Assembly: GCF_008634025.1 (NCBI RefSeq)
Contig: NZ_PDCM01000001.1
Span: 3,690,501 to 3,754,500, forward strand
DNA from: Streptomyces albofaciens JCM 4342
GTDB taxonomy: Bacteria; Actinomycetota; Actinomycetes; Streptomycetales; Streptomycetaceae
Length of the DNA stretch: 64,000 bases
Reading direction: 5' to 3'
The position numbers and the translations under genes were made by a program. Under the pieces are notes generated by a model. It had not been told where the DNA came from. It worked only from the letters and a program-made list of their open reading frames with translations, and ran no database searches. Positions 1 to 64,000 of the stretch are shown piece after piece (the stretch's first letter is position 1; every line of letters begins with the position of its first letter).

Positions 1-123
1 GATGAGGGCTCCCTCCCACTTGATGGGGTAAGGCTCCCAGTAGACGACTGGGTTGATAGGCCAGATATGGAAGACCGGTAACGGTTGGAGTTGACTGGTA
101 CTAATAGGCCGAGGGCTTGTCCT
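1..123 (+). rRNA. 23S ribosomal RNA, 3' end (partial)
   Basis: The window opens inside the last ~120 bases of a 23S rRNA gene. The sequence around 40-120 (ACTGGGTTGATAGGCC, then GGAAGACCGGTAACGG and TGGTACTAATAGGCCGAGGG) is the conserved 3' terminal part of actinobacterial 23S rRNA. The 3' boundary is estimated from the usual end of Streptomyces 23S and could be off by a few bases. The ~73-base spacer to the 5S gene holds no tRNA. Confidence 0.96.
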
Positions 124-196
124 CAGTTGCTCGCGTCCACTGTGTTTGTTCTGAAGTAACGAACTCGCCTTGCTGGCTGGAGTTCATCTTCATAGT

Positions 197-315
197 GTTT
201 CGGTGGTCATAGCGTTAGGGAAACGCCCGGTTACATTCCGAACCCGGAAGCTAAGCCTTTCAGCGCCGATGGTACTGCAGGGGGGACCCTGTGGGAGAGT
301 AGGACGCCGCCGAAC
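197..315 (+). rRNA. 5S ribosomal RNA
   Basis: A complete 5S gene of about 119 bases starts with GTTTCGGTGGTCATAGCG, has the conserved loop CCGAACCCGGAAGCTAAGCC near 240, and ends with CGCCGCCGAAC, which pairs with the 5' end to form helix I. It lies about 73 bases after the 23S end in the normal 16S-23S-5S order, so it is the last gene of an rRNA operon. Confidence 0.97.
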
Positions 316-327
316 AGTTTTTGTGGG

Positions 328-356
328 AAAGCCCCGCACCGTATGGTGCGGGGCTT
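328..356 (+). terminator. rRNA operon terminator
   Basis: Thirteen bases after the 5S gene, AAAGCCCCGCACC and GGTGCGGGGCTTT form a near-perfect 13-bp stem with a GTAT loop, followed by a short T-rich tract. This is the classical intrinsic terminator position for an rrn operon. Confidence 0.93.
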
Positions 357-540
357 TTCCGCGTTTTACGGGCTCCTACGGGCTTCTACGGGTCCTGTTT
401 CCGAACCACCGGCGGCCGGCGGTCGCTTTTTTGGTGGTTATCGGGTGGTATCCGGACAGGGGCCCCGCGGTGTGGCGAACTGTAGTGGCCAGGTAAGGTC
501 AGGGGGCATCGTCGGTACGTTCCCCACAGGAGGCCCCCGG

Positions 541-1149
541 GTGGAGGTCCAGGAGACGCGCGTCCAGACGGACCGTGTCCTCACCATCCCGAACATTCTG
601 AGCATGGCTCGTCTCGTCGGCGTGCCGGTGTTCCTGTGGTTGATCCTGTGGAAGGAGTTCGGCGGCCCGGACACCAAGTACTGGGCGCTGCTCGTGCTGG
701 CGCTCAGCGGCGTCAGCGACTACCTCGACGGCAAGCTGGCCCGCCGCTGGAACCAGATCAGCAGCCTGGGCCGGATCCTCGACCCGGCCGCCGACCGGCT
801 TTACATCCTGTCCACCCTCGTCGGCCTGACCTGGCGCGGAATCCTTCCGCTGTGGGTCACCGCGGCCCTGCTGGCGCGCGAACTGATGCTGCTGATCGCG
901 GTGGGCGCGCTCGCCCGGCACAAGTACGGCCCTCCCCAGGTGAACTTCCTGGGCAAGGCGGCTACATTCAACTTGATGTACGCCTTCCCGTTGCTGCTGC
1001 TCAGCGACGGAGAAGGCTGGCTCCACACGCTCGCCGCGATTTTCGGATGGGCGTTCGCCGGATGGGGTACAGCACTGTACTGGTGGGCAGGGATCCTCTA
1101 TGTGGTCCAGGTCCGCCGACTCATCAAGGCGGACAACAAGGCCGGCTGA
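541..1149 (+). CDS. CDP-alcohol phosphatidyltransferase family membrane protein
   Basis: 202 aa. A GTG start at 541 is chosen because AGGAGG lies at 528-533 with 7-base spacing; longer upstream starts lack one. The family signature DG-x2-AR-x8-G-x3-D-x3-D is complete (DGKLARR at the first part, then GRILDPAAD), so the enzyme should transfer a phosphatidyl group from CDP-diacylglycerol to an alcohol at the cytoplasmic membrane. Several hydrophobic segments follow. The family includes phosphatidylglycerophosphate, phosphatidylinositol phosphate and cardiolipin synthases; the acceptor cannot be told from the motif alone. It starts the conserved block that runs to the second MerR gene. Confidence 0.9.
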   Translation: MEVQETRVQTDRVLTIPNILSMARLVGVPVFLWLILWKEFGGPDTKYWALLVLALSGVSDYLDGKLARRWNQISSLGRILDPAADRLYILSTLVGLTWRGILPLWVTAALLARELMLLIAVGALARHKYGPPQVNFLGKAATFNLMYAFPLLLLSDGEGWLHTLAAIFGWAFAGWGTALYWWAGILYVVQVRRLIKADNKAG

Positions 1150-1160
1150 TCCCGCCGTAC

Positions 1161-1186
1161 CGGCACCTGGCAGGAACCAGGTGCCG
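1161..1186 (+). terminator. Hairpin after the phosphatidyltransferase gene
   Basis: CGGCACCTGG and CCAGGTGCCG form a perfect 10-bp stem with a 6-base loop 11 bases after the stop codon. There is no clear T-run, as is common in Streptomyces, so termination may be partial; the next gene begins about 80 bases further on. Confidence 0.6.
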
Positions 1187-1263
1187 AGGGCGCAGACCGA
1201 TAAGTCTCACGGGCGGGTGAAGTCGGCAAGACCGTCGTCTCTTTCGAGGAGGACGCTTCCGAC

Positions 1264-3759
1264 ATGAAGGCCGTTGTGATGGCCGGTGGCGAAGGCACCC
1301 GCCTTCGCCCCATGACGTCGAGTATGCCCAAGCCGCTGCTGCCGGTGGCCAACCGGCCGATCATGGAACATGTGCTGCGGCTGCTGAAACGGCATGGACT
1401 CAGTGAGACCGTGGTGACCGTGCAGTTCCTGGCGTCCCTCGTCAGGAACTACTTCGGTGACGGCGAAGAGCTCGGCATGGAGCTCACCTACGCCAACGAG
1501 GAAAAGCCGCTGGGAACGGCCGGCAGCGTGAAGAACGCCGAGGAGGCGCTTCGCGACGACGCTTTCCTGGTGATCTCCGGCGACGCGCTCACCGACTTCG
1601 ATCTCACCGATCTGATCCGCTTCCACAAGGAGAAGGGCGCGCTCGTCACCGTCTGCCTCACGAGGGTCCCCAATCCTCTGGAATTCGGCATCACCATTGT
1701 CGATGAAGACGGCAAGGTCGAGCGGTTCCTGGAGAAGCCCACCTGGGGCCAGGTCTTCTCCGACACGGTGAACACGGGCATCTACGTCATGGAGCCCGAA
1801 GTATTCGACTACGTGGAGCCCGATGTCCCGGTGGACTGGTCGGGTGATGTCTTCCCGCAGCTGATGAAGGAAGGCAAGCCGGTCTACGGCTATGTCGCCG
1901 AGGGCTACTGGGAAGACGTGGGCACCCACGAGAGCTATGTGAAGGCCCAGGCCGACGTCCTCGAAGGCAAGGTCGACGTGGACATCGACGGCTTCGAGAT
2001 CTCGCCGGGCGTCTGGGTCGCCGAGGGCGCCGAGGTGCACCCGGACGCCGTACTGCGCGGGCCGCTGTACATCGGCGACTACGCGAAGGTCGAGGCCGGC
2101 GCGGAGCTGCGCGAGCACACCATCGTGGGCTCCAACGTCGTCGTCAAGAGCGGTGCCTTCCTCCACAAGGCCGTGGTGCACGACAACGTGTACATCGGCC
2201 AGCAGAGCAATCTGCGCGGCTGTGTGATCGGCAAGAACACCGACGTCATGCGGGCGGCGCGGATCGAGGACGGAGCCGTCATCGGCGACGAGTGCCTCGT
2301 CGGTGAGGAATCGATTGTTCAGGGCAACGTACGGGTCTATCCGTTCAAGACCATCGAGGCCGGCGCGTTCGTCAACACCTCGGTGATCTGGGAGTCCCGC
2401 GGCCAGGCGCACCTCTTCGGCGCGCGCGGCGTGTCCGGCATCCTGAACGTCGAGATCACCCCCGAGGTGGCGGTGCGCCTCGCCGGCGCGTACGCCACGA
2501 CGCTGAAGAAGGGCTCCACGGTCACCATCGCCCGTGACCACTCCCGCGGCGCGCGGGCGCTCAAGCGAGCGATGATCTCCGCGCTCCAGGCCAGCGCCAT
2601 CGACGTACGGGACCTGGAGAACGTGCCGCTGCCGGTCGCCCGGCAGCAGACGGCCCGCGGCAGCGCGGGCGGGATCGTGGTCCGCACGACACCGGGCGTA
2701 CCGGACTCCGTCGACATCATGTTCCTGGACGAGCGGGGCGCCGACCTCTCCCTCGCGGGCCAGCGCAAGCTGGACCGGGTCTACGCGCGCCAGGAGTACC
2801 GCAGGGCCTTCCCCGGCGAGATAGGGGACCTGCACTTCCCCTCCAGCGTCTACGACTCGTACACCGGGTCGCTGCTGCGCTCGCTGGACACCGAGGGCAT
2901 CGGAGAGGCCGGCCTGAAGGTGGTCGTCGACGCCTCCAACGGCAGCGCCGGCCTGGTGCTGCCCAGCCTCCTCGGGCGGCTCGGCGTCGACTCGCTCACC
3001 ATCAACCCCGGCCTGGACGAGTCCCGGCCCACGGAGACCGCCGACGCGCGGCGTGCCGGGCTGGTCCGGCTCGGGGAGATCGTGGCCTCCGCGCGGGCGG
3101 CCTTCGGGGTGCGCTTCGACCCGGTCGGCGAGCGCCTGTCCCTGGTGGACGAGCGCGGCCGGATCATCGAGGACGACCGGGCGCTGCTGGTCATGCTCGA
3201 CCTGGTGGCCGCCGAGCGGCGCAGCGGGCGGGTGGCGCTGCCGGTGACCACGACCCGTATCGCGGAGCAGGTGGCCGCGTACCACGGTACGCAGGTGGAA
3301 TGGACGACCACCTCGCCCGACGACCTCACCCGGGTGGGGCGCGCGGACGACACCATCTTCGGCGGTGACGGCCGGGGCGGCTTCATCGTGCCGGAGTTCA
3401 GCAGCGTCTTCGACGGCGCGGCGGCGTTCGTGCGGCTGATCGGGCTGGTGGCGCGTACGCAGCTCACGCTCAGCCAGATCGACGCGCGGATCCCGCGGGC
3501 CCATGTGCTCAAGCGGGACCTGGCCACGCCGTGGGCGGTCAAGGGCCTGGTCATGCGCCATGTGGTGGAAGCCGCGGGCGACCGGTCGGTGGACACGACC
3601 GACGGTGTACGGGTCGTGGAGGCCGACGGGCGCTGGGTGCTGGTGCTGCCGGACCCGGCGGAGGCCGTCACCCATCTGTGGGCGGAGGGCCCGGACGACG
3701 CCTCGGCCCAGCAGCTGCTGGACGAGTGGTCGGCCGTGGTGGACAGCGCCGGCCGCTGA
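1264..3759 (+). CDS. Mannose-1-phosphate guanylyltransferase / phosphomannomutase-like fusion
   Basis: 831 aa; ATG preceded by GAGGAGG. Residues ~1-235 are a nucleotidyltransferase: [12 protein letters not shown] near residue 7 and the lysine in [11 protein letters not shown] are the sugar-nucleotide binding motifs. Residues ~250-370 carry a left-handed beta-helix (hexapeptide) stretch. Residues ~385-831 resemble alpha-D-phosphohexomutases, but the usual catalytic T-x-SHNP loop is replaced by [10 protein letters not shown], and the metal loop DGDGDR reads GGDGRGG. The C-terminal module is therefore probably not a working mutase and may be structural or regulatory. Likely product is GDP-mannose (or another NDP-hexose) for cell-envelope glycans; substrate specificity is inferred. 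Confidence 0.88.
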
Positions 3760-3799
3760 AGCACGGCCGTCCGGGCGTGACCGCGTCCGGACCGTCCCG

Positions 3800-3842
3800 T
3801 GGCCCCACCGGCGTGCCGCGATTCGGCACGCCGGTGGGGCCA
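3800..3842 (+). terminator. Perfect 19-bp hairpin terminator
   Basis: Positions 3800-3818 (TGGCCCCACCGG...) pair perfectly with 3824-3842 around a 5-base loop, 40 bases after the stop codon of the fusion gene. It separates that gene from the DUF881 operon. Confidence 0.9.
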
Positions 3843-3880
3843 TTGGGTGACTGCGGCGCCGACGTGCGACGATGTGCGGC

Positions 3881-4795
3881 ATGTCGCAGCAGCGCCCCGA
3901 TCGGAGCACCCCCCAGCAGGCCTCGCGCCCCGATGCCTCGATGTCGCTGCTGACCAACGTCATGGACCACGCCCTGGACGACGGGTACGCGGAAGCGGCG
4001 GCCCGTAAGAGCGAGGCGGGGGTGCGCGGCCTCCCCCGAACGCTGCGGGCGAAGTTGGGGCTGGCCGCGGGCCTGGTGCTCGCCGCGGTGGTGGTGACGG
4101 TCGGTGCCGCCCAGGCGCGGATATCGGCGCCCACGCTGGCCAAGGAGCGCGAGGAGCTGATCAGCCGCATCGAGCACGGCACGGCCGACGCCGACGCGGT
4201 GCAGAAGCGTGTCGACAAGCTCCGCGACGACGTGGGCACCATGCAGCGCGAGGCGCTGCGCAAGCACGGCGGCGACAAGGCCGAGCTGCTCGCGCTGCTG
4301 GCGGGCTCGACCCAGGTGACCGGGCCCGGCGTGAAACTCGTCGTCGACGACGCGAAGTCGGCGCAGTCCAGTGGCGGCGGCCCGCGCGAGAGCAGCGGCT
4401 TTTCGGACACCGGGCGGCTGCGCGACCGCGATCTGCAACGGGTCGTCAACGGCCTCTGGGCGTCCGGCGCCGAGGCCGTCTCCGTCAACGGGCAGCGGCT
4501 CACGTCCCTCTCGGCGATCAGGGCCGCCGGAGAGGCCATACTGGTCGACAACAAACCGCTGGTGCCGCCGTACACGGTGCTGGCGGTGGGGGACGGGCAG
4601 AAGCTCGCCACCGCGTTCCAGGACAGTGCGGACGGGCAGTACTTGCGCGTACTGCAGAAGAACTACGGGATCCGTACGAAGATTTCCGCCGAGAACGGGG
4701 TCACGCTGCCGCCCGCGCCCAGTTTGATCGTACGTACAGCACAGCCGAAGGCCGGTGCCCAGGGCGGCACCGACACAGGGAAGGGCACATCGTGA
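3881..4795 (+). CDS. DUF881 family membrane-anchored protein (first copy)
   Basis: About 304 aa. ATG at 3872 or 3881 are both possible; neither has a strong Shine-Dalgarno. A basic N-terminal ~60 residues precede one hydrophobic segment (LGLAAGLVLAAVVVTVGAA), then a coiled-coil-like stretch (residues ~90-140), then the DUF881 domain with the signatures VTGPGVKLVVDDA and GAEAVSVNGQRLT. The bulk should lie outside the membrane. Family members sit beside the small basic protein in most Gram-positive genomes and are linked to cell division or cell-envelope assembly, but no reaction is known. It overlaps the next gene by four bases (GTGA), so the two are translationally coupled. Confidence 0.85.
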   Translation: MSQQRPDRSTPQQASRPDASMSLLTNVMDHALDDGYAEAAARKSEAGVRGLPRTLRAKLGLAAGLVLAAVVVTVGAAQARISAPTLAKEREELISRIEHGTADADAVQKRVDKLRDDVGTMQREALRKHGGDKAELLALLAGSTQVTGPGVKLVVDDAKSAQSSGGGPRESSGFSDTGRLRDRDLQRVVNGLWASGAEAVSVNGQRLTSLSAIRAAGEAILVDNKPLVPPYTVLAVGDGQKLATAFQDSADGQYLRVLQKNYGIRTKISAENGVTLPPAPSLIVRTAQPKAGAQGGTDTGKGTS

Positions 4796-5124
4796 TCGCC
4801 GTACTGGGCCTCATCGTGGGAGTCGTGGTCGGGCTTGTGGTCCGACCCGTGGTGCCGACGGTGGTCGAGCCCTACCTGCCGATCGCTGTCGTCGCGGCGC
4901 TGGACGCCGTCTTCGGCGGTCTGCGCGCGATGCTGGACGGCATCTTCGACGACAAGGTCTTCGTCGTCTCGTTCCTGTCCAACGTGGTGGTCGCCGCGCT
5001 CATCGTCTTCCTCGGCGACAAGCTCGGCGTCGGCGCCCAGCTGTCCACCGGTGTGGTCGTCGTACTGGGCATCCGCATCTTCTCCAACGCCGCGGCCATC
5101 CGCCGGCACGTCTTCAGGGCCTGA
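4792..5124 (+). CDS. Small basic protein family (DUF1290) membrane protein
   Basis: 110 aa, GTG start inside the stop region of the preceding DUF881 gene (GTGA overlap). It is almost entirely hydrophobic: three or four predicted membrane segments, beginning with VLGLIVGVVVGLVVRP and ending with ISTGVVVVLGIRIF-like sequence, with a basic C-terminus (IRRHVFRA). Members of this family (called Sbp in Bacillus) are found between DUF881 genes next to division genes. Function is unknown; the strict gene order suggests it forms a membrane complex with the two DUF881 proteins. Confidence 0.85.
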   Translation: MIAVLGLIVGVVVGLVVRPVVPTVVEPYLPIAVVAALDAVFGGLRAMLDGIFDDKVFVVSFLSNVVVAALIVFLGDKLGVGAQLSTGVVVVLGIRIFSNAAAIRRHVFRA

Positions 5125-6077
5125 TGCCGATGGGTACCGACGAGAATCCCGGGCGGGACGGTACGACGCCGGAGCCGGGCCGGACGCCGGAGGAGCCCCG
5201 TACGGCACGGCCCGCGGGGCCGGACCGGCCCGCCGACCGCCGGCCGATGCCGCCGGAGAGCAGGGCGGCGGACCGTAGGGCCGACGGGGGACATGCTGCG
5301 GACGGGGCGCCGGACGGTACGGAACCGGCCACGGAGGCTGACGCGCCGGAGCCGGCGATGACCGGGCGGCAGCGCCTGGTGGCCGGTCTGTGGCCGCCGC
5401 GGCTGACCCGTGCTCAACTGATCGTGGCCCTGCTGCTGTTCATTCTCGGACTCGGCCTGGCAATTCAGGTACGTTCCACCAGTGACAGCAGTGCGCTGCG
5501 GGGCGCGCGGCAGGAGGACCTGGTGCGCATCCTGGATGAATTGGACAACCGTTCGCAGCGCCTGACGGATGAACAGCGCAGACTGGAAGGGCAGAAGACC
5601 GAGCTGGAGAACAGCTCGGACCAGGCCGAGGAGGCCCGTAAGCAGACCGTGGAGAAGGAGCAGCAGCTCGGCGTGCTGGCGGGGACGGTGGCGGCGCAGG
5701 GGCCGGGCATCAACCTCACCATCAACGACCCGACGCACTCCGTCGAGGCGGACAAACTCCTGGACACCATCCAGGAGTTGCGGGCGGCCGGGGCCGAGGC
5801 CATCCAGATCAACGACGTGCGGATCGTGGCCGGTTCGTATGTCTCGGACGTCCGTGGTGGCGTGGAGGTGGACGGCAAGCGGGTCGCCCAGCCGTACCGC
5901 TTCAAGGTGATCGGCAAGCCCGAGGACCTGGAGCCCGCGCTGAACATCCCGGGCGGAGTGGTGCAGACTTTGGAAAAGGAGCAGGCCACAGTGTCGGTGA
6001 GCCGTGAGGAGAAGATCATTGTGGATGCCTTGCGGGAGGCGAAGCGGCCTGACTACGCTCGGTCGTCATCGCGGTGA
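5124..6077 (+). CDS. DUF881 family membrane-anchored protein (second copy)
   Basis: 317 aa. ATG at 5124 overlaps the previous stop by one base (TGATG), giving three coupled genes. The first ~85 residues are acidic and proline-rich and unrelated to the first copy, followed by a membrane anchor (LIVALLLFILGLGLAIQV), a long coiled-coil (about residues 110-180, DELDNRSQRLTDEQRRLEGQ), and the DUF881 domain with QGPGINLTINDP and GAEAIQINDVRIV. The two DUF881 proteins share architecture but little sequence in their cytoplasmic tails. A role at the division site or in envelope assembly is inferred from context only. Confidence 0.86.
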   Translation: MPMGTDENPGRDGTTPEPGRTPEEPRTARPAGPDRPADRRPMPPESRAADRRADGGHAADGAPDGTEPATEADAPEPAMTGRQRLVAGLWPPRLTRAQLIVALLLFILGLGLAIQVRSTSDSSALRGARQEDLVRILDELDNRSQRLTDEQRRLEGQKTELENSSDQAEEARKQTVEKEQQLGVLAGTVAAQGPGINLTINDPTHSVEADKLLDTIQELRAAGAEAIQINDVRIVAGSYVSDVRGGVEVDGKRVAQPYRFKVIGKPEDLEPALNIPGGVVQTLEKEQATVSVSREEKIIVDALREAKRPDYARSSSR

Positions 6078-6267
6078 GTGAGCCACGTATGGGGACAGCC
6101 CGGGTCGGGCATGAGGCAGCGGGGGGTCGGCGCACCGTACGGGTGGTGCGTGGTGGAAACTGTGTGGAGGCCACGGACGTTCACCGGATGTCCGGATCGG
6201 CCGGTGTGTGCATCGAGGGTTCGTCCTGCCCCACGGGCGGGTCTGTTTCGTTCAAGGGGAATCGCCC

Positions 6268-7032
6268 GTGAAGTTGTTTGCAAAGCTGTTCGGCAAGAGC
6301 GCACGCCAGGAGGGCGGCACCGGCTCGGCGAAGCACCGAGCCCCGCGCCAGCCCGAGGAGAGCGGCGCCGCTCAGGAGCGCCCGCTCTTCCGTGACCAGG
6401 TCGGCGCGCCCGGCGCCGGTTCTGTTGACCCCTCCATGTCCGGCCGCATAGGTTCCCAGGGACCGTCGGCCGCGAACACGGGTGGAGGGGTTTCCTTGCC
6501 GGTCTGTACGAGGTGCGGTCACCGCAACGCCGAGGCGAGCCGGTTCTGCTCCAACTGTGGAGCGCCGCTGCGCCCCGGCGCGCAGGCGGAGCGTGCCTCC
6601 GAGACGACCTCGACCATCTCCATCTCGGGGCTGGAGGCCTACGACGCGGAGACCACGGGGCAGACGGCGATCCCGTCGCTGTCCCCCGAGGCACAGGCGG
6701 CCGTCGAGGCGCTGCCGATGGGCTCGGCCCTGCTGGTGGTGCGCCGCGGTCCGAATTCGGGCAGCCGCTTCCTGCTGGACGGCGACCTGACGACGGCCGG
6801 CCGCCATCCGCAGAGCGACATCTTCCTGGACGATGTCACCGTCTCGCGTCGCCACGTGGAGTTCCGCCGCGGCCAGGACGGCACCTTCACCGTCGCCGAT
6901 GTCGGCAGCCTGAACGGCACCTACGTCAACCGTGAGCGGATCGACTCGGTCCTGCTCGCCAACGGTGACGAGGTGCAGATCGGCAAGTTCCGGCTGGTCT
7001 TCTACGCCAGCCAGCGGGGCGTCGGCTTCTGA
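6268..7032 (+). CDS. garA: GarA/OdhI-like FHA-domain protein with zinc ribbon
   Basis: 254 aa; GTG at 6268 with AAGGGGA upstream. A treble-clef style zinc ribbon lies at residues 80-97 (C80-x2-C83 ... C94-x2-C97). The motif ASETTST at ~110-116 matches the conserved ETTS phosphothreonine site of GarA/OdhI, and a C-terminal FHA domain (about 155-250) has GRHPQSDIFLDD, SRRHVEF and GSLNGTYVN. In mycobacteria and corynebacteria the unphosphorylated protein binds and inhibits 2-oxoglutarate dehydrogenase, and PknG/PknB phosphorylation makes the FHA domain bind its own tail. The same control of the glutamate/TCA node is the likely role here; the zinc ribbon N-terminus is longer than in GarA. Confidence 0.86.
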   Translation: MKLFAKLFGKSARQEGGTGSAKHRAPRQPEESGAAQERPLFRDQVGAPGAGSVDPSMSGRIGSQGPSAANTGGGVSLPVCTRCGHRNAEASRFCSNCGAPLRPGAQAERASETTSTISISGLEAYDAETTGQTAIPSLSPEAQAAVEALPMGSALLVVRRGPNSGSRFLLDGDLTTAGRHPQSDIFLDDVTVSRRHVEFRRGQDGTFTVADVGSLNGTYVNRERIDSVLLANGDEVQIGKFRLVFYASQRGVGF

Positions 7033-7049
7033 CCGGCCAAGGAAGGCAT

Positions 7050-7796
7050 ATGCACCGCACTGGGCCGGGCGGTGCCGGGTCGGCCGGCACCGCCGCGGAC
7101 GGCAAGCTGATGAGCATCGGTACGGTGCTCAACACGCTGCGCGACGAGTTCCCCGAGGTCACCATCTCCAAGATCCGCTTCTTGGAGGCCGAGGGGCTCG
7201 TCGAGCCGCGGCGCACCCCGTCCGGCTACCGGAAGTTCAGCACGGACGACGTGGCCCGGCTGGCGTCCGTCCTGCGGATGCAGCGTGACCACTATCTTCC
7301 GCTGAAAGTGATCCGCGAGCATCTCGACGCCGTGGCGCGCGGCGAGCAGGTGCAGCTGCCGGCGCCCGCCGCACCCGCGGGGGAGCTGTTCGAGGGGCTG
7401 GGCGAGCCGGCCGGCGACCGGCCCACGGCCGCCCGCATCGGCCGGGCCGAGCTGCTGGCCGCCGCGGAGGTCGAGGAGGCCGAGCTCGCCGACTGGGAGT
7501 CGTACGGCCTCATCGTCCCGGACGACGGGGGCGGCTACGACATCGAGGCCGTCACGGTCGCCAAACTCGTCGCCGAGCTCGGGCGCTTCGGTCTGGAACC
7601 GCGCCATCTGCGGACGGTGAAGGCGGCGGCCGAGCGGGAGGCCAATCTGGTCGAACAGGTCGTGGCGCCGCTGCGCCGCCACCGCAATCCGCAGACCAGG
7701 CAGCATGCCGAGACGACGGCCAGAGAGCTGGCCACGCTGTCCGTACGGCTGCACGCCGCACTGGTCCAGTCCGCCCTGCGCGTCCGCCTGACGTGA
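7050..7796 (+). CDS. ftsR: FtsR-type MerR-family transcriptional regulator
   Basis: 248 aa, 17 bases after the FHA gene with AAGGAAGG in front of ATG, so co-transcribed. The N-terminal winged helix (residues ~22-85) has SIGTVLNTLRDEFPEVTISK and EPRRTPSGYRKFS, the pattern of the actinobacterial FtsR family; a linker rich in Ala/Pro is followed by a C-terminal helical region. In Corynebacterium FtsR activates ftsZ. The immediate context (GarA-like before, bifunctional nuclease and a second MerR after) is the same as in other actinobacteria, which supports the name. Confidence 0.88.
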   Translation: MHRTGPGGAGSAGTAADGKLMSIGTVLNTLRDEFPEVTISKIRFLEAEGLVEPRRTPSGYRKFSTDDVARLASVLRMQRDHYLPLKVIREHLDAVARGEQVQLPAPAAPAGELFEGLGEPAGDRPTAARIGRAELLAAAEVEEAELADWESYGLIVPDDGGGYDIEAVTVAKLVAELGRFGLEPRHLRTVKAAAEREANLVEQVVAPLRRHRNPQTRQHAETTARELATLSVRLHAALVQSALRVRLT

Positions 7797-7837
7797 GCAA
7801 TGGGTGGCCCGACTACCCAAACCGGCCGGGCACGTCC

Positions 7838-7849
7838 TAGGGTTGCTGT
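7838..7849 (+). promoter_or_regulatory. Promoter giving a leaderless bifunctional-nuclease mRNA
   Basis: TAGGGT (7838-7843) lies six bases before the GTG at 7850, and there is no Shine-Dalgarno, the arrangement of leaderless Streptomyces genes. Upstream, TGGGT and ACCCA (about 7801-7819) form a small inverted repeat that could be an operator. No good -35 box is visible. Confidence 0.5.
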
Positions 7850-8323
7850 GTGAACGAGCTCGATGTCGTGGGTGTCCGGGTGGAAATGCCTTCCAACCAA
7901 CCGATCGTGCTCCTACGGGAGGTAGGAGGCGACCGTTACCTGCCCATTTGGATCGGGCCGGGGGAGGCCACCGCCATCGCCTTCGCCCAGCAGGGGATGG
8001 CCCCTGCCAGGCCGCTGACGCACGATCTCTTCAAGGACGTGCTGGAAGCGGTGGGCCAGGAACTGACCCAGGTCCGCATCACGGACCTGCGCGAGGGGGT
8101 CTTCTATGCCGAACTGGTCTTCGCCAGCGGTGTCGAGGTCAGTGCCCGTCCGTCCGACGCCATAGCGCTGGCGCTGCGTACCGGCACGCCGATCTACGGG
8201 ACCGACGGGGTCCTCGACGACGCGGGCATCGCCATCCCGGACGAGCAGGAGGACGAGGTGGAGAAGTTCCGCGAGTTCCTCGACCAGATCTCGCCCGAGG
8301 ACTTCGGCACCAACAGCCAGTGA
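7850..8323 (+). CDS. Bifunctional nuclease family protein (DUF151/BFN)
   Basis: 157 aa. The BFN domain spans nearly the whole protein: VVGVRVEMPSNQPIVLLRE, then RYLPIWIGPGEATAIA and the conserved ARPSDAIALALRTGTPIY block. The acidic C-terminus (EQEDEVEKFREFLDQISPED) is typical of the actinobacterial form. Plant members have DNase and RNase activity; the mycobacterial homologue is uncharacterised and the biochemical role here is unknown. GTG start with no ribosome-binding site, probably leaderless. Followed by a strong terminator, so it forms its own short unit. Confidence 0.9.
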   Translation: MNELDVVGVRVEMPSNQPIVLLREVGGDRYLPIWIGPGEATAIAFAQQGMAPARPLTHDLFKDVLEAVGQELTQVRITDLREGVFYAELVFASGVEVSARPSDAIALALRTGTPIYGTDGVLDDAGIAIPDEQEDEVEKFREFLDQISPEDFGTNSQ

Positions 8324-8326
8324 GCC

Positions 8327-8357
8327 GGATGCGCGGAAGGCCGCCTTCCGCGCATCC
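8327..8357 (+). terminator. Perfect 14-bp hairpin terminator
   Basis: GGATGCGCGGAAGG pairs perfectly with CCTTCCGCGCATCC around a three-base loop, four bases after the stop codon of the bifunctional nuclease gene. Confidence 0.88.
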
Positions 8358-8509
8358 GATTAGCCTTTCCCCGAGCGGGGACACGAGAAACCACTCGCAA
8401 GGTGATTATCACTCGGCGTGGCGAGCGCGGCGATCGTTGACGCACCCCGAGTGACTGCATACCGTCGATAGGGCAGGTCCCGTCCGGGACGTGGAGGACG
8501 GAGGTCGGC

Positions 8510-9112
8510 GTGGCAATCACCGGCGACGGTACGGCGGCGGAAGGGGCGTTGCCGCTCCACCCCGGGGCTGTTGACCGCGCCCCGGCACAGACTGCCGGGA
8601 CACCGGGGGACCGCGGGGCGGACACCATCGGCTACCGCGGCCCGACGGCGTGCGCGGCCGCGGGGATCACCTACCGCCAGCTCGACTACTGGGCCCGTAC
8701 GGGGCTCGTCGAGCCGAGCGTACGGCCCGCCTACGGGTCGGGCACCCAACGGCTCTACAACTTCCGGGACGTCGTCGTCCTGAAGATCGTCAAGCGGCTG
8801 CTGGACACCGGGGTCTCCCTCCAGAACATCCGCACCGCCGTCCGGCACCTGCGCTCCCGCGGACTGTCCGACCTGGCGAGAATGACCCTGATGAGCGACG
8901 GCGCGACGGTCTATGAATGCACCTCGCCCGACGAGGTCGTCGACCTGCTCCAAGGGGGGCAGGGCGTCTTCGGCATCGCCGTGGGCGTGGTCTGGCGCGA
9001 CGTGGAAAGCGCACTGTCGCAGCTCCACGGAGAGCGGGTGGACACCGGCGAGACGCTGATCCGGCACAACCCGCACGACGAACTGGCGCGACGGCGCAAC
9101 CGGGCGGGGTAG
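8510..9112 (+). CDS. MerR-family regulator (Rv1828-like)
   Basis: 200 aa; GTG at 8510 with GGAGG at 8500-8504. After a 38-residue low-complexity tail, the DNA-binding domain reads YRGPTACAAAGITYRQLDYW and LVEPSVRPAYGSGTQRLYNF, the signature of the second MerR protein that follows FtsR and the bifunctional nuclease in actinobacteria. The C-terminal half (residues ~110-175) is the small dimer/effector domain typical of this group. The ligand and targets are not known. It is separated from the nuclease gene by a terminator and ~150 bases, so it has its own promoter. Confidence 0.86.
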   Translation: MAITGDGTAAEGALPLHPGAVDRAPAQTAGTPGDRGADTIGYRGPTACAAAGITYRQLDYWARTGLVEPSVRPAYGSGTQRLYNFRDVVVLKIVKRLLDTGVSLQNIRTAVRHLRSRGLSDLARMTLMSDGATVYECTSPDEVVDLLQGGQGVFGIAVGVVWRDVESALSQLHGERVDTGETLIRHNPHDELARRRNRAG

Positions 9113-9420
9113 CGGGGGCGTACGGCGCGGTGCCGGGGGCCGAGCGACCGGGCGCGAGCCCCGGCCGTATCCGGCGAGTGGCGGCGCGTCCGGCGTACGG
9201 TTCGGTACGAGGACGCCCCGTGCGCCCGTTATGACGGCTTCCCGCGCCTCTGCCGCACCATGAGGCACACAACGGCCACAGGGCCCCACCCGCTTCCGAA
9301 AGCGCCGCACAGGGCCACACAGAGTCGTCCAAGGGGTCGCGGGTGTGCCGGAGCCGCGTGGGGTTGGCGTGGCGGGGCCGGTCGGGGCGATTGTCAGTGG
9401 TGTGGGGGAGCATCGGTCGT
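9113..9420. other. Gap between MerR and dinB
   Basis: 308 bases of GC-rich DNA. I see no coding sequence, RNA gene or convincing hairpin. It must hold the promoter of the polymerase IV gene, but no clear -10/-35 pair stands out. Confidence 0.5.
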
Positions 9421-10959
9421 GTGAGACGTGCGCCGACGATCCTGCATCTGGACATGGATGCGTTCTATGCGTCCGCCGAACAGGCGGCGAAGCCGAGCCT
9501 GCGCGGGAAACCCGTGGTGGTCGGCGGGATCGGCCCGCGCGGCGTGGTCTCCACGGCGTCGTACGAGGCCCGGGTCTTCGGGGTGCGCTCGGCCATGCCG
9601 ACGGCCCAGGCCCGCCGCCTGTGCCCGAACGCGGCGTATCTGACCCCGCGCTTCACCCTGTACCGCCAGGTGAGCGACCAGGTCATGGAACTGCTCCACG
9701 CGCTGTCGCCGCTGGTGGAGCCGCTCAGCCTGGACGAGGCCTTCGTGGACCTGGAGGCGGGCGGCATCGCGGCCGACACGGCGGCCGTACGGGCCGTGGG
9801 GGAGCGGCTGCGGCGGGACATCCGGCGGACGACGGGGCTGACCGGTTCGGTGGGGCTGGCCGGGGCCAAGATGCTGGCCAAGATCGCGTCCGAGCAGGCC
9901 AAGCCGGACGGCCTGGTGGTCATCGCGCCGGGGTCGGAGCGGGAGCTGCTGGGCCCGATGACGGTGCGTACGCTGCCCGGCGTCGGCCCGGCCACGGCCG
10001 AGACACTGCGCCGGGCGGGCATCCACACGGTCGCCGAGACGGCGGAGGCGGGCGAGGCGGAGCTGGTGCGCCTCCTGGGCAAGGCGCACGGCACCGGGCT
10101 GTACGCCATGGCGCTGGGCCGCGACGAGCGGCCCGTGGTGGCCGAGCGGGACGCGAAGTCCATATCGGTCGAGGACACCTTCGACGTGGACCTGACCGAC
10201 CGGACGCGGGTGCGGTCCGAGGTGATGCGGCTGGCGGACCGGTGCGTGGAGCGGCTGCGGGCGGCCGGGCGCTCCGGCCGGACCGTGGTGATCAAGGTGC
10301 GCAACTACGACTTCTCGACGCTGACCAGGTCGGAGACGCTGCGCGGGCCCACCGACGACCCGGGTGTGGTGCGGGAGGCGGCGGCCCGGCTGCTGGACCT
10401 GGTGGACACGACGGGCGGCGTGCGGCTGCTGGGCGTGGGCGTGACCGGGCTCGCCGACTTCACCCAGGAGGACCTGTTCGCCCAGCTGGCGACGGAGAAG
10501 GCGGCGGCCGAGGAGGCGGCCGAGCGGGAGCGCCGGGTGGCGGCGGAGGCGGCCCGGGAGGCGGCCGACGAGCCCGAGCGGCCCCGGCGCTGGCTCCCCG
10601 GGCTCGATGTGGTCCATGACGAGCACGGCGCCGGCTGGGTGCAGGGCAGCGGCGTCGGCCGGGTGACCGTACGGTTCGAGCAGCCGTGGTCCGGGCCCGG
10701 CCGGGTGCGCACCTTCCCCGTCGACGACCCGGCGCTGCGCCCCGGTGATCCGCTGCCGCTGGTGGGCGGTCCGCCGGGCGGCGAGCCCGAGGGATCCGGC
10801 GGCCCCGGTGGTCCGAGCGCCCGGCCACCCGCCCCCCAGTCCCCGGTCCCTCAGTCCTCCGACCCCGCCACTCTCCCGAATTCCGTGTCGGCCCGCGCGG
10901 CGTCCGAGCCGGGGACGGGCCCGGAGACGGAGTCGGGGGCCGGGATGTCCAGCCGGTAG
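9421..10959 (+). CDS. dinB: DNA polymerase IV (Y-family)
   Basis: 512 aa; GTG at 9421 with GGGGGAG about 10 bases upstream; in-frame GTGs a few codons earlier are possible. Y-family catalytic motifs are intact: LDMDAFYASAEQ (first metal Asp), YEARVFGVRSAMP (nucleotide-binding Tyr/Arg) and SLDEAFVDLE (second Asp-Glu). The thumb and little-finger domains follow to ~residue 355. Beyond that come an Ala/Glu-rich helix (~360-390), a beta-barrel-like segment (VVHDEHGAGWVQGSGVGRVT) and a Pro/Ser-rich tail. It performs error-prone translesion synthesis. The last 109 bases overlap the convergent PRC-barrel gene. Confidence 0.92.
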   Translation: MRRAPTILHLDMDAFYASAEQAAKPSLRGKPVVVGGIGPRGVVSTASYEARVFGVRSAMPTAQARRLCPNAAYLTPRFTLYRQVSDQVMELLHALSPLVEPLSLDEAFVDLEAGGIAADTAAVRAVGERLRRDIRRTTGLTGSVGLAGAKMLAKIASEQAKPDGLVVIAPGSERELLGPMTVRTLPGVGPATAETLRRAGIHTVAETAEAGEAELVRLLGKAHGTGLYAMALGRDERPVVAERDAKSISVEDTFDVDLTDRTRVRSEVMRLADRCVERLRAAGRSGRTVVIKVRNYDFSTLTRSETLRGPTDDPGVVREAAARLLDLVDTTGGVRLLGVGVTGLADFTQEDLFAQLATEKAAAEEAAERERRVAAEAAREAADEPERPRRWLPGLDVVHDEHGAGWVQGSGVGRVTVRFEQPWSGPGRVRTFPVDDPALRPGDPLPLVGGPPGGEPEGSGGPGGPSARPPAPQSPVPQSSDPATLPNSVSARAASEPGTGPETESGAGMSSR

Positions 10960-11252
10960 TGGTGGTAGAGCTGTAGTTCCTGCTCCGGCGAGAGGTGGCG
11001 GCCCACCCCGAAGTCCGGCGCATCCCTGATCAGCTTGCGGTCGTAGGGGACGTGCAGCGCCTCGTCGACCAGGTCGCTGGGCTCCAGGGGCACGAACGCG
11101 TCCCGGCTGAAGATCCCGGTGCGTACGGCCGCCCATTCCGGTTCTCCGGTCGCGTCGTCGAGGTACACCTCGTCGACGGTGCCGATCTTGGTTCCGTTCT
11201 TGTCGAACGCCTTGCGGCCGATCAAGCTGCGGGGATCGATATCGGTCTGCAC
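10851..11252 (-). CDS. PRC-barrel domain protein
   Basis: 133 aa; GTG at 11252 with GGAGGG upstream on the minus strand. Residues ~8-75 form a PRC-barrel: SLIGRKAFDKNGTKIGTVDE followed by EPEWAAVRTGIF and FVPLEPSDLV. PRC-barrel proteins act in photosynthetic reaction centres and as rRNA-processing RimM-type modules, while stand-alone actinobacterial versions have no known role and often appear stress-related. The C-terminal ~35 residues are low-complexity. The gene is convergent with dinB and the coding regions overlap, so its tail may be evolving under the constraint of the polymerase frame. Confidence 0.8.
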   Translation of the reverse strand: MQTDIDPRSLIGRKAFDKNGTKIGTVDEVYLDDATGEPEWAAVRTGIFSRDAFVPLEPSDLVDEALHVPYDRKLIRDAPDFGVGRHLSPEQELQLYHHYRLDIPAPDSVSGPVPGSDAARADTEFGRVAGSED

Positions 11253-11372
11253 GGTCCCTCCAAGTGGTCGCAACTGCCTTGTGACAACTACCAAACGGCA
11301 CATTTCATGCCCCGGCCACTCGAAGGAACGCCCGTTCGCCGCGCTGGTAGGCTGGCGAACGGCTGTCGACCC

Positions 11373-11590
11373 CATGCGGGAGAGTCCTTCGCCGATCATG
11401 GCGGAGGCGCCGAAGGAGCAACTCCTCCCCGGAATCTCTCAGGCTCATGTACCGCATGGACGAGGTCACTCTGGAAAGCAGGGCGGGCCACGGACGGGCA
11501 CAGCGCCGGAACCCCTCCTCACCGACGGTGAAAGCCGGTCCCGCGCGCGGAACCGGTGAAGCTCTCAGGTTGCGATGACAGAGGGGGAGG
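11373..11590 (+). promoter_or_regulatory. Tandem glycine riboswitch
   Basis: Two glycine aptamers lie head to tail before gcvP. The first (about 11373-11482) begins GCGGGAGAGTCC and has GCGCCGAAGGAGCAACTCC, then TCTCTCAGGC and GGTCACTCTGGAAAGC. The second (about 11483-11590) has CACCGACGGTGAAAGCCGG, GGAACCGGTGAAGCTCTCAGG and GATGACAGAGGGGGAGG. These are the conserved elements of glycine-sensing RNAs, which switch on glycine cleavage when glycine is abundant. The gcvP Shine-Dalgarno follows ~47 bases after the second aptamer. Confidence 0.93.
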
Positions 11591-11652
11591 CCGTCCGGGC
11601 ACCAGCGCCGTGGTGCCCCGCAGAGGTCGAAACGACCAGGAGGCCCCCGCAG

Positions 11653-14538
<2,886 letters not shown>

Positions 14539-14578
14539 TCCGCCGGTGCGCGCCGCTCGCGGCGGCGCGGCATGCGAA

Positions 14579-14606
14579 GGGCCCTCGGCGTGGACGCCGG
14601 GGGCCC
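14579..14606 (+). terminator. gcvP terminator hairpin
   Basis: GGGCCCTCGGCG and CGCCGGGGGCCC form a 12-bp stem with one G-U pair and a four-base loop, about 40 bases after the gcvP stop, followed by TGTTGT. Confidence 0.85.
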
Positions 14607-14683
14607 TGTTGTCCGTTGTGCTGAATTGTGCGGTTCCCTGTGCCGTGTTGTGCGGTCGACCGCGGCGGCGCTGCCCGAAAGGA

Positions 14684-14890
14684 TCAGGCGGCGGTGGCCA
14701 CGTTCGGTGTGCCCAGCACCCGGTGCGGCGCGATGACCTGGCCGTCCGGCAGCAGTTCACCGGTGTCCTCGAACAGGAGAACACCGTTGCACAGCAGGCT
14801 CCAGCCCTGCTCCGGGTGGTGCGCCACCAGGTGGGCGGCCTCCCGGTCGGCGGAGTCTGCGGTCGGACACGGCGGTTGATGCTGGCACAT
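14684..14890 (-). CDS. DUF5999 family small protein
   Basis: 68 aa from the ATG at 14890 (MCQHQPPCPTADSADREAA). The conserved N-terminal MCQHQ-P-CP segment with two cysteines and a histidine, followed by HPEQGWSLLCNGVLLFEDTG and LPDGQVI, is the pattern of the DUF5999 family found throughout Streptomyces. The C-x(4)-C and H residues suggest possible metal binding. No function is known. It is convergent with gcvP and shares the intergenic terminator region. Confidence 0.82.
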   Translation of the reverse strand: MCQHQPPCPTADSADREAAHLVAHHPEQGWSLLCNGVLLFEDTGELLPDGQVIAPHRVLGTPNVATAA

Positions 14891-15258
14891 GGATGAGATC
14901 TTTCGCTGCGGTGTGGTCTGATTCGTCCTGCGGCTCGACGCGATGCTCATGGCCGCTCCCCCGTTTCAGTAGGTCGATACCAGTGTTGCCCCACGGGACG
15001 GATTCCGCAGGGATTTGGCTGCAGCGGCACTCACTAGATAATGACGCATCACCCGTGCGGTCGGTTCATTTCAAGTACGGGATGTTGCCGGGGCGTTGGG
15101 AGCCGTCGGTCACGTACTCCGCGTGGGTGAGCGCAGCGGAGCGCCCCGCGTCCGGAAAGGGCGCGGGGCGCGATCCTGTGGAACGGTGTGCTTCTGTGCG
15201 CGGTTGCGGTGGTGTGTCTTCGGCCGCTCGCCGCGGAGAACCCCCTGTCCGTGGAGCC
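14891..15258. other. Upstream region of the DUF5999 gene
   Basis: 368 bases. The part just right of 14890 (about 14960-15050) is less GC-rich than its surroundings (TAGATAATGACGCATC near 15035) and probably contains the leftward promoter of the DUF5999 gene. No coding sequence or hairpin is convincing in the rest. Confidence 0.4.
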
Positions 15259-15846
15259 TCAGGCCGGTGACCCCAGCAGTGGTACCGGGGCCAGGCGCAG
15301 GGTCAGCCGGGGCAGCAGGTCCGCCACGCGGTGCGGCCGGTGCGCCGCGATGCCGGGCGGGGCCGGCGCCAGCGGTACGAGGACGTCGCCCGGCGCGGGC
15401 GCGCCCTCGGCGGCGTCGGCGCCGACGTCATGGTGCAACCACAAAGTGAGCATGTACAGCTCCGGCACGGACAGCAGCCGGGGCTGGTACGGAGTCGGTG
15501 CGGACTCCGCCTGACGCAGTGCCCGTTCGGTCGATGTGACGTAGGGGCCCTCGCAGAAATGCGAGAACGCCCAGCCGTCCGCGGTGAGCATCGCCTCCGC
15601 GGTCGCCACGGCGCGTTCGCCGTCGCGGATCAGGAAGCGCCAGCCGGCCAGCCGGGTACGGGGCGGCCCGGCGGGGTGGCTGACATCGTCCAACACGTGG
15701 ACGGGCAGCGGGAGTTCGGGGGTGAGCGGGCCCTGGTGGGCACGGAGGGCGGGGGTGCGGGCCTCACGCACGGCGGTGGGGGAACCGAGGGCGGCGAGGA
15801 CGCTGCGGAGGGCGGGCGCGGGGGCAGGGGGAACATGCAGCGGCAT
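15259..15846 (-). CDS. Hypothetical protein
   Basis: 195 aa from ATG at 15846 (MPLHVPPAPAP); an in-frame ATG at 15876 is an alternative. I do not recognise a family. The protein starts with a proline/alanine-rich stretch, then has a mixed alpha/beta region with LAGWRFLIRDGERAVATAEA, DGWAFSHFCEGPYV and LLSVPELYMLTLWLHH. No signal peptide or membrane segment is visible, so it is probably cytoplasmic. Codon use is normal for the window. It is separated from the divergent ligase gene by ~620 bases. Confidence 0.72.
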   Translation of the reverse strand: MPLHVPPAPAPALRSVLAALGSPTAVREARTPALRAHQGPLTPELPLPVHVLDDVSHPAGPPRTRLAGWRFLIRDGERAVATAEAMLTADGWAFSHFCEGPYVTSTERALRQAESAPTPYQPRLLSVPELYMLTLWLHHDVGADAAEGAPAPGDVLVPLAPAPPGIAAHRPHRVADLLPRLTLRLAPVPLLGSPA

Positions 15847-16467
15847 GGTGGGTCGCCTCTCACTTTTGGGAGACATGGTGGTGCTTGGGCACGTGCGGAC
15901 GTCGTCGTCAGCGTCGGGGTCAGAGCGCCAGTACATGGCCGATCGGGGACATCGGCCCGGCGGGGTCAGCCGCTTTGCCGCAGCCCCGGTGGAACACCGC
16001 GACGCTGGGCGCCAACTCTCTGCCTCGTCAACGGAGTTTATACGACGTGTGTTCACCAAGTGTTTCGGCTAGCGGCATCGGAGATTGTCGGCAAGGCGGA
16101 ATCCGGACCGGCCCGAGAGGTGTTTTCGGCGGCTTTGTGCGGTGCCCGGCTGGACTGCCTCGTATTTCGCCGTGGACATGGTAGGCCGGATCTGGACGGT
16201 CTTTTTCCGGATCTCGCTGCCGTTTACCGCCGCGCGCCGAACCGGTCTCCGAACCGGACGGTATGCCCTCGGAATGTGCCAGCCTTCGTGTCTGGTCGAG
16301 CCTATCGGTTCCGGCGCATGTCCGAGGCGTTATCGATCGGATTGCCGGGCATCATCGACCGTACCGCGATCCCCTGGCGCCGCCGGGGGACCGGCGGACC
16401 CGGGCGCCGTGGCGGGGCCCGCGAGGCCCGCCGGGCCGGGCCCGTCGTCATGAGGAGGGACGCTTCG
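15847..16467. other. Long divergent intergenic region
   Basis: 621 bases between divergent starts. Composition is less GC-biased than the flanks around 15990-16180 (for example GAGTTTATACGACGTGTG near 16033), which fits a promoter region. Open frames here lack ribosome-binding sites and have poor third-position bias, so I call no gene. Confidence 0.4.
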
Positions 16468-17991
<1,524 letters not shown>

Positions 17992-18263
17992 GGGGCGCGA
18001 CCGCCTCCGGACCAGGCCGGATCCGGCCCCGTACCGCAGCCGTTCCCGTTCCGTCGCGGTGCGCCGCCTTCCGGCGTGTTCCCGCCTGCCGCCGGGGCTC
18101 TCCGGGCCGGGCGGCGCCCCCGTGCCGCTCGCCGCCGTCCGCGTCGGGCAAGCTATGACGTTCCAGCGCGGAAGCACCGACCGGCGATCCGCGGTGGTGG
18201 GACACCGCGGCGACGGGACACCGCCGTGGTGCGGAACGTCGTGGTGCGGAACTGGAGGCAGCT

Positions 18264-19115
18264 GTGCAGTCGGACGCGAGTCCCGTGACCGGTACGGAAT
18301 CCCCGGGCCGGGGGCGGCGGGAGCCGGACGGAGACCGGGCAGACGGCGCGGACGGCGGGCTGTCGCGGCGGCTCCTGCGCAACGAGACACTGCTCGTCCT
18401 GGCGCTCTCGCTCGGCGCCAGCGGCGTGTCCGCGCTCATCAGCTTCATCGGGTCGCTGACCAGGCCCGGCGGCCTCAAGGACCAGGCCGCGATGATGAAC
18501 TCCTCGCAGGCGCCGGGCCGCCCCTGGCTCGATCTGACGTGGCAGCTGTTCGGCATCGCCACCGCGCTCGTCCCCGTGGCGCTGGTGGCGCATCTGCTGC
18601 TGCGCGAGCGGGCCGGGGGCCTGCGGGCGGTCGGCCTCGACCGGCGCAGGCCCGGATTCGACCTGAGCCGGGGCGTCTGCGTGGCGGCGGTCATCGGCGG
18701 CAGCGGCCTGCTGCTGTACCTCGGCGCGCGGGCGGCCGGCTTCAACCTCACGGTCGTGCCGGAGTCGCTGCCCGGCGTGTGGTGGAAGGTCCCGGTACTG
18801 ATCGCCTCGGCCGTGCAGAACGCCGTGGTCGAGGAGGTCATCGTCGTCGGTTACCTGCTGCGGCGGCTGGGGCAGCTGGGGTGGACCCCGGTGACGGCGC
18901 TGGCGGCGAGCGCGGTGCTGCGCGGCTCGTACCACCTTTACCAGGGCATCGGCGGCCTCGTCGGCAACATGGTGATGGGCGTGGTCTTCGTACTGCTGTA
19001 CCGGCGCTGGGGACGCGTCGGCCCGCTGGTCGCCGCGCACGCGCTGATCGACACCGTGGCGTTCGTGGGGTACGCGCTGCTGGCGGGGAAGGTGGGGTGG
19101 CTGCCAACGGTGTGA
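18264..19115 (+). CDS. CPBP family intramembrane metalloprotease
   Basis: 283 aa; GTG at 18264 with GGAGG five bases upstream. A ~35-residue charged N-terminus precedes about seven membrane segments. The Abi/CPBP motifs are near the C-terminus: EEVIVVGYLLRRL (the glutamate pair), a SYHLYQG motif with the histidine, and HALIDTVAF. Members are Rce1-like proteases or self-immunity proteins for peptides; the substrate here is unknown. The third motif has Asp (HxxxD) where some families have Asn. Followed by a strong bidirectional hairpin. Confidence 0.85.
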   Translation: MQSDASPVTGTESPGRGRREPDGDRADGADGGLSRRLLRNETLLVLALSLGASGVSALISFIGSLTRPGGLKDQAAMMNSSQAPGRPWLDLTWQLFGIATALVPVALVAHLLLRERAGGLRAVGLDRRRPGFDLSRGVCVAAVIGGSGLLLYLGARAAGFNLTVVPESLPGVWWKVPVLIASAVQNAVVEEVIVVGYLLRRLGQLGWTPVTALAASAVLRGSYHLYQGIGGLVGNMVMGVVFVLLYRRWGRVGPLVAAHALIDTVAFVGYALLAGKVGWLPTV

Positions 19116-19134
19116 GGACACAACGGGCGGTTCC

Positions 19135-19162
19135 GGGGGCCGGACCGCCCGGTCCGGCCCCC
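19135..19162. terminator. Bidirectional terminator between convergent genes
   Basis: GGGGGCCGGACC pairs perfectly with GGTCCGGCCCCC around GCCC, between the ends of the CPBP gene and the leftward PhzF-family gene. Being a perfect palindrome it can serve both strands. Confidence 0.8.
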
Positions 19163-19234
19163 GCCCCCGATCCGCGTCCTGCGATCCCCGCCCCCCGTTG
19201 CCCTTCCCCCGTTCTCAGGGCGCGGCGAGGAGCT

Positions 19235-20059
19235 TCAGGGCGCGGCGAGCAGTTCGCCGTCGATGACGGTGACGGCCGAGCCGGTCAGCAGCGTACGGTC
19301 GCCGCGCAGCGTGGTGCGCACGAGACCGGTGCGGTGCGCCGGGCCCTGGTGGCCGACGAGCGTGTCACGGCCCAGCCGGGCGGACCAGAACGGCGCGAGG
19401 GCGGTGTGGGCGCTGCCCGTCACCGGGTCCTCCTCGATGCCCACGGCCGGGAAGAAGCCACGGCTGACGAAGTCGTAGCCCCGGTCGGGCGCTTCGGCCG
19501 CGGCGGTGGCGATCACACCGCGGCCGCCGGGCGAGGCGAGCGCCTTGAAGTCCGGTGCCAGCGCCCGTACGGACTTCTCGTCGGCCAGTTCGACGAGGAG
19601 GTCGCCGAGGTTCGCACCGGTGTCGTACGCGCCGAGGACCTCCGCGCCCAGCGCCTCGGCCACGACGGGCGGCACCTCGACCGGGGTCAGCGGGGCGGTC
19701 GGGAAGTCCATGGTGATGGCGCCGCTCTGGTCGGCCGTCGTCGTCAGTACGCCGCTGCGGGTGGCGAAGCGGACCGTGCCGGTGGCGGCACCGGTGGTGT
19801 GCAGGACGTGCGCGGTGGCCAAAGTGGCATGGCCGCAGAGGTTCACCTCGGCGGCCGGGGTGAGCCAGCGCAGCGCCCAGTCGGCGTCCCCGCCCGCGGG
19901 CAGCGGATGGGCGAAGGCGGTCTCGGAGAGGTTGACCTCGGCGGCCACCTGCTGGAGCCAGGCGGTGTCGGGGAAGCCGCCGGCGCCGAACAGCACGACT
20001 CCGGCGGGGTTGCCGCCGAAGGGGCGGTCGGTGAAGGCGTCAACGATGCGGATCCTCAT
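19235..20059 (-). CDS. PhzF family isomerase/epimerase
   Basis: 274 aa. It has the two-domain diaminopimelate-epimerase-like fold signatures: IVDAFTDRPFGGNPAGVVL at the N-terminus, the catalytic glutamate in EVNLSETAFAH (about residue 46), NLCGHATLATAHVL and, in the second domain, GIEEDPVTGSAH. PhzF converts a dihydro-anthranilate in phenazine synthesis, but most family members are isolated enzymes of unknown substrate. No other phenazine gene is nearby, so this is one of those. It is convergent with the CPBP gene and lies 130 bases downstream of the class IV aminotransferase. Confidence 0.9.
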   Translation of the reverse strand: MRIRIVDAFTDRPFGGNPAGVVLFGAGGFPDTAWLQQVAAEVNLSETAFAHPLPAGGDADWALRWLTPAAEVNLCGHATLATAHVLHTTGAATGTVRFATRSGVLTTTADQSGAITMDFPTAPLTPVEVPPVVAEALGAEVLGAYDTGANLGDLLVELADEKSVRALAPDFKALASPGGRGVIATAAAEAPDRGYDFVSRGFFPAVGIEEDPVTGSAHTALAPFWSARLGRDTLVGHQGPAHRTGLVRTTLRGDRTLLTGSAVTVIDGELLAAP

Positions 20060-20189
20060 ATCGGGGAGTTTAGGAGTGCCGCATCGGCAGCCTGAAAGGC
20101 CAATCGCGGAAAAGTGGACTGGTTTTGGACGCGGGTGGGGCGGCCACCGGCGCCGAGCCTGCGGTGGCCGGCCGCCCGCACCGCTCCGC

Positions 20190-20993
20190 TCAGGGCGCGG
20201 TCGGCGGCTCCGCCTCGTACGCCCGGTGCAGCAGCCGAAGGAAGTCCGGTGCTTCCGGTACGGGCGCGGAGCCGATCCGGTGTACGGCCACGCCCGGCGT
20301 CCAGGAGTTCATGACCACCGCACCGGCCAGCGCCGGTACGTCGGCGGGCGTGACCTCCTGGACGCGCTGGGGGACGCCCAGCCGCTCCAGCTGCCGCCGG
20401 ACGATGCCCATCGTGGTGCCGGTCAGCATCTCGGCCGCGGGCCACACCACCGAGGTGCCGTCCCAGAAGGCCAGGTTCCAGATCGTCGCCTCGCTGAGGC
20501 GGCCGCGCCGGTCGACGAAGGCGGCGTCGTCGAAGCCCCGGCCGGCGGCCTGGCGGAGGAAGTACTTCTTGGAGACCTCGCCCACGTGCTTCACGGCCGG
20601 AAGGGCGCGTTCGTGCTCGACGGTGTCCAGCGCGAGCGGTCCTTCCGGAGCGGACGCGGCCGGGCTCGTACGTACGAGGACGTCGAGCCGCGCATCGGCC
20701 CCGGACGCGGCGAACTCGCCCCCGGGCGCGTACACGAAGGCCAGCAGCGACAGATCGGCCGGCCCGGCCTCCACCGCCGCCCGCAGGCAGGCCCGTATCT
20801 GCTCGTCCGGCACCGCCCGCCCGAACAGCTCCACCGAAGCGGCCCGCAGCCGCTCCAGGTGGAGGTCGAGGCCCCGGACGCGGCCGCCGCGCACCTGCAT
20901 GGCGGTGAAGTGCGCGTAGCCCGCGAAGGCGAGCGGCGCCAGGTCGTCGGTGGTCGCGGCCTGGCCATTACGGTGGACGACGAAAGAGGTCAT
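20190..20993 (-). CDS. Class IV aminotransferase (PLP-dependent)
   Basis: 267 aa. The PLP lysine is in VKHVGEVSKKYFLR, and RGRLSEATIWNLAFWDG is the conserved phosphate-binding/EAT block of fold-type IV enzymes (branched-chain aminotransferase, D-amino acid aminotransferase, aminodeoxychorismate lyase). The N-terminus is FVVHRNGQAATTDDLAPLA, lacking the longer arm of BCAT. Residues that would choose among lyase and transaminase are not clear. Its promoter region carries a MerR-type element (21107-21138) and the MerR gene is divergent, so it is probably the regulated target. Confidence 0.86.
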   Translation of the reverse strand: MTSFVVHRNGQAATTDDLAPLAFAGYAHFTAMQVRGGRVRGLDLHLERLRAASVELFGRAVPDEQIRACLRAAVEAGPADLSLLAFVYAPGGEFAASGADARLDVLVRTSPAASAPEGPLALDTVEHERALPAVKHVGEVSKKYFLRQAAGRGFDDAAFVDRRGRLSEATIWNLAFWDGTSVVWPAAEMLTGTTMGIVRRQLERLGVPQRVQEVTPADVPALAGAVVMNSWTPGVAVHRIGSAPVPEAPDFLRLLHRAYEAEPPTAP

Positions 20994-21106
20994 GTCCTCT
21001 ACTCCAGTGGTACGGAAACGAAAGGGAGGAACAGTAGCGGTCCGGTCGAGTCCGGTCGGCTTCGGCTGACATCCGATGGACCGCGGAATGTTCGCTCCTG
21101 AGCACG

Positions 21107-21138
21107 ACGTTAAGGCTTCACATCAATGAGAAGGTCAA
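21107..21138 (-). promoter_or_regulatory. MerR-type promoter with 20-bp spacer, reading toward the aminotransferase
   Basis: On the minus strand TTGACC (21138-21133) and TAACGT (21112-21107) are separated by 20 bp, the over-long spacer typical of MerR-activated promoters. The spacer holds the imperfect dyad CTTC-N10-GAAG (21116-21133 on plus). The predicted start is ~100 bases before the class IV aminotransferase gene; the divergent MerR gene begins 21 bases away on the other side. Confidence 0.6.
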
Positions 21139-21158
21139 TCTCGGATGGGACAGGGCAC

Positions 21159-21503
21159 ATGCTGATCGGGGAGTTGTCCCGGCGTACCGGAGTCAGCCCG
21201 CGCCTGCTGCGGTACTACGAGGAGCAGGGCCTGCTGGAGGCGCGGCGCGGCCCGAACGGCTACCGCTACTACGACGAGGACACGCTCCTGACCGTCCGCC
21301 AGGTCCGCGCCCTGCTTGAAGCGGGCCTGACCACCGAGGTGATCCGCGCCGTCCTCCCGTGCGCCCGAGGCGAGCAGCCGGAGTTCGAGATGTGCGTGGA
21401 CGTACAGGCCATCCTGAACCAGGCGCTGGAGGCGACGGACGAGCGCATCGACGATCTTCAGCGAAGCCGCAGCACGCTGGCGGGGTACCTGGGGCAGGGC
21501 TGA
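21159..21503 (+). CDS. MerR-family transcriptional regulator
   Basis: 114 aa from ATG at 21159 (MLIGELSRRTGVSPRLLRYY). The winged-helix DNA-binding domain occupies residues 1-70 (EEQGLLEARRGPNGYRYYDE), followed by a short helix for dimerisation and a small C-terminal region with one cysteine (FEMCVDVQ) and another at VLPCARGE. Such a short effector domain fits SoxR/BltR-like small MerR proteins, but no cluster or metal motif is obvious. The divergent aminotransferase gene with the 20-bp-spacer promoter is the probable target, together with autoregulation. Confidence 0.86.
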   Translation: MLIGELSRRTGVSPRLLRYYEEQGLLEARRGPNGYRYYDEDTLLTVRQVRALLEAGLTTEVIRAVLPCARGEQPEFEMCVDVQAILNQALEATDERIDDLQRSRSTLAGYLGQG

Positions 21504-21521
21504 GCCGGCGGCGCGCGTCCG

Positions 21522-22847
21522 CTATGCGGGCGTGGTGCCGGAGACCGGCGGGGAAGGGCTGCCCACGAAGTCCTTCCCCAGGCGCGCCAGCGGGGAAAGC
21601 GCCATGCACAACGGGGACAGCGAAAGCCCGACGACGGTCACCAGCAGCGCGGTGCGCAACCCCCACTGGTCGGCCAGCCGCCCGCCCAGCAGCGAACCCA
21701 GCGGGGCCAGCCCCATGCCGACGCAGTTGACCGTGGCGACGACCCGGCCCTGTACCGGCACCGGGGTGACGGCCTGCCGTACGGACATCATGGTGACGTT
21801 CACCAGCTGACCGCAGGCACCGAAGAGGAAGTTGACGGCCACGAGGACGAGGACCGTGACGGCGGACGGGCCGTGCAGCGCCGGCACACAGAGCAGCACG
21901 CCGTCGGCGAGTACCGCCGAGCACATCAGGACGACACCGTAGCCGTACCGCATCGGCAGCCGCGCCGACAGCAGCGACCCCACGACCGCCCCCGGGCCCG
22001 TCGCGGCGAGCGCCAGGCCGACGGCAGTGGCCGACAGGTGCAGTCCACGCGGCAGGAAGAGCAGGTAGACGGTCATCATGGCCGCGAAGAAGAACTGGAA
22101 CGCGGCGGAGGCCAGGCACACGGCCCGCAGCACGGGGTGGCCGAAGACGAGGCGCAGGCCCTCGTGGATCCGGTGCCGGACGCGGGCGGGCCGCCCGGCA
22201 TGTTCGGGTATCGGCTCCCGGCGGCGGATGCCGCGTATCGACAGGAAGGACAGCGCGAAGAAGAACGCGCAGGCCGCGGCGGCGAAGGGCGCCGGCAGCA
22301 GGGACGCCAGCGCCCCGCCGAGTGCCGGCCCGCCGGTCTGCGCCGCGGACCGGCTGCCTTCCAGCGCGCTGTTGCCCCGCGCGAGCTGATCGCGTCTCAC
22401 CAGACGTACGAGAGAGGTCTGGTACGCCACGTCGAAGAAGACGCTCAGGACGCCGATGAGGAACGCGGCGACGACCAGCGTCGGCATGCCGAGGACACCG
22501 AGCAGATACGAGCCGAGGACGACGGCCGGCGCGACGGCCCGGCCCAGGTCGGCCAGCACCATGACATCGCGGGACCGGCGGCGGTCCACCCAGGCGCCGA
22601 CGAAGAGCGACAGCAGCAGAACCGGCGCCTGCTCCACCGCCCGCAGGACGCCCAGCCCCATGGCGTCGGCGTCGAGTGCCAGCACGGCGATGAGCGGCAG
22701 CACCACCTGACTGCTGCGCTCCCCGAACTGGGAGGCGGCCTGACCTGCCCAGAGGCGGCGGAAATCGCGGTCGCGCCACAGGCTCGGCGCGGCCGGGCGT
22801 CCGAAGCCGGAGGCGGGTGCGGCTGCCCGTCTCCGCGCACCGGGCAT
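21522..22847 (-). CDS. MFS exporter (MFS_3/EntS-like)
   Basis: 441 aa; ATG with GAGGAG upstream. Twelve membrane segments are apparent. The N-terminus reads LWRDRDFRRLWAGQAASQFGE, characteristic of the MFS_3 group that includes the enterobactin exporter EntS and macrolide-efflux proteins, and the cytoplasmic loop has GAWVDRRRSRDVMV. The substrate is unknown. It is convergent with the MerR gene (18 bases between stops), so it is not in the same transcript. The IS-interrupted NTF2-like remnant lies just upstream. Confidence 0.88.
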   Translation of the reverse strand: MPGARRRAAAPASGFGRPAAPSLWRDRDFRRLWAGQAASQFGERSSQVVLPLIAVLALDADAMGLGVLRAVEQAPVLLLSLFVGAWVDRRRSRDVMVLADLGRAVAPAVVLGSYLLGVLGMPTLVVAAFLIGVLSVFFDVAYQTSLVRLVRRDQLARGNSALEGSRSAAQTGGPALGGALASLLPAPFAAAACAFFFALSFLSIRGIRRREPIPEHAGRPARVRHRIHEGLRLVFGHPVLRAVCLASAAFQFFFAAMMTVYLLFLPRGLHLSATAVGLALAATGPGAVVGSLLSARLPMRYGYGVVLMCSAVLADGVLLCVPALHGPSAVTVLVLVAVNFLFGACGQLVNVTMMSVRQAVTPVPVQGRVVATVNCVGMGLAPLGSLLGGRLADQWGLRTALLVTVVGLSLSPLCMALSPLARLGKDFVGSPSPPVSGTTPA

Positions 22848-23058
22848 GTCCGCTCCTCAGGATCGTGTGCCCGGGAGGCTAGCCGCCCGCCCCGCGCCGC
22901 AGGAAGCGGTTTTCTGCGGGCCGCGTCACGGCCGCAGATCGGCCCGCGCCGCGCCGGTCTCCAGGTCGTACGGGTACGAGACGCGCTGGTGGATCATCTG
23001 CCACTCGCCGTCGCGCCGCTGGAACACCCGGGTGCCCCGTGACCAGCTCTCCTCCTTA

Positions 23059-23916
23059 GACGTTGTTTCAGTTGGTGAGCTTGCGATAGCTGATGAGTGC
23101 TGCGGCGATGCCGACGAAGGCGAGGAAGTGCTCGGCCTTGCGCTCGTAACGGCGGTGCAGGCGGCGGCAGCCGGCCAGCCAGGACACGGTTCTCTCAACC
23201 ACCCAACGGTGACGGCCCAGCCGCTGTGAAGACTCGGCACCCTTACGGGCGATGCGGTGACGGATGCCCCGCTCACGAAGCCATCTTCGCAGGTGAGGGT
23301 AGTCGTAGCCCTTGTCGGCGTGCAGCTTGGCCGGCCGTCGGCGGCGAGGCCCGCGGCGGGAACGGATGGGCGGAATGCCACGCACCAGCGGCTGCAGGCC
23401 CAGGCTGTCGTGCGTGTTGGCGGCGGAGATGCCCAGCGACAGCGGCAGCCCGTTGCGGTCGGTGATCAGGTGGATTTTCGATCCGCTCTTGCCGCGGTCG
23501 GTCGGATTCGGTCCGGTCAACGGCCCCCTTTTGCCGCCCTGAGGCTGACGGAGTCGATCGCACACCGCGACCAGTCCAGCTCACCGCGGGCGCCCAGCTC
23601 GTCGAGGAGCACCCGGTGGAGCCTGGCCCAGACACGGCCCCGGCTCCAGTGGGCGAAGCGCCGGTAGACGGTCGGCCAGGCCGGACCGAAGACCGGCGGC
23701 AGCTGCCGCCAGGTGCAGCCCGAGGTCGCCACGAAGATGACCGCGGCCAGCACCTCACGGTCCCCGGACCGCCGCCGGCCACCGCCCTGCGGACGCCTGA
23801 CCTCCGTGGGCGGCACCACCCGCCGGAACAACTCCCACAACTCATCGGGAACCAGCCGTTCCACCAAGCCCACCAGAACCGCTCAACGACTCGCCAGCAC
23901 CAAAGGAAACGCTGTC
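23059..23916 (-). mobile_element. IS5-family insertion sequence, 858 bp
   Basis: The ends form imperfect inverted repeats: left GACGTTGTTTCAGTTGGTG and right (reverse complement) GACAGCGTTTCCTTTGGTG match at 13 of 19 positions. The direct repeat TTA flanks both ends (23056-23058 and 23917-23919), matching the three-base TNA target duplication of the IS1031-type subgroup of IS5. It carries one transposase in two overlapping frames. It interrupts the NTF2-like remnant. Boundaries are read from the sequence alone. Confidence 0.85.
23068..23873 (-). CDS. IS5-family transposase, two frames joined by -1 frameshift
   Basis: The first frame (23873-23517, 118 aa) has the N-terminal DNA-binding region (MGLVERLVPDELWELFRRV and TWRQLPPVFGPAWPTVYRRF) and the first catalytic Asp in RCAIDSVSLRAAKGG. 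The second frame (stop at 23068) continues PLTGPNPTDRGKSGSK, with the second Asp in LHADKGYDYPHLRRWL and the Glu in WVVERTVSWLAGCRR. They overlap at AAAAGGGGG (minus strand, 23532-23524), a typical -1 slippage site, and together make a ~265 aa DDE enzyme. All three catalytic residues are present, so the element may still be active. Confidence 0.88.
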
Positions 23917-23943
23917 TTAGTAGGGCGGGGGCACATCGAACAT

Positions 23944-23989
23944 CACGATGTCGTCGGCACGGTCGGCACGATGTCGTCGGCACGGTCGG
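23944..23989. repeat. Perfect 23-bp tandem duplication inside the NTF2-like remnant
   Basis: The 23-base unit CACGATGTCGTCGGCACGG+TCGG occurs twice with no mismatch (23944-23966, 23967-23989). As 23 is not a multiple of three it breaks the reading frame. Confidence 0.9.
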
Positions 23990-24255
23990 CCGTGACCGCC
24001 GCCAGGTCACCACGGTGCACCGCGGCCGCCCACCGCTCGATCAGGTCGCGGATCTCCCGGTGTCGTCGCAATCGTCGGTGCCGTTCGAAGAGTTGGTGCC
24101 GTTCGAAGCGTCGGTGTTGCCGGTGACGGACATGGTGGGGCCGGGGCCTTTCGTCGGTGCCGGTTCGTATCCATTGACCAGCACCTTTCCCTGAGCGGGA
24201 GCGAGGTGCGCCGGGGTCGGGCGGAGCCCGTGGAGCCGGCGCGGTCGACCATTTC

Positions 24256-24287
24256 CATAGACTATGAATATAAAGAAGCTATGCTTC
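24256..24287 (+). promoter_or_regulatory. marR promoter with two operator-like dyads
   Basis: CATAGACTATG (24256-24266) and GAAGCTATGCTTC (24275-24287) are two perfect interrupted palindromes. TAGACT (-35-like, 24258) and TATGCT (-10, 24280-24285) lie inside them, and the ATG at 24292 is six bases after the -10, with no Shine-Dalgarno, so the mRNA is probably leaderless. The layout suits autorepression by the MarR protein. Confidence 0.6.
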
Positions 24288-24291
24288 GGGC

Positions 24292-24750
24292 ATGAGTCGT
24301 CAAGACACCGCTCCCGGCGCGTCCACCGCCATCGGGGCAGCCCTCTACGGCCTGGCCACCAGGGCCGCGAGACGCCTGCCCCGGGACATGAGCCTGACGT
24401 CCGCCGCCACCCTCGCCACCCTGGACCGGACCGGCCCGCGGCGCATCACCGATCTGGCCGCGGTCGAGGGCGTCACCCAGCCCGCGATGACCGCCCTGGT
24501 CCGGGTGATGGAGGAGTCCGGCCTGGTCGAGCGGCGGGGCGACGCGTCCGACAAGCGGGTCACGCTGGTGTGTCTGACCGAGGCCGGCGCCTCCTACGTA
24601 CGGACGCGGCGCCAGGCGGGTATCCACGCGTTCGAGCGGCTGATCGGCGAGCTCACCGGCGATGAGATCGAGGCGCTGGTGGCGGCCCTTCCGGCGCTGA
24701 AGCATCTGGCAGAACTCGAAAGCCAGGACCGCGAAGGGCCGAAGCAGTGA
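24292..24750 (+). CDS. MarR-family transcriptional regulator
   Basis: 152 aa. Winged-helix core at residues ~30-105: MSLTSAATLATLDRTGPRRI, then TDLAAVEGVTQPAMTALVRV and the wing ERRGDASDKRVTLVCLTEAG, ending in a long C-terminal helix for dimerisation. It overlaps the MFS gene by four bases (GTGA), so repressor and pump are one transcript, the common arrangement in which a drug or phenolic ligand releases repression of its own exporter. The twin dyads upstream are the likely binding sites. Confidence 0.92.
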   Translation: MSRQDTAPGASTAIGAALYGLATRAARRLPRDMSLTSAATLATLDRTGPRRITDLAAVEGVTQPAMTALVRVMEESGLVERRGDASDKRVTLVCLTEAGASYVRTRRQAGIHAFERLIGELTGDEIEALVAALPALKHLAELESQDREGPKQ

Positions 24751-26180
24751 CCGGACAGCCGGTCGGCGGAGTCGCGGGGACGGCGTTCCCGGCGGCGCGT
24801 TCCGAGGCGCGGCTGCTGGTCCCCGCCCTGATGTTCATCGCTCTGGTCGTGGCGGCGGTCGCCAGCCTCGGGACGCCGCTCATCACCAGCGTGGCGACCT
24901 CGTTCCACGTCTCGCTCGGCAGTGCGCAGTGGACGCTGACCGTCGCGCTGCTCAGCGGCGCCGTCGCCACGCCGGTCCTGGGGCGGCTCGGAGCCGGCCC
25001 GCACCGGCGGGTCACGATCCTCGCCACGCTGGCGGTCGTCGTCGCCGGCAGCGCGCTCACCGTGCTGCCGCTGCCGTTCGCGTGGCTGCTGGCCGGCAGG
25101 GCGGCCCAGGGCGTCGGGCTCGGGCTGACGGCGCTGATGATGGGCGTGGCCCGGGACCACCTCCCCGAGGAGCGCAGCGCGGCCGTGATCGCCCTGATCT
25201 CGGTGGTCTCGATCATCGGGGCCGGCGTCGGCTACCCGCTGGCCGCACTGCTCGCCGAGCTCGGCGGGGTACGGGCCGCCTACGGCCTCGGCCTGGTCGT
25301 CACCGCCGCCGCCCTCCTGACCGCGTGGCGCTCCATGCCCGAAGCCCCCGAAGGCCGCTCCGCCCACGTGGACGTGGCAGGCGCGGTCGCCCTGGCCGCC
25401 GCGCTGCTCCTGGTGCTGTACCTCGCCGGCGAACGGAATCTGTGGAGCCGGCACCTCGCCGTGGCGGCGGGCCTCGCCGTCGTCGCGGTGGTGCTGCTCT
25501 GCGTCTGGGCCGTCATCGAGGTGCGCAGCACGGCGCCCCTGGTCGATGTGCGGGCGGTGCGGCACCCGGCGGTCGCCGGGGCGAACCTCGCCATGTTCGT
25601 CGGCGGGATCGGCATGTACCTCCTGCTCACGCTCATCACCCGGTACGCGCAGACGCCGCACGGCGCGGGCTACGGCTTCGGGCTGACGACCTTCGTCGCC
25701 GGGCTGGTCCTCATCCCGTTCTCGGTGCTGGGGTTCGTCGCCGGCAAGCTCACGCCGCGGGTCCGGACGCGGATCGCCGACCCCCTGCTCCTGGCGGGCA
25801 GCGCCGTCGTGGTCGGCGGCGGGTTCGCCCTGTTCGCGGCGGCCCGGTCGGACCTGGCCGGATTGTTCGCGGCGATGGGCGTGCTCGGCTTCGGCGTGGG
25901 CGGCTTCTCGGCCGCGATGCCCGGCGTCATCCTGGCCGTCACCCCCAGGAGCGAGACGTCGAGCGCCATGAGCTTCAACTACGTCGTCCGCAGCGTCGGG
26001 TACTCCCTGGGCAGCGCCATCGGCGGCCTGATCCTCGCCGCGGGCACCGGTCCCGGCCACCTCTTCCCCGACGACAGCGCCTACACCACCGCGGCGCTGG
26101 TCGGCGTCGGTGCCATGGCGATCACGACGCTGACGAGCCTCGCGCTCGCCCGCCGACGCTCGTCCGAGACCACCCCGTAA
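24747..26180 (+). CDS. MFS drug transporter, DHA2-like
   Basis: 477 aa, GTG start coupled to the MarR stop. Fourteen hydrophobic segments are likely, beginning LLVPALMFIALVVAAVASLG. The sequence FHVSLGSAQWTLTVALLSGA and the motif-A region GRLGAGPHRR, followed by GRAAQGVGLGLTALMMGVA (motif C-like), are those of proton-driven multidrug exporters. Substrate unknown; the MarR partner suggests an amphipathic toxic compound. A DUF1330 gene follows 33 bases later and is probably in the same operon. Confidence 0.9.
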   Translation: MTGQPVGGVAGTAFPAARSEARLLVPALMFIALVVAAVASLGTPLITSVATSFHVSLGSAQWTLTVALLSGAVATPVLGRLGAGPHRRVTILATLAVVVAGSALTVLPLPFAWLLAGRAAQGVGLGLTALMMGVARDHLPEERSAAVIALISVVSIIGAGVGYPLAALLAELGGVRAAYGLGLVVTAAALLTAWRSMPEAPEGRSAHVDVAGAVALAAALLLVLYLAGERNLWSRHLAVAAGLAVVAVVLLCVWAVIEVRSTAPLVDVRAVRHPAVAGANLAMFVGGIGMYLLLTLITRYAQTPHGAGYGFGLTTFVAGLVLIPFSVLGFVAGKLTPRVRTRIADPLLLAGSAVVVGGGFALFAAARSDLAGLFAAMGVLGFGVGGFSAAMPGVILAVTPRSETSSAMSFNYVVRSVGYSLGSAIGGLILAAGTGPGHLFPDDSAYTTAALVGVGAMAITTLTSLALARRRSSETTP

Positions 26181-26213
26181 GTCAGATGCACTCATTCCCA
26201 CACTGGAGGTCCC

Positions 26214-26507
26214 ATGCCCAAGGGCTACTGGGTCAGCGTCTACCGCACCATTTCCGACCCTGAGAAGCTGGCTGCTTACGACAAGCTGGCCCCTCTGGCC
26301 GTCGAGGCCGGGGGTGGCCGGACCCTCGTCGTCGGCGGTCGGGTCGTGGCGTATGACGCCGGAATCGCCGAGCGCACCGTCCTGGTCGAGTTCGACAGCT
26401 TCGAGCAGGCCGTCGCGACGTACGAGAGTGCGGCCTACCAGGAGGCGCTGGCCGCCCTCTCCGACGGCGTCGAGCGCGACTTCCGCATCGTCGAAGGCGT
26501 CGAATGA
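26214..26507 (+). CDS. DUF1330 family protein
   Basis: 97 aa with GGAGG just before the ATG. It begins MPKGYWVSVYRTISDPEKL and has LAPLAVEAGGGRTLVVGGR and RTVLVEFDSFEQAVATYES, the whole-length pattern of DUF1330, a ferredoxin-like dimeric alpha/beta barrel fold related to monooxygenase-like ABM proteins. Enzymatic function is unproven. It lies 33 bases after the MFS gene and likely belongs to the MarR-controlled operon. Confidence 0.9.
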   Translation: MPKGYWVSVYRTISDPEKLAAYDKLAPLAVEAGGGRTLVVGGRVVAYDAGIAERTVLVEFDSFEQAVATYESAAYQEALAALSDGVERDFRIVEGVE

Positions 26508-27131
26508 CCGAGGTCCGGTCGGATCTGCGCTGAAGGACTCTCTCGGGAATCTTGGACGGGCAGTTGATGCTCGTGACGTTGCGTCGGGCTCCTCAGGGAC
26601 ATGATGCCCATGTTCCCGGGGAGCCCGATATGTTCTTCCAGCCTCAGCCTCAGCCCCAGCCCCAGCCCGGATCGGAGCCCGCCGCTGATCGCGCGGGTTG
26701 GCCGCGCATCGACTCCGGAATTCTCCGGCCGGACATCAACCACCACGCCAGTCCCGTCGGCCGGCCGCGCGAAGTGGTCCGGAGTGTGCTGACGAAGTGA
26801 GCGTCGGCCACCCGGCGCGGTGCCGCGCCCGGTATCCAGAAGGCGTCACCCGGTCGAGCGGCCACCCGTTCCGTACACCGCGCGAACCAGCGATTGAGGC
26901 CGGCGGCGAATCGTGCCAGGCCACTTGAGACAGAGGCCGGATCGCCTGAGACGGGGACCGGGTCGGCAGAGGCGGGACAGGCGCGCGTGGCGGCCATGGG
27001 CCTTGTCGGGTCTTGCCATCCGAACAGTTCCGATATATCGTTGAAGCATCGCGAACGATCAAAGTGATGTCGCGAGTGATCAAGATTGCGCCGCCGGCCA
27101 GGCGGCACACGGACGAGGAAGGAGCGTTGTC
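26508..27131. other. Intergenic region before padR, with one possible small ORF
   Basis: 624 bases. A possible 56-aa ORF lies at 26630-26800 (see separate entry). Near the PadR gene, CGATATATCG (27031-27040) is a perfect palindrome, and an AT-richer stretch to ~27085 contains two ATCGCGA/GTCGCGA-like elements; this is a plausible PadR operator/promoter. Nothing else is convincing. Confidence 0.45.
26630..26800 (+). CDS. Possible small protein, QP-repeat
   Basis: 56 aa. GGGGAG sits six bases before the ATG and third-position GC is high, which favours coding. The protein reads MFFQPQPQPQPQPGSEP and then a neutral-to-basic region ending VRSVLTK. I recognise no family, and a short QP dipeptide repeat (from CAGCCC slippage) makes chance open frame an equal explanation. 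Confidence 0.3.
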   Translation: MFFQPQPQPQPQPGSEPAADRAGWPRIDSGILRPDINHHASPVGRPREVVRSVLTK

Positions 27132-27989
27132 ATGCGTTCCCACGGACATGAACAGCACGGACACGGCCGGCGCGGCGGCCGGGGCGACTACGAAGGACGG
27201 TTCGAGGGGCGGCGCGCCGCCTTCGGACCGTTCGGTCCCCCCTTCGGAGGGCCGCCGTTCGGCGGCCGGGGGCGCGGCGGCGGGCCGCGCGGCCGGGCTC
27301 GGCGCGGCGATGTGCGCGCCTCGATCCTGGCCCTGCTGAAGGACCGGCCGATGCACGGTTACGAGATGATCCAGGAGATCGCCGAGCGCAGTGGCGGCAC
27401 CTGGAAGCCGAGCCCCGGCTCGGTGTACCCCACCCTCCAGCTCCTGGAGGACGAGGGGCTGATCAGCAGCGCCAGCGAGGGCGGCAAGAAGCTCTTCTCG
27501 CTCACCGAGGCGGGACGTACGGAGACGGAGAACGTCGCCGACGCCCCTTGGGAAGAGGCCGGCCGCGGCGTCGACTGGGAGGCCATGAACGAGATCACCG
27601 CCCACCTGCTGCACGGACTCCTGGAGTCGGATCCGTCGGTACGGGCCGCGTTCGAGGGCGGGCCGCAGGTCGCCCGGCTGCTCGGCTACCTCGTCCAGCG
27701 CAGCATCGGATACGGACTCCAGTGGCACGGCACGGTCGAGGACTCCGGCGCGGTACCGGTGGTGACCGAGGGCGTCGTACCGGGCTGGTCACCCGCGGCG
27801 GCCGCCGCCCTGGACGGCGCACTCGACCGCGCGCACGCCCGTTACGCGACCCACGCCACCTGTCTCGACCTGCTCGCGGCCCTCGTGGACGACCCCGAGT
27901 CGCGCGCCGTGGAGGTGCTGCGCCGGGCCTCGGTCGACACGGTACGGCTGGCCGCCCGGCTGGACGGGGAGCGCTCCGGCCAGGAATGA
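27132..27989 (+). CDS. PadR-family regulator with extended C-terminus
   Basis: 285 aa. The first ~55 residues are rich in Gly, Arg, His and Phe (GPPFGGPPFGGRGRGGGPRG). The PadR winged helix is at ~57-135: RASILALLKDRPMHGYEMIQ, then GTWKPSPGSVYPTLQLLEDE and KLFSLTEAGR. Beyond it the usual Streptomyces relative ends after ~60 residues of coiled coil; here ~150 further residues (for example VQRSIGYGLQWHGTVEDSGA) resemble no domain I know. Possible operators lie at 27031 onward. No transporter is directly downstream, unlike many padR genes. Confidence 0.82.
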   Translation: MRSHGHEQHGHGRRGGRGDYEGRFEGRRAAFGPFGPPFGGPPFGGRGRGGGPRGRARRGDVRASILALLKDRPMHGYEMIQEIAERSGGTWKPSPGSVYPTLQLLEDEGLISSASEGGKKLFSLTEAGRTETENVADAPWEEAGRGVDWEAMNEITAHLLHGLLESDPSVRAAFEGGPQVARLLGYLVQRSIGYGLQWHGTVEDSGAVPVVTEGVVPGWSPAAAAALDGALDRAHARYATHATCLDLLAALVDDPESRAVEVLRRASVDTVRLAARLDGERSGQE

Positions 27990-27998
27990 CCGGGCACC

Positions 27999-28082
27999 GC
28001 GTCACCGATGAGGCGTCATCGATCAGGCGTCGCCGACCAAGTGTCATCGATCAGGCGTCACCGACCAAACGTCACCGACCAG
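27999..28082. repeat. 14-bp tandem repeat, six copies
   Basis: Six adjacent units of consensus GCGTCAYCGAYCAR fill 27999-28082 (84 bp), beginning ten bases after the padR stop. Units differ at one to four positions. No open frame or hairpin is implied. Confidence 0.85.
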
Positions 28083-28137
28083 GAATGACAGGCCCAACAG
28101 GGGTGACGCTGCTGACGGCTCCTGTCATGATGTGCCG

Positions 28138-29259
28138 ATGCGCGTGACTACGGGGGATCAGGCCGGGGTTCAGGCCGTCTCGGCGACGGAAGGGAACCGG
28201 GGGCGGCCCGGGATGCCGGAGGCACCGGCGGCCGGCGGCGGCACCGCGCGGGCCCGGAACCTCGGCCTCGTCCTGGCGCTGATATCCGCCTTCGCCTTCG
28301 GCGGCTCCGGCGTCGCCGCCAAGCCCCTGATATCGGCGGGTCTCGAACCGCTGCACGTCACCTGGCTGCGCGTCGCGGGCGCCGCACTCGTCCTGCTGCC
28401 CGTCACCTGGCGGCACCGGCGCCTGCTGCTGCGCCGCCCGGGCCTCCTCCTGGGTTACGGACTGCTCGCGGTCGCGGGCGTGCAGGCGTGCTATTTCGCC
28501 GCGCTGTCCCGTATCCCCGTCGGGGTCGCGCTCCTCATCGAATACCTCGCGCCCGCGCTGGTGCTCGGCTGGGTCCGGTTCGTCCAGCGCAAGCCGGTCA
28601 CCCGGGCCGCCGCCGTCGGCGTCGTCCTGGCGGTCGGCGGTCTGGCCTGTGTGGTCGAGGTGTGGTCGGGGCTGGGCTTCGACCCGGTCGGGCTCGTCCT
28701 GGCCCTCGGCGCCGCCTGCTGCCAGGTCGGTTACTTCGTCCTCTCCGACCACGGCGGCGACGGCGAGGACGCGGCGGACCCGCTCGGCGTGATCGCGTAC
28801 GGGCTGCTGATCGGCGCGGTGCTGCTGACCGTGGTCACGCGGCCCTGGGAGATGGACTGGGCAGTTCTCGGCGGCAGCACGGACATGGCCGGAGTTCGGG
28901 TGCCCGCCGTGCTGCTGCTCGGCTGGCTCGTGCTGATCGCCACGGTACTGGCGTACCTCACCGGCATCCTGTCCGTGCGCCGGCTCTCCCCGCAGGTGGC
29001 GGGGGTGGTGGCGTGCCTGGAGGCGGTCATCGCGACCATACTGGCCTGGGTGCTGCTCGGCGAGCACCTGACCACGCCGCAGCTCGTGGGCGGGGCGGTC
29101 GTCCTGGCCGGCGCGTTCATCGCGCAGTCCGCGACTCCGAAGGGGGAGGCGGCAGACGGAGCCGTCGAGGGCGGACCCGGAGCCGGAAGCGTTGCGGCGG
29201 AGGGCTCCTCGCGTCGAATTCAAGACACCCGGACGCGCTCCTCCTCGGAACGGACCTGA
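28138..29259 (+). CDS. EamA/DMT family transporter
   Basis: 373 aa from ATG at 28138 (GTG at 28132 is possible). There is no Shine-Dalgarno; GTGACG (28103) and CATGAT (28126) are 17 bp apart and end six bases before the ATG, so the mRNA is probably leaderless. A ~40-residue hydrophilic N-terminus is followed by ten membrane segments in two EamA repeats, with VAAKPLISAGLEPLHVTWLR in the first and ILSVRRLSPQVAGVVACLEA in the second. RhtA/YdcZ-like amino-acid or metabolite exporters share this layout; substrate unknown. The C-terminal ~45 residues are a polar tail. Confidence 0.88.
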   Translation: MRVTTGDQAGVQAVSATEGNRGRPGMPEAPAAGGGTARARNLGLVLALISAFAFGGSGVAAKPLISAGLEPLHVTWLRVAGAALVLLPVTWRHRRLLLRRPGLLLGYGLLAVAGVQACYFAALSRIPVGVALLIEYLAPALVLGWVRFVQRKPVTRAAAVGVVLAVGGLACVVEVWSGLGFDPVGLVLALGAACCQVGYFVLSDHGGDGEDAADPLGVIAYGLLIGAVLLTVVTRPWEMDWAVLGGSTDMAGVRVPAVLLLGWLVLIATVLAYLTGILSVRRLSPQVAGVVACLEAVIATILAWVLLGEHLTTPQLVGGAVVLAGAFIAQSATPKGEAADGAVEGGPGAGSVAAEGSSRRIQDTRTRSSSERT

Positions 29260-29374
29260 GGCTGACGGGCGGCCGCAGCCACCCATCTCGTCTGTGACGG
29301 CGCTGGTGGGGACGTGTCCGAGTATCGCGACCCACCCGGAAGGGAGGAGTCCGATTTTTCCCCGCCCATCCGTC

Positions 29375-29403
29375 TTGTTGTCTCATTTTCGCCTGGGTAA
29401 CCT
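29375..29403 (+). promoter_or_regulatory. Promoter of the secreted-protein gene
   Basis: TTGTTG (29375-29380) and TAACCT (29398-29403) are 17 bp apart in a locally less GC-rich stretch; the start would be near 29410, giving a ~38-base leader with GGAAGAGG before the ATG at 29448. Confidence 0.55.
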
Positions 29404-29447
29404 AGCCGATGATCAACTCAGTGACCTGCAGGAAGAGGACTCTCCCC

Positions 29448-29852
29448 ATGCGCAACCACACTCGGGCCGGCGTCGTGCTCGCCGCCTCCCTCCTCGCCGC
29501 CGCGGGCCTGGCGGCTCCGGCTTCGGCCGCCGGGTCGGCCGCCGCGGTGCGCAACGCGGGTCCCTCCTGCACCTCGCTCTCCAACGGCACGCTGTGCGTG
29601 GGCATCCTCGACGGCGGCCGCACCGTGAACGTCGTGTACGGGAAGACCGGCGGCTCCCCGGTGACCGTGAAGTTCGGTTACCGCAAGGGCAACACGAAGC
29701 ACCTCAGCAACGCCTACACGGTCAAGAAGGGAGACACGAAGACGTACAAGTTCAAGAACCAGAACCTGGGCTGCAGCACGATCTACGGTCTCCTGGCCGT
29801 CGCGGACCAGGGCAACTTCGAGACGCCGGGGCTGCACAACACGGGCTGCTGA
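29448..29852 (+). CDS. Small secreted protein
   Basis: 134 aa. ATG at 29448 follows GGAAGAGG; an upstream in-frame ATG at 29409 would hide the signal peptide. Residues 1-27 are a Sec signal (MRNHTRAGVVLAASLLAAAG, cleavage after ASA-A). The mature ~107-residue protein is basic, beta-rich in appearance (TVNVVYGKTGGSPVTVKFGY) and has four cysteines (at SCTSLSNGTLC, NLGCST and the terminal TGC) that could make two disulfides. I do not recognise a family; it resembles many small extracellular Streptomyces proteins of unknown role. Confidence 0.82.
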   Translation: MRNHTRAGVVLAASLLAAAGLAAPASAAGSAAAVRNAGPSCTSLSNGTLCVGILDGGRTVNVVYGKTGGSPVTVKFGYRKGNTKHLSNAYTVKKGDTKTYKFKNQNLGCSTIYGLLAVADQGNFETPGLHNTGC

Positions 29853-29869
29853 ACCGGCTGCCGACCATC

Positions 29870-29904
29870 CTCGCCGCCCGGTGCCCACGGCGCCGGGCGG
29901 CGAG
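29870..29904 (+). terminator. Hairpin terminator after the secreted-protein gene
   Basis: CTCGCCGCCCGG and CCGGGCGGCGAG form a perfect 12-bp stem with an 11-base loop, 17 bases after the stop, followed by CGTTGTCTTC. Confidence 0.8.
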
Positions 29905-29946
29905 CGTTGTCTTCACGGGCTGTTCGTAGTGGGCGCAGGTCTGTCC

Positions 29947-30022
29947 GGGGAGGCCGACCGCACCCGGGGAGGCCGACCGCACCCGGGGAGGCCGATCGTG
30001 CCCGAAGAGGCCGATCGTGTCC
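29947..30022. repeat. 19-bp tandem repeat A, four copies
   Basis: Units of GGGGAGGCCGACCGCACCC: two identical copies, then two diverged copies (GATCGTGCCC and GAAGAGGCCGATCGTGTCC variants), and a partial fifth copy. The array lies in the ~350-base non-coding stretch between the secreted-protein gene and the leftward paiB-like gene. Confidence 0.85.
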
Positions 30023-30110
30023 TGAGAGGCCGTGCTGTCTGCCCCCTCAGGATCCTTACGGCCCCTGCGGCACTGCGGCACCTTGCCTCCCTGATGACGC
30101 TTTAGCTCCC

Positions 30111-30186
30111 CTCCTGACGCCTTACCTCCCTCGTGACGCCTTACCTCCCTCGTGATGCCTCACGTCCCTCGTGACGCCTCACGTCC
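30111..30186. repeat. 19-bp tandem repeat B, four copies
   Basis: Units of CTCGTGACGCCTTACCTCC (two with CCTCACGTCC endings) fill 30111-30186, with a degenerate 20-base copy in front (30091-30110). The period equals array A, 90 bp away, but the sequence is unrelated. The array ends 18 bases from the stop codon of the paiB-like gene. Confidence 0.85.
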
Positions 30187-30203
30187 CCCGGCGCCGCCCG
30201 CCC

Positions 30204-30845
30204 TCAACCCCGCCGAGCCCCCATCCGCCGCTGCTGATGGGCGCGCGCCTGGGCGTCGCGGGGCGCGTCCCGCTCGGCCAGGCGGGCCGAGATCCGCTGC
30301 TGCACGGCCTCGGTCCGCTTGCCCGCGTACTTGAACTTGGCGCGTACGTCCGCCACTTCGAGCCGGAGCCCCCGGATGCCGGGCAGTTGACGTCCGTAAG
30401 GCGGGCCGTCCGCGGTGACCGGCGCCGAGCCGCCCTCGGGCTGGAAATGGCCTACCTGGCGCTCCAGCAGCGCGGCCTTCTCCTGCGGGTCGTCCACGAT
30501 GTGTGCCGTGCAGGTGAGTTGCACGGCGGCATAGAAGCTGGTGGGGACGCCGTGCTCGGGCGGGTCCTCCTCGGCGGCCTGCCAGGGCCCGGGTATGAAC
30601 ACGTAGTCGTCCACCACGCTCAGCAGCACCGTCGGGGCGGCCTCCAGGGCCGGCCATATCGGGTTGGGGCGGGCGAGGTGGGTGACGACTTCCCGGCGGG
30701 CCCGGTCGTAGGCGAAATGCAGGGGCTGGACGAGGGGCGCGGCGCCCGGCGGCCCGTTGACGGCGAGCTGGCCGAAGTCGTGGCCGGCCAGCCAGTCCTG
30801 CCACTCGGCGTCGTCGGTGGGGGCGTCCCACGGGTGGATCAGCAT
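30204..30845 (-). CDS. PaiB-like FMN-binding protein
   Basis: 213 aa; ATG at 30845 behind GAAGGAGGA. It starts MLIHPWDAPTDDAEWQDWL and continues with APLVQPLHFAYDRARREVV, ARPNPIWPALEAAPTVLLSV and YVFIPGPWQ, matching the PaiB family (FMN-binding split-barrel, annotated as negative transcriptional regulator in Bacillus protease control). The C-terminus has GIRGLRLEVADVRAKFKYAG, also typical. It follows the PPOX-class gene by 11 bases, so both flavoproteins are one operon, divergent from MocR. Confidence 0.87.
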   Translation of the reverse strand: MLIHPWDAPTDDAEWQDWLAGHDFGQLAVNGPPGAAPLVQPLHFAYDRARREVVTHLARPNPIWPALEAAPTVLLSVVDDYVFIPGPWQAAEEDPPEHGVPTSFYAAVQLTCTAHIVDDPQEKAALLERQVGHFQPEGGSAPVTADGPPYGRQLPGIRGLRLEVADVRAKFKYAGKRTEAVQQRISARLAERDAPRDAQARAHQQRRMGARRG

Positions 30846-30856
30846 GCGGTCCTCCT

Positions 30857-31528
30857 TCAGCGCGCGGAGAGGTAGGCGGGTTCGGCGATGGCGGGGTCCA
30901 GGGAATCGGCCGGGACCGGGGCTCCGTACGCGGGGGAGACGGGCAGGACGCCGCTCCAGTAGGGGAGGGCTTCGTCCTCGGGCTCGTCGTTCGGGCCGCC
31001 GGTACGGACCTTGGCGGAGACCTCCTCCAGGTCGAGGCGTATGACGGCGGTGGCGGCCAGTTCCTTGGCGTTCGCGGGCCGGGAGTCGGCGGCGCGGCCC
31101 GGCAGGACGTGGTCGACCAGGGCGTCGAGCGCAGCGGTCTTCTCGTCCGGGTCGGTGACCTGGTAAGCGGTGCCGTGGACGACGACGCTGCGGTAGTTGA
31201 CCGAGTGGTGGAAGGCGGACTTGGCCAGGACCAGGCCGTCGACGTGGGTGACCGCGACGCATACGGGCAGCCCCGGGCCGGCCGGCTCCCCGGCCCTCCG
31301 CAGGGGGCGCGAACCGGTCGAACCGTGCAGGTAGAGGCGGTTGCCGACGCGGCCGTACAGCGTGGGCAGGACGACCGGGGCGCCGTCGCGGACGAATCCG
31401 AGGTGGCAGACGTATCCCGCGTCGAGGATCGCGTGCACGGTCGCGTGGTCGTAGGCGGCACGCTCGCGGGCGCGGGTCGGCACGGTGCGCTCCGTCCGGG
31501 CGAAGGACGGATCCTGGGCCTGGGGCAT
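30857..31528 (-). CDS. Pyridoxamine 5'-phosphate oxidase class (NimA-like) flavin-binding protein
   Basis: 223 aa from ATG at 31528, preceded by GGAG; an ATG four codons earlier is possible. Motifs: HAILDAGYVCHLGFVRDGAP, VVLPTLYGRVGNRLYLHGST and HHSVNYRSVVVHGTA, typical of the Pyridox_ox_2 split-barrel group with FMN, F420 or haem. The position opposite a MocR regulator is the common arrangement in Streptomyces and suggests regulation by PLP or a related amine. Exact reaction is unknown; family members include nitroimidazole reductase. Confidence 0.87.
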   Translation of the reverse strand: MPQAQDPSFARTERTVPTRARERAAYDHATVHAILDAGYVCHLGFVRDGAPVVLPTLYGRVGNRLYLHGSTGSRPLRRAGEPAGPGLPVCVAVTHVDGLVLAKSAFHHSVNYRSVVVHGTAYQVTDPDEKTAALDALVDHVLPGRAADSRPANAKELAATAVIRLDLEEVSAKVRTGGPNDEPEDEALPYWSGVLPVSPAYGAPVPADSLDPAIAEPAYLSAR

Positions 31529-31544
31529 TGCGAACTCCATTGCA

Positions 31545-31570
31545 CTAGTACATAATGAGTTTTGTGCTAG
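31545..31570. promoter_or_regulatory. Divergent PPOX/MocR control region with repeated CTAG elements
   Basis: Only 26 bases separate the divergent starts. On the minus strand CTAGCACAA and CTAGTGCAA recur as direct repeats with 22 bp between CTAG cores (31545 and 31567). MocR proteins bind direct repeats in such shared promoters, so these are candidate operators, partly inside the mocR frame. Confidence 0.45.
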
Positions 31571-32895
31571 GAGAGTATCGGATCGAAGGGCGGCGCGCAT
31601 CGGAGATTGCCGCCAGCGTCGAGCGAGCCATCGGTGCGGGCGAGCTCCAACCGGGCGAAGTCCTGCCCCCGATGCGGCAGTTGGCCGTCTATCTGGAGGT
31701 CAATCCGAATACGGTGGCGTCCGCGTACCGGACGCTGCGGGACCGTGGTGTGATCGAAACGGCCGGCCGCCGGGGGAGCCGGGTGCGCCCGCGTCCGGCG
31801 AGCACACCCAGGGAAGCCGCGCTGGGGCCCGTGCCGCCCGGCGTGCGCGACGCGTCGGACGGCAATCCCGACCCGGCCTTGCTGCCCGCCCTCGGGCAGG
31901 CGCTGGCCGCGGCCGCCGCCCGCAGCGCGCGGCACCCCACGCTGTACGGCGCCCCCACGGTCGGCACGGAGCTGGAGCGGATGGCTCGCGCCGCCTTCGA
32001 GGCCGACGGGGTGCCGAGCGGCGCCATAGCCGTCACCTCGGGGGCGCTGGACGCGGTGGAGCGCGTGCTCGGCGCGCATCTCCGCCCCGGCGACGCGGTC
32101 GCCGTCGAGGACCCGGGCTGGGGGAGCCTGCTGGACCTCATCCCCGGGCTCGGCCTGCGGGTCGTGCCGGTCGCGGTGGACGACGACGGCCCGCTGCCCG
32201 AGCAGGTGAGCCGTGCGGTGCGGGAGGGCGCGCGGGCGCTGGTCGTCACGGACCGGGCGCAGAACCCGACCGGCGCGGTGCTCGGCGCCGGGCGCTCCCA
32301 GGAGCTGCGGGAGGTCCTGGCGGACCACCGGGACGTGCTGCTCATCGAGGACGACCACGGCCACGACATCGTCGACCTCCCGCTGCACCCGCTCGCCGGT
32401 GCCACCGACCACTGGGCGCTGGTCCGCTCCACGGCCAAGGCGTACGGCCCCGACCTGCGGCTCGCCGTGCTCACCGGCGATGCCGTGACCGTGGACCGGG
32501 TGCGCGGGCGCCAGCGGCTCGGGCCGGGCTGGGTGAGCCATCTGCTCCAGGACGCGGTGGTGCACCTGTGGCGCACGGGAGCGGTGGACCCGAAAGCGGT
32601 CGCCGACGCCTACGGCAGGCGCCGGGACGCCCTGATGGACGCTCTGGCGGCGCGCGGCGTCCGGGCCCGCGGGCGCAGCGGGATGAACGTATGGATCCCG
32701 GTCCCCGACGAAACCGGCGCGGTCGCCCGGCTGCTGCACGCGGGCTGGGCCGTCGCGCCCGGCGCCCGTTTCCGCCTGCACTCACCGCCCGGCATACGCG
32801 TCACCATCGCCGGCCTCGCGGAGCACGAGCTGCCGGCACTGGCCGACGCGATCGCGACCGCCGTCGCACCGAAGGAGGCACGCCGGTACGACTGA
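31555..32895 (+). CDS. MocR-family regulator (GntR winged helix + aminotransferase-like domain)
   Basis: 446 aa; ATG at 31555 without a ribosome-binding site (GTG at 31564 is an alternative). Residues ~10-80 are a GntR helix-turn-helix (LQPGEVLPPMRQLAVYLEVN, PNTVASAYRTLRDRGVIETA). Residues ~110-440 resemble fold-type I aminotransferases: DRAQNPTGAVLG, LLIEDDHGHDIVD, and VRSTAKAYGPDLRLAVL, where the lysine of STAKAYG would bind PLP. It most likely senses PLP or a PLP adduct and controls the divergent flavoprotein operon. Confidence 0.9.
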   Translation: MSFVLGEYRIEGRRASEIAASVERAIGAGELQPGEVLPPMRQLAVYLEVNPNTVASAYRTLRDRGVIETAGRRGSRVRPRPASTPREAALGPVPPGVRDASDGNPDPALLPALGQALAAAAARSARHPTLYGAPTVGTELERMARAAFEADGVPSGAIAVTSGALDAVERVLGAHLRPGDAVAVEDPGWGSLLDLIPGLGLRVVPVAVDDDGPLPEQVSRAVREGARALVVTDRAQNPTGAVLGAGRSQELREVLADHRDVLLIEDDHGHDIVDLPLHPLAGATDHWALVRSTAKAYGPDLRLAVLTGDAVTVDRVRGRQRLGPGWVSHLLQDAVVHLWRTGAVDPKAVADAYGRRRDALMDALAARGVRARGRSGMNVWIPVPDETGAVARLLHAGWAVAPGARFRLHSPPGIRVTIAGLAEHELPALADAIATAVAPKEARRYD

Positions 32896-33044
32896 CGCGC
32901 AGGGAGACGTCGGGTACGGCCGTGCGGCGACCACGTCACAGGGCCGACCGCGGCAGGGGAGCTGCCAAGGGGTGAGGGCCAGGAACGGCGATGAGGGCAA
33001 CGGCCGGAAACGGGCACGAGGGCCACGGCCAGGAACGGCCATGA

Positions 33045-33104
33045 GTGAACGGCCACGAGGTGAACGGCCATGGGGTGAACGGCCACGAGGTGAACGGCCA
33101 CGAG
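33045..33104. repeat. 15-bp tandem repeat, four copies
   Basis: GTGAACGGCCACGAG occurs four times in a row (33045-33104; one copy has CATGGG). Weaker copies of the core AACGGCC extend left to ~32980. The array ends ~30 bases before the GNAT start. Confidence 0.85.
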
Positions 33105-33135
33105 GGGGAACGATGCCGGTGATTACGATCGCACG

Positions 33136-33699
33136 ATGTCTGATCAGAGCTTTCTCGTCCATGGTCCTCGGGTGGCTGTCCGGCGTGTCTCCTTCCAGGA
33201 CCGGAAGGAGATCGCAGCCCTCGACCAGGAGAGCGCCGCGCTGCACCGCCCGTGGATCCCCGCCAGGGAGACCACACCGGACGCCTTCCGCGAGTACGTC
33301 GCCAAGTTCGACCGGCCCGCCCACAAAGGCTTCGTGGTCTGTCTGCGGGCCGGTGGCGCGATCGTCGGCGGCGTCAATATCAACAACATCGTGCGGGGCG
33401 GCATCCAGAGCGGCGCTCTCGGCTACGTCGCCTACGCGTCCACCACCGGGCACGGCTATATGACCGAAGGGCTGCGCCTCGTCGTCGCGTACGCCTTCAC
33501 CGCGCTGGGGCTGCACCGGCTGGAGGCCAACATCCAGCCCGGCAACACCGCGTCCATCAGGCTCGTCGAACGGCTCGGCTTCCGGCGCGAGGGCTACTCC
33601 CCGCGCTTCCAGTACATCGACGGCGCCTGGCGCGACCACGAACGGTGGGCGATCACGGCCGAGGCGGCCGGTCACGCCGCCGCGGACGGCTCTGCGTAA
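33136..33699 (+). CDS. GNAT acetyltransferase, RimJ/RimL type
   Basis: 187 aa. TACGAT (33124-33129) stands six bases before the ATG and there is no Shine-Dalgarno, so it is probably leaderless. The fold reads VRRVSFQDRKEIAALDQESA at the N-terminus, GYVAYASTTGHGYMTEGLRL (acetyl-CoA loop) and LHRLEANIQPGNTASIRLVE, then LGFRREGYSPRFQYIDGAW: the RimJ/RimL N-acetyltransferase pattern that modifies ribosomal protein N-termini or small amines. The last 47 bases overlap the convergent EamA gene. Confidence 0.92.
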   Translation: MSDQSFLVHGPRVAVRRVSFQDRKEIAALDQESAALHRPWIPARETTPDAFREYVAKFDRPAHKGFVVCLRAGGAIVGGVNINNIVRGGIQSGALGYVAYASTTGHGYMTEGLRLVVAYAFTALGLHRLEANIQPGNTASIRLVERLGFRREGYSPRFQYIDGAWRDHERWAITAEAAGHAAADGSA

Positions 33700-34681
33700 G
33701 GGCCGCGCCCGCCAGGACGATCAACGCGCCGACGGGGGTGTTCCAGCTGAGCGATTCGCCGAGCAGCGCGACGCCCGCCGCGGTGGCGATCACGGGCACG
33801 AAGTAGGTGACCATCTGGGCGGTGGTGGGGCCCACCTCCGCCACCAGACCGTACTGCAACAGGAACGCGAATCCGGTGCCCAGGGCGCCGAGCGCGACCA
33901 CCGCCAGCAGGGGGACGACGGGGAAGGCGGCCGGAACGGAGGTGAAGAGCGCGGTCACCACGCCGACCTGGGCGGTGGCGAGGAGCATCTGGGTGCCGGA
34001 GAGGGCGACGTTGGAGTCCTTCGCGCCGGCGAGCGTACGCCGGACGTAGATCCAGCCGACCGGGTAACTCAGCGACGCGCCCAGGGCCATCGCCGTACCC
34101 GTCGGATCCGTGCCGGAGAAGCCCTGCCAGGCGCCGAGCACGGTCAGTACGCCGAGGAAGCCGAGCCCGAGACCCGCGACGCGGCGGCGGGTGGGCCGGT
34201 CCTCGGAGAGGGCGACCAGCGACAGCGCCATGCCCCACAGCGGGGAACTGGCGTTGCAGATGCCGGCCAGCGTGGAGGGGATGGTCAGCTCGGCATAGGC
34301 GAACAGGGAGAACGGCAGGGCGTTCAGGAAGAACGCGGCGACCGCGAGATGGCCCCAGGTGCGCGCGGAGCGGGGCAGCCGCTCACGCTTGGCCACCAGG
34401 ACGGCGACGAGCACCACCGAGCCGAACACGACCCGTCCGAAGGTGACTTGCAGCGGCGCGTACCCCTGGGTGCCGACCTTGATGAAGAGGAAGCTGAAGC
34501 CCCAGACGAGGCAGAGGATGCCGAACCGCAGCCGCCAGTCGAGGGCGCGACGCCGGGTGCCCGGCGGTGCCGGGGACGGCGGCGTGGTGGAAGGCGCGGC
34601 GGCTCCGGGGGCAACGGGAGCCGCATCAGCTCCGGGAGCGGCGGGGGCCGCGTGGGTCGAGGAAGGGGCGGTGGTGCTCAT
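33653..34681 (-). CDS. EamA/DMT family transporter
   Basis: 342 aa from ATG at 34681. An Ala/Pro-rich N-terminal ~45 residues are followed by ten membrane segments in two EamA domains; characteristic pieces are LCLVWGFSFLFIKVGTQGYA, AYAELTIPSTLAGICNASSP and VGPTTAQMVTYFVPVIATAA. Likely a metabolite or amino-acid exporter; substrate unknown. A LysR-type gene is divergent 75 bases away, the usual arrangement for ligand-induced export. Its 3' end overlaps the GNAT gene by 47 bases on the opposite strand. Confidence 0.9.
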   Translation of the reverse strand: MSTTAPSSTHAAPAAPGADAAPVAPGAAAPSTTPPSPAPPGTRRRALDWRLRFGILCLVWGFSFLFIKVGTQGYAPLQVTFGRVVFGSVVLVAVLVAKRERLPRSARTWGHLAVAAFFLNALPFSLFAYAELTIPSTLAGICNASSPLWGMALSLVALSEDRPTRRRVAGLGLGFLGVLTVLGAWQGFSGTDPTGTAMALGASLSYPVGWIYVRRTLAGAKDSNVALSGTQMLLATAQVGVVTALFTSVPAAFPVVPLLAVVALGALGTGFAFLLQYGLVAEVGPTTAQMVTYFVPVIATAAGVALLGESLSWNTPVGALIVLAGAALTQSRPRRRDRPPRP

Positions 34682-34755
34682 GGCCCCTACGATGCGGTGC
34701 GCCATTTCGTAGCACAAGCGAGATTTTATGGGAGGCACCACTTAGCATTGCTTAC

Positions 34756-35664
34756 ATGTTGAACCTCGATCGTCTGCGCACCCTGAGCGCGGTGGCCCGG
34801 CACGGCTCGGTGAGCGCGGCGGCGGAAGGACTGCACGTCACCACCTCCGCGGTGTCCCAGCAGCTGGCCAAGCTGGAGCGTGAGACCGGCCAGCAGCTGC
34901 TGGCCAAGAACGGGCGCGGCGTGCGGCTGACCGATGCGGGCCGGCTGCTGGCCGACCACGCCGCCCGCATCCTCTCGCAGGTCGAGCTGGCCCAGGCCGA
35001 CCTGGAGGCGCACCGCGGGCAGGCCGTCGGCGAGCTGCGGCTCGGCGCCTTCCCCACCGCGGCGCGCGGTCTGTTCCCCGGAGCGCTGGCCCGGCTCCGC
35101 GTCGAGCACCCGCAACTCCGGCCGAAGCTGCGGGAGATGGAGCCGGACGCCTCGGTGCGCAGTGTGGTGCGCGGTGACATCGACCTGGGCGTCGTCCTGG
35201 ACTGGCACAACCGGCCGCTCTCGCTCCCCGAGGGCCTGGCGAAGGCGCCGATCCTGGACGACCCGGCCGACGTGGCCATGCCGGCCGGCCATCCCCTGGC
35301 GCGGCGCCGCTCGGTCGTCCTGGAGGACTTCGCCGACGACGAGTGGGTCTCCTGGCCGCAGGGCGAGTTCTGCCACGACTGGCTGATGTTCACCCTGCGC
35401 GGCCAGGGCATCGAGCCGCGCATCTCACACATGGTCGAGGAGCACCACACACAACTCGCGCTGATCGAGGCCGGGTTGGGCGTCGCGGTGGCGCCCCGGC
35501 TGGGGCGCGGTCCGGTGCCCGCCGGGGTGAGCGTGGTGCCCGTACGGCACACGATGCGGCGGCACGTCTACGCCATCTGGCGCACCGACGCCGACCGCCG
35601 GCCGTCCATCCGCGCCGCGGTCAGCGCGCTGCGCGAGGCCGGCAAGGAGGTCGAGGGGCGCTGA
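34756..35664 (+). CDS. LysR-family transcriptional regulator
   Basis: 302 aa from ATG at 34756; TAGCAT (34743-34748) lies seven bases upstream and no Shine-Dalgarno is at proper distance, so a leaderless mRNA is likely. The DNA-binding domain is MLNLDRLRTLSAVARHGSVS, AAAEGLHVTTSAVSQQLAKL and LLAKNGRGVRLTDAGRLLA. The substrate-binding domain follows from ~residue 90 (VGELRLGAFPTAARGLFPGA). The divergent EamA exporter is the probable target. Confidence 0.92.
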   Translation: MLNLDRLRTLSAVARHGSVSAAAEGLHVTTSAVSQQLAKLERETGQQLLAKNGRGVRLTDAGRLLADHAARILSQVELAQADLEAHRGQAVGELRLGAFPTAARGLFPGALARLRVEHPQLRPKLREMEPDASVRSVVRGDIDLGVVLDWHNRPLSLPEGLAKAPILDDPADVAMPAGHPLARRRSVVLEDFADDEWVSWPQGEFCHDWLMFTLRGQGIEPRISHMVEEHHTQLALIEAGLGVAVAPRLGRGPVPAGVSVVPVRHTMRRHVYAIWRTDADRRPSIRAAVSALREAGKEVEGR

Positions 35665-35700
35665 GAAAATCAGGGGACCGGGCACTGCTCCGGTGGCACA

Positions 35701-36246
35701 ATGACGCGCATGGCTGAGCGGATCATCGAGGTAGTACCGTACGACCCGGCCTGGCCGGCGCAGGCGGCCGAGGCGATCGCGGACGTACGTGAGGCGCTGG
35801 CCGGGACCGTCACGGAGATCGAGCACATCGGCTCGACCGCCGTCCCCGGACTGGCCGCCAAGCCCATCATCGACCTGATGGCCGCGGCCGAGGACCTCGC
35901 CGCCGTCGAAGCCCGCGGGGAAGCCCTGTCCCGGCTCGGGTACCGGCGCGACCACAACGGCATGGCCGACCGCCTCCTGTACGTCCGCGGCGACGACCGC
36001 CGCCGGACGCATCACCTGCACGTGGTCACCCTGGAGAGCTGGCCCTCCCGCAACCAGCGCATCCTCCGCGACCACCTGCGCACCTATCCGGCGGACGCCG
36101 CGCGTTACGCCCGGCTCAAGCAGTCCCTCGCCGCCACCGGCGCATCGTCCGACGCCTACACGGAGGCCAAGACCGAACTGATCCAGGAACTGACCGACCG
36201 CGCCCGCGCGGAGCGGGGGCTGCCGTCGGTTCCGGTTTGGGAGTAG
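35701..36246 (+). CDS. GrpB family (UPF0157) nucleotidyltransferase-like protein
   Basis: 181 aa (ATG at 35701, or 35710). The GrpB block is complete: VVPYDPAWPAQAAEAIADVR, then EIEHIGSTAVPGLAAKPIID, whose GSTAVPG and D-L-M residues match the nucleotidyltransferase active site, and HHLHVV and RDHLRTYPADAARYARLKQ. Related proteins are fused to dephospho-CoA kinase in some bacteria, but the reaction is unknown. It follows the LysR gene by 36 bases and may be read from it. Confidence 0.9.
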   Translation: MTRMAERIIEVVPYDPAWPAQAAEAIADVREALAGTVTEIEHIGSTAVPGLAAKPIIDLMAAAEDLAAVEARGEALSRLGYRRDHNGMADRLLYVRGDDRRRTHHLHVVTLESWPSRNQRILRDHLRTYPADAARYARLKQSLAATGASSDAYTEAKTELIQELTDRARAERGLPSVPVWE

Positions 36247-36249
36247 GGA

Positions 36250-36440
36250 AGAGCGCGGCCCGGACGTCCGGAAGCGCCCCGTCCTGGACCGGGGAAGACC
36301 TGGACGGCCGCTACTTCCGGTGCTCCGACGGCCTGACCGTCCGGGATCTCCCGCACCCACTGCCGCCAGAATTCCGCGACGGCATCGAGGTCGTCCGGGA
36401 GGGCGGGGCGGATGGCGATGTTGTCCGCAGGGGCATTGCG
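36250..36440 (-). pseudogene. GNAT acetyltransferase N-terminal remnant
   Basis: In one minus-strand frame the DNA encodes NIAIRPALPDDLDAVAEFWR, an unmistakable start of a GNAT domain, but it has no start codon near it and the following residues (QWVREIPDGQAVGAPEV) do not continue the fold. It sits between the stop of GrpB and the stop of the carboxyltransferase gene, and appears to be a decayed fragment of about 60 codons. Confidence 0.5.
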
Positions 36441-36490
36441 GGGCAGCGGTGCGGCAAGAGAAGGGGAAAGGCGGGGAAGGGGAGCGCTGG

Positions 36491-38377
36491 TTAGTCGGCA
36501 GGGGCGGACGGGACGATGCCCTGGATGATGTCGAGGTCCAGCAGGTCCTGTGGGCGCAGGCGGAGTTGGTCGGCCGTGTCGCGCACCGCGTCCGCGTCGC
36601 GCTTGAGGATGGCGGCGGCGGATTCCGGCGCGATGACGGAGAAGTAGCTGTCCGGCGTCGCCCACAGCGCGCCCGGCGCGGCCAGGGCCAGCGCGCCGCC
36701 CGACCCGCCTTCCCCGATGAGCAGCGAGGTGACGGGCGTACGGACCGAGGCCAGCACGGCGAAGACGTCCGCGATGGCCGCGCCCGCGCCGGCGCGCTCG
36801 GCGTCCGGGCCGTTGTCCGCGCCCGGTGTGTCCACGAGCGTGAGCACCGGTATGCCGAGCCGGTCCGCCAACCGGATCAGCCGGGCGGCCGTACGGAATC
36901 CGGCGGGGCGCACGGCCGTACCGCACTGCGCGGCGAACGCGATCGTGCGGCCGTCGCGCCGGCCGAACCCGCAGCGTATGCCCGTATCGGTGCCGCCGCA
37001 GCGATCACCGATGATCTCCTCCCGCCAGTCGAAGTACGCGTCCAGATACGCCGCGGCGCGCGGTCGCCGCTCGTCGCGGGCCGCGCACACCGCCGCCCAG
37101 CCGGAGGCCGGGAGGCCGGACGACCCGAGGGCGTGCGGCGGTGGGGGAGGGGGCGGGAGCGCATCCACGGGCCCGGGAACCTCGGACGTCAACAGCCGCA
37201 GCCAGCGTCCGAGCCTCGCGCGCAAATGGTCCGGCGGGACGACGGCGTCGATCTGGCCCGCGGCCAGCTGGCCTTCGGCGCTGTACGCGTGCGGGTCGGC
37301 GTCCGCCGGGCGGACCCGTGAGCCGGCGAAGCCGATCTGCGCCCCGGGGAGCGCGAGGACGACATCGGCGCCCGCGCCCAGCGTCGCCCAGCCGCCGCCG
37401 GTCGTCGGGTCGCGGACCACGGCGATCTGCGGCAGGCCCGCGGCGCGGGTCCGTGCGGACTGGGCGGCCACGCGCTGGAGCTGGGTCAGTGCCCGCATGC
37501 CTTCCTGCATGCGGCTGCCGCCTGTGGCGATCAGCGATACGACGGGCAGGCGCAGTTCACGGGCGCGGGCGTAGGCGGCCACCAGCCGGTCTCCGGTGCG
37601 CCGGCCGAGGGAGCCGCCGAGAAAACCGAACTCGAAGGAGATCAGCACGGCCGCCATGCCGTCGATCCGGGCGATGCCGCTGATCACGGACTCGTGTTCG
37701 CCGGTACGGGCCCGGGCCCGCTGCCGCGCGGCGCCGTAGCCGTCCCAACCGAGCGGCCCGTCGTCGGTTTCCGGCGAGCTGTCGGGTCTGCTGGCAGGTG
37801 TTCTGTCAGGTGTTCTGTCAGGAGTTCTGTCGGATGCGCTGCCAGACGTGCTGTTTGGTGCGCGGCCTGATGTGCTGTCGGGCGGCGTGCCGGCCGTTGC
37901 CGCCCGGTCCTGGCCCGGACTCCCGTCGGCCGGTGTGGAGTCCTCGGTCTCCGGTGCCGGGAACTCGGTGAAGTCCTCCGCCACCACGGCCACCGCCTCG
38001 CGCGCCGACCAGCGCGGTGACGGCCCACGCGAGCCGTCTCCGGTTCTGCCCGAGCCGCCTCCGGTTCTGCCCGAGCCGCCTCCGGTTCTGCCCGAGCCGC
38101 TCCCGTTGGTTCCTCCCGAGCTGCCGCCGTTGGCCCCGTGCGAGCCATCCCCGTTGGTTCCGTACGGGCCGCCCGCACCGGATCCGCCCGAGCCGCCCGC
38201 ACCGGACCGGCCCGGGCCGTCTGCACCGGATCCGCCCGAGCCGCCCGCACCGGACCGGCCCGGGCCGCCTGCGCCGGATCCGCTCAAGTCGCCGGGCCCG
38301 CCCAGGTCGCCGGACCCGCTCGCATCGCCGGACCCGCCCGGGCCGTCCCACCCGCCCGGCGGTGAGTCCCTACGCAC
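36491..38377 (-). CDS. Acyl-CoA carboxyltransferase (fused alpha/beta) with low-complexity insertions
   Basis: 628 aa; GTG at 38377 overlaps the end of matB by eight bases. The carboxyltransferase core has both halves: VISGIARIDGMAAVLISFEF, GGSRMQEGMRALTQLQRVAA and PTTGGGWATLGAGADVVLAL, then GIPVLTLVDTPGADNGPDAE and LIGEGGSGGALALAAPGALW. The first ~105 residues are Gly/Ser-rich repeats and a second Thr/Ser/Pro-rich stretch (~145-205) separates the conserved AREAVAVVAEDFTEFPAPE from LGWDGYGAARQRA. Those two parts are normally adjacent, so the second stretch is an insertion. Coupled to matB, it may use or make malonyl-CoA; biotin partners are not nearby. Confidence 0.85.
   Translation of the reverse strand: MRRDSPPGGWDGPGGSGDASGSGDLGGPGDLSGSGAGGPGRSGAGGSGGSGADGPGRSGAGGSGGSGAGGPYGTNGDGSHGANGGSSGGTNGSGSGRTGGGSGRTGGGSGRTGDGSRGPSPRWSAREAVAVVAEDFTEFPAPETEDSTPADGSPGQDRAATAGTPPDSTSGRAPNSTSGSASDRTPDRTPDRTPASRPDSSPETDDGPLGWDGYGAARQRARARTGEHESVISGIARIDGMAAVLISFEFGFLGGSLGRRTGDRLVAAYARARELRLPVVSLIATGGSRMQEGMRALTQLQRVAAQSARTRAAGLPQIAVVRDPTTGGGWATLGAGADVVLALPGAQIGFAGSRVRPADADPHAYSAEGQLAAGQIDAVVPPDHLRARLGRWLRLLTSEVPGPVDALPPPPPPPHALGSSGLPASGWAAVCAARDERRPRAAAYLDAYFDWREEIIGDRCGGTDTGIRCGFGRRDGRTIAFAAQCGTAVRPAGFRTAARLIRLADRLGIPVLTLVDTPGADNGPDAERAGAGAAIADVFAVLASVRTPVTSLLIGEGGSGGALALAAPGALWATPDSYFSVIAPESAAAILKRDADAVRDTADQLRLRPQDLLDLDIIQGIVPSAPAD
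38034..38099. repeat. 21-bp tandem repeat in the carboxyltransferase gene
   Basis: Three near-identical units of CTCCGGTTCTGCCCGAGCCG+C. In the minus-strand frame they encode the heptapeptide SGRTGGG repeated, part of the Gly/Ser tail. Confidence 0.85.
38190..38285. repeat. 48-bp tandem repeat (2 x 24) in the carboxyltransferase gene
   Basis: Two 48-bp copies (38190-38237, 38238-38285) differ at few positions, each made of two 24-bp subunits around GAGCCGCCCGCACCGG. They encode octapeptide-type repeats such as GSGADGPG and RSGAGGSG. Confidence 0.85.
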
Positions 38378-39824
38378 GGAGGTCCCGCTTGAGGATCTTG
38401 CCCATGTCGTTGCGCGGCAGGGCCTCCAGGAAGTGCACGACGCGCGGGCGCTTGTGCGGGGCGAGCTGCCGGGCCACGTGGTCGGCCAGTTCGGCCGGGG
38501 TCGGGCCGGGGGCGCCGTCGGCCGTGGGGGCGGGCACGACCCAGGCGACGATCCGTTCGCCCAGGTCCTCGTCCGGCTCGCCGGTCACCGCGGCCTCGCT
38601 GACGCCGGGGTGCTCCAGCAGCGCGTTCTCGATCTCGCCCGCGCCGATCTTGTAACCGCCGCTCTTGATCAGGTCGGTGGCCTTGCGGCCCACGATGCGG
38701 TAGTTGCCGGCCGCGTCGCGGGTCGCCATGTCGCCCGTACGGAACCAGCCGCCGTCGAAGGCCGCCGCGGTGGCGTCCGGGCGGTTGAGGTACTCGACGA
38801 ACAGGTTCGGACCGCGGACCTGGATCTCGCCCACCGTCTCGCCGTCGCTCGCCTCGACGGCCCGGCCGGATTCGTCGACGAGCCGGACGTACACCCCGGG
38901 CAACGGCACGCCGACGCTGCCGGGCGCGGGCTCGCCGTCGGCCCGGACGCTGGTGTTCATCAGCGTCTCGGTCATGCCGTACCGCTCGATGACGCGGCAG
39001 CCGGCGGCCGCGGCGAGCCGGTCGTGGTCGCTGCGCGGCAGCGCCGCCGAGCCGGACACCAGAAGCCGGGCCCGGCCCAGCGCCTTGGCCAGCGCCTCGT
39101 TCTCACCGGCCTCGACGGCCAGTCGGTGGTACATCGTCGGGACGCCGAACAGCATCGTGCCGTCGGCGGCCAGCTCGCGGGCGACGCCCTCGGTGCTGAA
39201 CCGCCCCAAGTGGTGCACGCTGCCGCCGCGCCGCAGGGGGCCGAGGATGCCGAGCACCAGGCCGTGCACGTGGAACAGCGGCAGTCCGTGCACGAGCACG
39301 TCGTCGGCGGTCCACTGCCACGCCTCCGCCAGCGCGTCGAGGGTGTGGGCGACGGCCCGGCGGGGGATGACGACGCCCTTGGGCGGGCCAGTCGTGCCGG
39401 ACGTGTAGACGATCAGGGCGGCGGACTCGGGGTCCGGCTCGTACGGCAGCGGCGGCACCTCCTCGTCGGCGCCGGACAGGTCCACGTCGAGGCGGGGGAG
39501 TGCGGCCAGCGCGCCGGGCAGTTCGGCGTCCCGCTCGGTCAGCACGAGCGCCGGGCCGCTGTCCGAGACGATGTGCGCCAGCTCGCTCTCGCCGATCTTC
39601 GGATTGACGGGCACGACGGGCACCCCGGCGAGCAGCGCGCCCACCACGGCGACGGCGGTCTCCAAGGTGGGGGTGGCCCAGACGGCCACCCGGGGCACGT
39701 CGCCGAGCCGGTCGGCGAGCCGGCCCGCCACCGCGGCCAGCTGACGGTAGCTGAGCGCACGCTCGCCGAAGCGCAGTGCGGGCTGCGGCGATGCGTCGCT
39801 CAGCGCCGGAAAGAGCACGTTCAC
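38370..39824 (-). CDS. matB: Malonyl-CoA synthetase (MatB)
   Basis: 484 aa; GTG at 39824 with GAGGGAG upstream. ANL-superfamily motifs: LIVYTSGTTGPPKGVVIPRR (ATP/P-loop), ERYGMTETLMNT, GWFRTGDMATRD and the C-terminal lysine region KATDLIKSGGYKIGAGEIEN with LPRNDMGKILKRDLR. The sequence throughout (LFPALSD at the start, AWQWTADDVLVHGLPLFHVH) follows Streptomyces MatB, which activates malonate and methylmalonate with ATP and CoA, supplying extender units. The carboxyltransferase gene overlaps its 3' end, so both are one transcript. Confidence 0.93.
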   Translation of the reverse strand: MNVLFPALSDASPQPALRFGERALSYRQLAAVAGRLADRLGDVPRVAVWATPTLETAVAVVGALLAGVPVVPVNPKIGESELAHIVSDSGPALVLTERDAELPGALAALPRLDVDLSGADEEVPPLPYEPDPESAALIVYTSGTTGPPKGVVIPRRAVAHTLDALAEAWQWTADDVLVHGLPLFHVHGLVLGILGPLRRGGSVHHLGRFSTEGVARELAADGTMLFGVPTMYHRLAVEAGENEALAKALGRARLLVSGSAALPRSDHDRLAAAAGCRVIERYGMTETLMNTSVRADGEPAPGSVGVPLPGVYVRLVDESGRAVEASDGETVGEIQVRGPNLFVEYLNRPDATAAAFDGGWFRTGDMATRDAAGNYRIVGRKATDLIKSGGYKIGAGEIENALLEHPGVSEAAVTGEPDEDLGERIVAWVVPAPTADGAPGPTPAELADHVARQLAPHKRPRVVHFLEALPRNDMGKILKRDLRA

Positions 39825-40058
39825 CAGGTCTCCCTCGTCCTCGTCGTCCCACGTCGGTGTGGCCCGCCCCGAACCGCCGGAACGGGCCGACCCCCACCAC
39901 TTTGGCAGAGACCACCGACAACGCGATCACACGGCACCGCGAGGAAGCACGCCGCGGCCGCGGGGCCCCGGGCGGTACCGGGTCCGGCCCAGGGCGGCCC
40001 GGTCGCGCTGCGCCCAGGCGCACCCGGCCCACAGCCCAGGCGCGCCCGGCCCACCCCG

Positions 40059-40532
40059 TCATCCCGCGGGAGCCCCCATCTTGCGGAAGTCCCAGGACAC
40101 GACCGCGTCCGGAACCAGCCGCAGCCACGCGTGCCGGCCGTCATGCGGCATTCCTTCCAGCCCGAAGTACTTCGTGGCGAACAACCGTTCCGGCGCATCC
40201 AGTTCCGGACAGGCACCGCCCGTCCGCGGCACCTCGCCGACGATCTCCGCGCTGCCGCTCAGCTCCACCCCGCGCAGCTCCCCGTAGTCGTGCCCGTCGT
40301 CGACGGCCACCGCGATCCGCGGGTCCTTGCGCAACTGGGCCCACCGCTTGCTGCGGGTGACCGAGTACAGCCAGAGCGCCGCGCCGTCCCAGACGAACCA
40401 GAGGGGGCCGACGTGCGGCGTACCGTCCTCGCTCACCGTGGCCACCCGGCAGGTGCGCTGCTCCGCCAGGAAGGCGTCCAGTTCCCGCGGCGTCATCATG
40501 ACGCGGCGCCCGCGCCGCTGTGTGCCGGTCAT
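40059..40532 (-). CDS. PPOX-class flavin/F420-dependent protein
   Basis: 157 aa from ATG at 40532 (MTGTQRRGRRVMMTPRELDA). Split-barrel motifs are LAEQRTCRVATVSEDGTPHV, GPLWFVWDGAALWLYSVTRS and KRWAQLRKDPRIAVAVDDG, the pattern of the pyridoxamine 5'-phosphate oxidase superfamily with a cofactor-binding lysine/arginine (SKRWAQL). Members use FMN, F420 or haem, and substrate is not predictable. It is divergent from the isochorismatase-like gene, with the 23-bp array between. Confidence 0.87.
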   Translation of the reverse strand: MTGTQRRGRRVMMTPRELDAFLAEQRTCRVATVSEDGTPHVGPLWFVWDGAALWLYSVTRSKRWAQLRKDPRIAVAVDDGHDYGELRGVELSGSAEIVGEVPRTGGACPELDAPERLFATKYFGLEGMPHDGRHAWLRLVPDAVVSWDFRKMGAPAG

Positions 40533-40673
40533 CCGTGGACCACCTCCGCTGTACGGCGGCCGGGCGCGGCCCGCACCGGCCTGTCCGAGTGCCAAGGAAG
40601 CATGCTGGGGGCTCTTCCTTACGGATGCAATGGCGGCTACGCTCACGCGGCCCGCGGCGGTACGACCACCACC

Positions 40674-40788
40674 AGAAGGGCCGACCCGATGCCATCAGAA
40701 GGGCCGACCCGATGCCACTGGGAGGGCCGATCCGATGCCATCAGAAGGGCCGACCCGATGCCACTGGGAGGGCCGATCCGATGCCAAC
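40674..40788 (+). repeat. 23-bp tandem array of ribosome-binding-site/ATG units
   Basis: Five copies of AGAAGGGCCGACCCGATGCC plus ATC or ACT. Each unit carries a purine-rich GAAGGG or GGAGGG and an ATG nine to ten bases later (40689, 40712, 40735, 40758, 40781). A sixth, diverged unit holds the presumed true AGGAGGGGG and GTG start (40806) of the isochorismatase-like gene. ATGs at 40689 and 40758 are in frame with the gene. Confidence 0.88.
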
Positions 40789-40805
40789 AGGAGGGGGTTG
40801 ATCCG

Positions 40806-41456
40806 GTGCCACCAGGCGAGCGCCTTCTCGAACTGACCGATCCGGCGACGACGGCGCTGCTCACGGTCGAGTGCCAGCGCGGTGTCGTCGGACCGGACAG
40901 CGCGCTGCCGGAACTCGCCGACGCGGCCCGCACGTCGGGTGCGCTGGGCCGGGTGGCCCGGCTGGCCGCCGCCGCGCACGACGCGGGCGTACAGGTTCTG
41001 CACGCCGTCGCCGAGCGCCGCCCCGACGGCCGGGGCGCCAGCCGCAACGCGCGCCTGTTCATGGCTGCCGAGCGCCTGCCCGTACAACAGCTCGCCGGTA
41101 CGACCGCGGTACGGATCGCCGACCCGGTGCCCGTCTCCGAGGACGACCTGATCGTCCGCAGGCTGCACGGCCTGTCACCGCTCGCCGGTACGGACGTGGA
41201 CCCGCTGCTGCGCAACCTCGGCTGCCGGACGCTCGTCATCGCCGGGGTGTCGGCGAACGTGGCGATCCCCAACGCCGTCTTCGACGCGGTCAACCTCGGG
41301 TACACGGCGGTGGTGCCGGCCGACGCCATCGCGGGCGTACCGGCCGACTACACCGCGGCGATGGTCCGGCACACCCTCGCGCTCGTCGCCACGGTGACGA
41401 CCACCGAAGACCTGCTCACCTGCTGGAAGCGCCCGCGCCGGCCCGTCACCAGGTGA
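40806..41456 (+). CDS. Isochorismatase-like (cysteine hydrolase fold) protein lacking the cysteine
   Basis: 216 aa from GTG at 40806 behind AGGAGGGGG; in-frame ATGs in the upstream array could add 16 or 39 residues. The fold is clear: TTALLTVECQRGVVGPDSAL, HDAGVQVLHAVAERRPDG, VRRLHGLSPLAGTDVDPLLR and LVIAGVSANVAIPNAVFDAV. In cysteine hydrolases the last motif has a catalytic Cys where this protein has Ala (NVAI), and the first Asp is Glu (VECQRG). It may thus be a true isochorismatase-type hydrolase, which needs no Cys, or inactive. Substrate unknown. Confidence 0.83.
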   Translation: MPPGERLLELTDPATTALLTVECQRGVVGPDSALPELADAARTSGALGRVARLAAAAHDAGVQVLHAVAERRPDGRGASRNARLFMAAERLPVQQLAGTTAVRIADPVPVSEDDLIVRRLHGLSPLAGTDVDPLLRNLGCRTLVIAGVSANVAIPNAVFDAVNLGYTAVVPADAIAGVPADYTAAMVRHTLALVATVTTTEDLLTCWKRPRRPVTR

Positions 41457-41489
41457 ACCCGCCCGACAGGCGCCGTCGGGACGGCCCCG

Positions 41490-42017
41490 TCACACCAGTT
41501 TGATCGTCCCGCCCGCCACGCTCACCTTGGCCGCGGACAGTCCCTGAGTGGCGGGCCCGTTGCGGACGCTGCCGTCGTCGATGGCGTACTTGCTGCCGTG
41601 GCACGGGCAGTTGATCGTGCCGTTCGCCACCTCGTCCACCAAGCACCCCTGATGCCGGCACACCGCCGAGAACGCCTTGAACTCGCCCGCTGCCGGCTGT
41701 GTCACCACCACTTTGCGGTCCTTGAAGACCTTGCCGCCGCCCTCGGGGATGTCCGCGGTCTTCGCCAGCACGTCCCCGGACGCATCGCCGCCTTTCGACG
41801 CGCCGCCCCCGGCTCCGTCACTCCCCGCCGCCGACCCGGTTTCCGACCCGGACGGTGCGGACGACGCGCCGTCGCCGCTCCCGTCCGCGCCGTACCCGTC
41901 CGAGCCGTTCCCGCACGCCGCGAGCGCGGCGGCCAGCCCCGCCGCGCCGACCGCCGCGACGACCGTACGGCGTCCCGTTACCGCGTCCGTTCGCCCCGTT
42001 GCTGCCTGCTGGGTCAT
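41490..42017 (-). CDS. Rieske (2Fe-2S) lipoprotein-like protein
   Basis: 175 aa from ATG at 42017 (GGGAGG upstream). A twin-arginine type signal (TGRRTVVAAVGAAGLAAALA) ends in a possible lipobox Cys (LAAC), so it is probably exported folded and anchored outside the membrane. A Gly/Ser/Asp linker (~40-90) leads to the Rieske domain: CRHQGCLV and CPCHGSKY supply the two Cys-His pairs, with a third-loop GPATQGL. This is the common stand-alone Streptomyces Rieske protein; its redox partner is unknown. Confidence 0.9.
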   Translation of the reverse strand: MTQQAATGRTDAVTGRRTVVAAVGAAGLAAALAACGNGSDGYGADGSGDGASSAPSGSETGSAAGSDGAGGGASKGGDASGDVLAKTADIPEGGGKVFKDRKVVVTQPAAGEFKAFSAVCRHQGCLVDEVANGTINCPCHGSKYAIDDGSVRNGPATQGLSAAKVSVAGGTIKLV

Positions 42018-42155
42018 GGTGTGCCTCCCGCTTCCGGTGCCTTCCAGGCCCATGGGTGCCGCGCCGTCACGTGAGGGGTGAGGGGTGCGCGCCACGTGGT
42101 CCGTGCGTCCCATGGGCGTTGTGGAAGTTCCATACGGATACGGAGGTATGGCCGT

Positions 42156-44414
42156 TCAGTTCCCACCCAGGGCCCCGCCCAAGGCCCCGCGCAGGAAATC
42201 GCGCTCGAAGCGAAGCAGGTTCTCGCGGACCGCCGGGTCGCCCACCGAGTGACCGGCCCCCGGCAGTGGCAGCACGCTGTGCTGCTTGCCGGCGGCCAGC
42301 AGTTCCGCGGAGAAGCGCAGGGTGTGTGCGGGTGCCACGTTGTCGTCCGCCAGCCCTTGGACGAGGAGCAGCGGGCGGCGCAGCAGGTGGCCCAGGCCCA
42401 CCAGGGAGGAGCGCGCGTACTGGTCCGGTGCCTCCTGGGGGTGGCCGAGGAAACGCTCCTTCCAGTGGGTGTCGTACAGCCGCTGGTCCGTGGGCGCGGC
42501 ACCGGCGACCGCCGCGTGGAAGACGTCGGGGCGGTGCAGGACGGCGGCGGCCGACAGGAAGCCGCCGAATGACCAGCCGCGGATCGCCACCCGCGTCAGG
42601 TCGAGGCACGGGAAGCGCGCGGCGGCCGCGTGCAGCGCGTCGACCTGGTCCTCCAGTACGGGGGTGAGCTGGTCGCCGTGGATGGCCTTCTCCCAGGCAG
42701 GGCTGCGGCCTGGGGTGCCACGCCCGTCCGCGAGCAGTACGGCGAAGCCTTCCTCGGCGAACCACTGCGCCACACAGGCGAACCACTCACGCGCCCGTAC
42801 GGCCATCTGGATGCTCGGCCCTCCATACGGGCAGAGCAGCACGGGCAGCTTGCCGCCCGCCTCGCGGTCGTACCAGGAGGGCAGGTACAGCGCACCGCGC
42901 AACTCCCGTTCCCCGAGGACGAGGTGCTCGGGCCGCGGAGCGACGACCGGGTCTTCGCCGAGTGAGGCGATGCTTCCGGAGGGGGAGCCGAGTCCATGCT
43001 CGTAAACGTCGGTCACCGGCCCGTCCGGTGTGAGCCCGGTCAACACCACCGTGCCGCCTCCGGCCACAGCCGTGAACACCCCCGGCCGCCCGCTCAGCCT
43101 GCGCAGGCCGTCCTCCGGGTTCCACCGCCACACATGGGTCGTCGTCGGTTCCTCACTGGCGGTGAACCACACCTCCTCGCCCGCCACGGCGACAACTTCA
43201 CGCACCTGTAGCCCGCGGGGCGTGACAGTACTGCCGCCGACCACCAGATGCCGTGTCCCGGGCGTGTCCTCGGGCAGGACCAGCGCTCCCGAAGCCGTAC
43301 GGGCCGGAGTCCCGGGCACGATCTCGACCCAGGCGGCGTCGGTGCGCTCGTGCAGCACCTCGGTAGCGCCGGTGGACTCATCCACCGCCAGCGTCCGCAG
43401 CGTCCGCTGGTCCCGGCTCTGTACGCCGACGAGCGGCCCGTGACCGTCCCAGGCGGCGCTCACCACGTACTCGTACGCGGCCCGGTCCCAGGCCACCTCG
43501 ACACGCGGCGAGCCGGAGCCGGCCACCGCCACGATGTGGAGCGACACATCCGCGTTGGCCGTCCCCGCCGAGGGGTACGGGATGACGCGCGGCGCCCGCT
43601 CCGGGTGCGCCGGGTCGCTGATGTAGCGCCGTGCCACACCGGACGTGTCCACCCTGGCCACCAGAATGCGGCGGCTGTCGGGCGCCCACCAGTAGCCGCG
43701 CGTACGGCCCATCGACTCGCTCGCGACGTACTCGGGCAGCCCGTAGGTGATGTCCGCACCTTCCGGGGCGGCCAGTCGCCGGTCCTCCCCGTCCTCCAGG
43801 CCGACGACGTGCAGCGCGCCGTCGGTCACATACGCGATGTACCGCCCGTCCGGCGAGGGCCGGGGATCGACGACCGGCCCGGCGGCCGGTACACGGAAGG
43901 GGGCGCCCTCGTCCGTACGGACGGCCCACAGCACGCCGGACAGCGCGAAGGCCACCACGCGCGCCGCCGCGTCGGTCGCGTACGCCACCACGCCGGTGGC
44001 GTGCTCACGCGCCCGCTCCCGGCGGGCCCGCTCCGCCTCGGGCAACCGGCCCTCGGAATCCGGCTCCCCTCCCAGGAGCAACGGGTCGACGATCACCCGC
44101 TCCGCCCCGTCCTCGTACCGCCACAAGCGGCTCACGGGATCGCTGCCGCCGCCGGTACGGGCGAACAGCACCCTCCGCCCGTCCGGGGAAACGCTGAACC
44201 GGCGCGGCACACCGAGGGAGAAGCGCTGGGTGAGCGCGAACTGGCGAGGAAAAGCGGAGTGATCCGGAGCGGCCCCGGAAGACGTGGAAGGGGCCTCGGA
44301 AGGAACGGAAGCGGTCCAGGAAGGCGTGGAAGAGACTCTGGAAGGCGTGAAAGAGCCCCCGGAAGGCATGGAAGCGGTCCTGGACAATCCGAAAGAGTCA
44401 TCAACAGGCGTCAT
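42156..44414 (-). CDS. S9 family (DPP-IV-like) serine peptidase with repeat N-terminus
   Basis: 752 aa. After a heptapeptide-repeat tail (residues ~12-48) come the beta-propeller (e.g. RRFSVSPDGRRVLFARTGGG, GLPEYVASESMGRTRGYWWA with the double-Glu-like substrate region) and the alpha/beta-hydrolase domain. The nucleophile is Ser615 in GWSFGG, the acid is in LADDN (~690) and His722 is in AGHS. It should remove N-terminal dipeptides or cleave small peptides; no signal peptide, so cytoplasmic. The other S9 hallmark LPVLLCPYGGP (oxyanion Tyr) is present. Confidence 0.9.
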   Translation of the reverse strand: MTPVDDSFGLSRTASMPSGGSFTPSRVSSTPSWTASVPSEAPSTSSGAAPDHSAFPRQFALTQRFSLGVPRRFSVSPDGRRVLFARTGGGSDPVSRLWRYEDGAERVIVDPLLLGGEPDSEGRLPEAERARRERAREHATGVVAYATDAAARVVAFALSGVLWAVRTDEGAPFRVPAAGPVVDPRPSPDGRYIAYVTDGALHVVGLEDGEDRRLAAPEGADITYGLPEYVASESMGRTRGYWWAPDSRRILVARVDTSGVARRYISDPAHPERAPRVIPYPSAGTANADVSLHIVAVAGSGSPRVEVAWDRAAYEYVVSAAWDGHGPLVGVQSRDQRTLRTLAVDESTGATEVLHERTDAAWVEIVPGTPARTASGALVLPEDTPGTRHLVVGGSTVTPRGLQVREVVAVAGEEVWFTASEEPTTTHVWRWNPEDGLRRLSGRPGVFTAVAGGGTVVLTGLTPDGPVTDVYEHGLGSPSGSIASLGEDPVVAPRPEHLVLGERELRGALYLPSWYDREAGGKLPVLLCPYGGPSIQMAVRAREWFACVAQWFAEEGFAVLLADGRGTPGRSPAWEKAIHGDQLTPVLEDQVDALHAAAARFPCLDLTRVAIRGWSFGGFLSAAAVLHRPDVFHAAVAGAAPTDQRLYDTHWKERFLGHPQEAPDQYARSSLVGLGHLLRRPLLLVQGLADDNVAPAHTLRFSAELLAAGKQHSVLPLPGAGHSVGDPAVRENLLRFERDFLRGALGGALGGN
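44277..44402. repeat. 21-bp tandem repeat coding for heptapeptides in the S9 peptidase
   Basis: Six units of consensus GGAAGGCGTGGAAGCGGTCCT, the last degenerate. In the minus-strand frame they encode RTASMPS, GGSFTPS, RVSSTPS, WTASVPS and EAPSTSS, a Ser/Thr/Pro-rich tail ahead of the propeller. Confidence 0.88.
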
Positions 44415-44822
44415 GACGGGACTCTTTCATTCCACCCGCCCCGGCTGCACCGCTTTCGCCGCCCGGTCGGCGGGGGCAGAAACCGCGGCCCGGCCGTGGG
44501 GAGTCGCGGGCCGACGGTACGACGAAGCCCCGCGGACGGGGGAACCGCAGGGCTTCGTAGCGACAAGTGTACATGTGTTCAGGTGTTACGTCCTATCGGG
44601 CGCGACGGTCCTCTTCTGCGGGGTTCATTTCCGCCGCTGTCTGGCAGCGGAGAACGTCGCCGGCACAGCCCGGCTCGACGACGCGGAGACGGCGGCGACG
44701 CAATTCCGGGGGGATCTCATCTCCGATTACGTGTTCTGGCCGTGGATGCTGCTCGTACGCTGCCCGCCCCTGTCGAGGGCCACCCTTTGAGGGGCGCGCC
44801 CGGCGTTCTTCGGCCCGCCGAT
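44415..44822. other. Non-coding stretch with hairpin between the S9 and VOC genes
   Basis: 408 bases. A hairpin (ACGAAGCCC-GCGG ... CCGC-GGGCTTCGT, 44522-44558) most likely terminates leftward transcription of the VOC gene, whose stop is 265 bases upstream. Several short frames cover 44590-44790 on both strands (one minus frame reads EIPPELRRRRLRVVEPGC) but none has a start with a ribosome-binding site. Confidence 0.5.
44522..44558 (-). terminator. Hairpin terminator downstream of the VOC gene
   Basis: ACGAAGCCC pairs with GGGCTTCGT (9 bp), then after one mismatch GCGG pairs with CCGC around a 9-base loop. Confidence 0.7.
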
Positions 44823-45254
44823 TCAGCGTTCCGACAGCTCCGACGGCGCCTCCTGAACCAGCCAGCCGTTGCCGTCCGGGTCCTCGAAGGACATGAACGA
44901 GTTCCAGGTGCCGCCCTTTCCCGCTTCCCATCCCGTGGCGCCGAGATGGCGTACGGGGGAGACGTCAACGCCACGGGCCACCAGTTCCTCGTGGGCCGCC
45001 TCGATGTCCGTGACGCAGAACTGGAGGCCATGCAGCGTGCCGGGGGCCATCTCCTTCGCGCCGGGCAGCGGCGGCATTCCGCCGAGTATCGCGATCGAAC
45101 ACCGCGAGCCGGGCGGCGTCAGCTGAATGATGCGCGCGCCCGGGGCCGCCTCGGCGTCGAGATCCACGTGGAAACCGAGCTTGTCGGCGTAGAACTCCTT
45201 CGCCCGGTCCATGTCGGTGACCGGGATGGGGACGACCTCAAGTGTCCAGTTCAT
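44823..45254 (-). CDS. VOC family (glyoxalase/dioxygenase-fold) protein
   Basis: 143 aa; ATG at 45254 with AGGAGAAG upstream. It starts MNWTLEVVPIPVTDMDRAKE, FYADKLGFHVDLD, and has GTLHGLQFCVTDIEAAHEEL and FEDPDGNGWLVQE: one complete VOC unit of two beta-alpha-beta-beta-beta modules with a conserved Glu near the C-terminus. Could be a metal-dependent lyase/dioxygenase or a drug-binding protein. A tandem-repeat-rich 345-base stretch separates it from the aminotransferase, whose gene is on the same strand. Confidence 0.9.
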   Translation of the reverse strand: MNWTLEVVPIPVTDMDRAKEFYADKLGFHVDLDAEAAPGARIIQLTPPGSRCSIAILGGMPPLPGAKEMAPGTLHGLQFCVTDIEAAHEELVARGVDVSPVRHLGATGWEAGKGGTWNSFMSFEDPDGNGWLVQEAPSELSER

Positions 45255-45326
45255 CGAGCTTCTCCTTCGAAGAAGGCGAAGGGGACCGGCCAGGCGGCCG
45301 ATCGGACGGGGTACGCGTCGGCGGGT

Positions 45327-45392
45327 CCGTACCGGCACTGGGGCCGCGCCGTACCGGCAGTGGGGCCGCGCCGTACCGGCAGTGGGGACGCG
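45327..45392. repeat. 22-bp tandem repeat, three copies
   Basis: CCGTACCGGCACTGGGGCCGCG and two near-identical copies; a partial, interrupted fourth copy follows to ~45440. Confidence 0.85.
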
Positions 45393-45499
45393 CCGAGGTC
45401 AGGACCGTACCGGCATCTGGGCCGCGCCGAGGCCGGGACCGAACCGGATACGGCAGGTTGCGCATCGTCTTCAAGCCGCCGCGCCACAGCGCCACCCCG

Positions 45500-45619
45500 G
45501 GCTCACCCCTGCCGGTAGCCCCTCGGTCACCGCTGCCGGTTGTCCGCCGGTCACTTCTGCCGGTAACCCGCCGGTCACCCCTGCCGGTAACCCGCCGGTC
45601 ACCCCTGCCGGTAACCCGT
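45500..45619. repeat. 24-bp tandem repeat duplicating the aminotransferase 3' end, five copies
   Basis: Units of CGGTCACCCCTGCCGGTAACCCGC; the rightmost copy (45596-45619) contains the last codons and TGA stop of the minus-strand aminotransferase gene (TGYRQG-stop). The other copies lie downstream of the stop and diverge leftward. As 24 is a multiple of three, each copy repeats the same codons in frame. Confidence 0.9.
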
Positions 45620-46813
45620 CAGAAACCGTCCGATCCTGCCGATCGCCGATTCCAGTTCGTCGGCGTGCGGCAGGGTGAGGATGCGGAAGTGGTCCGGGGA
45701 CAGCCAGTTGAATCCGGTGCCCTGGACCACCTGGATCTTCTCGCGCAGGAGCAGGTCCAGGACGAACTGCTCGTCATCGTGGATCTTGTGTACGGCGGGG
45801 TCGATGCGCGGGAACGCGTACAGCGCCCCCTTCGGTTTGACGCACGACACGCCCGGGATCTCGTTCAGTTTCTCCCAGGCCCGGTCACGCTGTTCGTACA
45901 GCCTGCCGCCGGGGGCGGTCAGGTCGCGGATCGAGTTCGGGCTGCCGAGAGCGGCCTGGATGGCGTACTGCGCGGGCGTGTTGGGGCACAGGCGCATGGA
46001 GGCCAGCATGGTCAGCCCCTCCAGATAGTTCCGCGCGTGCTGCCGCGGGCCGGTGACCACGAGCCAGCCCGAGCGGAATCCCGCCACCCGGTACGTCTTG
46101 GACAGGCCGCCGAAGGTCAGCACGACCAGGTCCGGGGCCAGCGAGGCGGCGGGGAGGTGCACGGCGTCGTCGTAGACGATCTGGTCGTAGATCTCGTCGG
46201 CGAAGACCATCAGCTGGTGGCGGCGGGCGAGGTCGAGCATCCCCTCAAGGATCTCGCGCGGGTACACCGCGCCCGTCGGGTTGTTGGGATTGATGATCAC
46301 GAGGGCCTTGGTGCGGTCCGTGATCTTCGAGGCCAGGTCGTCGAGATCCGGGTACCAGTCGGCGGACTCGTCGCACAGGTAGTGCACGGCGCGTCCGCCG
46401 GCGAGCGTCGTCACCGCCGTCCACAGCGGGAAGTCCGGCGCGGGTACGAGGACCTCGTCACCATCCTCCAGCAGCGCCTGGACCGCCATGCTGACCAGCT
46501 CGGAGACGCCGTTGCCCAGGAAGACGTCGTCGACGCCGACCTCGGGGAGGCCCTGCGCCCGGCAGCGCTGGGCGACCGCGCGCCGGGCGGAGAGGATGCC
46601 GCGCGAGTCGGTGTACCCGTGGGCCCGCGGCAGCATCCGGATCATGTCCTGGACGATCTCCTCCGGCGCCTCGAACCCGAACAGGGCGGGGTTGCCCGTG
46701 TTCAGGCGCAGCACGCTGTGCCCTGCCTCTTCGAGGGCGTTGGCGTGTTCGATCACCGGTCCGCGGATCTCGTAACAGACGTCGCTCAGCTTGCTCGACT
46801 GCCGGAATTCCAT
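45599..46813 (-). CDS. PLP-dependent aminotransferase, AlaA/AlaT type
   Basis: 404 aa; ATG at 46813 with GGGAGG upstream. It aligns from memory over its whole length with E. coli AlaA: SSKLSDVCYEIRGPVIEHAN, LRLNTGNPALFGFEAPEEIV, VFLGNGVSELVSMAVQALL, VPAPDFPLWTAV, INPNNPTGAVYPREILEGML, FADEIYDQIVYDD and the PLP lysine in FGGLSKTYRVAGFRSGW. The likely reaction is glutamate-pyruvate transamination making alanine. A divergent HxlR regulator with a perfect dyad in between suggests repression by it. Confidence 0.93.
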   Translation of the reverse strand: MEFRQSSKLSDVCYEIRGPVIEHANALEEAGHSVLRLNTGNPALFGFEAPEEIVQDMIRMLPRAHGYTDSRGILSARRAVAQRCRAQGLPEVGVDDVFLGNGVSELVSMAVQALLEDGDEVLVPAPDFPLWTAVTTLAGGRAVHYLCDESADWYPDLDDLASKITDRTKALVIINPNNPTGAVYPREILEGMLDLARRHQLMVFADEIYDQIVYDDAVHLPAASLAPDLVVLTFGGLSKTYRVAGFRSGWLVVTGPRQHARNYLEGLTMLASMRLCPNTPAQYAIQAALGSPNSIRDLTAPGGRLYEQRDRAWEKLNEIPGVSCVKPKGALYAFPRIDPAVHKIHDDEQFVLDLLLREKIQVVQGTGFNWLSPDHFRILTLPHADELESAIGRIGRFLTGYRQG

Positions 46814-46841
46814 GCGGTGGCCTCCCAAGGCTTCGTTGCGT

Positions 46842-46892
46842 ACTTGGTTTTACCAAGTATGAGCTTGGCAAGTCCAATGTCTTCTCTAGACT
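46842..46892 (+). promoter_or_regulatory. HxlR operator dyad and leaderless hxlR promoter
   Basis: ACTTGGT-TTT-ACCAAGT (46842-46858) is a perfect dyad between the divergent genes, and a related CTTGG...AAGT follows. TTGGCA (46865-46870) and TAGACT (46887-46892) are 16 bp apart, and the hxlR ATG is six bases downstream with no ribosome-binding site. Confidence 0.65.
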
Positions 46893-46898
46893 GCTGCC

Positions 46899-47537
46899 AT
46901 GCCTCGCCGTCGAAGCTATGACCACTACTGCGCCGCCGCCCGGGCCCTGGACGCCGTCGGCGACCGGTGGACCCTGCTGATCGTCCGGGAACTCCTCGCG
47001 GGTCCCCGCCGCTACACCGACCTCCACGCCGACCTGCCCGGCATCAGCACCGATGTCCTGGCCTCCCGCCTCAAGGACATGGAGCGCGAGGAACTGGCCG
47101 CCCGCCACCGCCTCCCTCCGCCCGCCGCCTCCTACGTCTACGAACTCACCCCACGTGGGCGGCAGTTGCAGCCCGTCCTGACCGCACTCGCGGAATGGGG
47201 CGCGCCGGCCCTACCGGACCGGCGGCCCACCGACGCCGTGCGCGCGCACTGGTATGCCCTCCCGCTCCTCCGGCCGCTGACCGAAGCGGCGGGCGGCCTC
47301 ACGGGCGTCGTGGACGTGGTGCTGGACTCGGGGACCTTCCATCTGCGTACCGGTGGCGGCTTTCCGCTGTACGGCGACGGGATGGCCGAGAAGGCCGACG
47401 CGCGGGTGGTGTTGCGGTCCGACGCTTGTGAAGCCCTTCTCGGCGGACGGCTCGCCTTCGGGGAAGGGGTGAGATCCGGCCGGATCGAGGTGACAGGGGA
47501 CGGCGAACTGGCGGAGCGACTGCGCGAAGCGCGGTGA
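46899..47537 (+). CDS. HxlR-family regulator with C-terminal SCP2-like domain
   Basis: 212 aa. The HxlR winged helix is at ~8-95: YCAAARALDAVGDRWTLLIV, RELLAGPRRYTDLHADLPGI and STDVLASRLKDMEREELAAR. Residues ~115-210 (VDVVLDSGTFHLRTGGGFPL ... GEGVRSGRIEVTGDGELAER) resemble a sterol-carrier/SCP2-like domain, an arrangement known in actinobacterial HxlR proteins and suggesting a hydrophobic ligand. Probably leaderless. The dyad beside its start is likely autoregulatory and also controls the divergent aminotransferase. Confidence 0.9.
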   Translation: MPRRRSYDHYCAAARALDAVGDRWTLLIVRELLAGPRRYTDLHADLPGISTDVLASRLKDMEREELAARHRLPPPAASYVYELTPRGRQLQPVLTALAEWGAPALPDRRPTDAVRAHWYALPLLRPLTEAAGGLTGVVDVVLDSGTFHLRTGGGFPLYGDGMAEKADARVVLRSDACEALLGGRLAFGEGVRSGRIEVTGDGELAERLREAR

Positions 47538-47588
47538 GGATGCGATGGCCCGCCCCGTGCGGTGATGTTCCAGGCCGTACTCGGTGAC

Positions 47589-47715
47589 TGGCATGCGTGG
47601 CGATAGGCATGCGTGACGACTGGCATGCATGGCGACGGGCATGCACAGTGGCAGGCATGCACGGCGGCAGGCATGCGCGAGACAGGCACAAGCGCCGACT
47701 GGCATACGTGCGTAA
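47589..47715. repeat. 16-bp tandem repeat with GCATGC cores, eight copies
   Basis: Units such as TGGCATGCGTGGCGAT, AGGCATGCGTGACGAC and AGGCATGCACGGCGGC; six contain the palindrome GCATGC, one unit is 15 bp, and the last two are diverged. The array fills most of the 187 bases between hxlR and the ligase gene and ends ~10 bases before the latter's ATG. Confidence 0.87.
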
Positions 47716-47724
47716 ATCGGCCCA

Positions 47725-48789
47725 ATGCGTAAGAATCCCGGCATGCGAATCGTGATTTTGTGCGGCGGAGAGAGTGCGGAACGAGATGTCTCCCTGGCCT
47801 CGGGGTGGTCGGTCGCCCGCGCCCTGCTCGGGCGGGGACACGAGGTGGTGCTGATCGACCCGGCCGCCGCTGACCCGGTCCTGGCCGGGCCGCTGCGTCC
47901 CGGTGACGCGGTCGACGCGGTGGCCGTCGGCAAGGAACCGCCCTCCCTGTCGGCGCAGCGGCAACTGCGGCGGCGCATGCACACCGCACTGACCGGCGGC
48001 CCGGTCCTGGACCTCCTGCGCGACGCGGACCTGGTCTTCCTGGCACTGCACGGCGGCTGGGGCGAGGACGGACATGTGCAGGCGTTGCTGGAGATGGCCG
48101 GCGTACGCTTCACCGGCGCCGGCAGCGCGGTGTGCGCGGCGGCCTGGCACAAGGGGCGGGCGCAGGCGGTACTGGGCGCGGCGGGCGTGCCGGTGGTCGA
48201 TCGGGTGCTGTGGCGGCCCGGCGCGAGCGGGGACGGCGCGCCGCAGGACGTACGACGGCTGGTCGAGGCCGGGCCGGTGGTGGCCAAGCCGGTCGCGGAC
48301 GGTTCGAGCGTGTCGGTCCACCGGGTCGACTCGCTGTCACAACTGGCCCAGGTCGCGGCCGAGGTGCGCGCCGATGGCACCGAGTTGCTGGTGGAACCGT
48401 TCCTTCCCGGGCGGGAGTTCACCGTCGGCGTGCTCGGCGGCCAGGCGCTCCCCGTCGTGGAGATCGAGCTGACGACGCCCGTGTTCGACTACGCCGCCAA
48501 GTACCAGCCCGAAGCGGTCAACGAGGTGTGCCCGGCACGGATCCCGGCCGACTTCGCCTCCAGGCTGCGGGAACTGGCCGTACGCGCCCACCGGGCCCTG
48601 GGTTTCGGTAGCGACACGTACTCACGCACCGATTTCCGCAACGACGCGGCCGGCGCGCCGATGTGCCTGGAAGTGAACGCACTCCCAGGCCTGACGGCGA
48701 CGAGCCTGCTCCCACGCGCGGCGGCCGGAGCCGGTTGGGACTACCCCGAGCTGGTGGAGCGCATCGTGGAGCTTGCGGTGCGGACGTAG
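47725..48789 (+). CDS. D-alanine--D-alanine ligase family protein
   Basis: 354 aa from ATG 47725 (ATG 47743 gives MRIVILCGGESAERDVS, the conserved start). ATP-grasp motifs: GGESAERDVSLASG with the amino-acid-binding Glu, HGGWGEDGHVQALLEMAGV, VVAKPVADGSSVSVHRV, FDYAAKYQPEAVNE whose second Tyr corresponds to the D-Ala-selecting Tyr of DdlB, and CLEVNALPGLTATSLLP with the metal ligands. It likely makes D-Ala-D-Ala or a related dipeptide. No vancomycin-type vanH/vanX neighbours exist, so it is an isolated ligase, possibly secondary to the essential Ddl elsewhere. Confidence 0.88.
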   Translation: MRKNPGMRIVILCGGESAERDVSLASGWSVARALLGRGHEVVLIDPAAADPVLAGPLRPGDAVDAVAVGKEPPSLSAQRQLRRRMHTALTGGPVLDLLRDADLVFLALHGGWGEDGHVQALLEMAGVRFTGAGSAVCAAAWHKGRAQAVLGAAGVPVVDRVLWRPGASGDGAPQDVRRLVEAGPVVAKPVADGSSVSVHRVDSLSQLAQVAAEVRADGTELLVEPFLPGREFTVGVLGGQALPVVEIELTTPVFDYAAKYQPEAVNEVCPARIPADFASRLRELAVRAHRALGFGSDTYSRTDFRNDAAGAPMCLEVNALPGLTATSLLPRAAAGAGWDYPELVERIVELAVRT

Positions 48790-49163
48790 TCCGGGACCGG
48801 GCGCGGCGGCTGCGGGCGGGTAGCGCACCTCGCGGGCGTCGAGGTTGTGAAACCCGCTTGCCGCGTCGTCCGGGCCGGGCGTTGTCGTCGCGCGTTGTCG
48901 TCGTGCCTTGCCGTCATGCCTTGTCGTCGGGCCTTGTCGTCGGGCAGGGCAGCGGTCTCGGCTGCCGGGTGGTGACGGCCGGGAGCGGTTCCGGCGACGG
49001 AGAAGCCCACGGGAGCCCCCCACCGGGCCGTCGTCCACTACCGGCCTGCCTGTCCGTCTGCGCGCCTGACCACCTGCCCGCCTGACCGGCCTGCCCCTCT
49101 GACCAGCCTGCCCGTTGACCAACCTGTCCGTCTGATGAAGAGACGCCGACTTGCGCAAGTCTC
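48790..49163. other. Repeat-rich gap after the ligase gene
   Basis: 374 bases without a gene. It holds a 13-bp array (48881-48945, separate entry) and a degenerate ~17-bp periodic stretch of GACCNGCCTGCCCGNCT type at about 49041-49136. No promoter is evident. Confidence 0.6.
48881..48945. repeat. 13-bp tandem repeat, five copies
   Basis: Units of CTTGTCGTCGGGC: the last two are identical, the first three have one to four changes (for example CTTGCCGTCATGC). Confidence 0.85.
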
Positions 49164-49589
49164 TCAGCGCATGATGCCCGGCCGGCAGCGGACGAGCGCG
49201 TGAGCGGTGAGCTTGGCCATCTGGTTCCTGTCCAGCTTCAGCTCTTCCCTGGTCTTTTCGAGCTGGTCCTTGAGTGCTTGACCGCGCGCGGTACACAGCG
49301 CGTTGGCGTGCTTGACGAGTGAGTCGGGTTCGATGCCCGCCAGCTCCGGCACATGGTCCCGGATCGTCTTGAGGAAGAACGCCTCCTCCACCTTGGTCAG
49401 CTCGCGTCCCCGCTCAGGGCTGGACGACGGGCTTCCTGCGGGGGTGCCTTTGGGGGTACCTGCGACGGAGGGGGTCGCGGAGGCCGTCGCCGAGGCGTTC
49501 GCCCGATCACCGCCCGGCCCGCCGCATGCCGCAGTGCCCAGAACGGCGACCGTGAGGCAGACGGCGAGCAGGGGGAGGCGCTTGTTCAT
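49164..49589 (-). CDS. Small lipoprotein
   Basis: 141 aa; ATG with AGGAGA upstream. Signal peptide MNKRLPLLAVCLTVAVLGTA ends in lipobox GTAAC, so the mature protein is a lipoprotein outside the membrane. A Ser/Thr/Pro linker (~30-60) leads to a helical domain: LTKVEEAFFLKTIRDHVPEL, VKHANALCTARGQALKDQLE and HALVRCRPGI, with two cysteines that could pair. This resembles DUF732-type small actinobacterial lipoproteins; function unknown. Confidence 0.85.
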   Translation of the reverse strand: MNKRLPLLAVCLTVAVLGTAACGGPGGDRANASATASATPSVAGTPKGTPAGSPSSSPERGRELTKVEEAFFLKTIRDHVPELAGIEPDSLVKHANALCTARGQALKDQLEKTREELKLDRNQMAKLTAHALVRCRPGIMR

Positions 49590-49885
49590 GGATCTCCTGG
49601 TGGTGCGGGAAGCGGGACATGATCACTTGTCCCCGGTGGTCCCGGTGTCGGCGACGCGTTGCGCAAGGTGTTCGGACGGCATCGGCAGTCCTCTTCGGAG
49701 AACTCCCGCACACAACTGCCGTCGGCGCGACTTCTCATGTCACCGTTGGGCTGCTGATGCGATCATATCGCTGAAAAAGGGGTGGTCGGAGAGGAGTTGG
49801 AGAGCGGGCGGCATCCGTCGGGATCGGGACACCGGAGGGGCGGGGGAGACCCCGCAGCGCACCCCCGACAGACAGGAGGCCTGCC
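49590..49885. other. Divergent region before the small ORF
   Basis: 296 bases; less GC-rich around 49735-49790 (GATGCGATCATATCGC), a plausible promoter zone for the rightward small ORF at 49886 or the leftward lipoprotein. No gene. Confidence 0.4.
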
Positions 49886-50071
49886 GTGACCACCACGGCC
49901 TCGGAAAACCTGCGGGCGGGCGGCGCATTCGCGCTGCCCGCCTTGGACGGCGATACACGCGCGTCCTCCTCCTCGGGCAACCCGGCCGTCGGCCCACCGC
50001 CACACAATTTCGCGGGCCGTCTGCTCGCCTCTTTCAGCGGTCGACGCACATCCAGGCTGACTGCGCGGTGA
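49886..50071 (+). CDS. Small ORF, possibly a truncated gene
   Basis: 61 aa from a GTG with a strong AGGAGG seven bases upstream. It reads VTTTASENLRAGGAFALPAL, then DGDTRASSSSGNPAVGPPPH and NFAGRLLASFSGRRTSRLTA. The good ribosome-binding site and codon bias to ~residue 50 suggest a real start, but there is no family match I know and the composition changes at the 3' end, which fits a gene cut off at the border of the remnant region. Confidence 0.4.
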   Translation: MTTTASENLRAGGAFALPALDGDTRASSSSGNPAVGPPPHNFAGRLLASFSGRRTSRLTAR

Positions 50072-50604
50072 GTATGGTCGCCTCCATGGACGCGCCTGCT
50101 GTGTCAGCCGATGCCGACACCGGCCGTGGCGTTCGCTTCCGCGGGCACGTATTCGTCATTGCCTCTGAACCTTGCCGTATAGCCGTGAGCGAGTCCTTTG
50201 ATCCGCGTCTGCGGGTCTCCGACGTATTGGGGGACCCCACCTTCACGTCGCCGTTGCCGTCGGTGATACCGGCGCCGACTTTCTTGTCCTTGACGTAGAA
50301 CTCGTCCCGTTGCCCCTTGACGAGTTTTCCGTTGACATCCGTGAGATTCGCCAGTGCGGTACCAGCGATCAAGCTGGAGAGATCGCCAGTCGCCTGCGAA
50401 GCTTCGAGATTGACGGGTTGTTGCTTGTCCGGCTTGCTCGGCTGGGCCGGTTCGGCCTGCTGGGCTGGAGCGCCTCCCCGGCCGCCAGGGCGTCGAGGAA
50501 CTGTGCGTAGGCGAACGTGGTCCAGCCGGGGGTTTCCAGGGACACAGGAGAATCGCCGCATGACGCCTGCACAGGCTCAGGTCCTCCGGACCCTCCCATC
50601 AGCT
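50072..50604. other. Lower-GC stretch with decayed coding fragments
   Basis: GC is visibly lower than in the rest of the window. Minus-strand frames hold fragments: LETPGWTTFAYAQFLDALAA (about 50470-50540), and after a frame change LASQ-type sequence leading to LIAGTALANLTDVNGKLVKG and DKKVGAGITDGNGDVKVG (about 50240-50370). The last resembles one bacterial Ig-like repeat of a surface protein. No intact frame with a start is present. Confidence 0.45.
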
Positions 50605-51039
50605 CTAACTGCATTGGCAGGCAGCATCCGGTATCCGTACCGTTGCGCCGTGGCGGTGACAGGCGGGCCGGCGAACTTCTATTGCAGGAATGGGGTGATC
50701 CATCCCTGCCACGGCCGGCGACGGCGAAGACACCCGCCGTGTATTTGGCCGCTTCGTACACCCGTAGCCCGCGCCCTTGTCGCCCGCGTCGATGTCCTTG
50801 CCGGCTGCCACGTTGAATGCGACGGCGCCCACCATGGTTCCCAGACCGAGAACGAGCAGGCTGGGCAGGATGTGCGGGAGGTGGGCGCTGTCGGGCGAGG
50901 CGAAGGCCAAAGCCAGCAAGCCGGACGCGCTGACGAGCTGAGCGGCACCGGCCACAGTCGTCCACCGCATACGGCGCAGGAACCGGTTCGCCACCGTGGA
51001 CCCGCCCTTCCGGGATGCGGCGCGGGCTGGGTGCGCCAT
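50605..51039 (-). pseudogene. MFS transporter C-terminal remnant, frameshifted
   Basis: The minus frame from 51039 encodes FLRRMRWTTVAGAAQLVSAS, GLLALAFA and LPHILPSLLVLGLGTMVGAV, followed by DAGDKGAGYG: the last membrane helices and the conserved loop of a DHA2-type MFS protein. After GAGYG the frame is lost; a one-base shift gives VYEAAKYTAGVFAVAG, the expected next helix. The N-terminal ~350 residues are absent. A decayed exporter gene in the remnant stretch. Confidence 0.65.
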
Positions 51040-51087
51040 GAGCCGCTCTCCCGGGGCCCGCTGGGGCGAACACCGGGAGAGCGGGGC

Positions 51088-52032
51088 TCAGCGCGGGTCG
51101 TTGACCTTGCGGTCCAGGTCGAGGGTGAGCTGGAGAGCGTCCAGCACACTCGCGGGGGCGATCTGGTTGTCCGCCTCGCCGCGCACCACGTCCAGGACGT
51201 GGCCGATCATGGCGGTGTACTGGTCGGCGGCCGGCAGCTGGAGTTCGTGCGCGCCCTCGGCGGTGTAGGCGGTGACGGTGCCGGTGGGCCTGCCGTCGAA
51301 GCCCATCGTGGACGTGGCGTCCAGGACGCCGTGCTCGAAGGTGGCGGTATAGCCGCCGCGGGCTCCCCACGCCTGGGGCATCAGGGAGGAGATCGAGCTG
51401 CGGGCCGCCGCGCCGTCGAAGCGGAAGGCGGCGTCGATGGCCCCGGAGTCCGCGCCGCGTGCCACGGTGGTGACGGTGGTGGCCTGGGGCAGGCCGAGGG
51501 TGCGGGTGATGATGTCCATGTCGCTGTGCAGCGCCTCCAGGGGCAGGACCTTCAGCCCGAGTGAGGCGCCCGGCCACAGGTGCGCGGTCAGGTTCCACAG
51601 CGTCAGCTGTTCCAGGCGCCCGTGGGCGCCCTGGTCCACCGCGTCGAACAGGGCCTGGTTGGCCGGGATGAACCGCTCGAACATGTCCACGAACACGTGC
51701 TTGTCACTGCGGGCGGCGGCCTCGGCCACCCGCTTCGCGTCCTCGATGTCGTCGGCCAGCGGCAGCTCGACCAGCGCGTGCTTGCCCGCCTTGAGGGCGC
51801 GCAGCACGAATTCGGCGTGCAGCGGGATGGGCAGGCAGATGTCCACCAGGTCGAAGGAGCCGTCCTCGAACGCGGCATCCATGTTCGTCGAGGAGGCAAA
51901 CCCGAACTGGCCCGCTGCCTTCGCGGTCTTGGCCGCATCCCGGCCGAACATCACCACTTCCACATCGTCACGGGCGGCGTAGACGGCGGCGTGCGCCTGC
52001 CCGAAGCCGGTTCCCAGCAGTGCGATCTTCAT
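51088..52032 (-). CDS. Gfo/Idh/MocA family oxidoreductase
   Basis: 314 aa; ATG at 52032 behind AAGGAGA. The Rossmann motif is MKIALLGTGFGQAHAAVYAA, and the family signature GKHALVELPLADDIEDAKRV corresponds to the E-K-P motif with Lys replaced by Leu (ELPLA rather than EKPLA). That lysine normally helps catalysis, so activity or substrate may differ. C-terminal alpha/beta domain from ~125. It is the last gene of the leftward MFS - VOC - oxidoreductase cluster controlled by the divergent WYL gene. Confidence 0.87.
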   Translation of the reverse strand: MKIALLGTGFGQAHAAVYAARDDVEVVMFGRDAAKTAKAAGQFGFASSTNMDAAFEDGSFDLVDICLPIPLHAEFVLRALKAGKHALVELPLADDIEDAKRVAEAAARSDKHVFVDMFERFIPANQALFDAVDQGAHGRLEQLTLWNLTAHLWPGASLGLKVLPLEALHSDMDIITRTLGLPQATTVTTVARGADSGAIDAAFRFDGAAARSSISSLMPQAWGARGGYTATFEHGVLDATSTMGFDGRPTGTVTAYTAEGAHELQLPAADQYTAMIGHVLDVVRGEADNQIAPASVLDALQLTLDLDRKVNDPR

Positions 52033-52076
52033 CGTTCGTCTCCTTGCGGTGCGTGTGCGGTCGGGGCGTGAGGGGA

Positions 52077-52901
52077 TCAGCGGGCCGTGGGCTGGGAGAG
52101 GAGGCCGAAGCGGTTGCCGCGGGGGTCGCGGATACGGGCGCGGGCCGGACCGGCAGGCGCCGAGCGCGGCTGCTGCTCGACTCGTGCGCCGGCTTCCTGC
52201 GCGGCTGCGGCGGTGGCGGCGACGTCGGTGACCAGGAAGATGGGCATGGCGTAGTCCGCCGTACTGCCGTTGCCGCCGCTGTGATCCCGCAGGAGACCGG
52301 AGGGGGACGCGGCGTCGGGCCCGAAGACGGCCAGGCTGGGCACGTCGCCATCGGCGCCGGCCTTCTCGAATCGCCAGCCGAAGCCCTGGGTGTAGAAGTC
52401 GGTGGTGGCCTTGACGTCGGTGGTGCCGATCTCGAAGCCGGCCATCGACCCGGGCTTCGGGGTGAAGGCGGCCTGCTGCAGGTACTCCTCGGTCCCGGCG
52501 ATGCGCTCCTCGAACCGCTGGGAGGTGGACTGGGAGAAGAGGGAGAACAGGTTGCCGCGCGGGTCCTGCAGCCGCGCGAAGACCGTCACGTCCCCCACCG
52601 GCGTGGCCGGTACGACGACCGTGGCGCCCAGGTCGGTGAGCGCGTCGACGTCTGCGTGGACATCGGTGGACAGGATGGAGAGGTTGATGGCCTCGTCGCC
52701 GGTGTCGCCCTGCTGGATCGCGCCCATCGGCCACGGGGCGCCGGGGGCGAGGATGCGGGTGTAGGTGCGGCCGTCGACGGAGGAGTCCGGGTCGACTTCG
52801 AACGTCCAGCCGAGGAGGGGGCCGTAGAAGTCGGTGACGGCCTCGGGGGTGGTGGTGCCGATCTCGAACCAGACGACCTGGCCGGGAGACATGAAGCTCA
52901 T
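52077..52901 (-). CDS. Two-domain VOC family protein
   Basis: 274 aa; ATG behind AAGGAAC. Two VOC units are in tandem: residues ~5-130 (PGQVVWFEIGTTTPEAVTDF, YGPLLGWTFEVD, LQDPRGNLFSLFSQ) and ~145-272 (AGFEIGTTDVKATTDFYTQG, FGWRFEKAG, IRDPRGNRFGLLSQ). The repeated FEIGTT start marks an internal duplication. Such proteins can be glyoxalase-like enzymes or antibiotic-binding resistance proteins; the MFS partner favours a drug-related role. It follows the MFS gene by ~136 bases and precedes the oxidoreductase by 44. Confidence 0.88.
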   Translation of the reverse strand: MSFMSPGQVVWFEIGTTTPEAVTDFYGPLLGWTFEVDPDSSVDGRTYTRILAPGAPWPMGAIQQGDTGDEAINLSILSTDVHADVDALTDLGATVVVPATPVGDVTVFARLQDPRGNLFSLFSQSTSQRFEERIAGTEEYLQQAAFTPKPGSMAGFEIGTTDVKATTDFYTQGFGWRFEKAGADGDVPSLAVFGPDAASPSGLLRDHSGGNGSTADYAMPIFLVTDVAATAAAAQEAGARVEQQPRSAPAGPARARIRDPRGNRFGLLSQPTAR

Positions 52902-53037
52902 GATTGTTCCTTTCGTGAGCCCGCGAACGTGGCATGTGCCGCGGGGCGGGTCTTTCGCGTCGAGCCTGGCTCGCAGCCCCAGGCGCGGGCCCGCGTGCAG
53001 GAGCGGATGAGTGCCCCCGCGTGGGGCCCGCAGCGGG

Positions 53038-54549
53038 TCAGGCCACCGGAACGGTGGTCTCCTGCTGCTCTGACGGCCTGGCCGGGCCGACAGCCGGCTT
53101 CTTGGTTCCGGCGGTGCGGGGCAGAGCGGCCAGCAGGGCGAACGCGGCGACGAATGCGACCGCCACGTACCACAGGGAGCCGGTGAAGGCGTGCGGCATC
53201 CGCGCGGCCTGGGTGGCGGGGCCGCCGTGGCCCAGGCGGGCGAAGAAGATCACCGAGGACAGGGCGACACCGACGGCTTGACCGAGCTGGACGGTGGTGT
53301 TGGTCAGCCCCGACGCGGAGCCGGCGTGCTCATGGGGGACCTCGGAGAGGATCACGTCGGTCAGCGGAGCGATGATCAGTCCCATGCCCAGGCCCATCGG
53401 GACCAGCGGAACGATGGCCTGCCACAACGCGATGCCGGAGCCGTAGTGCTGGGCCAGGCAGGCGAACAGCACCATGCCCGCCGCCGCCAGCAGGGCGCCG
53501 GCCTGCAGGACCACGCGGCCGAAGCGGGGCACCAGGACCTGCATGGACATCCCCGCCCCGGCCATCATCGCCGCCGACAGCGGCAGCCCCGACAGCCCGG
53601 CCTTCAGCGGCGAGAAGCCCAGCCCCAACTGGAGGTAGAGGGTCCAGGCCAGAAAGAACACCCCCGAGGCGAGGCCGAACATCAGCTGCACGCCCTGCCC
53701 GCCGGCGAAACTGCGCCGGGCGAACAGCGACAGCACCACCAACGGCGAGCCACCGCGCCGCAGCAGACGCCGCTCCCAGGCGACGAAGAGCGCCAGCACC
53801 GGCACGGACACGGCCATCGATACGTAGGTCCAGGCGGGCCAGCCCAGCTCACGGCCCTGGGTCAGCGGCAGCACCAGCGCCAGCAGCCCGGCACCGGCCA
53901 GCACCACCCCGACCAGGTCCAGCCGGGCGGCGCGCTCGGCCCGCGACTCGCTGATCACCAGGGCGCCGGCGATCAGCCCCCCGATGCCCAGCGGCAGATT
54001 GACCAGGAAGATCGGCCGCCAGCCCAGCCCGAACAGATCCCCCTGCACGAGCAGCGCACTGACCAGCGGACCGGCGATCGTACCCAGCGACATCACCGCG
54101 CCGTAGATGCCGAAGACCTTGCCCCGCTCCCGCTCGGGAAACGTGACGTGGATGATCGACAGCACCTGCGGCACCATCAGGGCCGCCATCGCGCCCTGCG
54201 CGACGCGCCCGGCCAGCAGCATCTCCGCATTGCCGGCGACGCCGCAGACCAGCGAGGTGACGGTGAAGCCGACGACGCCGAACAGGAAGACGCGCCTGCG
54301 CCCGAACAGGTCGCCCAGACGGCCACCGGTGATCAGCCCGAGCGCGAACGCCAGCGCATACCCGCCGGTGATCCACTGCACCTGCGCCGACGAGGCGCCG
54401 ATGTCCTGCTGGATGTGCGGAACGGCCATGTGGACGACGGTGACGTCGACCGCGTCCATGAACGAGGCGATCAGCACCACGGCCAGCGCCGCCCACCGGC
54501 GCGGATCAACCGCATTCATGGCGATTCGGGGATGTTTCTTCTCGGACAT
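53038..54549 (-). CDS. MFS multidrug exporter, DHA2 (EmrB/QacA-like)
   Basis: 503 aa from ATG at 54549. Fourteen membrane segments; DHA2 hallmarks are LIASFMDAVDVTVVHMAVPH, IQQDIGASSAQVQWITGGYA, the motif-A loop GGRLGDLFGRRRVFLFGV and motif C LGTIAGPLVSALLVQGDL. The Asp in the first helix is proton-coupling in this family. It is the first gene of the leftward cluster, probably leaderless, divergent from WYL. Substrate unknown; the VOC and oxidoreductase partners suggest one toxic small molecule is handled. Confidence 0.92.
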   Translation of the reverse strand: MSEKKHPRIAMNAVDPRRWAALAVVLIASFMDAVDVTVVHMAVPHIQQDIGASSAQVQWITGGYALAFALGLITGGRLGDLFGRRRVFLFGVVGFTVTSLVCGVAGNAEMLLAGRVAQGAMAALMVPQVLSIIHVTFPERERGKVFGIYGAVMSLGTIAGPLVSALLVQGDLFGLGWRPIFLVNLPLGIGGLIAGALVISESRAERAARLDLVGVVLAGAGLLALVLPLTQGRELGWPAWTYVSMAVSVPVLALFVAWERRLLRRGGSPLVVLSLFARRSFAGGQGVQLMFGLASGVFFLAWTLYLQLGLGFSPLKAGLSGLPLSAAMMAGAGMSMQVLVPRFGRVVLQAGALLAAAGMVLFACLAQHYGSGIALWQAIVPLVPMGLGMGLIIAPLTDVILSEVPHEHAGSASGLTNTTVQLGQAVGVALSSVIFFARLGHGGPATQAARMPHAFTGSLWYVAVAFVAAFALLAALPRTAGTKKPAVGPARPSEQQETTVPVA

Positions 54550-54556
54550 GCCGCCC

Positions 54557-54577
54557 AAGCTAGGACCCTTTTAGGAC
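54557..54577 (-). promoter_or_regulatory. MFS promoter with TAGGAC direct repeats
   Basis: On the minus strand TAGCTT (54562-54557) stands seven bases before the MFS ATG, consistent with a leaderless start. On the plus strand TAGGAC occurs at 54561-54566 and 54572-54577, exactly 11 bp apart (one helical turn), a plausible site for the divergent WYL regulator. Confidence 0.5.
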
Positions 54578-54612
54578 ACCTCGCGTCCGTAAAGAGGGGC
54601 AATCTGGAGAGC

Positions 54613-55566
54613 ATGACGACCGACCTGCCCGCCCGGATGCTCCGCCTGCTGTCCCTGCTGCAGACCCGCCGCGAATGGTCCGGCACCGAACTCGCCGCAC
54701 GCCTCGACGTCACCGGTCGCACCATCCGTCGCGACATCGACCGCCTGCGGGACCTCGGCTACCCCGTCGAAGGCACCACCGGCCACGCCGGCGGCTACCG
54801 CCTCGCCTCCGGCACCGCCATGCCCCCGCTGATCCTCGACGACGGCGAAGCCATCGCCACCGCCGTCGCCCTGAGCACCGCCGCCGGCCACCTCACCGGC
54901 ATGGAGGAAACCTCACTGCGCGCCCTGGCCAAACTCGAACAGATCCTGCCCGCCCGGCTGCGTACCCAGGTCGCGGCCGTACAGCAGACGACGGCCACCA
55001 TCGGCTGGGAAACCTGCGGACCGCGCGCCGACCCCGAACTGCTGGGCAGCCTGGCCACCGCCTGCCGCGACCACGAGAGCGTCACCTTCGACTACACCAC
55101 CCGCCACGGCACCCGCCGCGTCGACCCCCACCATCTCGTCGCCTCCGGCGGCCTGTGGTACCTCCTCGCCCACGACACCGGCAAAGACGACTGGCGCATC
55201 TTCCGCCTCGACCGCATCACCGACCCGGCCCCCACCCGCCACCACTTCGCCCCCCGCCCCGTCCCCGGCGACGACCCGGCCGCCTACGTCGCCGACAAGA
55301 TCGCCACCGCTCCCGCCCGCTACCGCGCCATCGCGACCGTGCACGCCTCCGCCGACACCGTCCGCCGCCGCACCTGGGCCCTGGCCACCCGCGTCCGCCC
55401 CCGCGACGAGACCACCTGCACCGTCGACTGCTCCAGCAACCACCTCCCCGGCATCGCCCAAACCCTCGCCGCCCTCGACGCCGACTACACCCTCGATGCC
55501 GACCCCGAGGTGACCGCCTACCTCCACCAGGCCGCCGCACGCATGCAACACTCCGTCACCTCATGA
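54613..55566 (+). CDS. HTH_11/WYL-domain transcriptional regulator
   Basis: 317 aa; ATG with GGAG five bases upstream. Residues 1-65: DeoR/HTH_11 winged helix (ARMLRLLSLLQTRREWSGTE, LAARLDVTGRTIRRDIDRLR, DLGYPVEGTTGHAGGYRLAS). Residues ~130-215: WYL domain with ESVTFDYTTRHGTRRVDPHH and SGGLWYLLAHDTGKDDWRIF, then FRLDRITD. C-terminal WCX extension to the end. WYL regulators sense small ligands or nucleic acids. Its position opposite the MFS cluster indicates local control. Confidence 0.93.
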   Translation: MTTDLPARMLRLLSLLQTRREWSGTELAARLDVTGRTIRRDIDRLRDLGYPVEGTTGHAGGYRLASGTAMPPLILDDGEAIATAVALSTAAGHLTGMEETSLRALAKLEQILPARLRTQVAAVQQTTATIGWETCGPRADPELLGSLATACRDHESVTFDYTTRHGTRRVDPHHLVASGGLWYLLAHDTGKDDWRIFRLDRITDPAPTRHHFAPRPVPGDDPAAYVADKIATAPARYRAIATVHASADTVRRRTWALATRVRPRDETTCTVDCSSNHLPGIAQTLAALDADYTLDADPEVTAYLHQAAARMQHSVTS

Positions 55567-55718
55567 CCTCCTGACCGACACCCACGGCCTCCGACCAGCA
55601 GACGCGGTCACCGAGGTGTGAGGGGGTTTGAGGCGTGTGGTTGAAAATTGACACCCCGAAATCTCCCCAGACCCCTCCGGAGGGTCTCTCGGGCGAGCGG
55701 GGCGGCCGGGATGGATTC

Positions 55719-55746
55719 GATGCAACCGTATCGATATACTTGCATC
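55719..55746 (+). promoter_or_regulatory. Inverted repeat upstream of the HipA-like kinase gene
   Basis: GATGCAA and TTGCATC form a perfect 7-bp inverted repeat separated by 14 bases that themselves contain TATCGATA. It lies ~70 bases before the kinase start in a locally AT-richer stretch, so it is a likely operator. TAGCCT (55803-55808) seven bases before the ATG is the likely -10 of a leaderless transcript. Confidence 0.55.
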
Positions 55747-55815
55747 AGTAAGCGTGGGCTGAACCGACCGCACGTCGCTGACCTGCGACGAAGACCAGGA
55801 AGTAGCCTGATCCGC

Positions 55816-56640
55816 ATGTTGTCCGAAGTCACCGCGACCCGCTATGTCACGCCCTTGCGTGAAGGCGGGTCGCTTCCGGGGATCGTCGAGGGTGATGATC
55901 TCGGTACGTATGTCATGAAATTCACCGGGGCGGGGCAGGGGCGCAAGACCCTGGTTGCCGAGGTCATCTGTGGGGAGCTGGGGCGGCGGCTCGGGTTGCG
56001 GGTGCCGGAGTTGGTGCGGATGCAGCTCGATCCGGTGATCGGGCTGAGTGAGCCCGATCAGGAGGTGCAGGAGCTGCTGAAGGCCAGTGGGGGCCTGAAC
56101 CTGGGGATGGATTATCTGCCGGGGTCGCTCGGGTTCGATCCGCTCGCGTTCGAGGTGTCGGCGCGGGAGGCGGGGCGGGTCGTGTGGTTCGACGCGCTCG
56201 TCAACAACGTGGACCGCTCGTGGCGCAACCCGAACCTGCTGGTCTGGCACGGGGAGCTGTGGCTGATCGACCATGGCGCCACGATGATCTGGCAGCACAA
56301 CTGGCCCACCGCCGAGAAGTCCGCGGCCAAGCCGTACGACGCCTCTGACCATGTGCTGGCGAGCTTCGGGCCGGACATCGAGGCCGCGGCGGCCGAGTTC
56401 GCGCCGCTGGTCACCGAGGAGCTGCTGACCGAGGTCGCGGCCGCCGTGCCGGACGAGTGGCTGGCGGACGAGCCCGGCTTCGACTCGCCGGACGAGCTGC
56501 GCGGCGCCTACGTACGGGCGCTGCTGGGACGTGCCGCGGTGATCGGGGACCGGATCGGCATCGGGGAACGTACGAAGGACGGGCCCTCCCGGGTACCGGG
56601 CTGGCTGGCGACCGAGTTGCCGCGGAGGACAGTGAAGTGA
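55816..56640 (+). CDS. HipA-type kinase family protein
   Basis: 274 aa from ATG at 55816. It begins MLSEVTATRYVTPLREGGSL and keeps kinase-fold residues: Lys35 in TYVMKFTGAGQG (phosphate-binding lysine), catalytic Asp133 with Asn138/Asn140 in NNVDRSWRNPNLL, and Asp152 in LWLIDHGATM (metal-binding, DFG-like). It is much shorter than HipA (~440 aa), lacking the N-subdomain that contacts HipB. Family members are annotated as HipA family kinases without known substrates. It overlaps the DUF3037 gene by four bases, so the two products are likely made together. Confidence 0.85.
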   Translation: MLSEVTATRYVTPLREGGSLPGIVEGDDLGTYVMKFTGAGQGRKTLVAEVICGELGRRLGLRVPELVRMQLDPVIGLSEPDQEVQELLKASGGLNLGMDYLPGSLGFDPLAFEVSAREAGRVVWFDALVNNVDRSWRNPNLLVWHGELWLIDHGATMIWQHNWPTAEKSAAKPYDASDHVLASFGPDIEAAAAEFAPLVTEELLTEVAAAVPDEWLADEPGFDSPDELRGAYVRALLGRAAVIGDRIGIGERTKDGPSRVPGWLATELPRRTVK

Positions 56641-57032
56641 GCGGCCTGCACAACGGACGTGACGTGTTCGAGTACGCCCTGCTCAGGGTCGTACCGCGGG
56701 TCGAGCGCGGGGAAATGATCAACGCGGGGGTGGTCGTGTACTGCCGCGCCCGGCGCTTCGTGGAGGCGCGTACGCATCTGGACGAGGGGCGGTTGCGGGC
56801 GCTCGACGCGCACGCGGATGTCGAAGGGGTCAGGGCGGCTCTGCGTGCCGTCGAGGGGATCTGTGTGGGCGGCGAGCGCGCCGGGCAGGCTGCGGGCGAC
56901 GATGCGGGGCGGCGCTTCCGGTGGCTGATCGCGCCGCGCAGCACCGTCGTCCAGCCCGGCCCGGTGCACACCGGGCTGACCGCGGACCCGTCGATCGAGG
57001 CGGAGCGGTTGCTCGATCTGTTGGTGAGGTGA
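56637..57032 (+). CDS. DUF3037 family protein
   Basis: 131 aa; GTG at 56637 overlaps the kinase stop (GTGA), with GGAGG nine bases upstream. The family block is FEYALLRVVPRVERGEMINA, GVVVYCRARRFVEARTHLDE and RWLIAPRSTVVQPGPVHTGL, TADPSIEAERLLDLLV. No enzyme motif or membrane segment is visible; one conserved Cys follows the VVVY strand. DUF3037 genes commonly follow a short HipA-type gene, so a paired function is likely, but nothing biochemical is known. Confidence 0.87.
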   Translation: MSGLHNGRDVFEYALLRVVPRVERGEMINAGVVVYCRARRFVEARTHLDEGRLRALDAHADVEGVRAALRAVEGICVGGERAGQAAGDDAGRRFRWLIAPRSTVVQPGPVHTGLTADPSIEAERLLDLLVR

Positions 57033-57156
57033 AGTGAGGCGGGGGCGGGAGAGGTACGAGGTGAGGGAGCGGGGAGAGGGGGCCCGGTGAGGGGTGGCCG
57101 CCGGTTCGCGCGGACTCGGTGGGCCTTCTGAAGTGCGGTGGAGTGCCGAGGAGGCG

Positions 57157-57185
57157 TTGACAGGGGGTGGCGCGGCTTCTAGCGT
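57157..57185 (+). promoter_or_regulatory. Consensus sigma-70-type promoter of the SDR operon
   Basis: TTGACA (57157-57162) and TAGCGT (57180-57185) are separated by exactly 17 bp. The start would be near 57192, giving an ~85-base leader. CTACTAAGCGGTTGCTCACC (57200-57219), just downstream of the start, resembles TetR-type operators seen near fatty-acid genes, but this is uncertain. Confidence 0.8.
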
Positions 57186-57276
57186 CGGGCCTGCTGAAGC
57201 TACTAAGCGGTTGCTCACCTGTGGTTGCGGTGCGGCGGACCGCTCGTCGAGGTTTCGAGGGTGAGGAGAACCCCGC

Positions 57277-58038
57277 ATGTCCACCACCGAGCAGCGCGTA
57301 GCCATCGTGACGGGCGCGGCCCGTGGCATCGGCGCGGCCACCGCGGTCCGCCTGGCCGCCGAGGGCCGCGCCGTCGCCGTACTCGACCTCGACGAGGCGG
57401 CCTGCAAGGGCACCGTCGAGAAGATCACCTCGGCGGGCGGCAGGGCGCTGGCCGTGGGCTGCGACGTCTCGGACGCGGAGCAGGTGGAGGCGGCGGTCGC
57501 GCGGGTGGCGGCGGAGCTGGGCGCGCCGACCGTCCTCGTCAACAACGCGGGCGTGCTCCGGGACAACCTGCTGTTCAAGATGAGCGACAGTGACTGGGAC
57601 ACGGTCATGAACGTGCATCTGCGGGGCGCTTTCCTGATGTCGCGGGCCTGCCAGAAGCACATGGTCGACGCCAAGTTCGGGCGGATCGTCAACCTCTCCT
57701 CCAGCTCGGCGCTCGGCAATCGCGGGCAGGTCAACTACTCGGCCGCCAAGGCCGGCCTCCAGGGCTTCACCAAGACCCTCGCCATCGAACTCGGCAAGTT
57801 CGGTGTCACCGCCAACGCCGTCGCGCCCGGGTTCATCGCCACGGACATGACCGCCGCCACCGCCGAGCGCGTCGGCATGGGCTTCGAGGACTTCCAGGCC
57901 GCGGCCGCCACCCAGATCCCGGTGCAGCGCGTCGGCGTACCGGACGACATCGCCAACGCCATCGCCTTCTTCACGGGCGAGGCGGCCGGCTTCGTCTCCG
58001 GCCAGGTCCTGTACGTGGCCGGCGGCCCGCTCAACTGA
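57277..58038 (+). CDS. SDR family, FabG-like 3-oxoacyl-ACP reductase
   Basis: 253 aa; ATG behind GTGAGGAG. Classical SDR: NAD(P)-binding TGAARGIGAATAVRLAAEGR, NNAG in VLVNNAGVLRDNLLFKMS, catalytic Ser-Tyr-Lys in IVNLSSSSALGNRGQVNYSAA (split here as LSSSSALGN and NYSAAKAG), and VAPGFIATDMTA. The DNLLFKM segment and PGFIATDM are typical of FabG. It likely reduces beta-ketoacyl thioesters; a separate essential fabG surely exists elsewhere, so this copy may serve another pathway. The next SDR gene starts 17 bases later. Confidence 0.9.
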   Translation: MSTTEQRVAIVTGAARGIGAATAVRLAAEGRAVAVLDLDEAACKGTVEKITSAGGRALAVGCDVSDAEQVEAAVARVAAELGAPTVLVNNAGVLRDNLLFKMSDSDWDTVMNVHLRGAFLMSRACQKHMVDAKFGRIVNLSSSSALGNRGQVNYSAAKAGLQGFTKTLAIELGKFGVTANAVAPGFIATDMTAATAERVGMGFEDFQAAAATQIPVQRVGVPDDIANAIAFFTGEAAGFVSGQVLYVAGGPLN

Positions 58039-58055
58039 CGCCGGAGGTTACGGAC

Positions 58056-58826
58056 ATGACCGCACAGGACAAGCCGCTGCCCGCGTTCTCCGGCAAGGCG
58101 GCGCTGGTCACCGGCGCCAGCCGGGGCATCGGATACGGCATCGCCAAGGCGCTGGTGGCCCGCGGCGACAAGGTCTGCATCACCGGCCGCAACGAGGACG
58201 CCCTGAAGGAGGCCGTCGAGACGCTGGGCGCCGACCGCGTCATCGGCGTCGCGGGCAAGGCCCACGACGAGGCCCACCAGGGCGTCGCCGTGGAACGGGC
58301 CATGGAGGCGTTCGGCCGCGTCGACTACCTGGTCAACAACGCCGGTACGAACCCGGTCTTCGGCCCGATCGCGGACCTCGACCTGAACGTCGCCCGCAAG
58401 GTGTTCGAGACCAACGTCGTCTCCGCGCTGGGCTTCGCGCAGCGCACCTGGCACGCGTGGCAGAAGGACAACGGCGGCGCGATCGTCAACATCGCCTCCA
58501 TCGCGGGCGTCTCCGCGTCGCCGTTCATCGGCGCGTACGGCATGAGCAAGGCCGCGATGATCAACCTGACGTTCCAGCTGGCGCACGAGTTCGCGCCGGT
58601 GGTACGGGTCAACTCGATCGCCCCGGCGGTGGTCAAGACCAAGTTCGCGGCCGCGCTGTACGAGAACCGTGAGGAGGAGGCCGCCGCGGGCTACCCGATG
58701 GGCCGCCTCGGCATCCCCGCGGACATCGGGGGCGCGGCGGCGTTCCTGCTGTCCGACGCGGCCGGCTGGATCACGGGGCAGACGCTCCAGGTGGACGGCG
58801 GTCTGTTCCTGAACGCGGGCGTCTGA
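58056..58826 (+). CDS. SDR family oxidoreductase
   Basis: 256 aa; ATG with GGAGG upstream, 17 bases after the FabG-like gene. TGASRGIGYGIAKALVARGD is the cofactor loop, NNAGTNPVFGP and the catalytic set in IASIAGVSASPFIGAYGMSK (Ser, Tyr, Lys) are complete, as is QVDGGLFL at the end. The protein keeps PVVRVNSIAPAVVKTKFAAA. This resembles actinobacterial SDRs beside FabG-like proteins; the substrate is unknown. Its last four codons and stop lie in a 25-bp tandem repeat. Confidence 0.9.
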   Translation: MTAQDKPLPAFSGKAALVTGASRGIGYGIAKALVARGDKVCITGRNEDALKEAVETLGADRVIGVAGKAHDEAHQGVAVERAMEAFGRVDYLVNNAGTNPVFGPIADLDLNVARKVFETNVVSALGFAQRTWHAWQKDNGGAIVNIASIAGVSASPFIGAYGMSKAAMINLTFQLAHEFAPVVRVNSIAPAVVKTKFAAALYENREEEAAAGYPMGRLGIPADIGGAAAFLLSDAAGWITGQTLQVDGGLFLNAGV

Positions 58827-58890
58827 GGTGCCGACGGGCGCGGGCGTCTGAGGTGCCGACGGGGGCGGACGTCTGAGGATGCCGACGGGC
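58815..58890. repeat. 25-bp tandem repeat duplicating the SDR 3' end, three copies
   Basis: GCGGGCGTCTGAGGTGCCGACGGGC occurs twice (second copy ends G), then a 26-bp copy and a partial one. The first copy contains the GCG-GGC-GTC-TGA end of the SDR gene, so the stop codon is present in every unit. Confidence 0.88.
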
Positions 58891-59020
58891 GCGGGAGGCT
58901 GAGGGCGGGCGTACGCGGGTTGCGCGCGCCGGGCGGCGCGCCCCGCGTGGGTGCGGGCGCACCGCGTACGGAAGCGCGCGCAGCGACTTGCGTTCGCGTG
59001 CACTCCAAGAGGCAGGGTCC

Positions 59021-59051
59021 GTGGTGCCGGTCCGGAAGGGGCCGGCACCAC
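59021..59051 (+). terminator. Hairpin after the SDR pair
   Basis: GTGGTGCCGG pairs perfectly with CCGGCACCAC around an 11-base loop that can add further G-C pairs; TTCT follows. Confidence 0.75.
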
Positions 59052-59055
59052 TTCT

Positions 59056-59081
59056 GTCACGGGCCGGACGGGGCCCGTGAC
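59056..59081 (+). other. Second hairpin, just before the aldo/keto reductase gene
   Basis: GTCACGGGCC and GGCCCGTGAC form a perfect 10-bp stem with a six-base loop, ending 23 bases before the reductase ATG and before its AAGGAG. It may act with the preceding hairpin in termination, or shape the reductase leader. Confidence 0.6.
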
Positions 59082-59104
59082 GCGACTCCGCGAAGGAGAC
59101 CGCC

Positions 59105-60070
59105 ATGCGGTACCGCACTCTCGGCGGCGGCCGGGGACCCGAGGTCAGCGCCCTGTGCCTGGGCACCCTGCCGTTCGGCACCACCGTGGACGAGGAGACG
59201 TCGCACGCCGTCCTCGACCGCTTCGCCGAGGCGGGCGGCACCTTCCTGGACACCGCCAACAACTACGCCTGCTGGGTGCCGGGCGCGACCGGCGACGAGA
59301 GCGAGCTGCTGATCGGGCGCTGGCTGCGCAGCCGGGGCGCCAGGGACCGGACGGTGCTGGCGACCAAGGTCGGCGCGCGCCCCGACCCGTCCCGCGGACC
59401 GGAGTGGCCCGCCAACCTGGAGGGGCTGGGCGAGAAGACCGTACGGGACGGGATCGAGGGCAGCCTGCGGCGGCTCGGCACGGACCGGGTGGACTTGTAT
59501 TACGCGCACATCGAGGACCGGGGCGTACCACTGGAGGAGACCGTCGGAGCGCTGGCGGGCCTGGTGCGGGACGGCTCGGTGGGCCTGCTCGGTGCCAGCA
59601 ACCACGCCACGTGGCGGCTCGCCGAGGCCCGCCGCATCGCCGAGGCGCAGGGCCTGCCCGGCTACCGCGCCGTACAGCAGCGGCACACCTACCTGCGGCC
59701 GCGGCCCGACGCGGACTCCGGGCTCCAGCGGGAGACGGACGGGGAACTCCTCGATTACGCCGGGGCACACGAGGATGTGACGCTGCTGGGGTACTCGACG
59801 CTGATGCACGGCGGATACGCGCGGCCGGAACAGCCGCTGCCGGACCGGTACGACCACCCCGGTTCGGTGGCGCGCCTGCGGGTCCTCCGCGAGGTCGCCG
59901 CGGAGGCCGGGGCCACCGTGAACCAGGTGGTGCTCGCCTGGCTGATGGACGGGCCGGTGCCGGTCGTCCCCGTCCTCGGTGTGAGTTCGGTGGCGCAGCT
60001 GGACGAGAGCCTGGCGGCGCTGGACCTGCGGCTGGACGCGGCGCAGCGGGCGCGGCTCGACACGGCGTGA
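59105..60070 (+). CDS. Aldo/keto reductase
   Basis: 321 aa; ATG behind GAAGGAGA. MRYRTLGGGRGPEVSALCLG, the active-site tetrad (Asp and Tyr in TFLDTANNYACW, Lys in VLATKVGARP, His in LYYAHIED), and VNQVVLAWLMDGPVPVVPVL with the NADPH-binding C-terminus (VSSVAQLDESLAALDLRLD) make a full AKR barrel. The substrate is unknown. The long loop AACWVPGATGDESELL-like region is normal for actinobacterial members. Confidence 0.93.
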   Translation: MRYRTLGGGRGPEVSALCLGTLPFGTTVDEETSHAVLDRFAEAGGTFLDTANNYACWVPGATGDESELLIGRWLRSRGARDRTVLATKVGARPDPSRGPEWPANLEGLGEKTVRDGIEGSLRRLGTDRVDLYYAHIEDRGVPLEETVGALAGLVRDGSVGLLGASNHATWRLAEARRIAEAQGLPGYRAVQQRHTYLRPRPDADSGLQRETDGELLDYAGAHEDVTLLGYSTLMHGGYARPEQPLPDRYDHPGSVARLRVLREVAAEAGATVNQVVLAWLMDGPVPVVPVLGVSSVAQLDESLAALDLRLDAAQRARLDTA

Positions 60071-60191
60071 GCGGGCGCGGGGCGGGCAGTCGGCCCGGGC
60101 GGGCCGGCCGGTGGGCGGGCGTGCGGCGTTGTCAGTGGTCGCCGGTAAGTTCGTAGTCGAGAACGGAACGCACACCGGAGGTTGCTCAGTG

Positions 60192-60869
60192 ATGACCGAC
60201 ATGCTGCCCGAGTCCTGGCGCGGCGTCCTCGGCGAGGAGTTGGAGAAGCCCTACTTCAAGGAGCTCACCGAGTTCGTCGAGCAGGAGCGGGCCAAGGGGC
60301 CGGTCTACCCGCCCCGCGAGGAGGTCTTCGCGGCCCTCGACGCCACCCCGTACGACCAGGTGAAGGTGCTGATCCTCGGGCAGGACCCGTACCACGGCGA
60401 GGGGCAGGGCCACGGGCTGTGCTTCTCCGTGCGGCCCGGCGTGAAGACGCCGCCGTCGCTGCGCAACATCTACAAGGAGATGAAGGAGGAACTGGGCCAC
60501 CCGGTCCCGGACAACGGCTATTTGATGCCCTGGGCCCGGCAGGGCGTGCTGCTGCTGAACGCGGTGCTGACGGTGCGGGCGGGCGAGGCCAACTCGCACA
60601 AGGGCAAGGGCTGGGAGAAGTTCACCGACGCGGTGATAAAGGCGGTGGCCTCCCGGCCGGACCCGGCGGTGTTCGTGCTCTGGGGCAACTACGCGAAGAA
60701 GAAGCTCCCGCTGATCGACACCGAGCGGCACGCGGTCGTGGAGGGCGCCCACCCGTCCCCGCTGTCCGCGAAGAAGTTCTTCGGTTCCAAGCCCTTCACC
60801 CGCATCAACGAGGCGGTCGCCGCGCAGGGACACACCCCGATCGACTGGCGTATCCCCGACCTGGGCTGA
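60192..60869 (+). CDS. ung: Uracil-DNA glycosylase, family 1
   Basis: 225 aa (ATG 60192; GTG 60189 is better spaced from the GGAGG at 60177). All UDG motifs are present: GQDPYHGEGQGHGLCFSV (water-activating Asp), the LLLNAVLTVRAGEANSHKGK loop, VLWGNYAKKK and HPSPLSAKKFFGSKPF (catalytic His, leucine/DNA intercalation loop). It removes uracil from DNA in base-excision repair. Single gene; the 17-bp array begins ~50 bases after its stop. Confidence 0.97.
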   Translation: MTDMLPESWRGVLGEELEKPYFKELTEFVEQERAKGPVYPPREEVFAALDATPYDQVKVLILGQDPYHGEGQGHGLCFSVRPGVKTPPSLRNIYKEMKEELGHPVPDNGYLMPWARQGVLLLNAVLTVRAGEANSHKGKGWEKFTDAVIKAVASRPDPAVFVLWGNYAKKKLPLIDTERHAVVEGAHPSPLSAKKFFGSKPFTRINEAVAAQGHTPIDWRIPDLG

Positions 60870-60916
60870 GCCGGGAGCGAGGTGGGCGGCGCGGACGGGG
60901 GCGGCCCGGCCGCGTC

Positions 60917-61357
60917 GGGGTTCCGGTCACGCTGGCGTCCCGGTCGCCTCGGCGTCTCGGCCACGCTGGCGTCCCGGCCGCGTCGGGGTTCCGGTCACGC
61001 TGGCGTCCCAACCGCGTCGGCGTCTCGGCCACGCTGGCGTCCCGGCCGCGTCGGGGTTCCGGTCACGCTGGCGTCCCAACCGCGTCGGCGTCTCGGCCAC
61101 GCTGGCGTCCCGGCCGCGTCGGGGTTCCGGTCACGCTGGCGTCCCAACCGCGTCGGCGTCCCGGCCACGCTGGCGTCCCGACCACCCCGGCGCCCCGGCA
61201 CTCCGGCGCCCCAACCGCGTCGGCGTCCCGGCCACTCCGGCGCCCCAACCGCGTCGGCGTTCCGGTCACTCCGGCGTCCCGACCACCCCGCGCCCCGACC
61301 ACCCCGGCGCCCCGACCACCTCGGCATCCCGACCACTCCGGCGCCCCGGCCGCCCGT
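60917..61357. repeat. 17-bp minisatellite with 34- and 68-bp higher-order periods
   Basis: About 26 units based on GCGTCCCGGCCACNCCG. From 60917 to 61188 they are arranged as eight 34-bp blocks alternating GGGGTTCCGGTCACGCTGG and GGCGTCTCGGCCACGCTGG types, which gives a 68-bp higher order; the right part (61189-61357) is simple 17-bp repeats, with one 16-bp unit. The array fills the space between the convergent ung and lipoprotein genes and stops two or three bases before the latter's stop codon. Confidence 0.9.
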
Positions 61358-61360
61358 CGC

Positions 61361-61861
61361 TCAGCCCCCGTACACCCGGCGGCAGATCTCGTCGGTTCGG
61401 TCGTCGCCCTGCCAGCGGCCGTACTCCCGGGCCAAGGCGCAGAGGCCGGGGGCCGGTGCGGCCGGGCGGCGGGTCTTGGAGCGTTGCCACGGGAAGCCGA
61501 AGCGGCGGTCTCGGGGGCCGGCCCCCGTCTTCGGGCCGCCTTCCGCCTCCCGGCCCGTGCCCTTTCCCTTCCGCGCGGACTCCGGCTGCGGCCGCTGCGG
61601 CCGCTTCGTCCGCTGTGTGCCGGAGGCCGGGGGACCGGCCGGTACGGAACGCCGCGCGGCCGGGCCGGACGGTGGCGCTCCCGGACGCTCGCGGCGCGGG
61701 GACTGGGTGACCTCCGGGCCGATGGGCTCCACGGACGGGGCGGGCGCCACGGGGCGCGGCTGGAGGCTCTCGGGGGCCGGGCGGTGGGCGACGGTGACAC
61801 ATCCGGTGGCGACCGCGGCCGTCGTCACCGCGAGGGCCGCCGCTGCGGGAATACGGAACAC
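61361..61861 (-). CDS. Proline-rich lipoprotein
   Basis: 166 aa; GTG at 61861. Signal FRIPAAAALAVTTAAVATGC ends in lipobox ATGC at residue 21, so the protein is anchored outside the membrane. Residues ~25-135 are Pro/Arg/Lys-rich and disordered. Only the end, CALAREYGRWQGDDRTDEIC, followed by RRVYGG, looks folded and carries two cysteines. A short helical C-terminus of this kind after a long linker is seen in several Streptomyces lipoproteins; no function known. Confidence 0.8.
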   Translation of the reverse strand: MFRIPAAAALAVTTAAVATGCVTVAHRPAPESLQPRPVAPAPSVEPIGPEVTQSPRRERPGAPPSGPAARRSVPAGPPASGTQRTKRPQRPQPESARKGKGTGREAEGGPKTGAGPRDRRFGFPWQRSKTRRPAAPAPGLCALAREYGRWQGDDRTDEICRRVYGG

Positions 61862-61939
61862 CGGCCAACTCTGCCGATCACGGCCCCCTTTGGGAAGGAC
61901 CCGCGGGAGTGATCGGTCCGAGCGGCCGTTGACGCCGGA

Positions 61940-62692
61940 TCAGCCGCGGCCGAGCAGGCCGGTGAGCAGTTCCTCGACACCGGTGCGCAGTTCGCGCCGG
62001 GTCGGCGGCGTGGCGTGGAACTGTCCGGCGATACAGGAGAAGAGCATGCCGTCGCACCAGGCGAGCACGTTCAGGGCATGCCGTTCGGGTGCGGTGGACC
62101 CGGCCGCGGTCAGCATCGCCACCAGCGGCTCGCGGAACCGCTGTCCGGCCCGGTCGTAGAAGGCGCGCAGTTCGGGGCGCCGGGTGGCCTCCAGGGCCAG
62201 TTCGTACCGGGCGACGGCCAGGTCCCGGTGGCGGGTCAGCGAACGGTGCAGGCCGAGGGAGAGGGCGTCGGCGAGGGCCGCCGGGCCGCTGTCCGCCGCG
62301 CCGGGCATCTCATGGGGTGTCAGGACGGCCGCCTCCCGCTCGGCCAGCCGCCGTACCGCCGTTTCCAGCAGGGCCGCGCGGGTGCGCGCGAGGTTCGAGG
62401 TGGAGCCTTGCGGGAGCCCGGCGGCCTCGTCGACGGCCCGGTGGGTGAGCCCGCGCAGCCCGCGCTCGGCGAGCAGGGACAGCGCGGCGTCGGCGACGCG
62501 GTCGTGGCGGGTCTTGCCGGTCGCGGCCCCGGGAGGAGCGGCCTTGCCGGGGGTGGCCCTGCCGGACGTGGTCTTGCCGGTCGCGGCCCCGAGGGGCGTG
62601 GTCTCACCGGGGGCGGTCCGGTCGGTCGTGGCCCTGTCGTCGGCGGCCTGGTCGGCCGTGGCCTTGTCGGGAGTGGCGGCACTGCGGGTCAT
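61940..62692 (-). CDS. TetR-family regulator with pentapeptide-repeat N-terminal tail
   Basis: 250 aa. Residues 6-60 are eleven pentapeptides (ATPDK, ATADQ, AADDR, ATTDR, TAPGE, TTPLG, AATGK, TTSGR, ATPGK, AAPPG, AATGK). The TetR helix-turn-helix follows at ~62-110 (VADAALSLLAERGLRGLTHR and AVDEAAGLPQGSTSNLARTR). The C-terminal ligand domain has RYELALEATRRPELRAFYDR and CDGMLFSCIAGQFH. Two ACTACANGTGTAGT palindromes between it and the divergent FAD monooxygenase are its probable operators. Whether translation really starts before the tail or at a later start cannot be seen, but no later ATG/GTG with a good site exists before the HTH. Confidence 0.88.
   Translation of the reverse strand: MTRSAATPDKATADQAADDRATTDRTAPGETTPLGAATGKTTSGRATPGKAAPPGAATGKTRHDRVADAALSLLAERGLRGLTHRAVDEAAGLPQGSTSNLARTRAALLETAVRRLAEREAAVLTPHEMPGAADSGPAALADALSLGLHRSLTRHRDLAVARYELALEATRRPELRAFYDRAGQRFREPLVAMLTAAGSTAPERHALNVLAWCDGMLFSCIAGQFHATPPTRRELRTGVEELLTGLLGRG
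62513..62677. repeat. 15-bp imperfect repeat coding for the TetR N-terminal tail, eleven units
   Basis: 165 bp made of eleven 15-bp units in frame; at DNA level the best-conserved units share GGTCTTGCCGGTCGC- and GGCCTTGCCGGGGGT-like sequences. Confidence 0.8.
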
Positions 62693-62714
62693 GGCAGGTG
62701 AGCCTACCGCTGCG

Positions 62715-62758
62715 ACTACACGTGTAGTACCGTCGACGCATGCAACTACAGGTGTAGT
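62715..62758. promoter_or_regulatory. Paired TetR operators
   Basis: ACTACACGTGTAGT (62715-62728, perfect palindrome) and ACTACAGGTGTAGT (62745-62758, one central mismatch) are 30 bp apart centre to centre, i.e. about three helical turns, between the divergent TetR and FAD monooxygenase genes. Confidence 0.85.
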
Positions 62759-62823
62759 CGAAGGAGGGCGACGGCGGGTCCGCCGGGCGTCCGCTCCGAC
62801 TGCCCGGTGCCACGGGAGGGCTC

Positions 62824-64000
62824 ATGCGGCAGCGCACGGCGATCGTCATCGGCGGCGGGATCGGCGGCCTCACCGCCGCCGTCGCCCTGCACCGGCAGGG
62901 CTGGGAGGTCACCGTCCTGGAACGGGCCGCCGCTCTGGAACCCGTCGGGGCCGGTATCGCCCTGGCCGCCAACGCCCAGCGCGCGCTGGACACCATCGAC
63001 GTGGGAGATGCCGTACGCGGCATGGCCGTCCCCCAGTTCAGGGGCGAGATCCGGACTCCGCGCGGCCGACGGCTGGCCCGTACGGACAACGGCGCGGCCG
63101 TGCGGCGCTTCGGCGGCCCCGTCGTGGTCACCCACCGCGCGGAGCTGATCGCCCTGCTCGCCGGGCGGCTGCCCGAAGGGGCCGTACGGACCGGCGCGCC
63201 CGCCGAGGTCGTGGACCCGGGCGACCCCGCGCGACCGGACCACCCGGCCCGCGTCCGCCTCCCGGCCCCGGCCGGAAGCGCCCGCCCCTCCCACCTGACC
63301 GCCGACCTCGTCGTAGCCGCCGACGGCATCCACTCCGCCGCCCGCCGCGCCCTCTTCCCCGGCCACCCCGAGCCCCGCTACGCCGGATTCACCAGCTGGC
63401 GCCTCGTCGTCCCGGCGCTCCGCCGCCCGTACGCCGCGCACGAGACGTGGGGGCCCGGCGGGCTGTGGGGGAGCGTGGCGCTGCACGACGGGCGGGTCTA
63501 CGCCTACGCCACCGCGGCCGTGCCGCCCGGAGGCCGGGCGCCCGACGACGAACGGTCCGAGCTGCTGCGCCGGTTCGGCGGCTGGCACCGGCCGATCCCC
63601 GAGATCCTGGCGGCCGCCGACCCGGCCGCCGTCCTGCGCAACGACGTCCGTACGGCGGCCCGGCCGCTGCCCGCCTGCCACCGCGGCCGGGTCGCCCTGC
63701 TCGGTGACGCCGTGCACCCGATGACGCCCAACCTCGGTCAGGGCGGTTGCCAGGCCATCGAGGACGCGGTCGTGCTGGCGCACCGCGTCGCGTCGGACCG
63801 GCCCCTGGCGGCGGCTCTCGACGCGTACTCACGGGAGCGGCTGCCGCGGACGACGGAGGTAGTGCGCCGGGCGGAGCGCGTCGGCCGCCTCACCACCTGG
63901 CGGTCCGCGCCCGCCGTCCTGCTGCGCGGGGCCGCCATCGCCTGCACCGCGCGGCTCGCCCCGGATCTCGCGCTGCGCCCGCTCGACGGCATCGCCGACT
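62824..64000 (+). CDS. FAD-dependent monooxygenase (partial, runs off the window)
   Basis: At least 392 aa; ATG behind GGGAGGG. The dinucleotide fold is AIVIGGGIGGLTAAVALHRQ, then TVLERA; the second FAD motif is LLGDAVHPMTPNLGQGGCQA preceded by DLVVAADGIHSAARRALFPG (DG motif). This is the group A aromatic monooxygenase (PHBH) family, close to single-component kynurenine- or salicylate-type hydroxylases. It hydroxylates an aromatic or polyketide substrate, unknown here, and is probably repressed by the divergent TetR through the twin operators. The 3' end lies beyond 64000. Confidence 0.9.
   Translation, partial: MRQRTAIVIGGGIGGLTAAVALHRQGWEVTVLERAAALEPVGAGIALAANAQRALDTIDVGDAVRGMAVPQFRGEIRTPRGRRLARTDNGAAVRRFGGPVVVTHRAELIALLAGRLPEGAVRTGAPAEVVDPGDPARPDHPARVRLPAPAGSARPSHLTADLVVAADGIHSAARRALFPGHPEPRYAGFTSWRLVVPALRRPYAAHETWGPGGLWGSVALHDGRVYAYATAAVPPGGRAPDDERSELLRRFGGWHRPIPEILAAADPAAVLRNDVRTAARPLPACHRGRVALLGDAVHPMTPNLGQGGCQAIEDAVVLAHRVASDRPLAAALDAYSRERLPRTTEVVRRAERVGRLTTWRSAPAVLLRGAAIACTARLAPDLALRPLDGIAD

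What the first reader, a model, noticed from the sequence alone, without database searches (positions are those of the whole stretch)
27999..62677. Unusual density of unrelated short tandem arrays in one 64-kb window
I can point to arrays with periods 14 (27999), 19 (29947 and 30111), 15 (33045), 21 and 48 (38034, 38190), 23 (40674), 21 (44277), 22 (45327), 24 (45500), 16 (47589), 13 (48881), 25 (58815), 17/34/68 (60917) and 15 (62513). Their sequences are unrelated, so this is not one dispersed repeat family. They cluster from 28 kb rightward, while the conserved block 1-22 kb has none. This suggests a strain-level tendency to expand local sequence by slippage, tolerated outside core genes.
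Basis: partly seen in the sequence, partly recalled or inferred. Interest (0 to 1): 0.7.

Follow-up and report, generated by a model that had tools for sequence, protein, structure and literature searches.

The report
Clustered young tandem repeats between genes
This stretch of a Streptomyces chromosome really does carry many unrelated short DNA repeats that appear to have grown in place, and related species often carry different repeats in the same gaps between genes, so it looks like a mutation-prone region rather than a mobile element or a new gene.

Summary
In detail: every listed array is present with about the stated period. Tandem Repeats Finder gives 16 arrays of score >=80; shuffles average 0.10. 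Fifteen start at 27,999 or later, none in 1-22 kb, and no two window arrays are related. Slippage fits: where a syntenic relative (G045, Streptomyces rimosus) is unexpanded or shorter, short direct repeats lie at exactly the array's period in three of five sites examined. But it is not one strain's uniform habit. The matching gene block is array-rich in three related species (9.3, 5.4, 8.0 per 20 kb) and empty in a relative at about 80% identity. In 9 of 14 comparisons where both species have an array in the same gap, the units do not match. Nor are arrays confined outside the core: the densest sampled stretches lie within 1 Mb of dnaA (7.5 per 20 kb; other species 1.0), while elsewhere this genome is not clearly above others (1.8 vs 1.6). 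Arrays avoid divergent (promoter) gaps and keep frame inside genes (69 of 70). Best reading: fast-turning-over minisatellites born by local slippage, kept where tolerated, unusually dense in particular regions of this group's chromosome. The cause is unknown.

The parts
27999..28083 (.). 14-bp array (28/42 super-units) 10 bp after the PadR-type regulator stop; G045 has a 14-bp array of 11.9 copies in the same gap, G336 none at the threshold used
   Evidence: units of the two species match partially (z 3.8 and 6.3; 9 of 14 bp at best rotation, 6% of shuffles as good)
29942..30032 (.). 19-bp array downstream of a + strand ORF
30081..30187 (.). 19-bp array with a different unit, just beyond the stop of the FMN_bind_2 gene 30204-30845 (-), in a convergent gap
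32977..33105 (.). 15-bp array (25/30 variants) between a GntR/aminotransferase gene and a GNAT gene; G045 has a 24-bp and G336 a 27-bp array in this gap, units not matching
37779..38337 (-). 12-, 24-, 21-, 24- and 18-bp arrays (periods divisible by three) in the Gly/Ser-rich N-terminal part of a carboxyltransferase ORF (36491-38377); G336 has a different in-frame repeat here, G045 a short version
40669..40795 (.). 23-bp array (46-bp super-unit, 95% matches) in a divergent gap; G045 has 15 bp here with an exact 8-bp direct repeat at lag 23; G336 has a 30-bp array instead
44271..44397 (.). 21/63-bp array upstream of the S9-peptidase gene; 133 bp here against 49 bp in G045
45327..45447 (.). 22/34-bp array upstream of a glyoxalase-family gene
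45503..45618 (.). 24-bp array running into the 3' end of the aminotransferase gene 45599-46828 (-)
47586..47688 (.). 16-bp array after the HxlR-type regulator; 169 bp in this gap against 98 bp in G045, unit not found there
48876..48945 (.). 13-bp array after the D-Ala-D-Ala ligase-like gene
49040..49135 (.).
58814..58904 (.). 25-bp array over the stop of an SDR gene; shared with G045 as a 26-bp array of 2.7 copies
60900..61353 (.). 17/34/68-bp array of 454 bp, 31 bp after the uracil-DNA glycosylase stop; G045 has 23 bp here, with an 11-of-13-bp direct repeat at lag 17
   Evidence: no other close copy in four genomes searched
62506..62669 (.). 15/30/60-bp array at the start of a TetR-type gene; 169 bp here against 52 bp in G045, with a 12-of-14-bp direct repeat at lag 15

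Best explanation
These are minisatellite-type tandem arrays born in place, independently of each other, by strand slippage (or another microhomology-driven tandem duplication) between short direct repeats already present in the local sequence, followed by more copy gain and drift. They turn over fast, so sister species often show another array, or none, in the same gap. Selection sets where they survive: they are removed from promoter gaps and from reading frames unless the period is a multiple of three, and tolerated downstream of stop codons. In the S. rimosus group they are unusually dense in certain regions: around oriC and in the 27-64 kb part of this window. Shown: presence, number, lack of relatedness, differences between lineages, seeds at three sites, placement and frame rule, uneven distribution in the sample. 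Inferred: slippage as the mechanism, the relative's allele as the ancestral state, and a regional difference in birth rate rather than in survival. Unknown: the molecular cause. I found no evidence for a function of the arrays themselves.
For: Far above shuffles. One related pair among 130 arrays. Short or unexpanded alleles in G045 at 40669 (15 vs 131 bp), 44271 (49 vs 133), 60900 (23 vs 454), 62506 (52 vs 169). Direct repeats at the exact period in the G045 allele at three of five sites. In 9 of 14 cases where both species have an array in the same gap, no unit matches the counterpart at z>=3. Periods divisible by three in 69 of 70 coding arrays of the rimosus group and 68 of 69 of the others. 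Convergent gaps 38 vs 24.3 expected and divergent 26 vs 46.1 in the rimosus group; 54 vs 19.2 and 14 vs 42.5 in the others (chi-square p 2e-4 and 1e-18). Regional excess: 60 arrays in 8 stretches within 1 Mb of dnaA, 54 in 30 others (p 2e-4); window block 27-49 kb rich in all three related species and empty in G136.
Against: Seeds were weak or uninformative at two of five sites, and at the doubled periods 34 and 30. In 5 of 14 cases units do match partially, so some arrays are inherited rather than new. G045 has only 2 arrays in the 18-kb counterpart of the ori-proximal stretch that holds 13 here and 13 in G336. Co-occurrence of arrays in orthologous gaps is weak for G045 (p 0.10) and modest for G336 (p 0.017). 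Near dnaA coding arrays are enriched too (1.40 vs 0.47 per 10 kb coding), but the window has few (0.21). Between genes 72 of 129 periods are divisible by three, more than a third, so some arrays counted as intergenic are probably coding.
Confidence: 0.72

Rival explanations
1. Ordinary background: arrays arise at the same rate throughout the genus, and this window is a chance cluster in relaxed DNA that a reader's eye picked out.
For: The window was chosen because it looked rich. Away from dnaA this genome does not exceed others (1.8 vs 1.6 per 20 kb, p 0.20). One stretch of another species also reached 7 arrays per 20 kb. Arrays of the same kind and placement occur in all groups sampled.
Against: Own genome, G045 and G336 samples each exceed other species (p 0.004, 0.003, 0.001). 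No locus of 68 named ones reaches the window's density. The same block is rich in three species. Own stretches near dnaA exceed others near dnaA (p 0.001).
Confidence: 0.15
2. The arrays have a function at gene ends, for example as transcription terminators or RNA-stabilising 3' structures, and are renewed by selection.
For: Enriched in convergent gaps and towards the upstream stop in codirectional ones (mean relative position 0.35). Slightly stronger predicted folding than array-free gaps (mean z -1.56 vs -0.85, n 57 and 60, p 0.003).
Against: No shared unit or period; gaps often lack an array in a sister species. Avoiding promoters explains the placement without a function. The repeated composition itself may affect folding scores.
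Confidence: 0.09
3. The arrays are assembly or sequencing errors.
For: Copy numbers cannot be checked without reads.
Against: Copies within arrays differ by substitutions; coding arrays keep frame; two independent draft assemblies show arrays of the same kind. The short G045 alleles share only 8-14 bp at the period, less than a collapsed array would be expected to leave (inference).
Confidence: 0.04

Closest known systems
Tandem repeats of archaeal Borg elements (PMC9879509; abstract, outline and sections 2.1.2 and 2.1.3 seen)
   Same: Many unrelated arrays, recent, independent, between genes and in frame within genes; absent or different in close relatives; partial repeats at the edges.
   Different: Borg units are enriched in A; here A is slightly depleted (0.128 vs 0.145 in intergenic DNA). 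Here it is a bacterial chromosome of high G+C and units vary between copies.
Genomes with many unrelated satellites, such as Methanobrevibacter ruminantium (PMC6749651; passages and one section seen)
   Different: Another domain of life and longer units (over 30 nt). The passages seen do not treat regional clustering or sister-species alleles.
Mycobacterial MIRU-VNTR loci (recalled; only search listings seen)
   Same: Minisatellite-sized arrays between genes in an actinobacterium.
   Different: MIRU is a dispersed family with a shared unit (recalled); here units are unrelated.

Membership tests
Bacterial minisatellite / VNTR loci | Head-to-tail units of about 10-100 bp | tested here: met
Bacterial minisatellite / VNTR loci | Copy number varies between strains of one species | not tested
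   Only between-species comparison was made; no second genome of the same species was examined
Borg-type tandem repeats | Independent, recent, not conserved in close relatives | tested here: met
   Mostly: 9 of 14 gaps with arrays in both species have non-matching units, 5 match partially
Borg-type tandem repeats | Periods divisible by three inside ORFs | tested here: met
   69 of 70 and 68 of 69
Borg-type tandem repeats | Units enriched in adenine | tested here: not met
   A 0.128 vs 0.145 (own), 0.130 vs 0.142 (G336)
Dispersed repeat family (MIRU/REP-like) | Same unit at many loci | tested here: not met
   1 related pair of 130 arrays; no other close copy of the 60900 array in four genomes
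CRISPR array | Identical repeats separated by unique spacers | tested here: not met
   Units are contiguous and imperfect; no CRISPR family among the three Rfam matches of the window

The most novel reading that the evidence does not exclude
The S. rimosus group has chromosome regions, around oriC and in an island roughly 1 Mb from one contig end, where tandem duplications are born several times more often than elsewhere, within genes as well as between them. The regions are inherited across species while the arrays in them are not: a heritable regional mutation landscape whose cause is unknown.
Probability: 0.28. Interest if true: 0.65.

Novelty: new member of a known kind. Interest (0 to 1): 0.42.

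Why it matters
Sister genomes show the short allele, the likely seed and the expanded array side by side, in a bacterium in which no MutS_I domain was found. If the regional clustering holds genome-wide, small tandem duplications are not spread evenly along this chromosome and the cause could be mapped. Practically, the arrays could serve as strain markers in a group used industrially, and they warn about short-read assemblies.

Tried and rejected
Dispersed repeat family: rejected. Artefact: judged unlikely, not excluded. Repair-gene cause: MutS_I absent from the own genome (other Streptomyces not tested for it); NucS, IMS/DinB and Ku present in 15 of 15 genomes, so none separates array-rich from array-poor genomes. 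Ori-proximal enrichment as a rule of the genus: not seen (58 stretches, Spearman -0.20, p 0.14; 9 stretches within 1 Mb average 1.0). A-rich units as in Borgs: not met. My first impression that the 14-bp arrays of this genome and G045 at 27999 were unrelated did not hold: they match partially.

Papers: eight searches listed no paper whose title or abstract start is about intergenic tandem arrays of the S. rimosus group or their regional clustering; the lists were capped and subscription papers are mostly not held. The S. rimosus reference genome paper (PMC9045324) has no occurrence of 'tandem' in its main text (term search and passages).

Weak points: a simple home-made gene caller; stretches spaced by hand, not at random; many tests without correction; many of the 68 named loci and G045 are draft assemblies, which may lose arrays; the joining of contig C2's high end to C1's start is inferred.
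Full report
WHERE IT IS. The window lies in a 9.25-Mb, two-contig Streptomyces genome (G000:C1:3690501-3754500). The closest relative among the genomes scored is G045, whose contig C59 has the same length (100,952) as NZ_JOCQ01000059.1 of Streptomyces rimosus subsp. rimosus NRRL WC-3904. Over 2.7 kb of the window identity is 95% to G045, 89% to G336 and 81% to G136 (345 of 392 genomes tallied, 47 left unscored by the tool). The window starts at the end of an rRNA operon.

CHECK. At score >=80 there are 16 arrays, against 0.10 on average in 40 shuffles. Fifteen start at 27,999 or later; the other is an exact 23-bp duplication at 23944. None of this score is in 1-22 kb. No two window arrays are related.

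DENSITY. Arrays of score >=80 per 10 kb: window 2.50; 38 other stretches of the same genome 1.50; G045 1.45 (20 stretches, some short); G336 2.10 (14 stretches); other species 0.74 in 64 stretches, 0.75 in the 58 of these that come from 16 complete or near-complete chromosomes; 68 named loci around the orthologous aminotransferase gene 0.78. Of the 80 loci, L129 (G045) was treated apart and 11 shorter than 15 kb were dropped; one of the 68 is titled Kitasatospora. The window piece matching those loci has 8 arrays in 21 kb (3.77 per 10 kb) against a maximum of 2.36 among the 68. Per 10 kb of non-coding DNA: window 9.2, own 5.9, G045 4.9, G336 9.0, other species 2.5, named 3.9. With at least three copies required: window 2.34, own 1.20, G045 0.87, G336 1.73, complete-chromosome others 0.47, named 0.59.

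REGIONS. The own genome is uneven. dnaA is at C1:219251. I take the high end of C2 to adjoin the start of C1; this is an inference. It puts dnaA near the middle and NucS (C2:2.95 Mb) about 1.8 Mb from dnaA, where the genomes with both positions on one contig have 1.4-2.0 Mb; the opposite joining would give about 3.2 Mb. On this layout the 8 stretches within 1 Mb of dnaA hold 60 arrays (7.5 per 20 kb) and the 30 others 54 (1.8 per 20 kb; p 2e-4). In other species 9 stretches within 1 Mb of dnaA average 1.0 (own against others p 0.001). Further out, own and others do not differ (1.8 vs 1.6, p 0.20). One ori-proximal stretch (L065, 13 arrays) proved orthologous to a G336 stretch fetched earlier without knowing this (L228, also 13 arrays). 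G045's counterpart has 2 in 18 kb, which speaks against a simple shared hot spot unless its draft assembly lost some. In the window, block 27-49 kb has 9.3 arrays per 20 kb, G045's counterpart 5.4, G336's 8.0 over a shorter aligned part (7.9 here over the same part), and G136 has none in 25.5 kb; the neighbouring block 0.4-21.5 kb has none here and 1.9 per 20 kb in G336. These blocks do not differ much in intergenic share (0.20 vs 0.24).

SAME GAPS, DIFFERENT ARRAYS. Gap by gap (score >=70, gaps of at least 60 bp in both; window and L065 pooled): G045, 27 gaps: 7 both, 7 only here, 2 only there, 11 neither (p 0.10). G336, 29 gaps: 7 both, 4 only here, 3 only there, 15 neither (p 0.017). Where both have arrays, no unit matches the counterpart gap (z>=3 against shuffles) in 4 of 7 cases with G045 and 5 of 7 with G336. 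The five with a match include 58814, plainly one array shared with G045 (25 vs 26 bp), and 27999, where both have 14-bp units of partial similarity. Clear replacements are 32977 (15 bp here, 24 in G045, 27 in G336) and 40669 (23/46 bp here, none in G045, 30 in G336).

HOW THEY GROW. Between the anchors, this genome has 454 bp at 60900 against 23 in G045; 131 against 15 at 40669; 169 against 52 at 62506; 133 against 49 at 44271. At other sites G045 is the longer one (27999: 177 against 93). I shifted the G045 sequence against itself by the array's period and compared with other lags from 8 to 59. At 40669 an exact 8-bp repeat, at 60900 11 of 13 bp and at 62506 12 of 14 bp lie at the period, and about 2% of other lags do as well. 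At 44271 10% do; at 58814 G045 already has the array; the doubled periods 34 and 30 show nothing. This is what slippage between short direct repeats predicts. That G045 shows the ancestral state is inferred.

WHERE THEY SURVIVE. Arrays wholly within called genes have periods divisible by three in 69 of 70 cases in the rimosus group and 68 of 69 in the others. Wholly between genes it is 72 of 129 and 45 of 99, so some of these are probably in coding sequence my caller missed, such as the Gly/Ser-rich N-terminal part of ORF 36491-38377, whose repeats differ between this genome and G336 and are short in G045. Convergent gaps are enriched (38 vs 24.3; 54 vs 19.2) and divergent gaps depleted (26 vs 46.1; 14 vs 42.5) in the two groups; in codirectional gaps arrays lie nearer the upstream stop (mean relative position 0.35 and 0.37). 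Arrays fold slightly better than array-free gaps.

CAUSE. Not found. MutS_I was not found in the own genome, while 11 of 14 control genomes had it. NucS, IMS/DinB and Ku occur in 15 of 15 genomes compared. Near dnaA arrays are denser inside genes too (1.40 vs 0.47 per 10 kb coding), which speaks for more births there rather than laxer selection; but the window has few coding arrays (0.21), so for the window this is open.

VERDICT. A real and well-observed feature. Its kind is known (slippage-born minisatellites under purifying selection, as in Borg elements and satellite-rich prokaryotes). The regional, group-specific clustering with non-conserved arrays is the part that deserves follow-up.

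Noticed in passing
window 48809-55636: Island of difference: this genome has about 6.8 kb between two syntenic blocks where G045 C59 has about 42 kb (22330-64381).
   Followed up: no
window 9343-10959: A DinB-type translesion polymerase gene (IMS, IMS_C) lies in the array-free part of the window; all 15 genomes compared have an IMS gene.
   Followed up: partly
window 55648-57032: HipA-like kinase (HipA_2) next to a DUF3037 gene, possibly a toxin-antitoxin-like pair.
   Followed up: no
window 47725-48789: A D-Ala-D-Ala ligase family gene beside an HxlR-type regulator.
   Followed up: no
window 11367-11464: Glycine riboswitch upstream of a glycine cleavage P-protein gene (11575-14538).
   Followed up: no
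window 36491-38377: Carboxyltransferase ORF with a Gly/Ser-rich N-terminal stretch that is long in this genome and G336, with different repeats, and short in G045.
   Followed up: partly
L247 (G060:C1:6400001-6420000): Array of 9.7 copies with a 276-bp period in another Streptomyces.
   Followed up: no
L059 (G000:C2:2500001-2520000): This stretch of the same genome has only 52.8% G+C against about 72% elsewhere, with 98% called coding.
   Followed up: no
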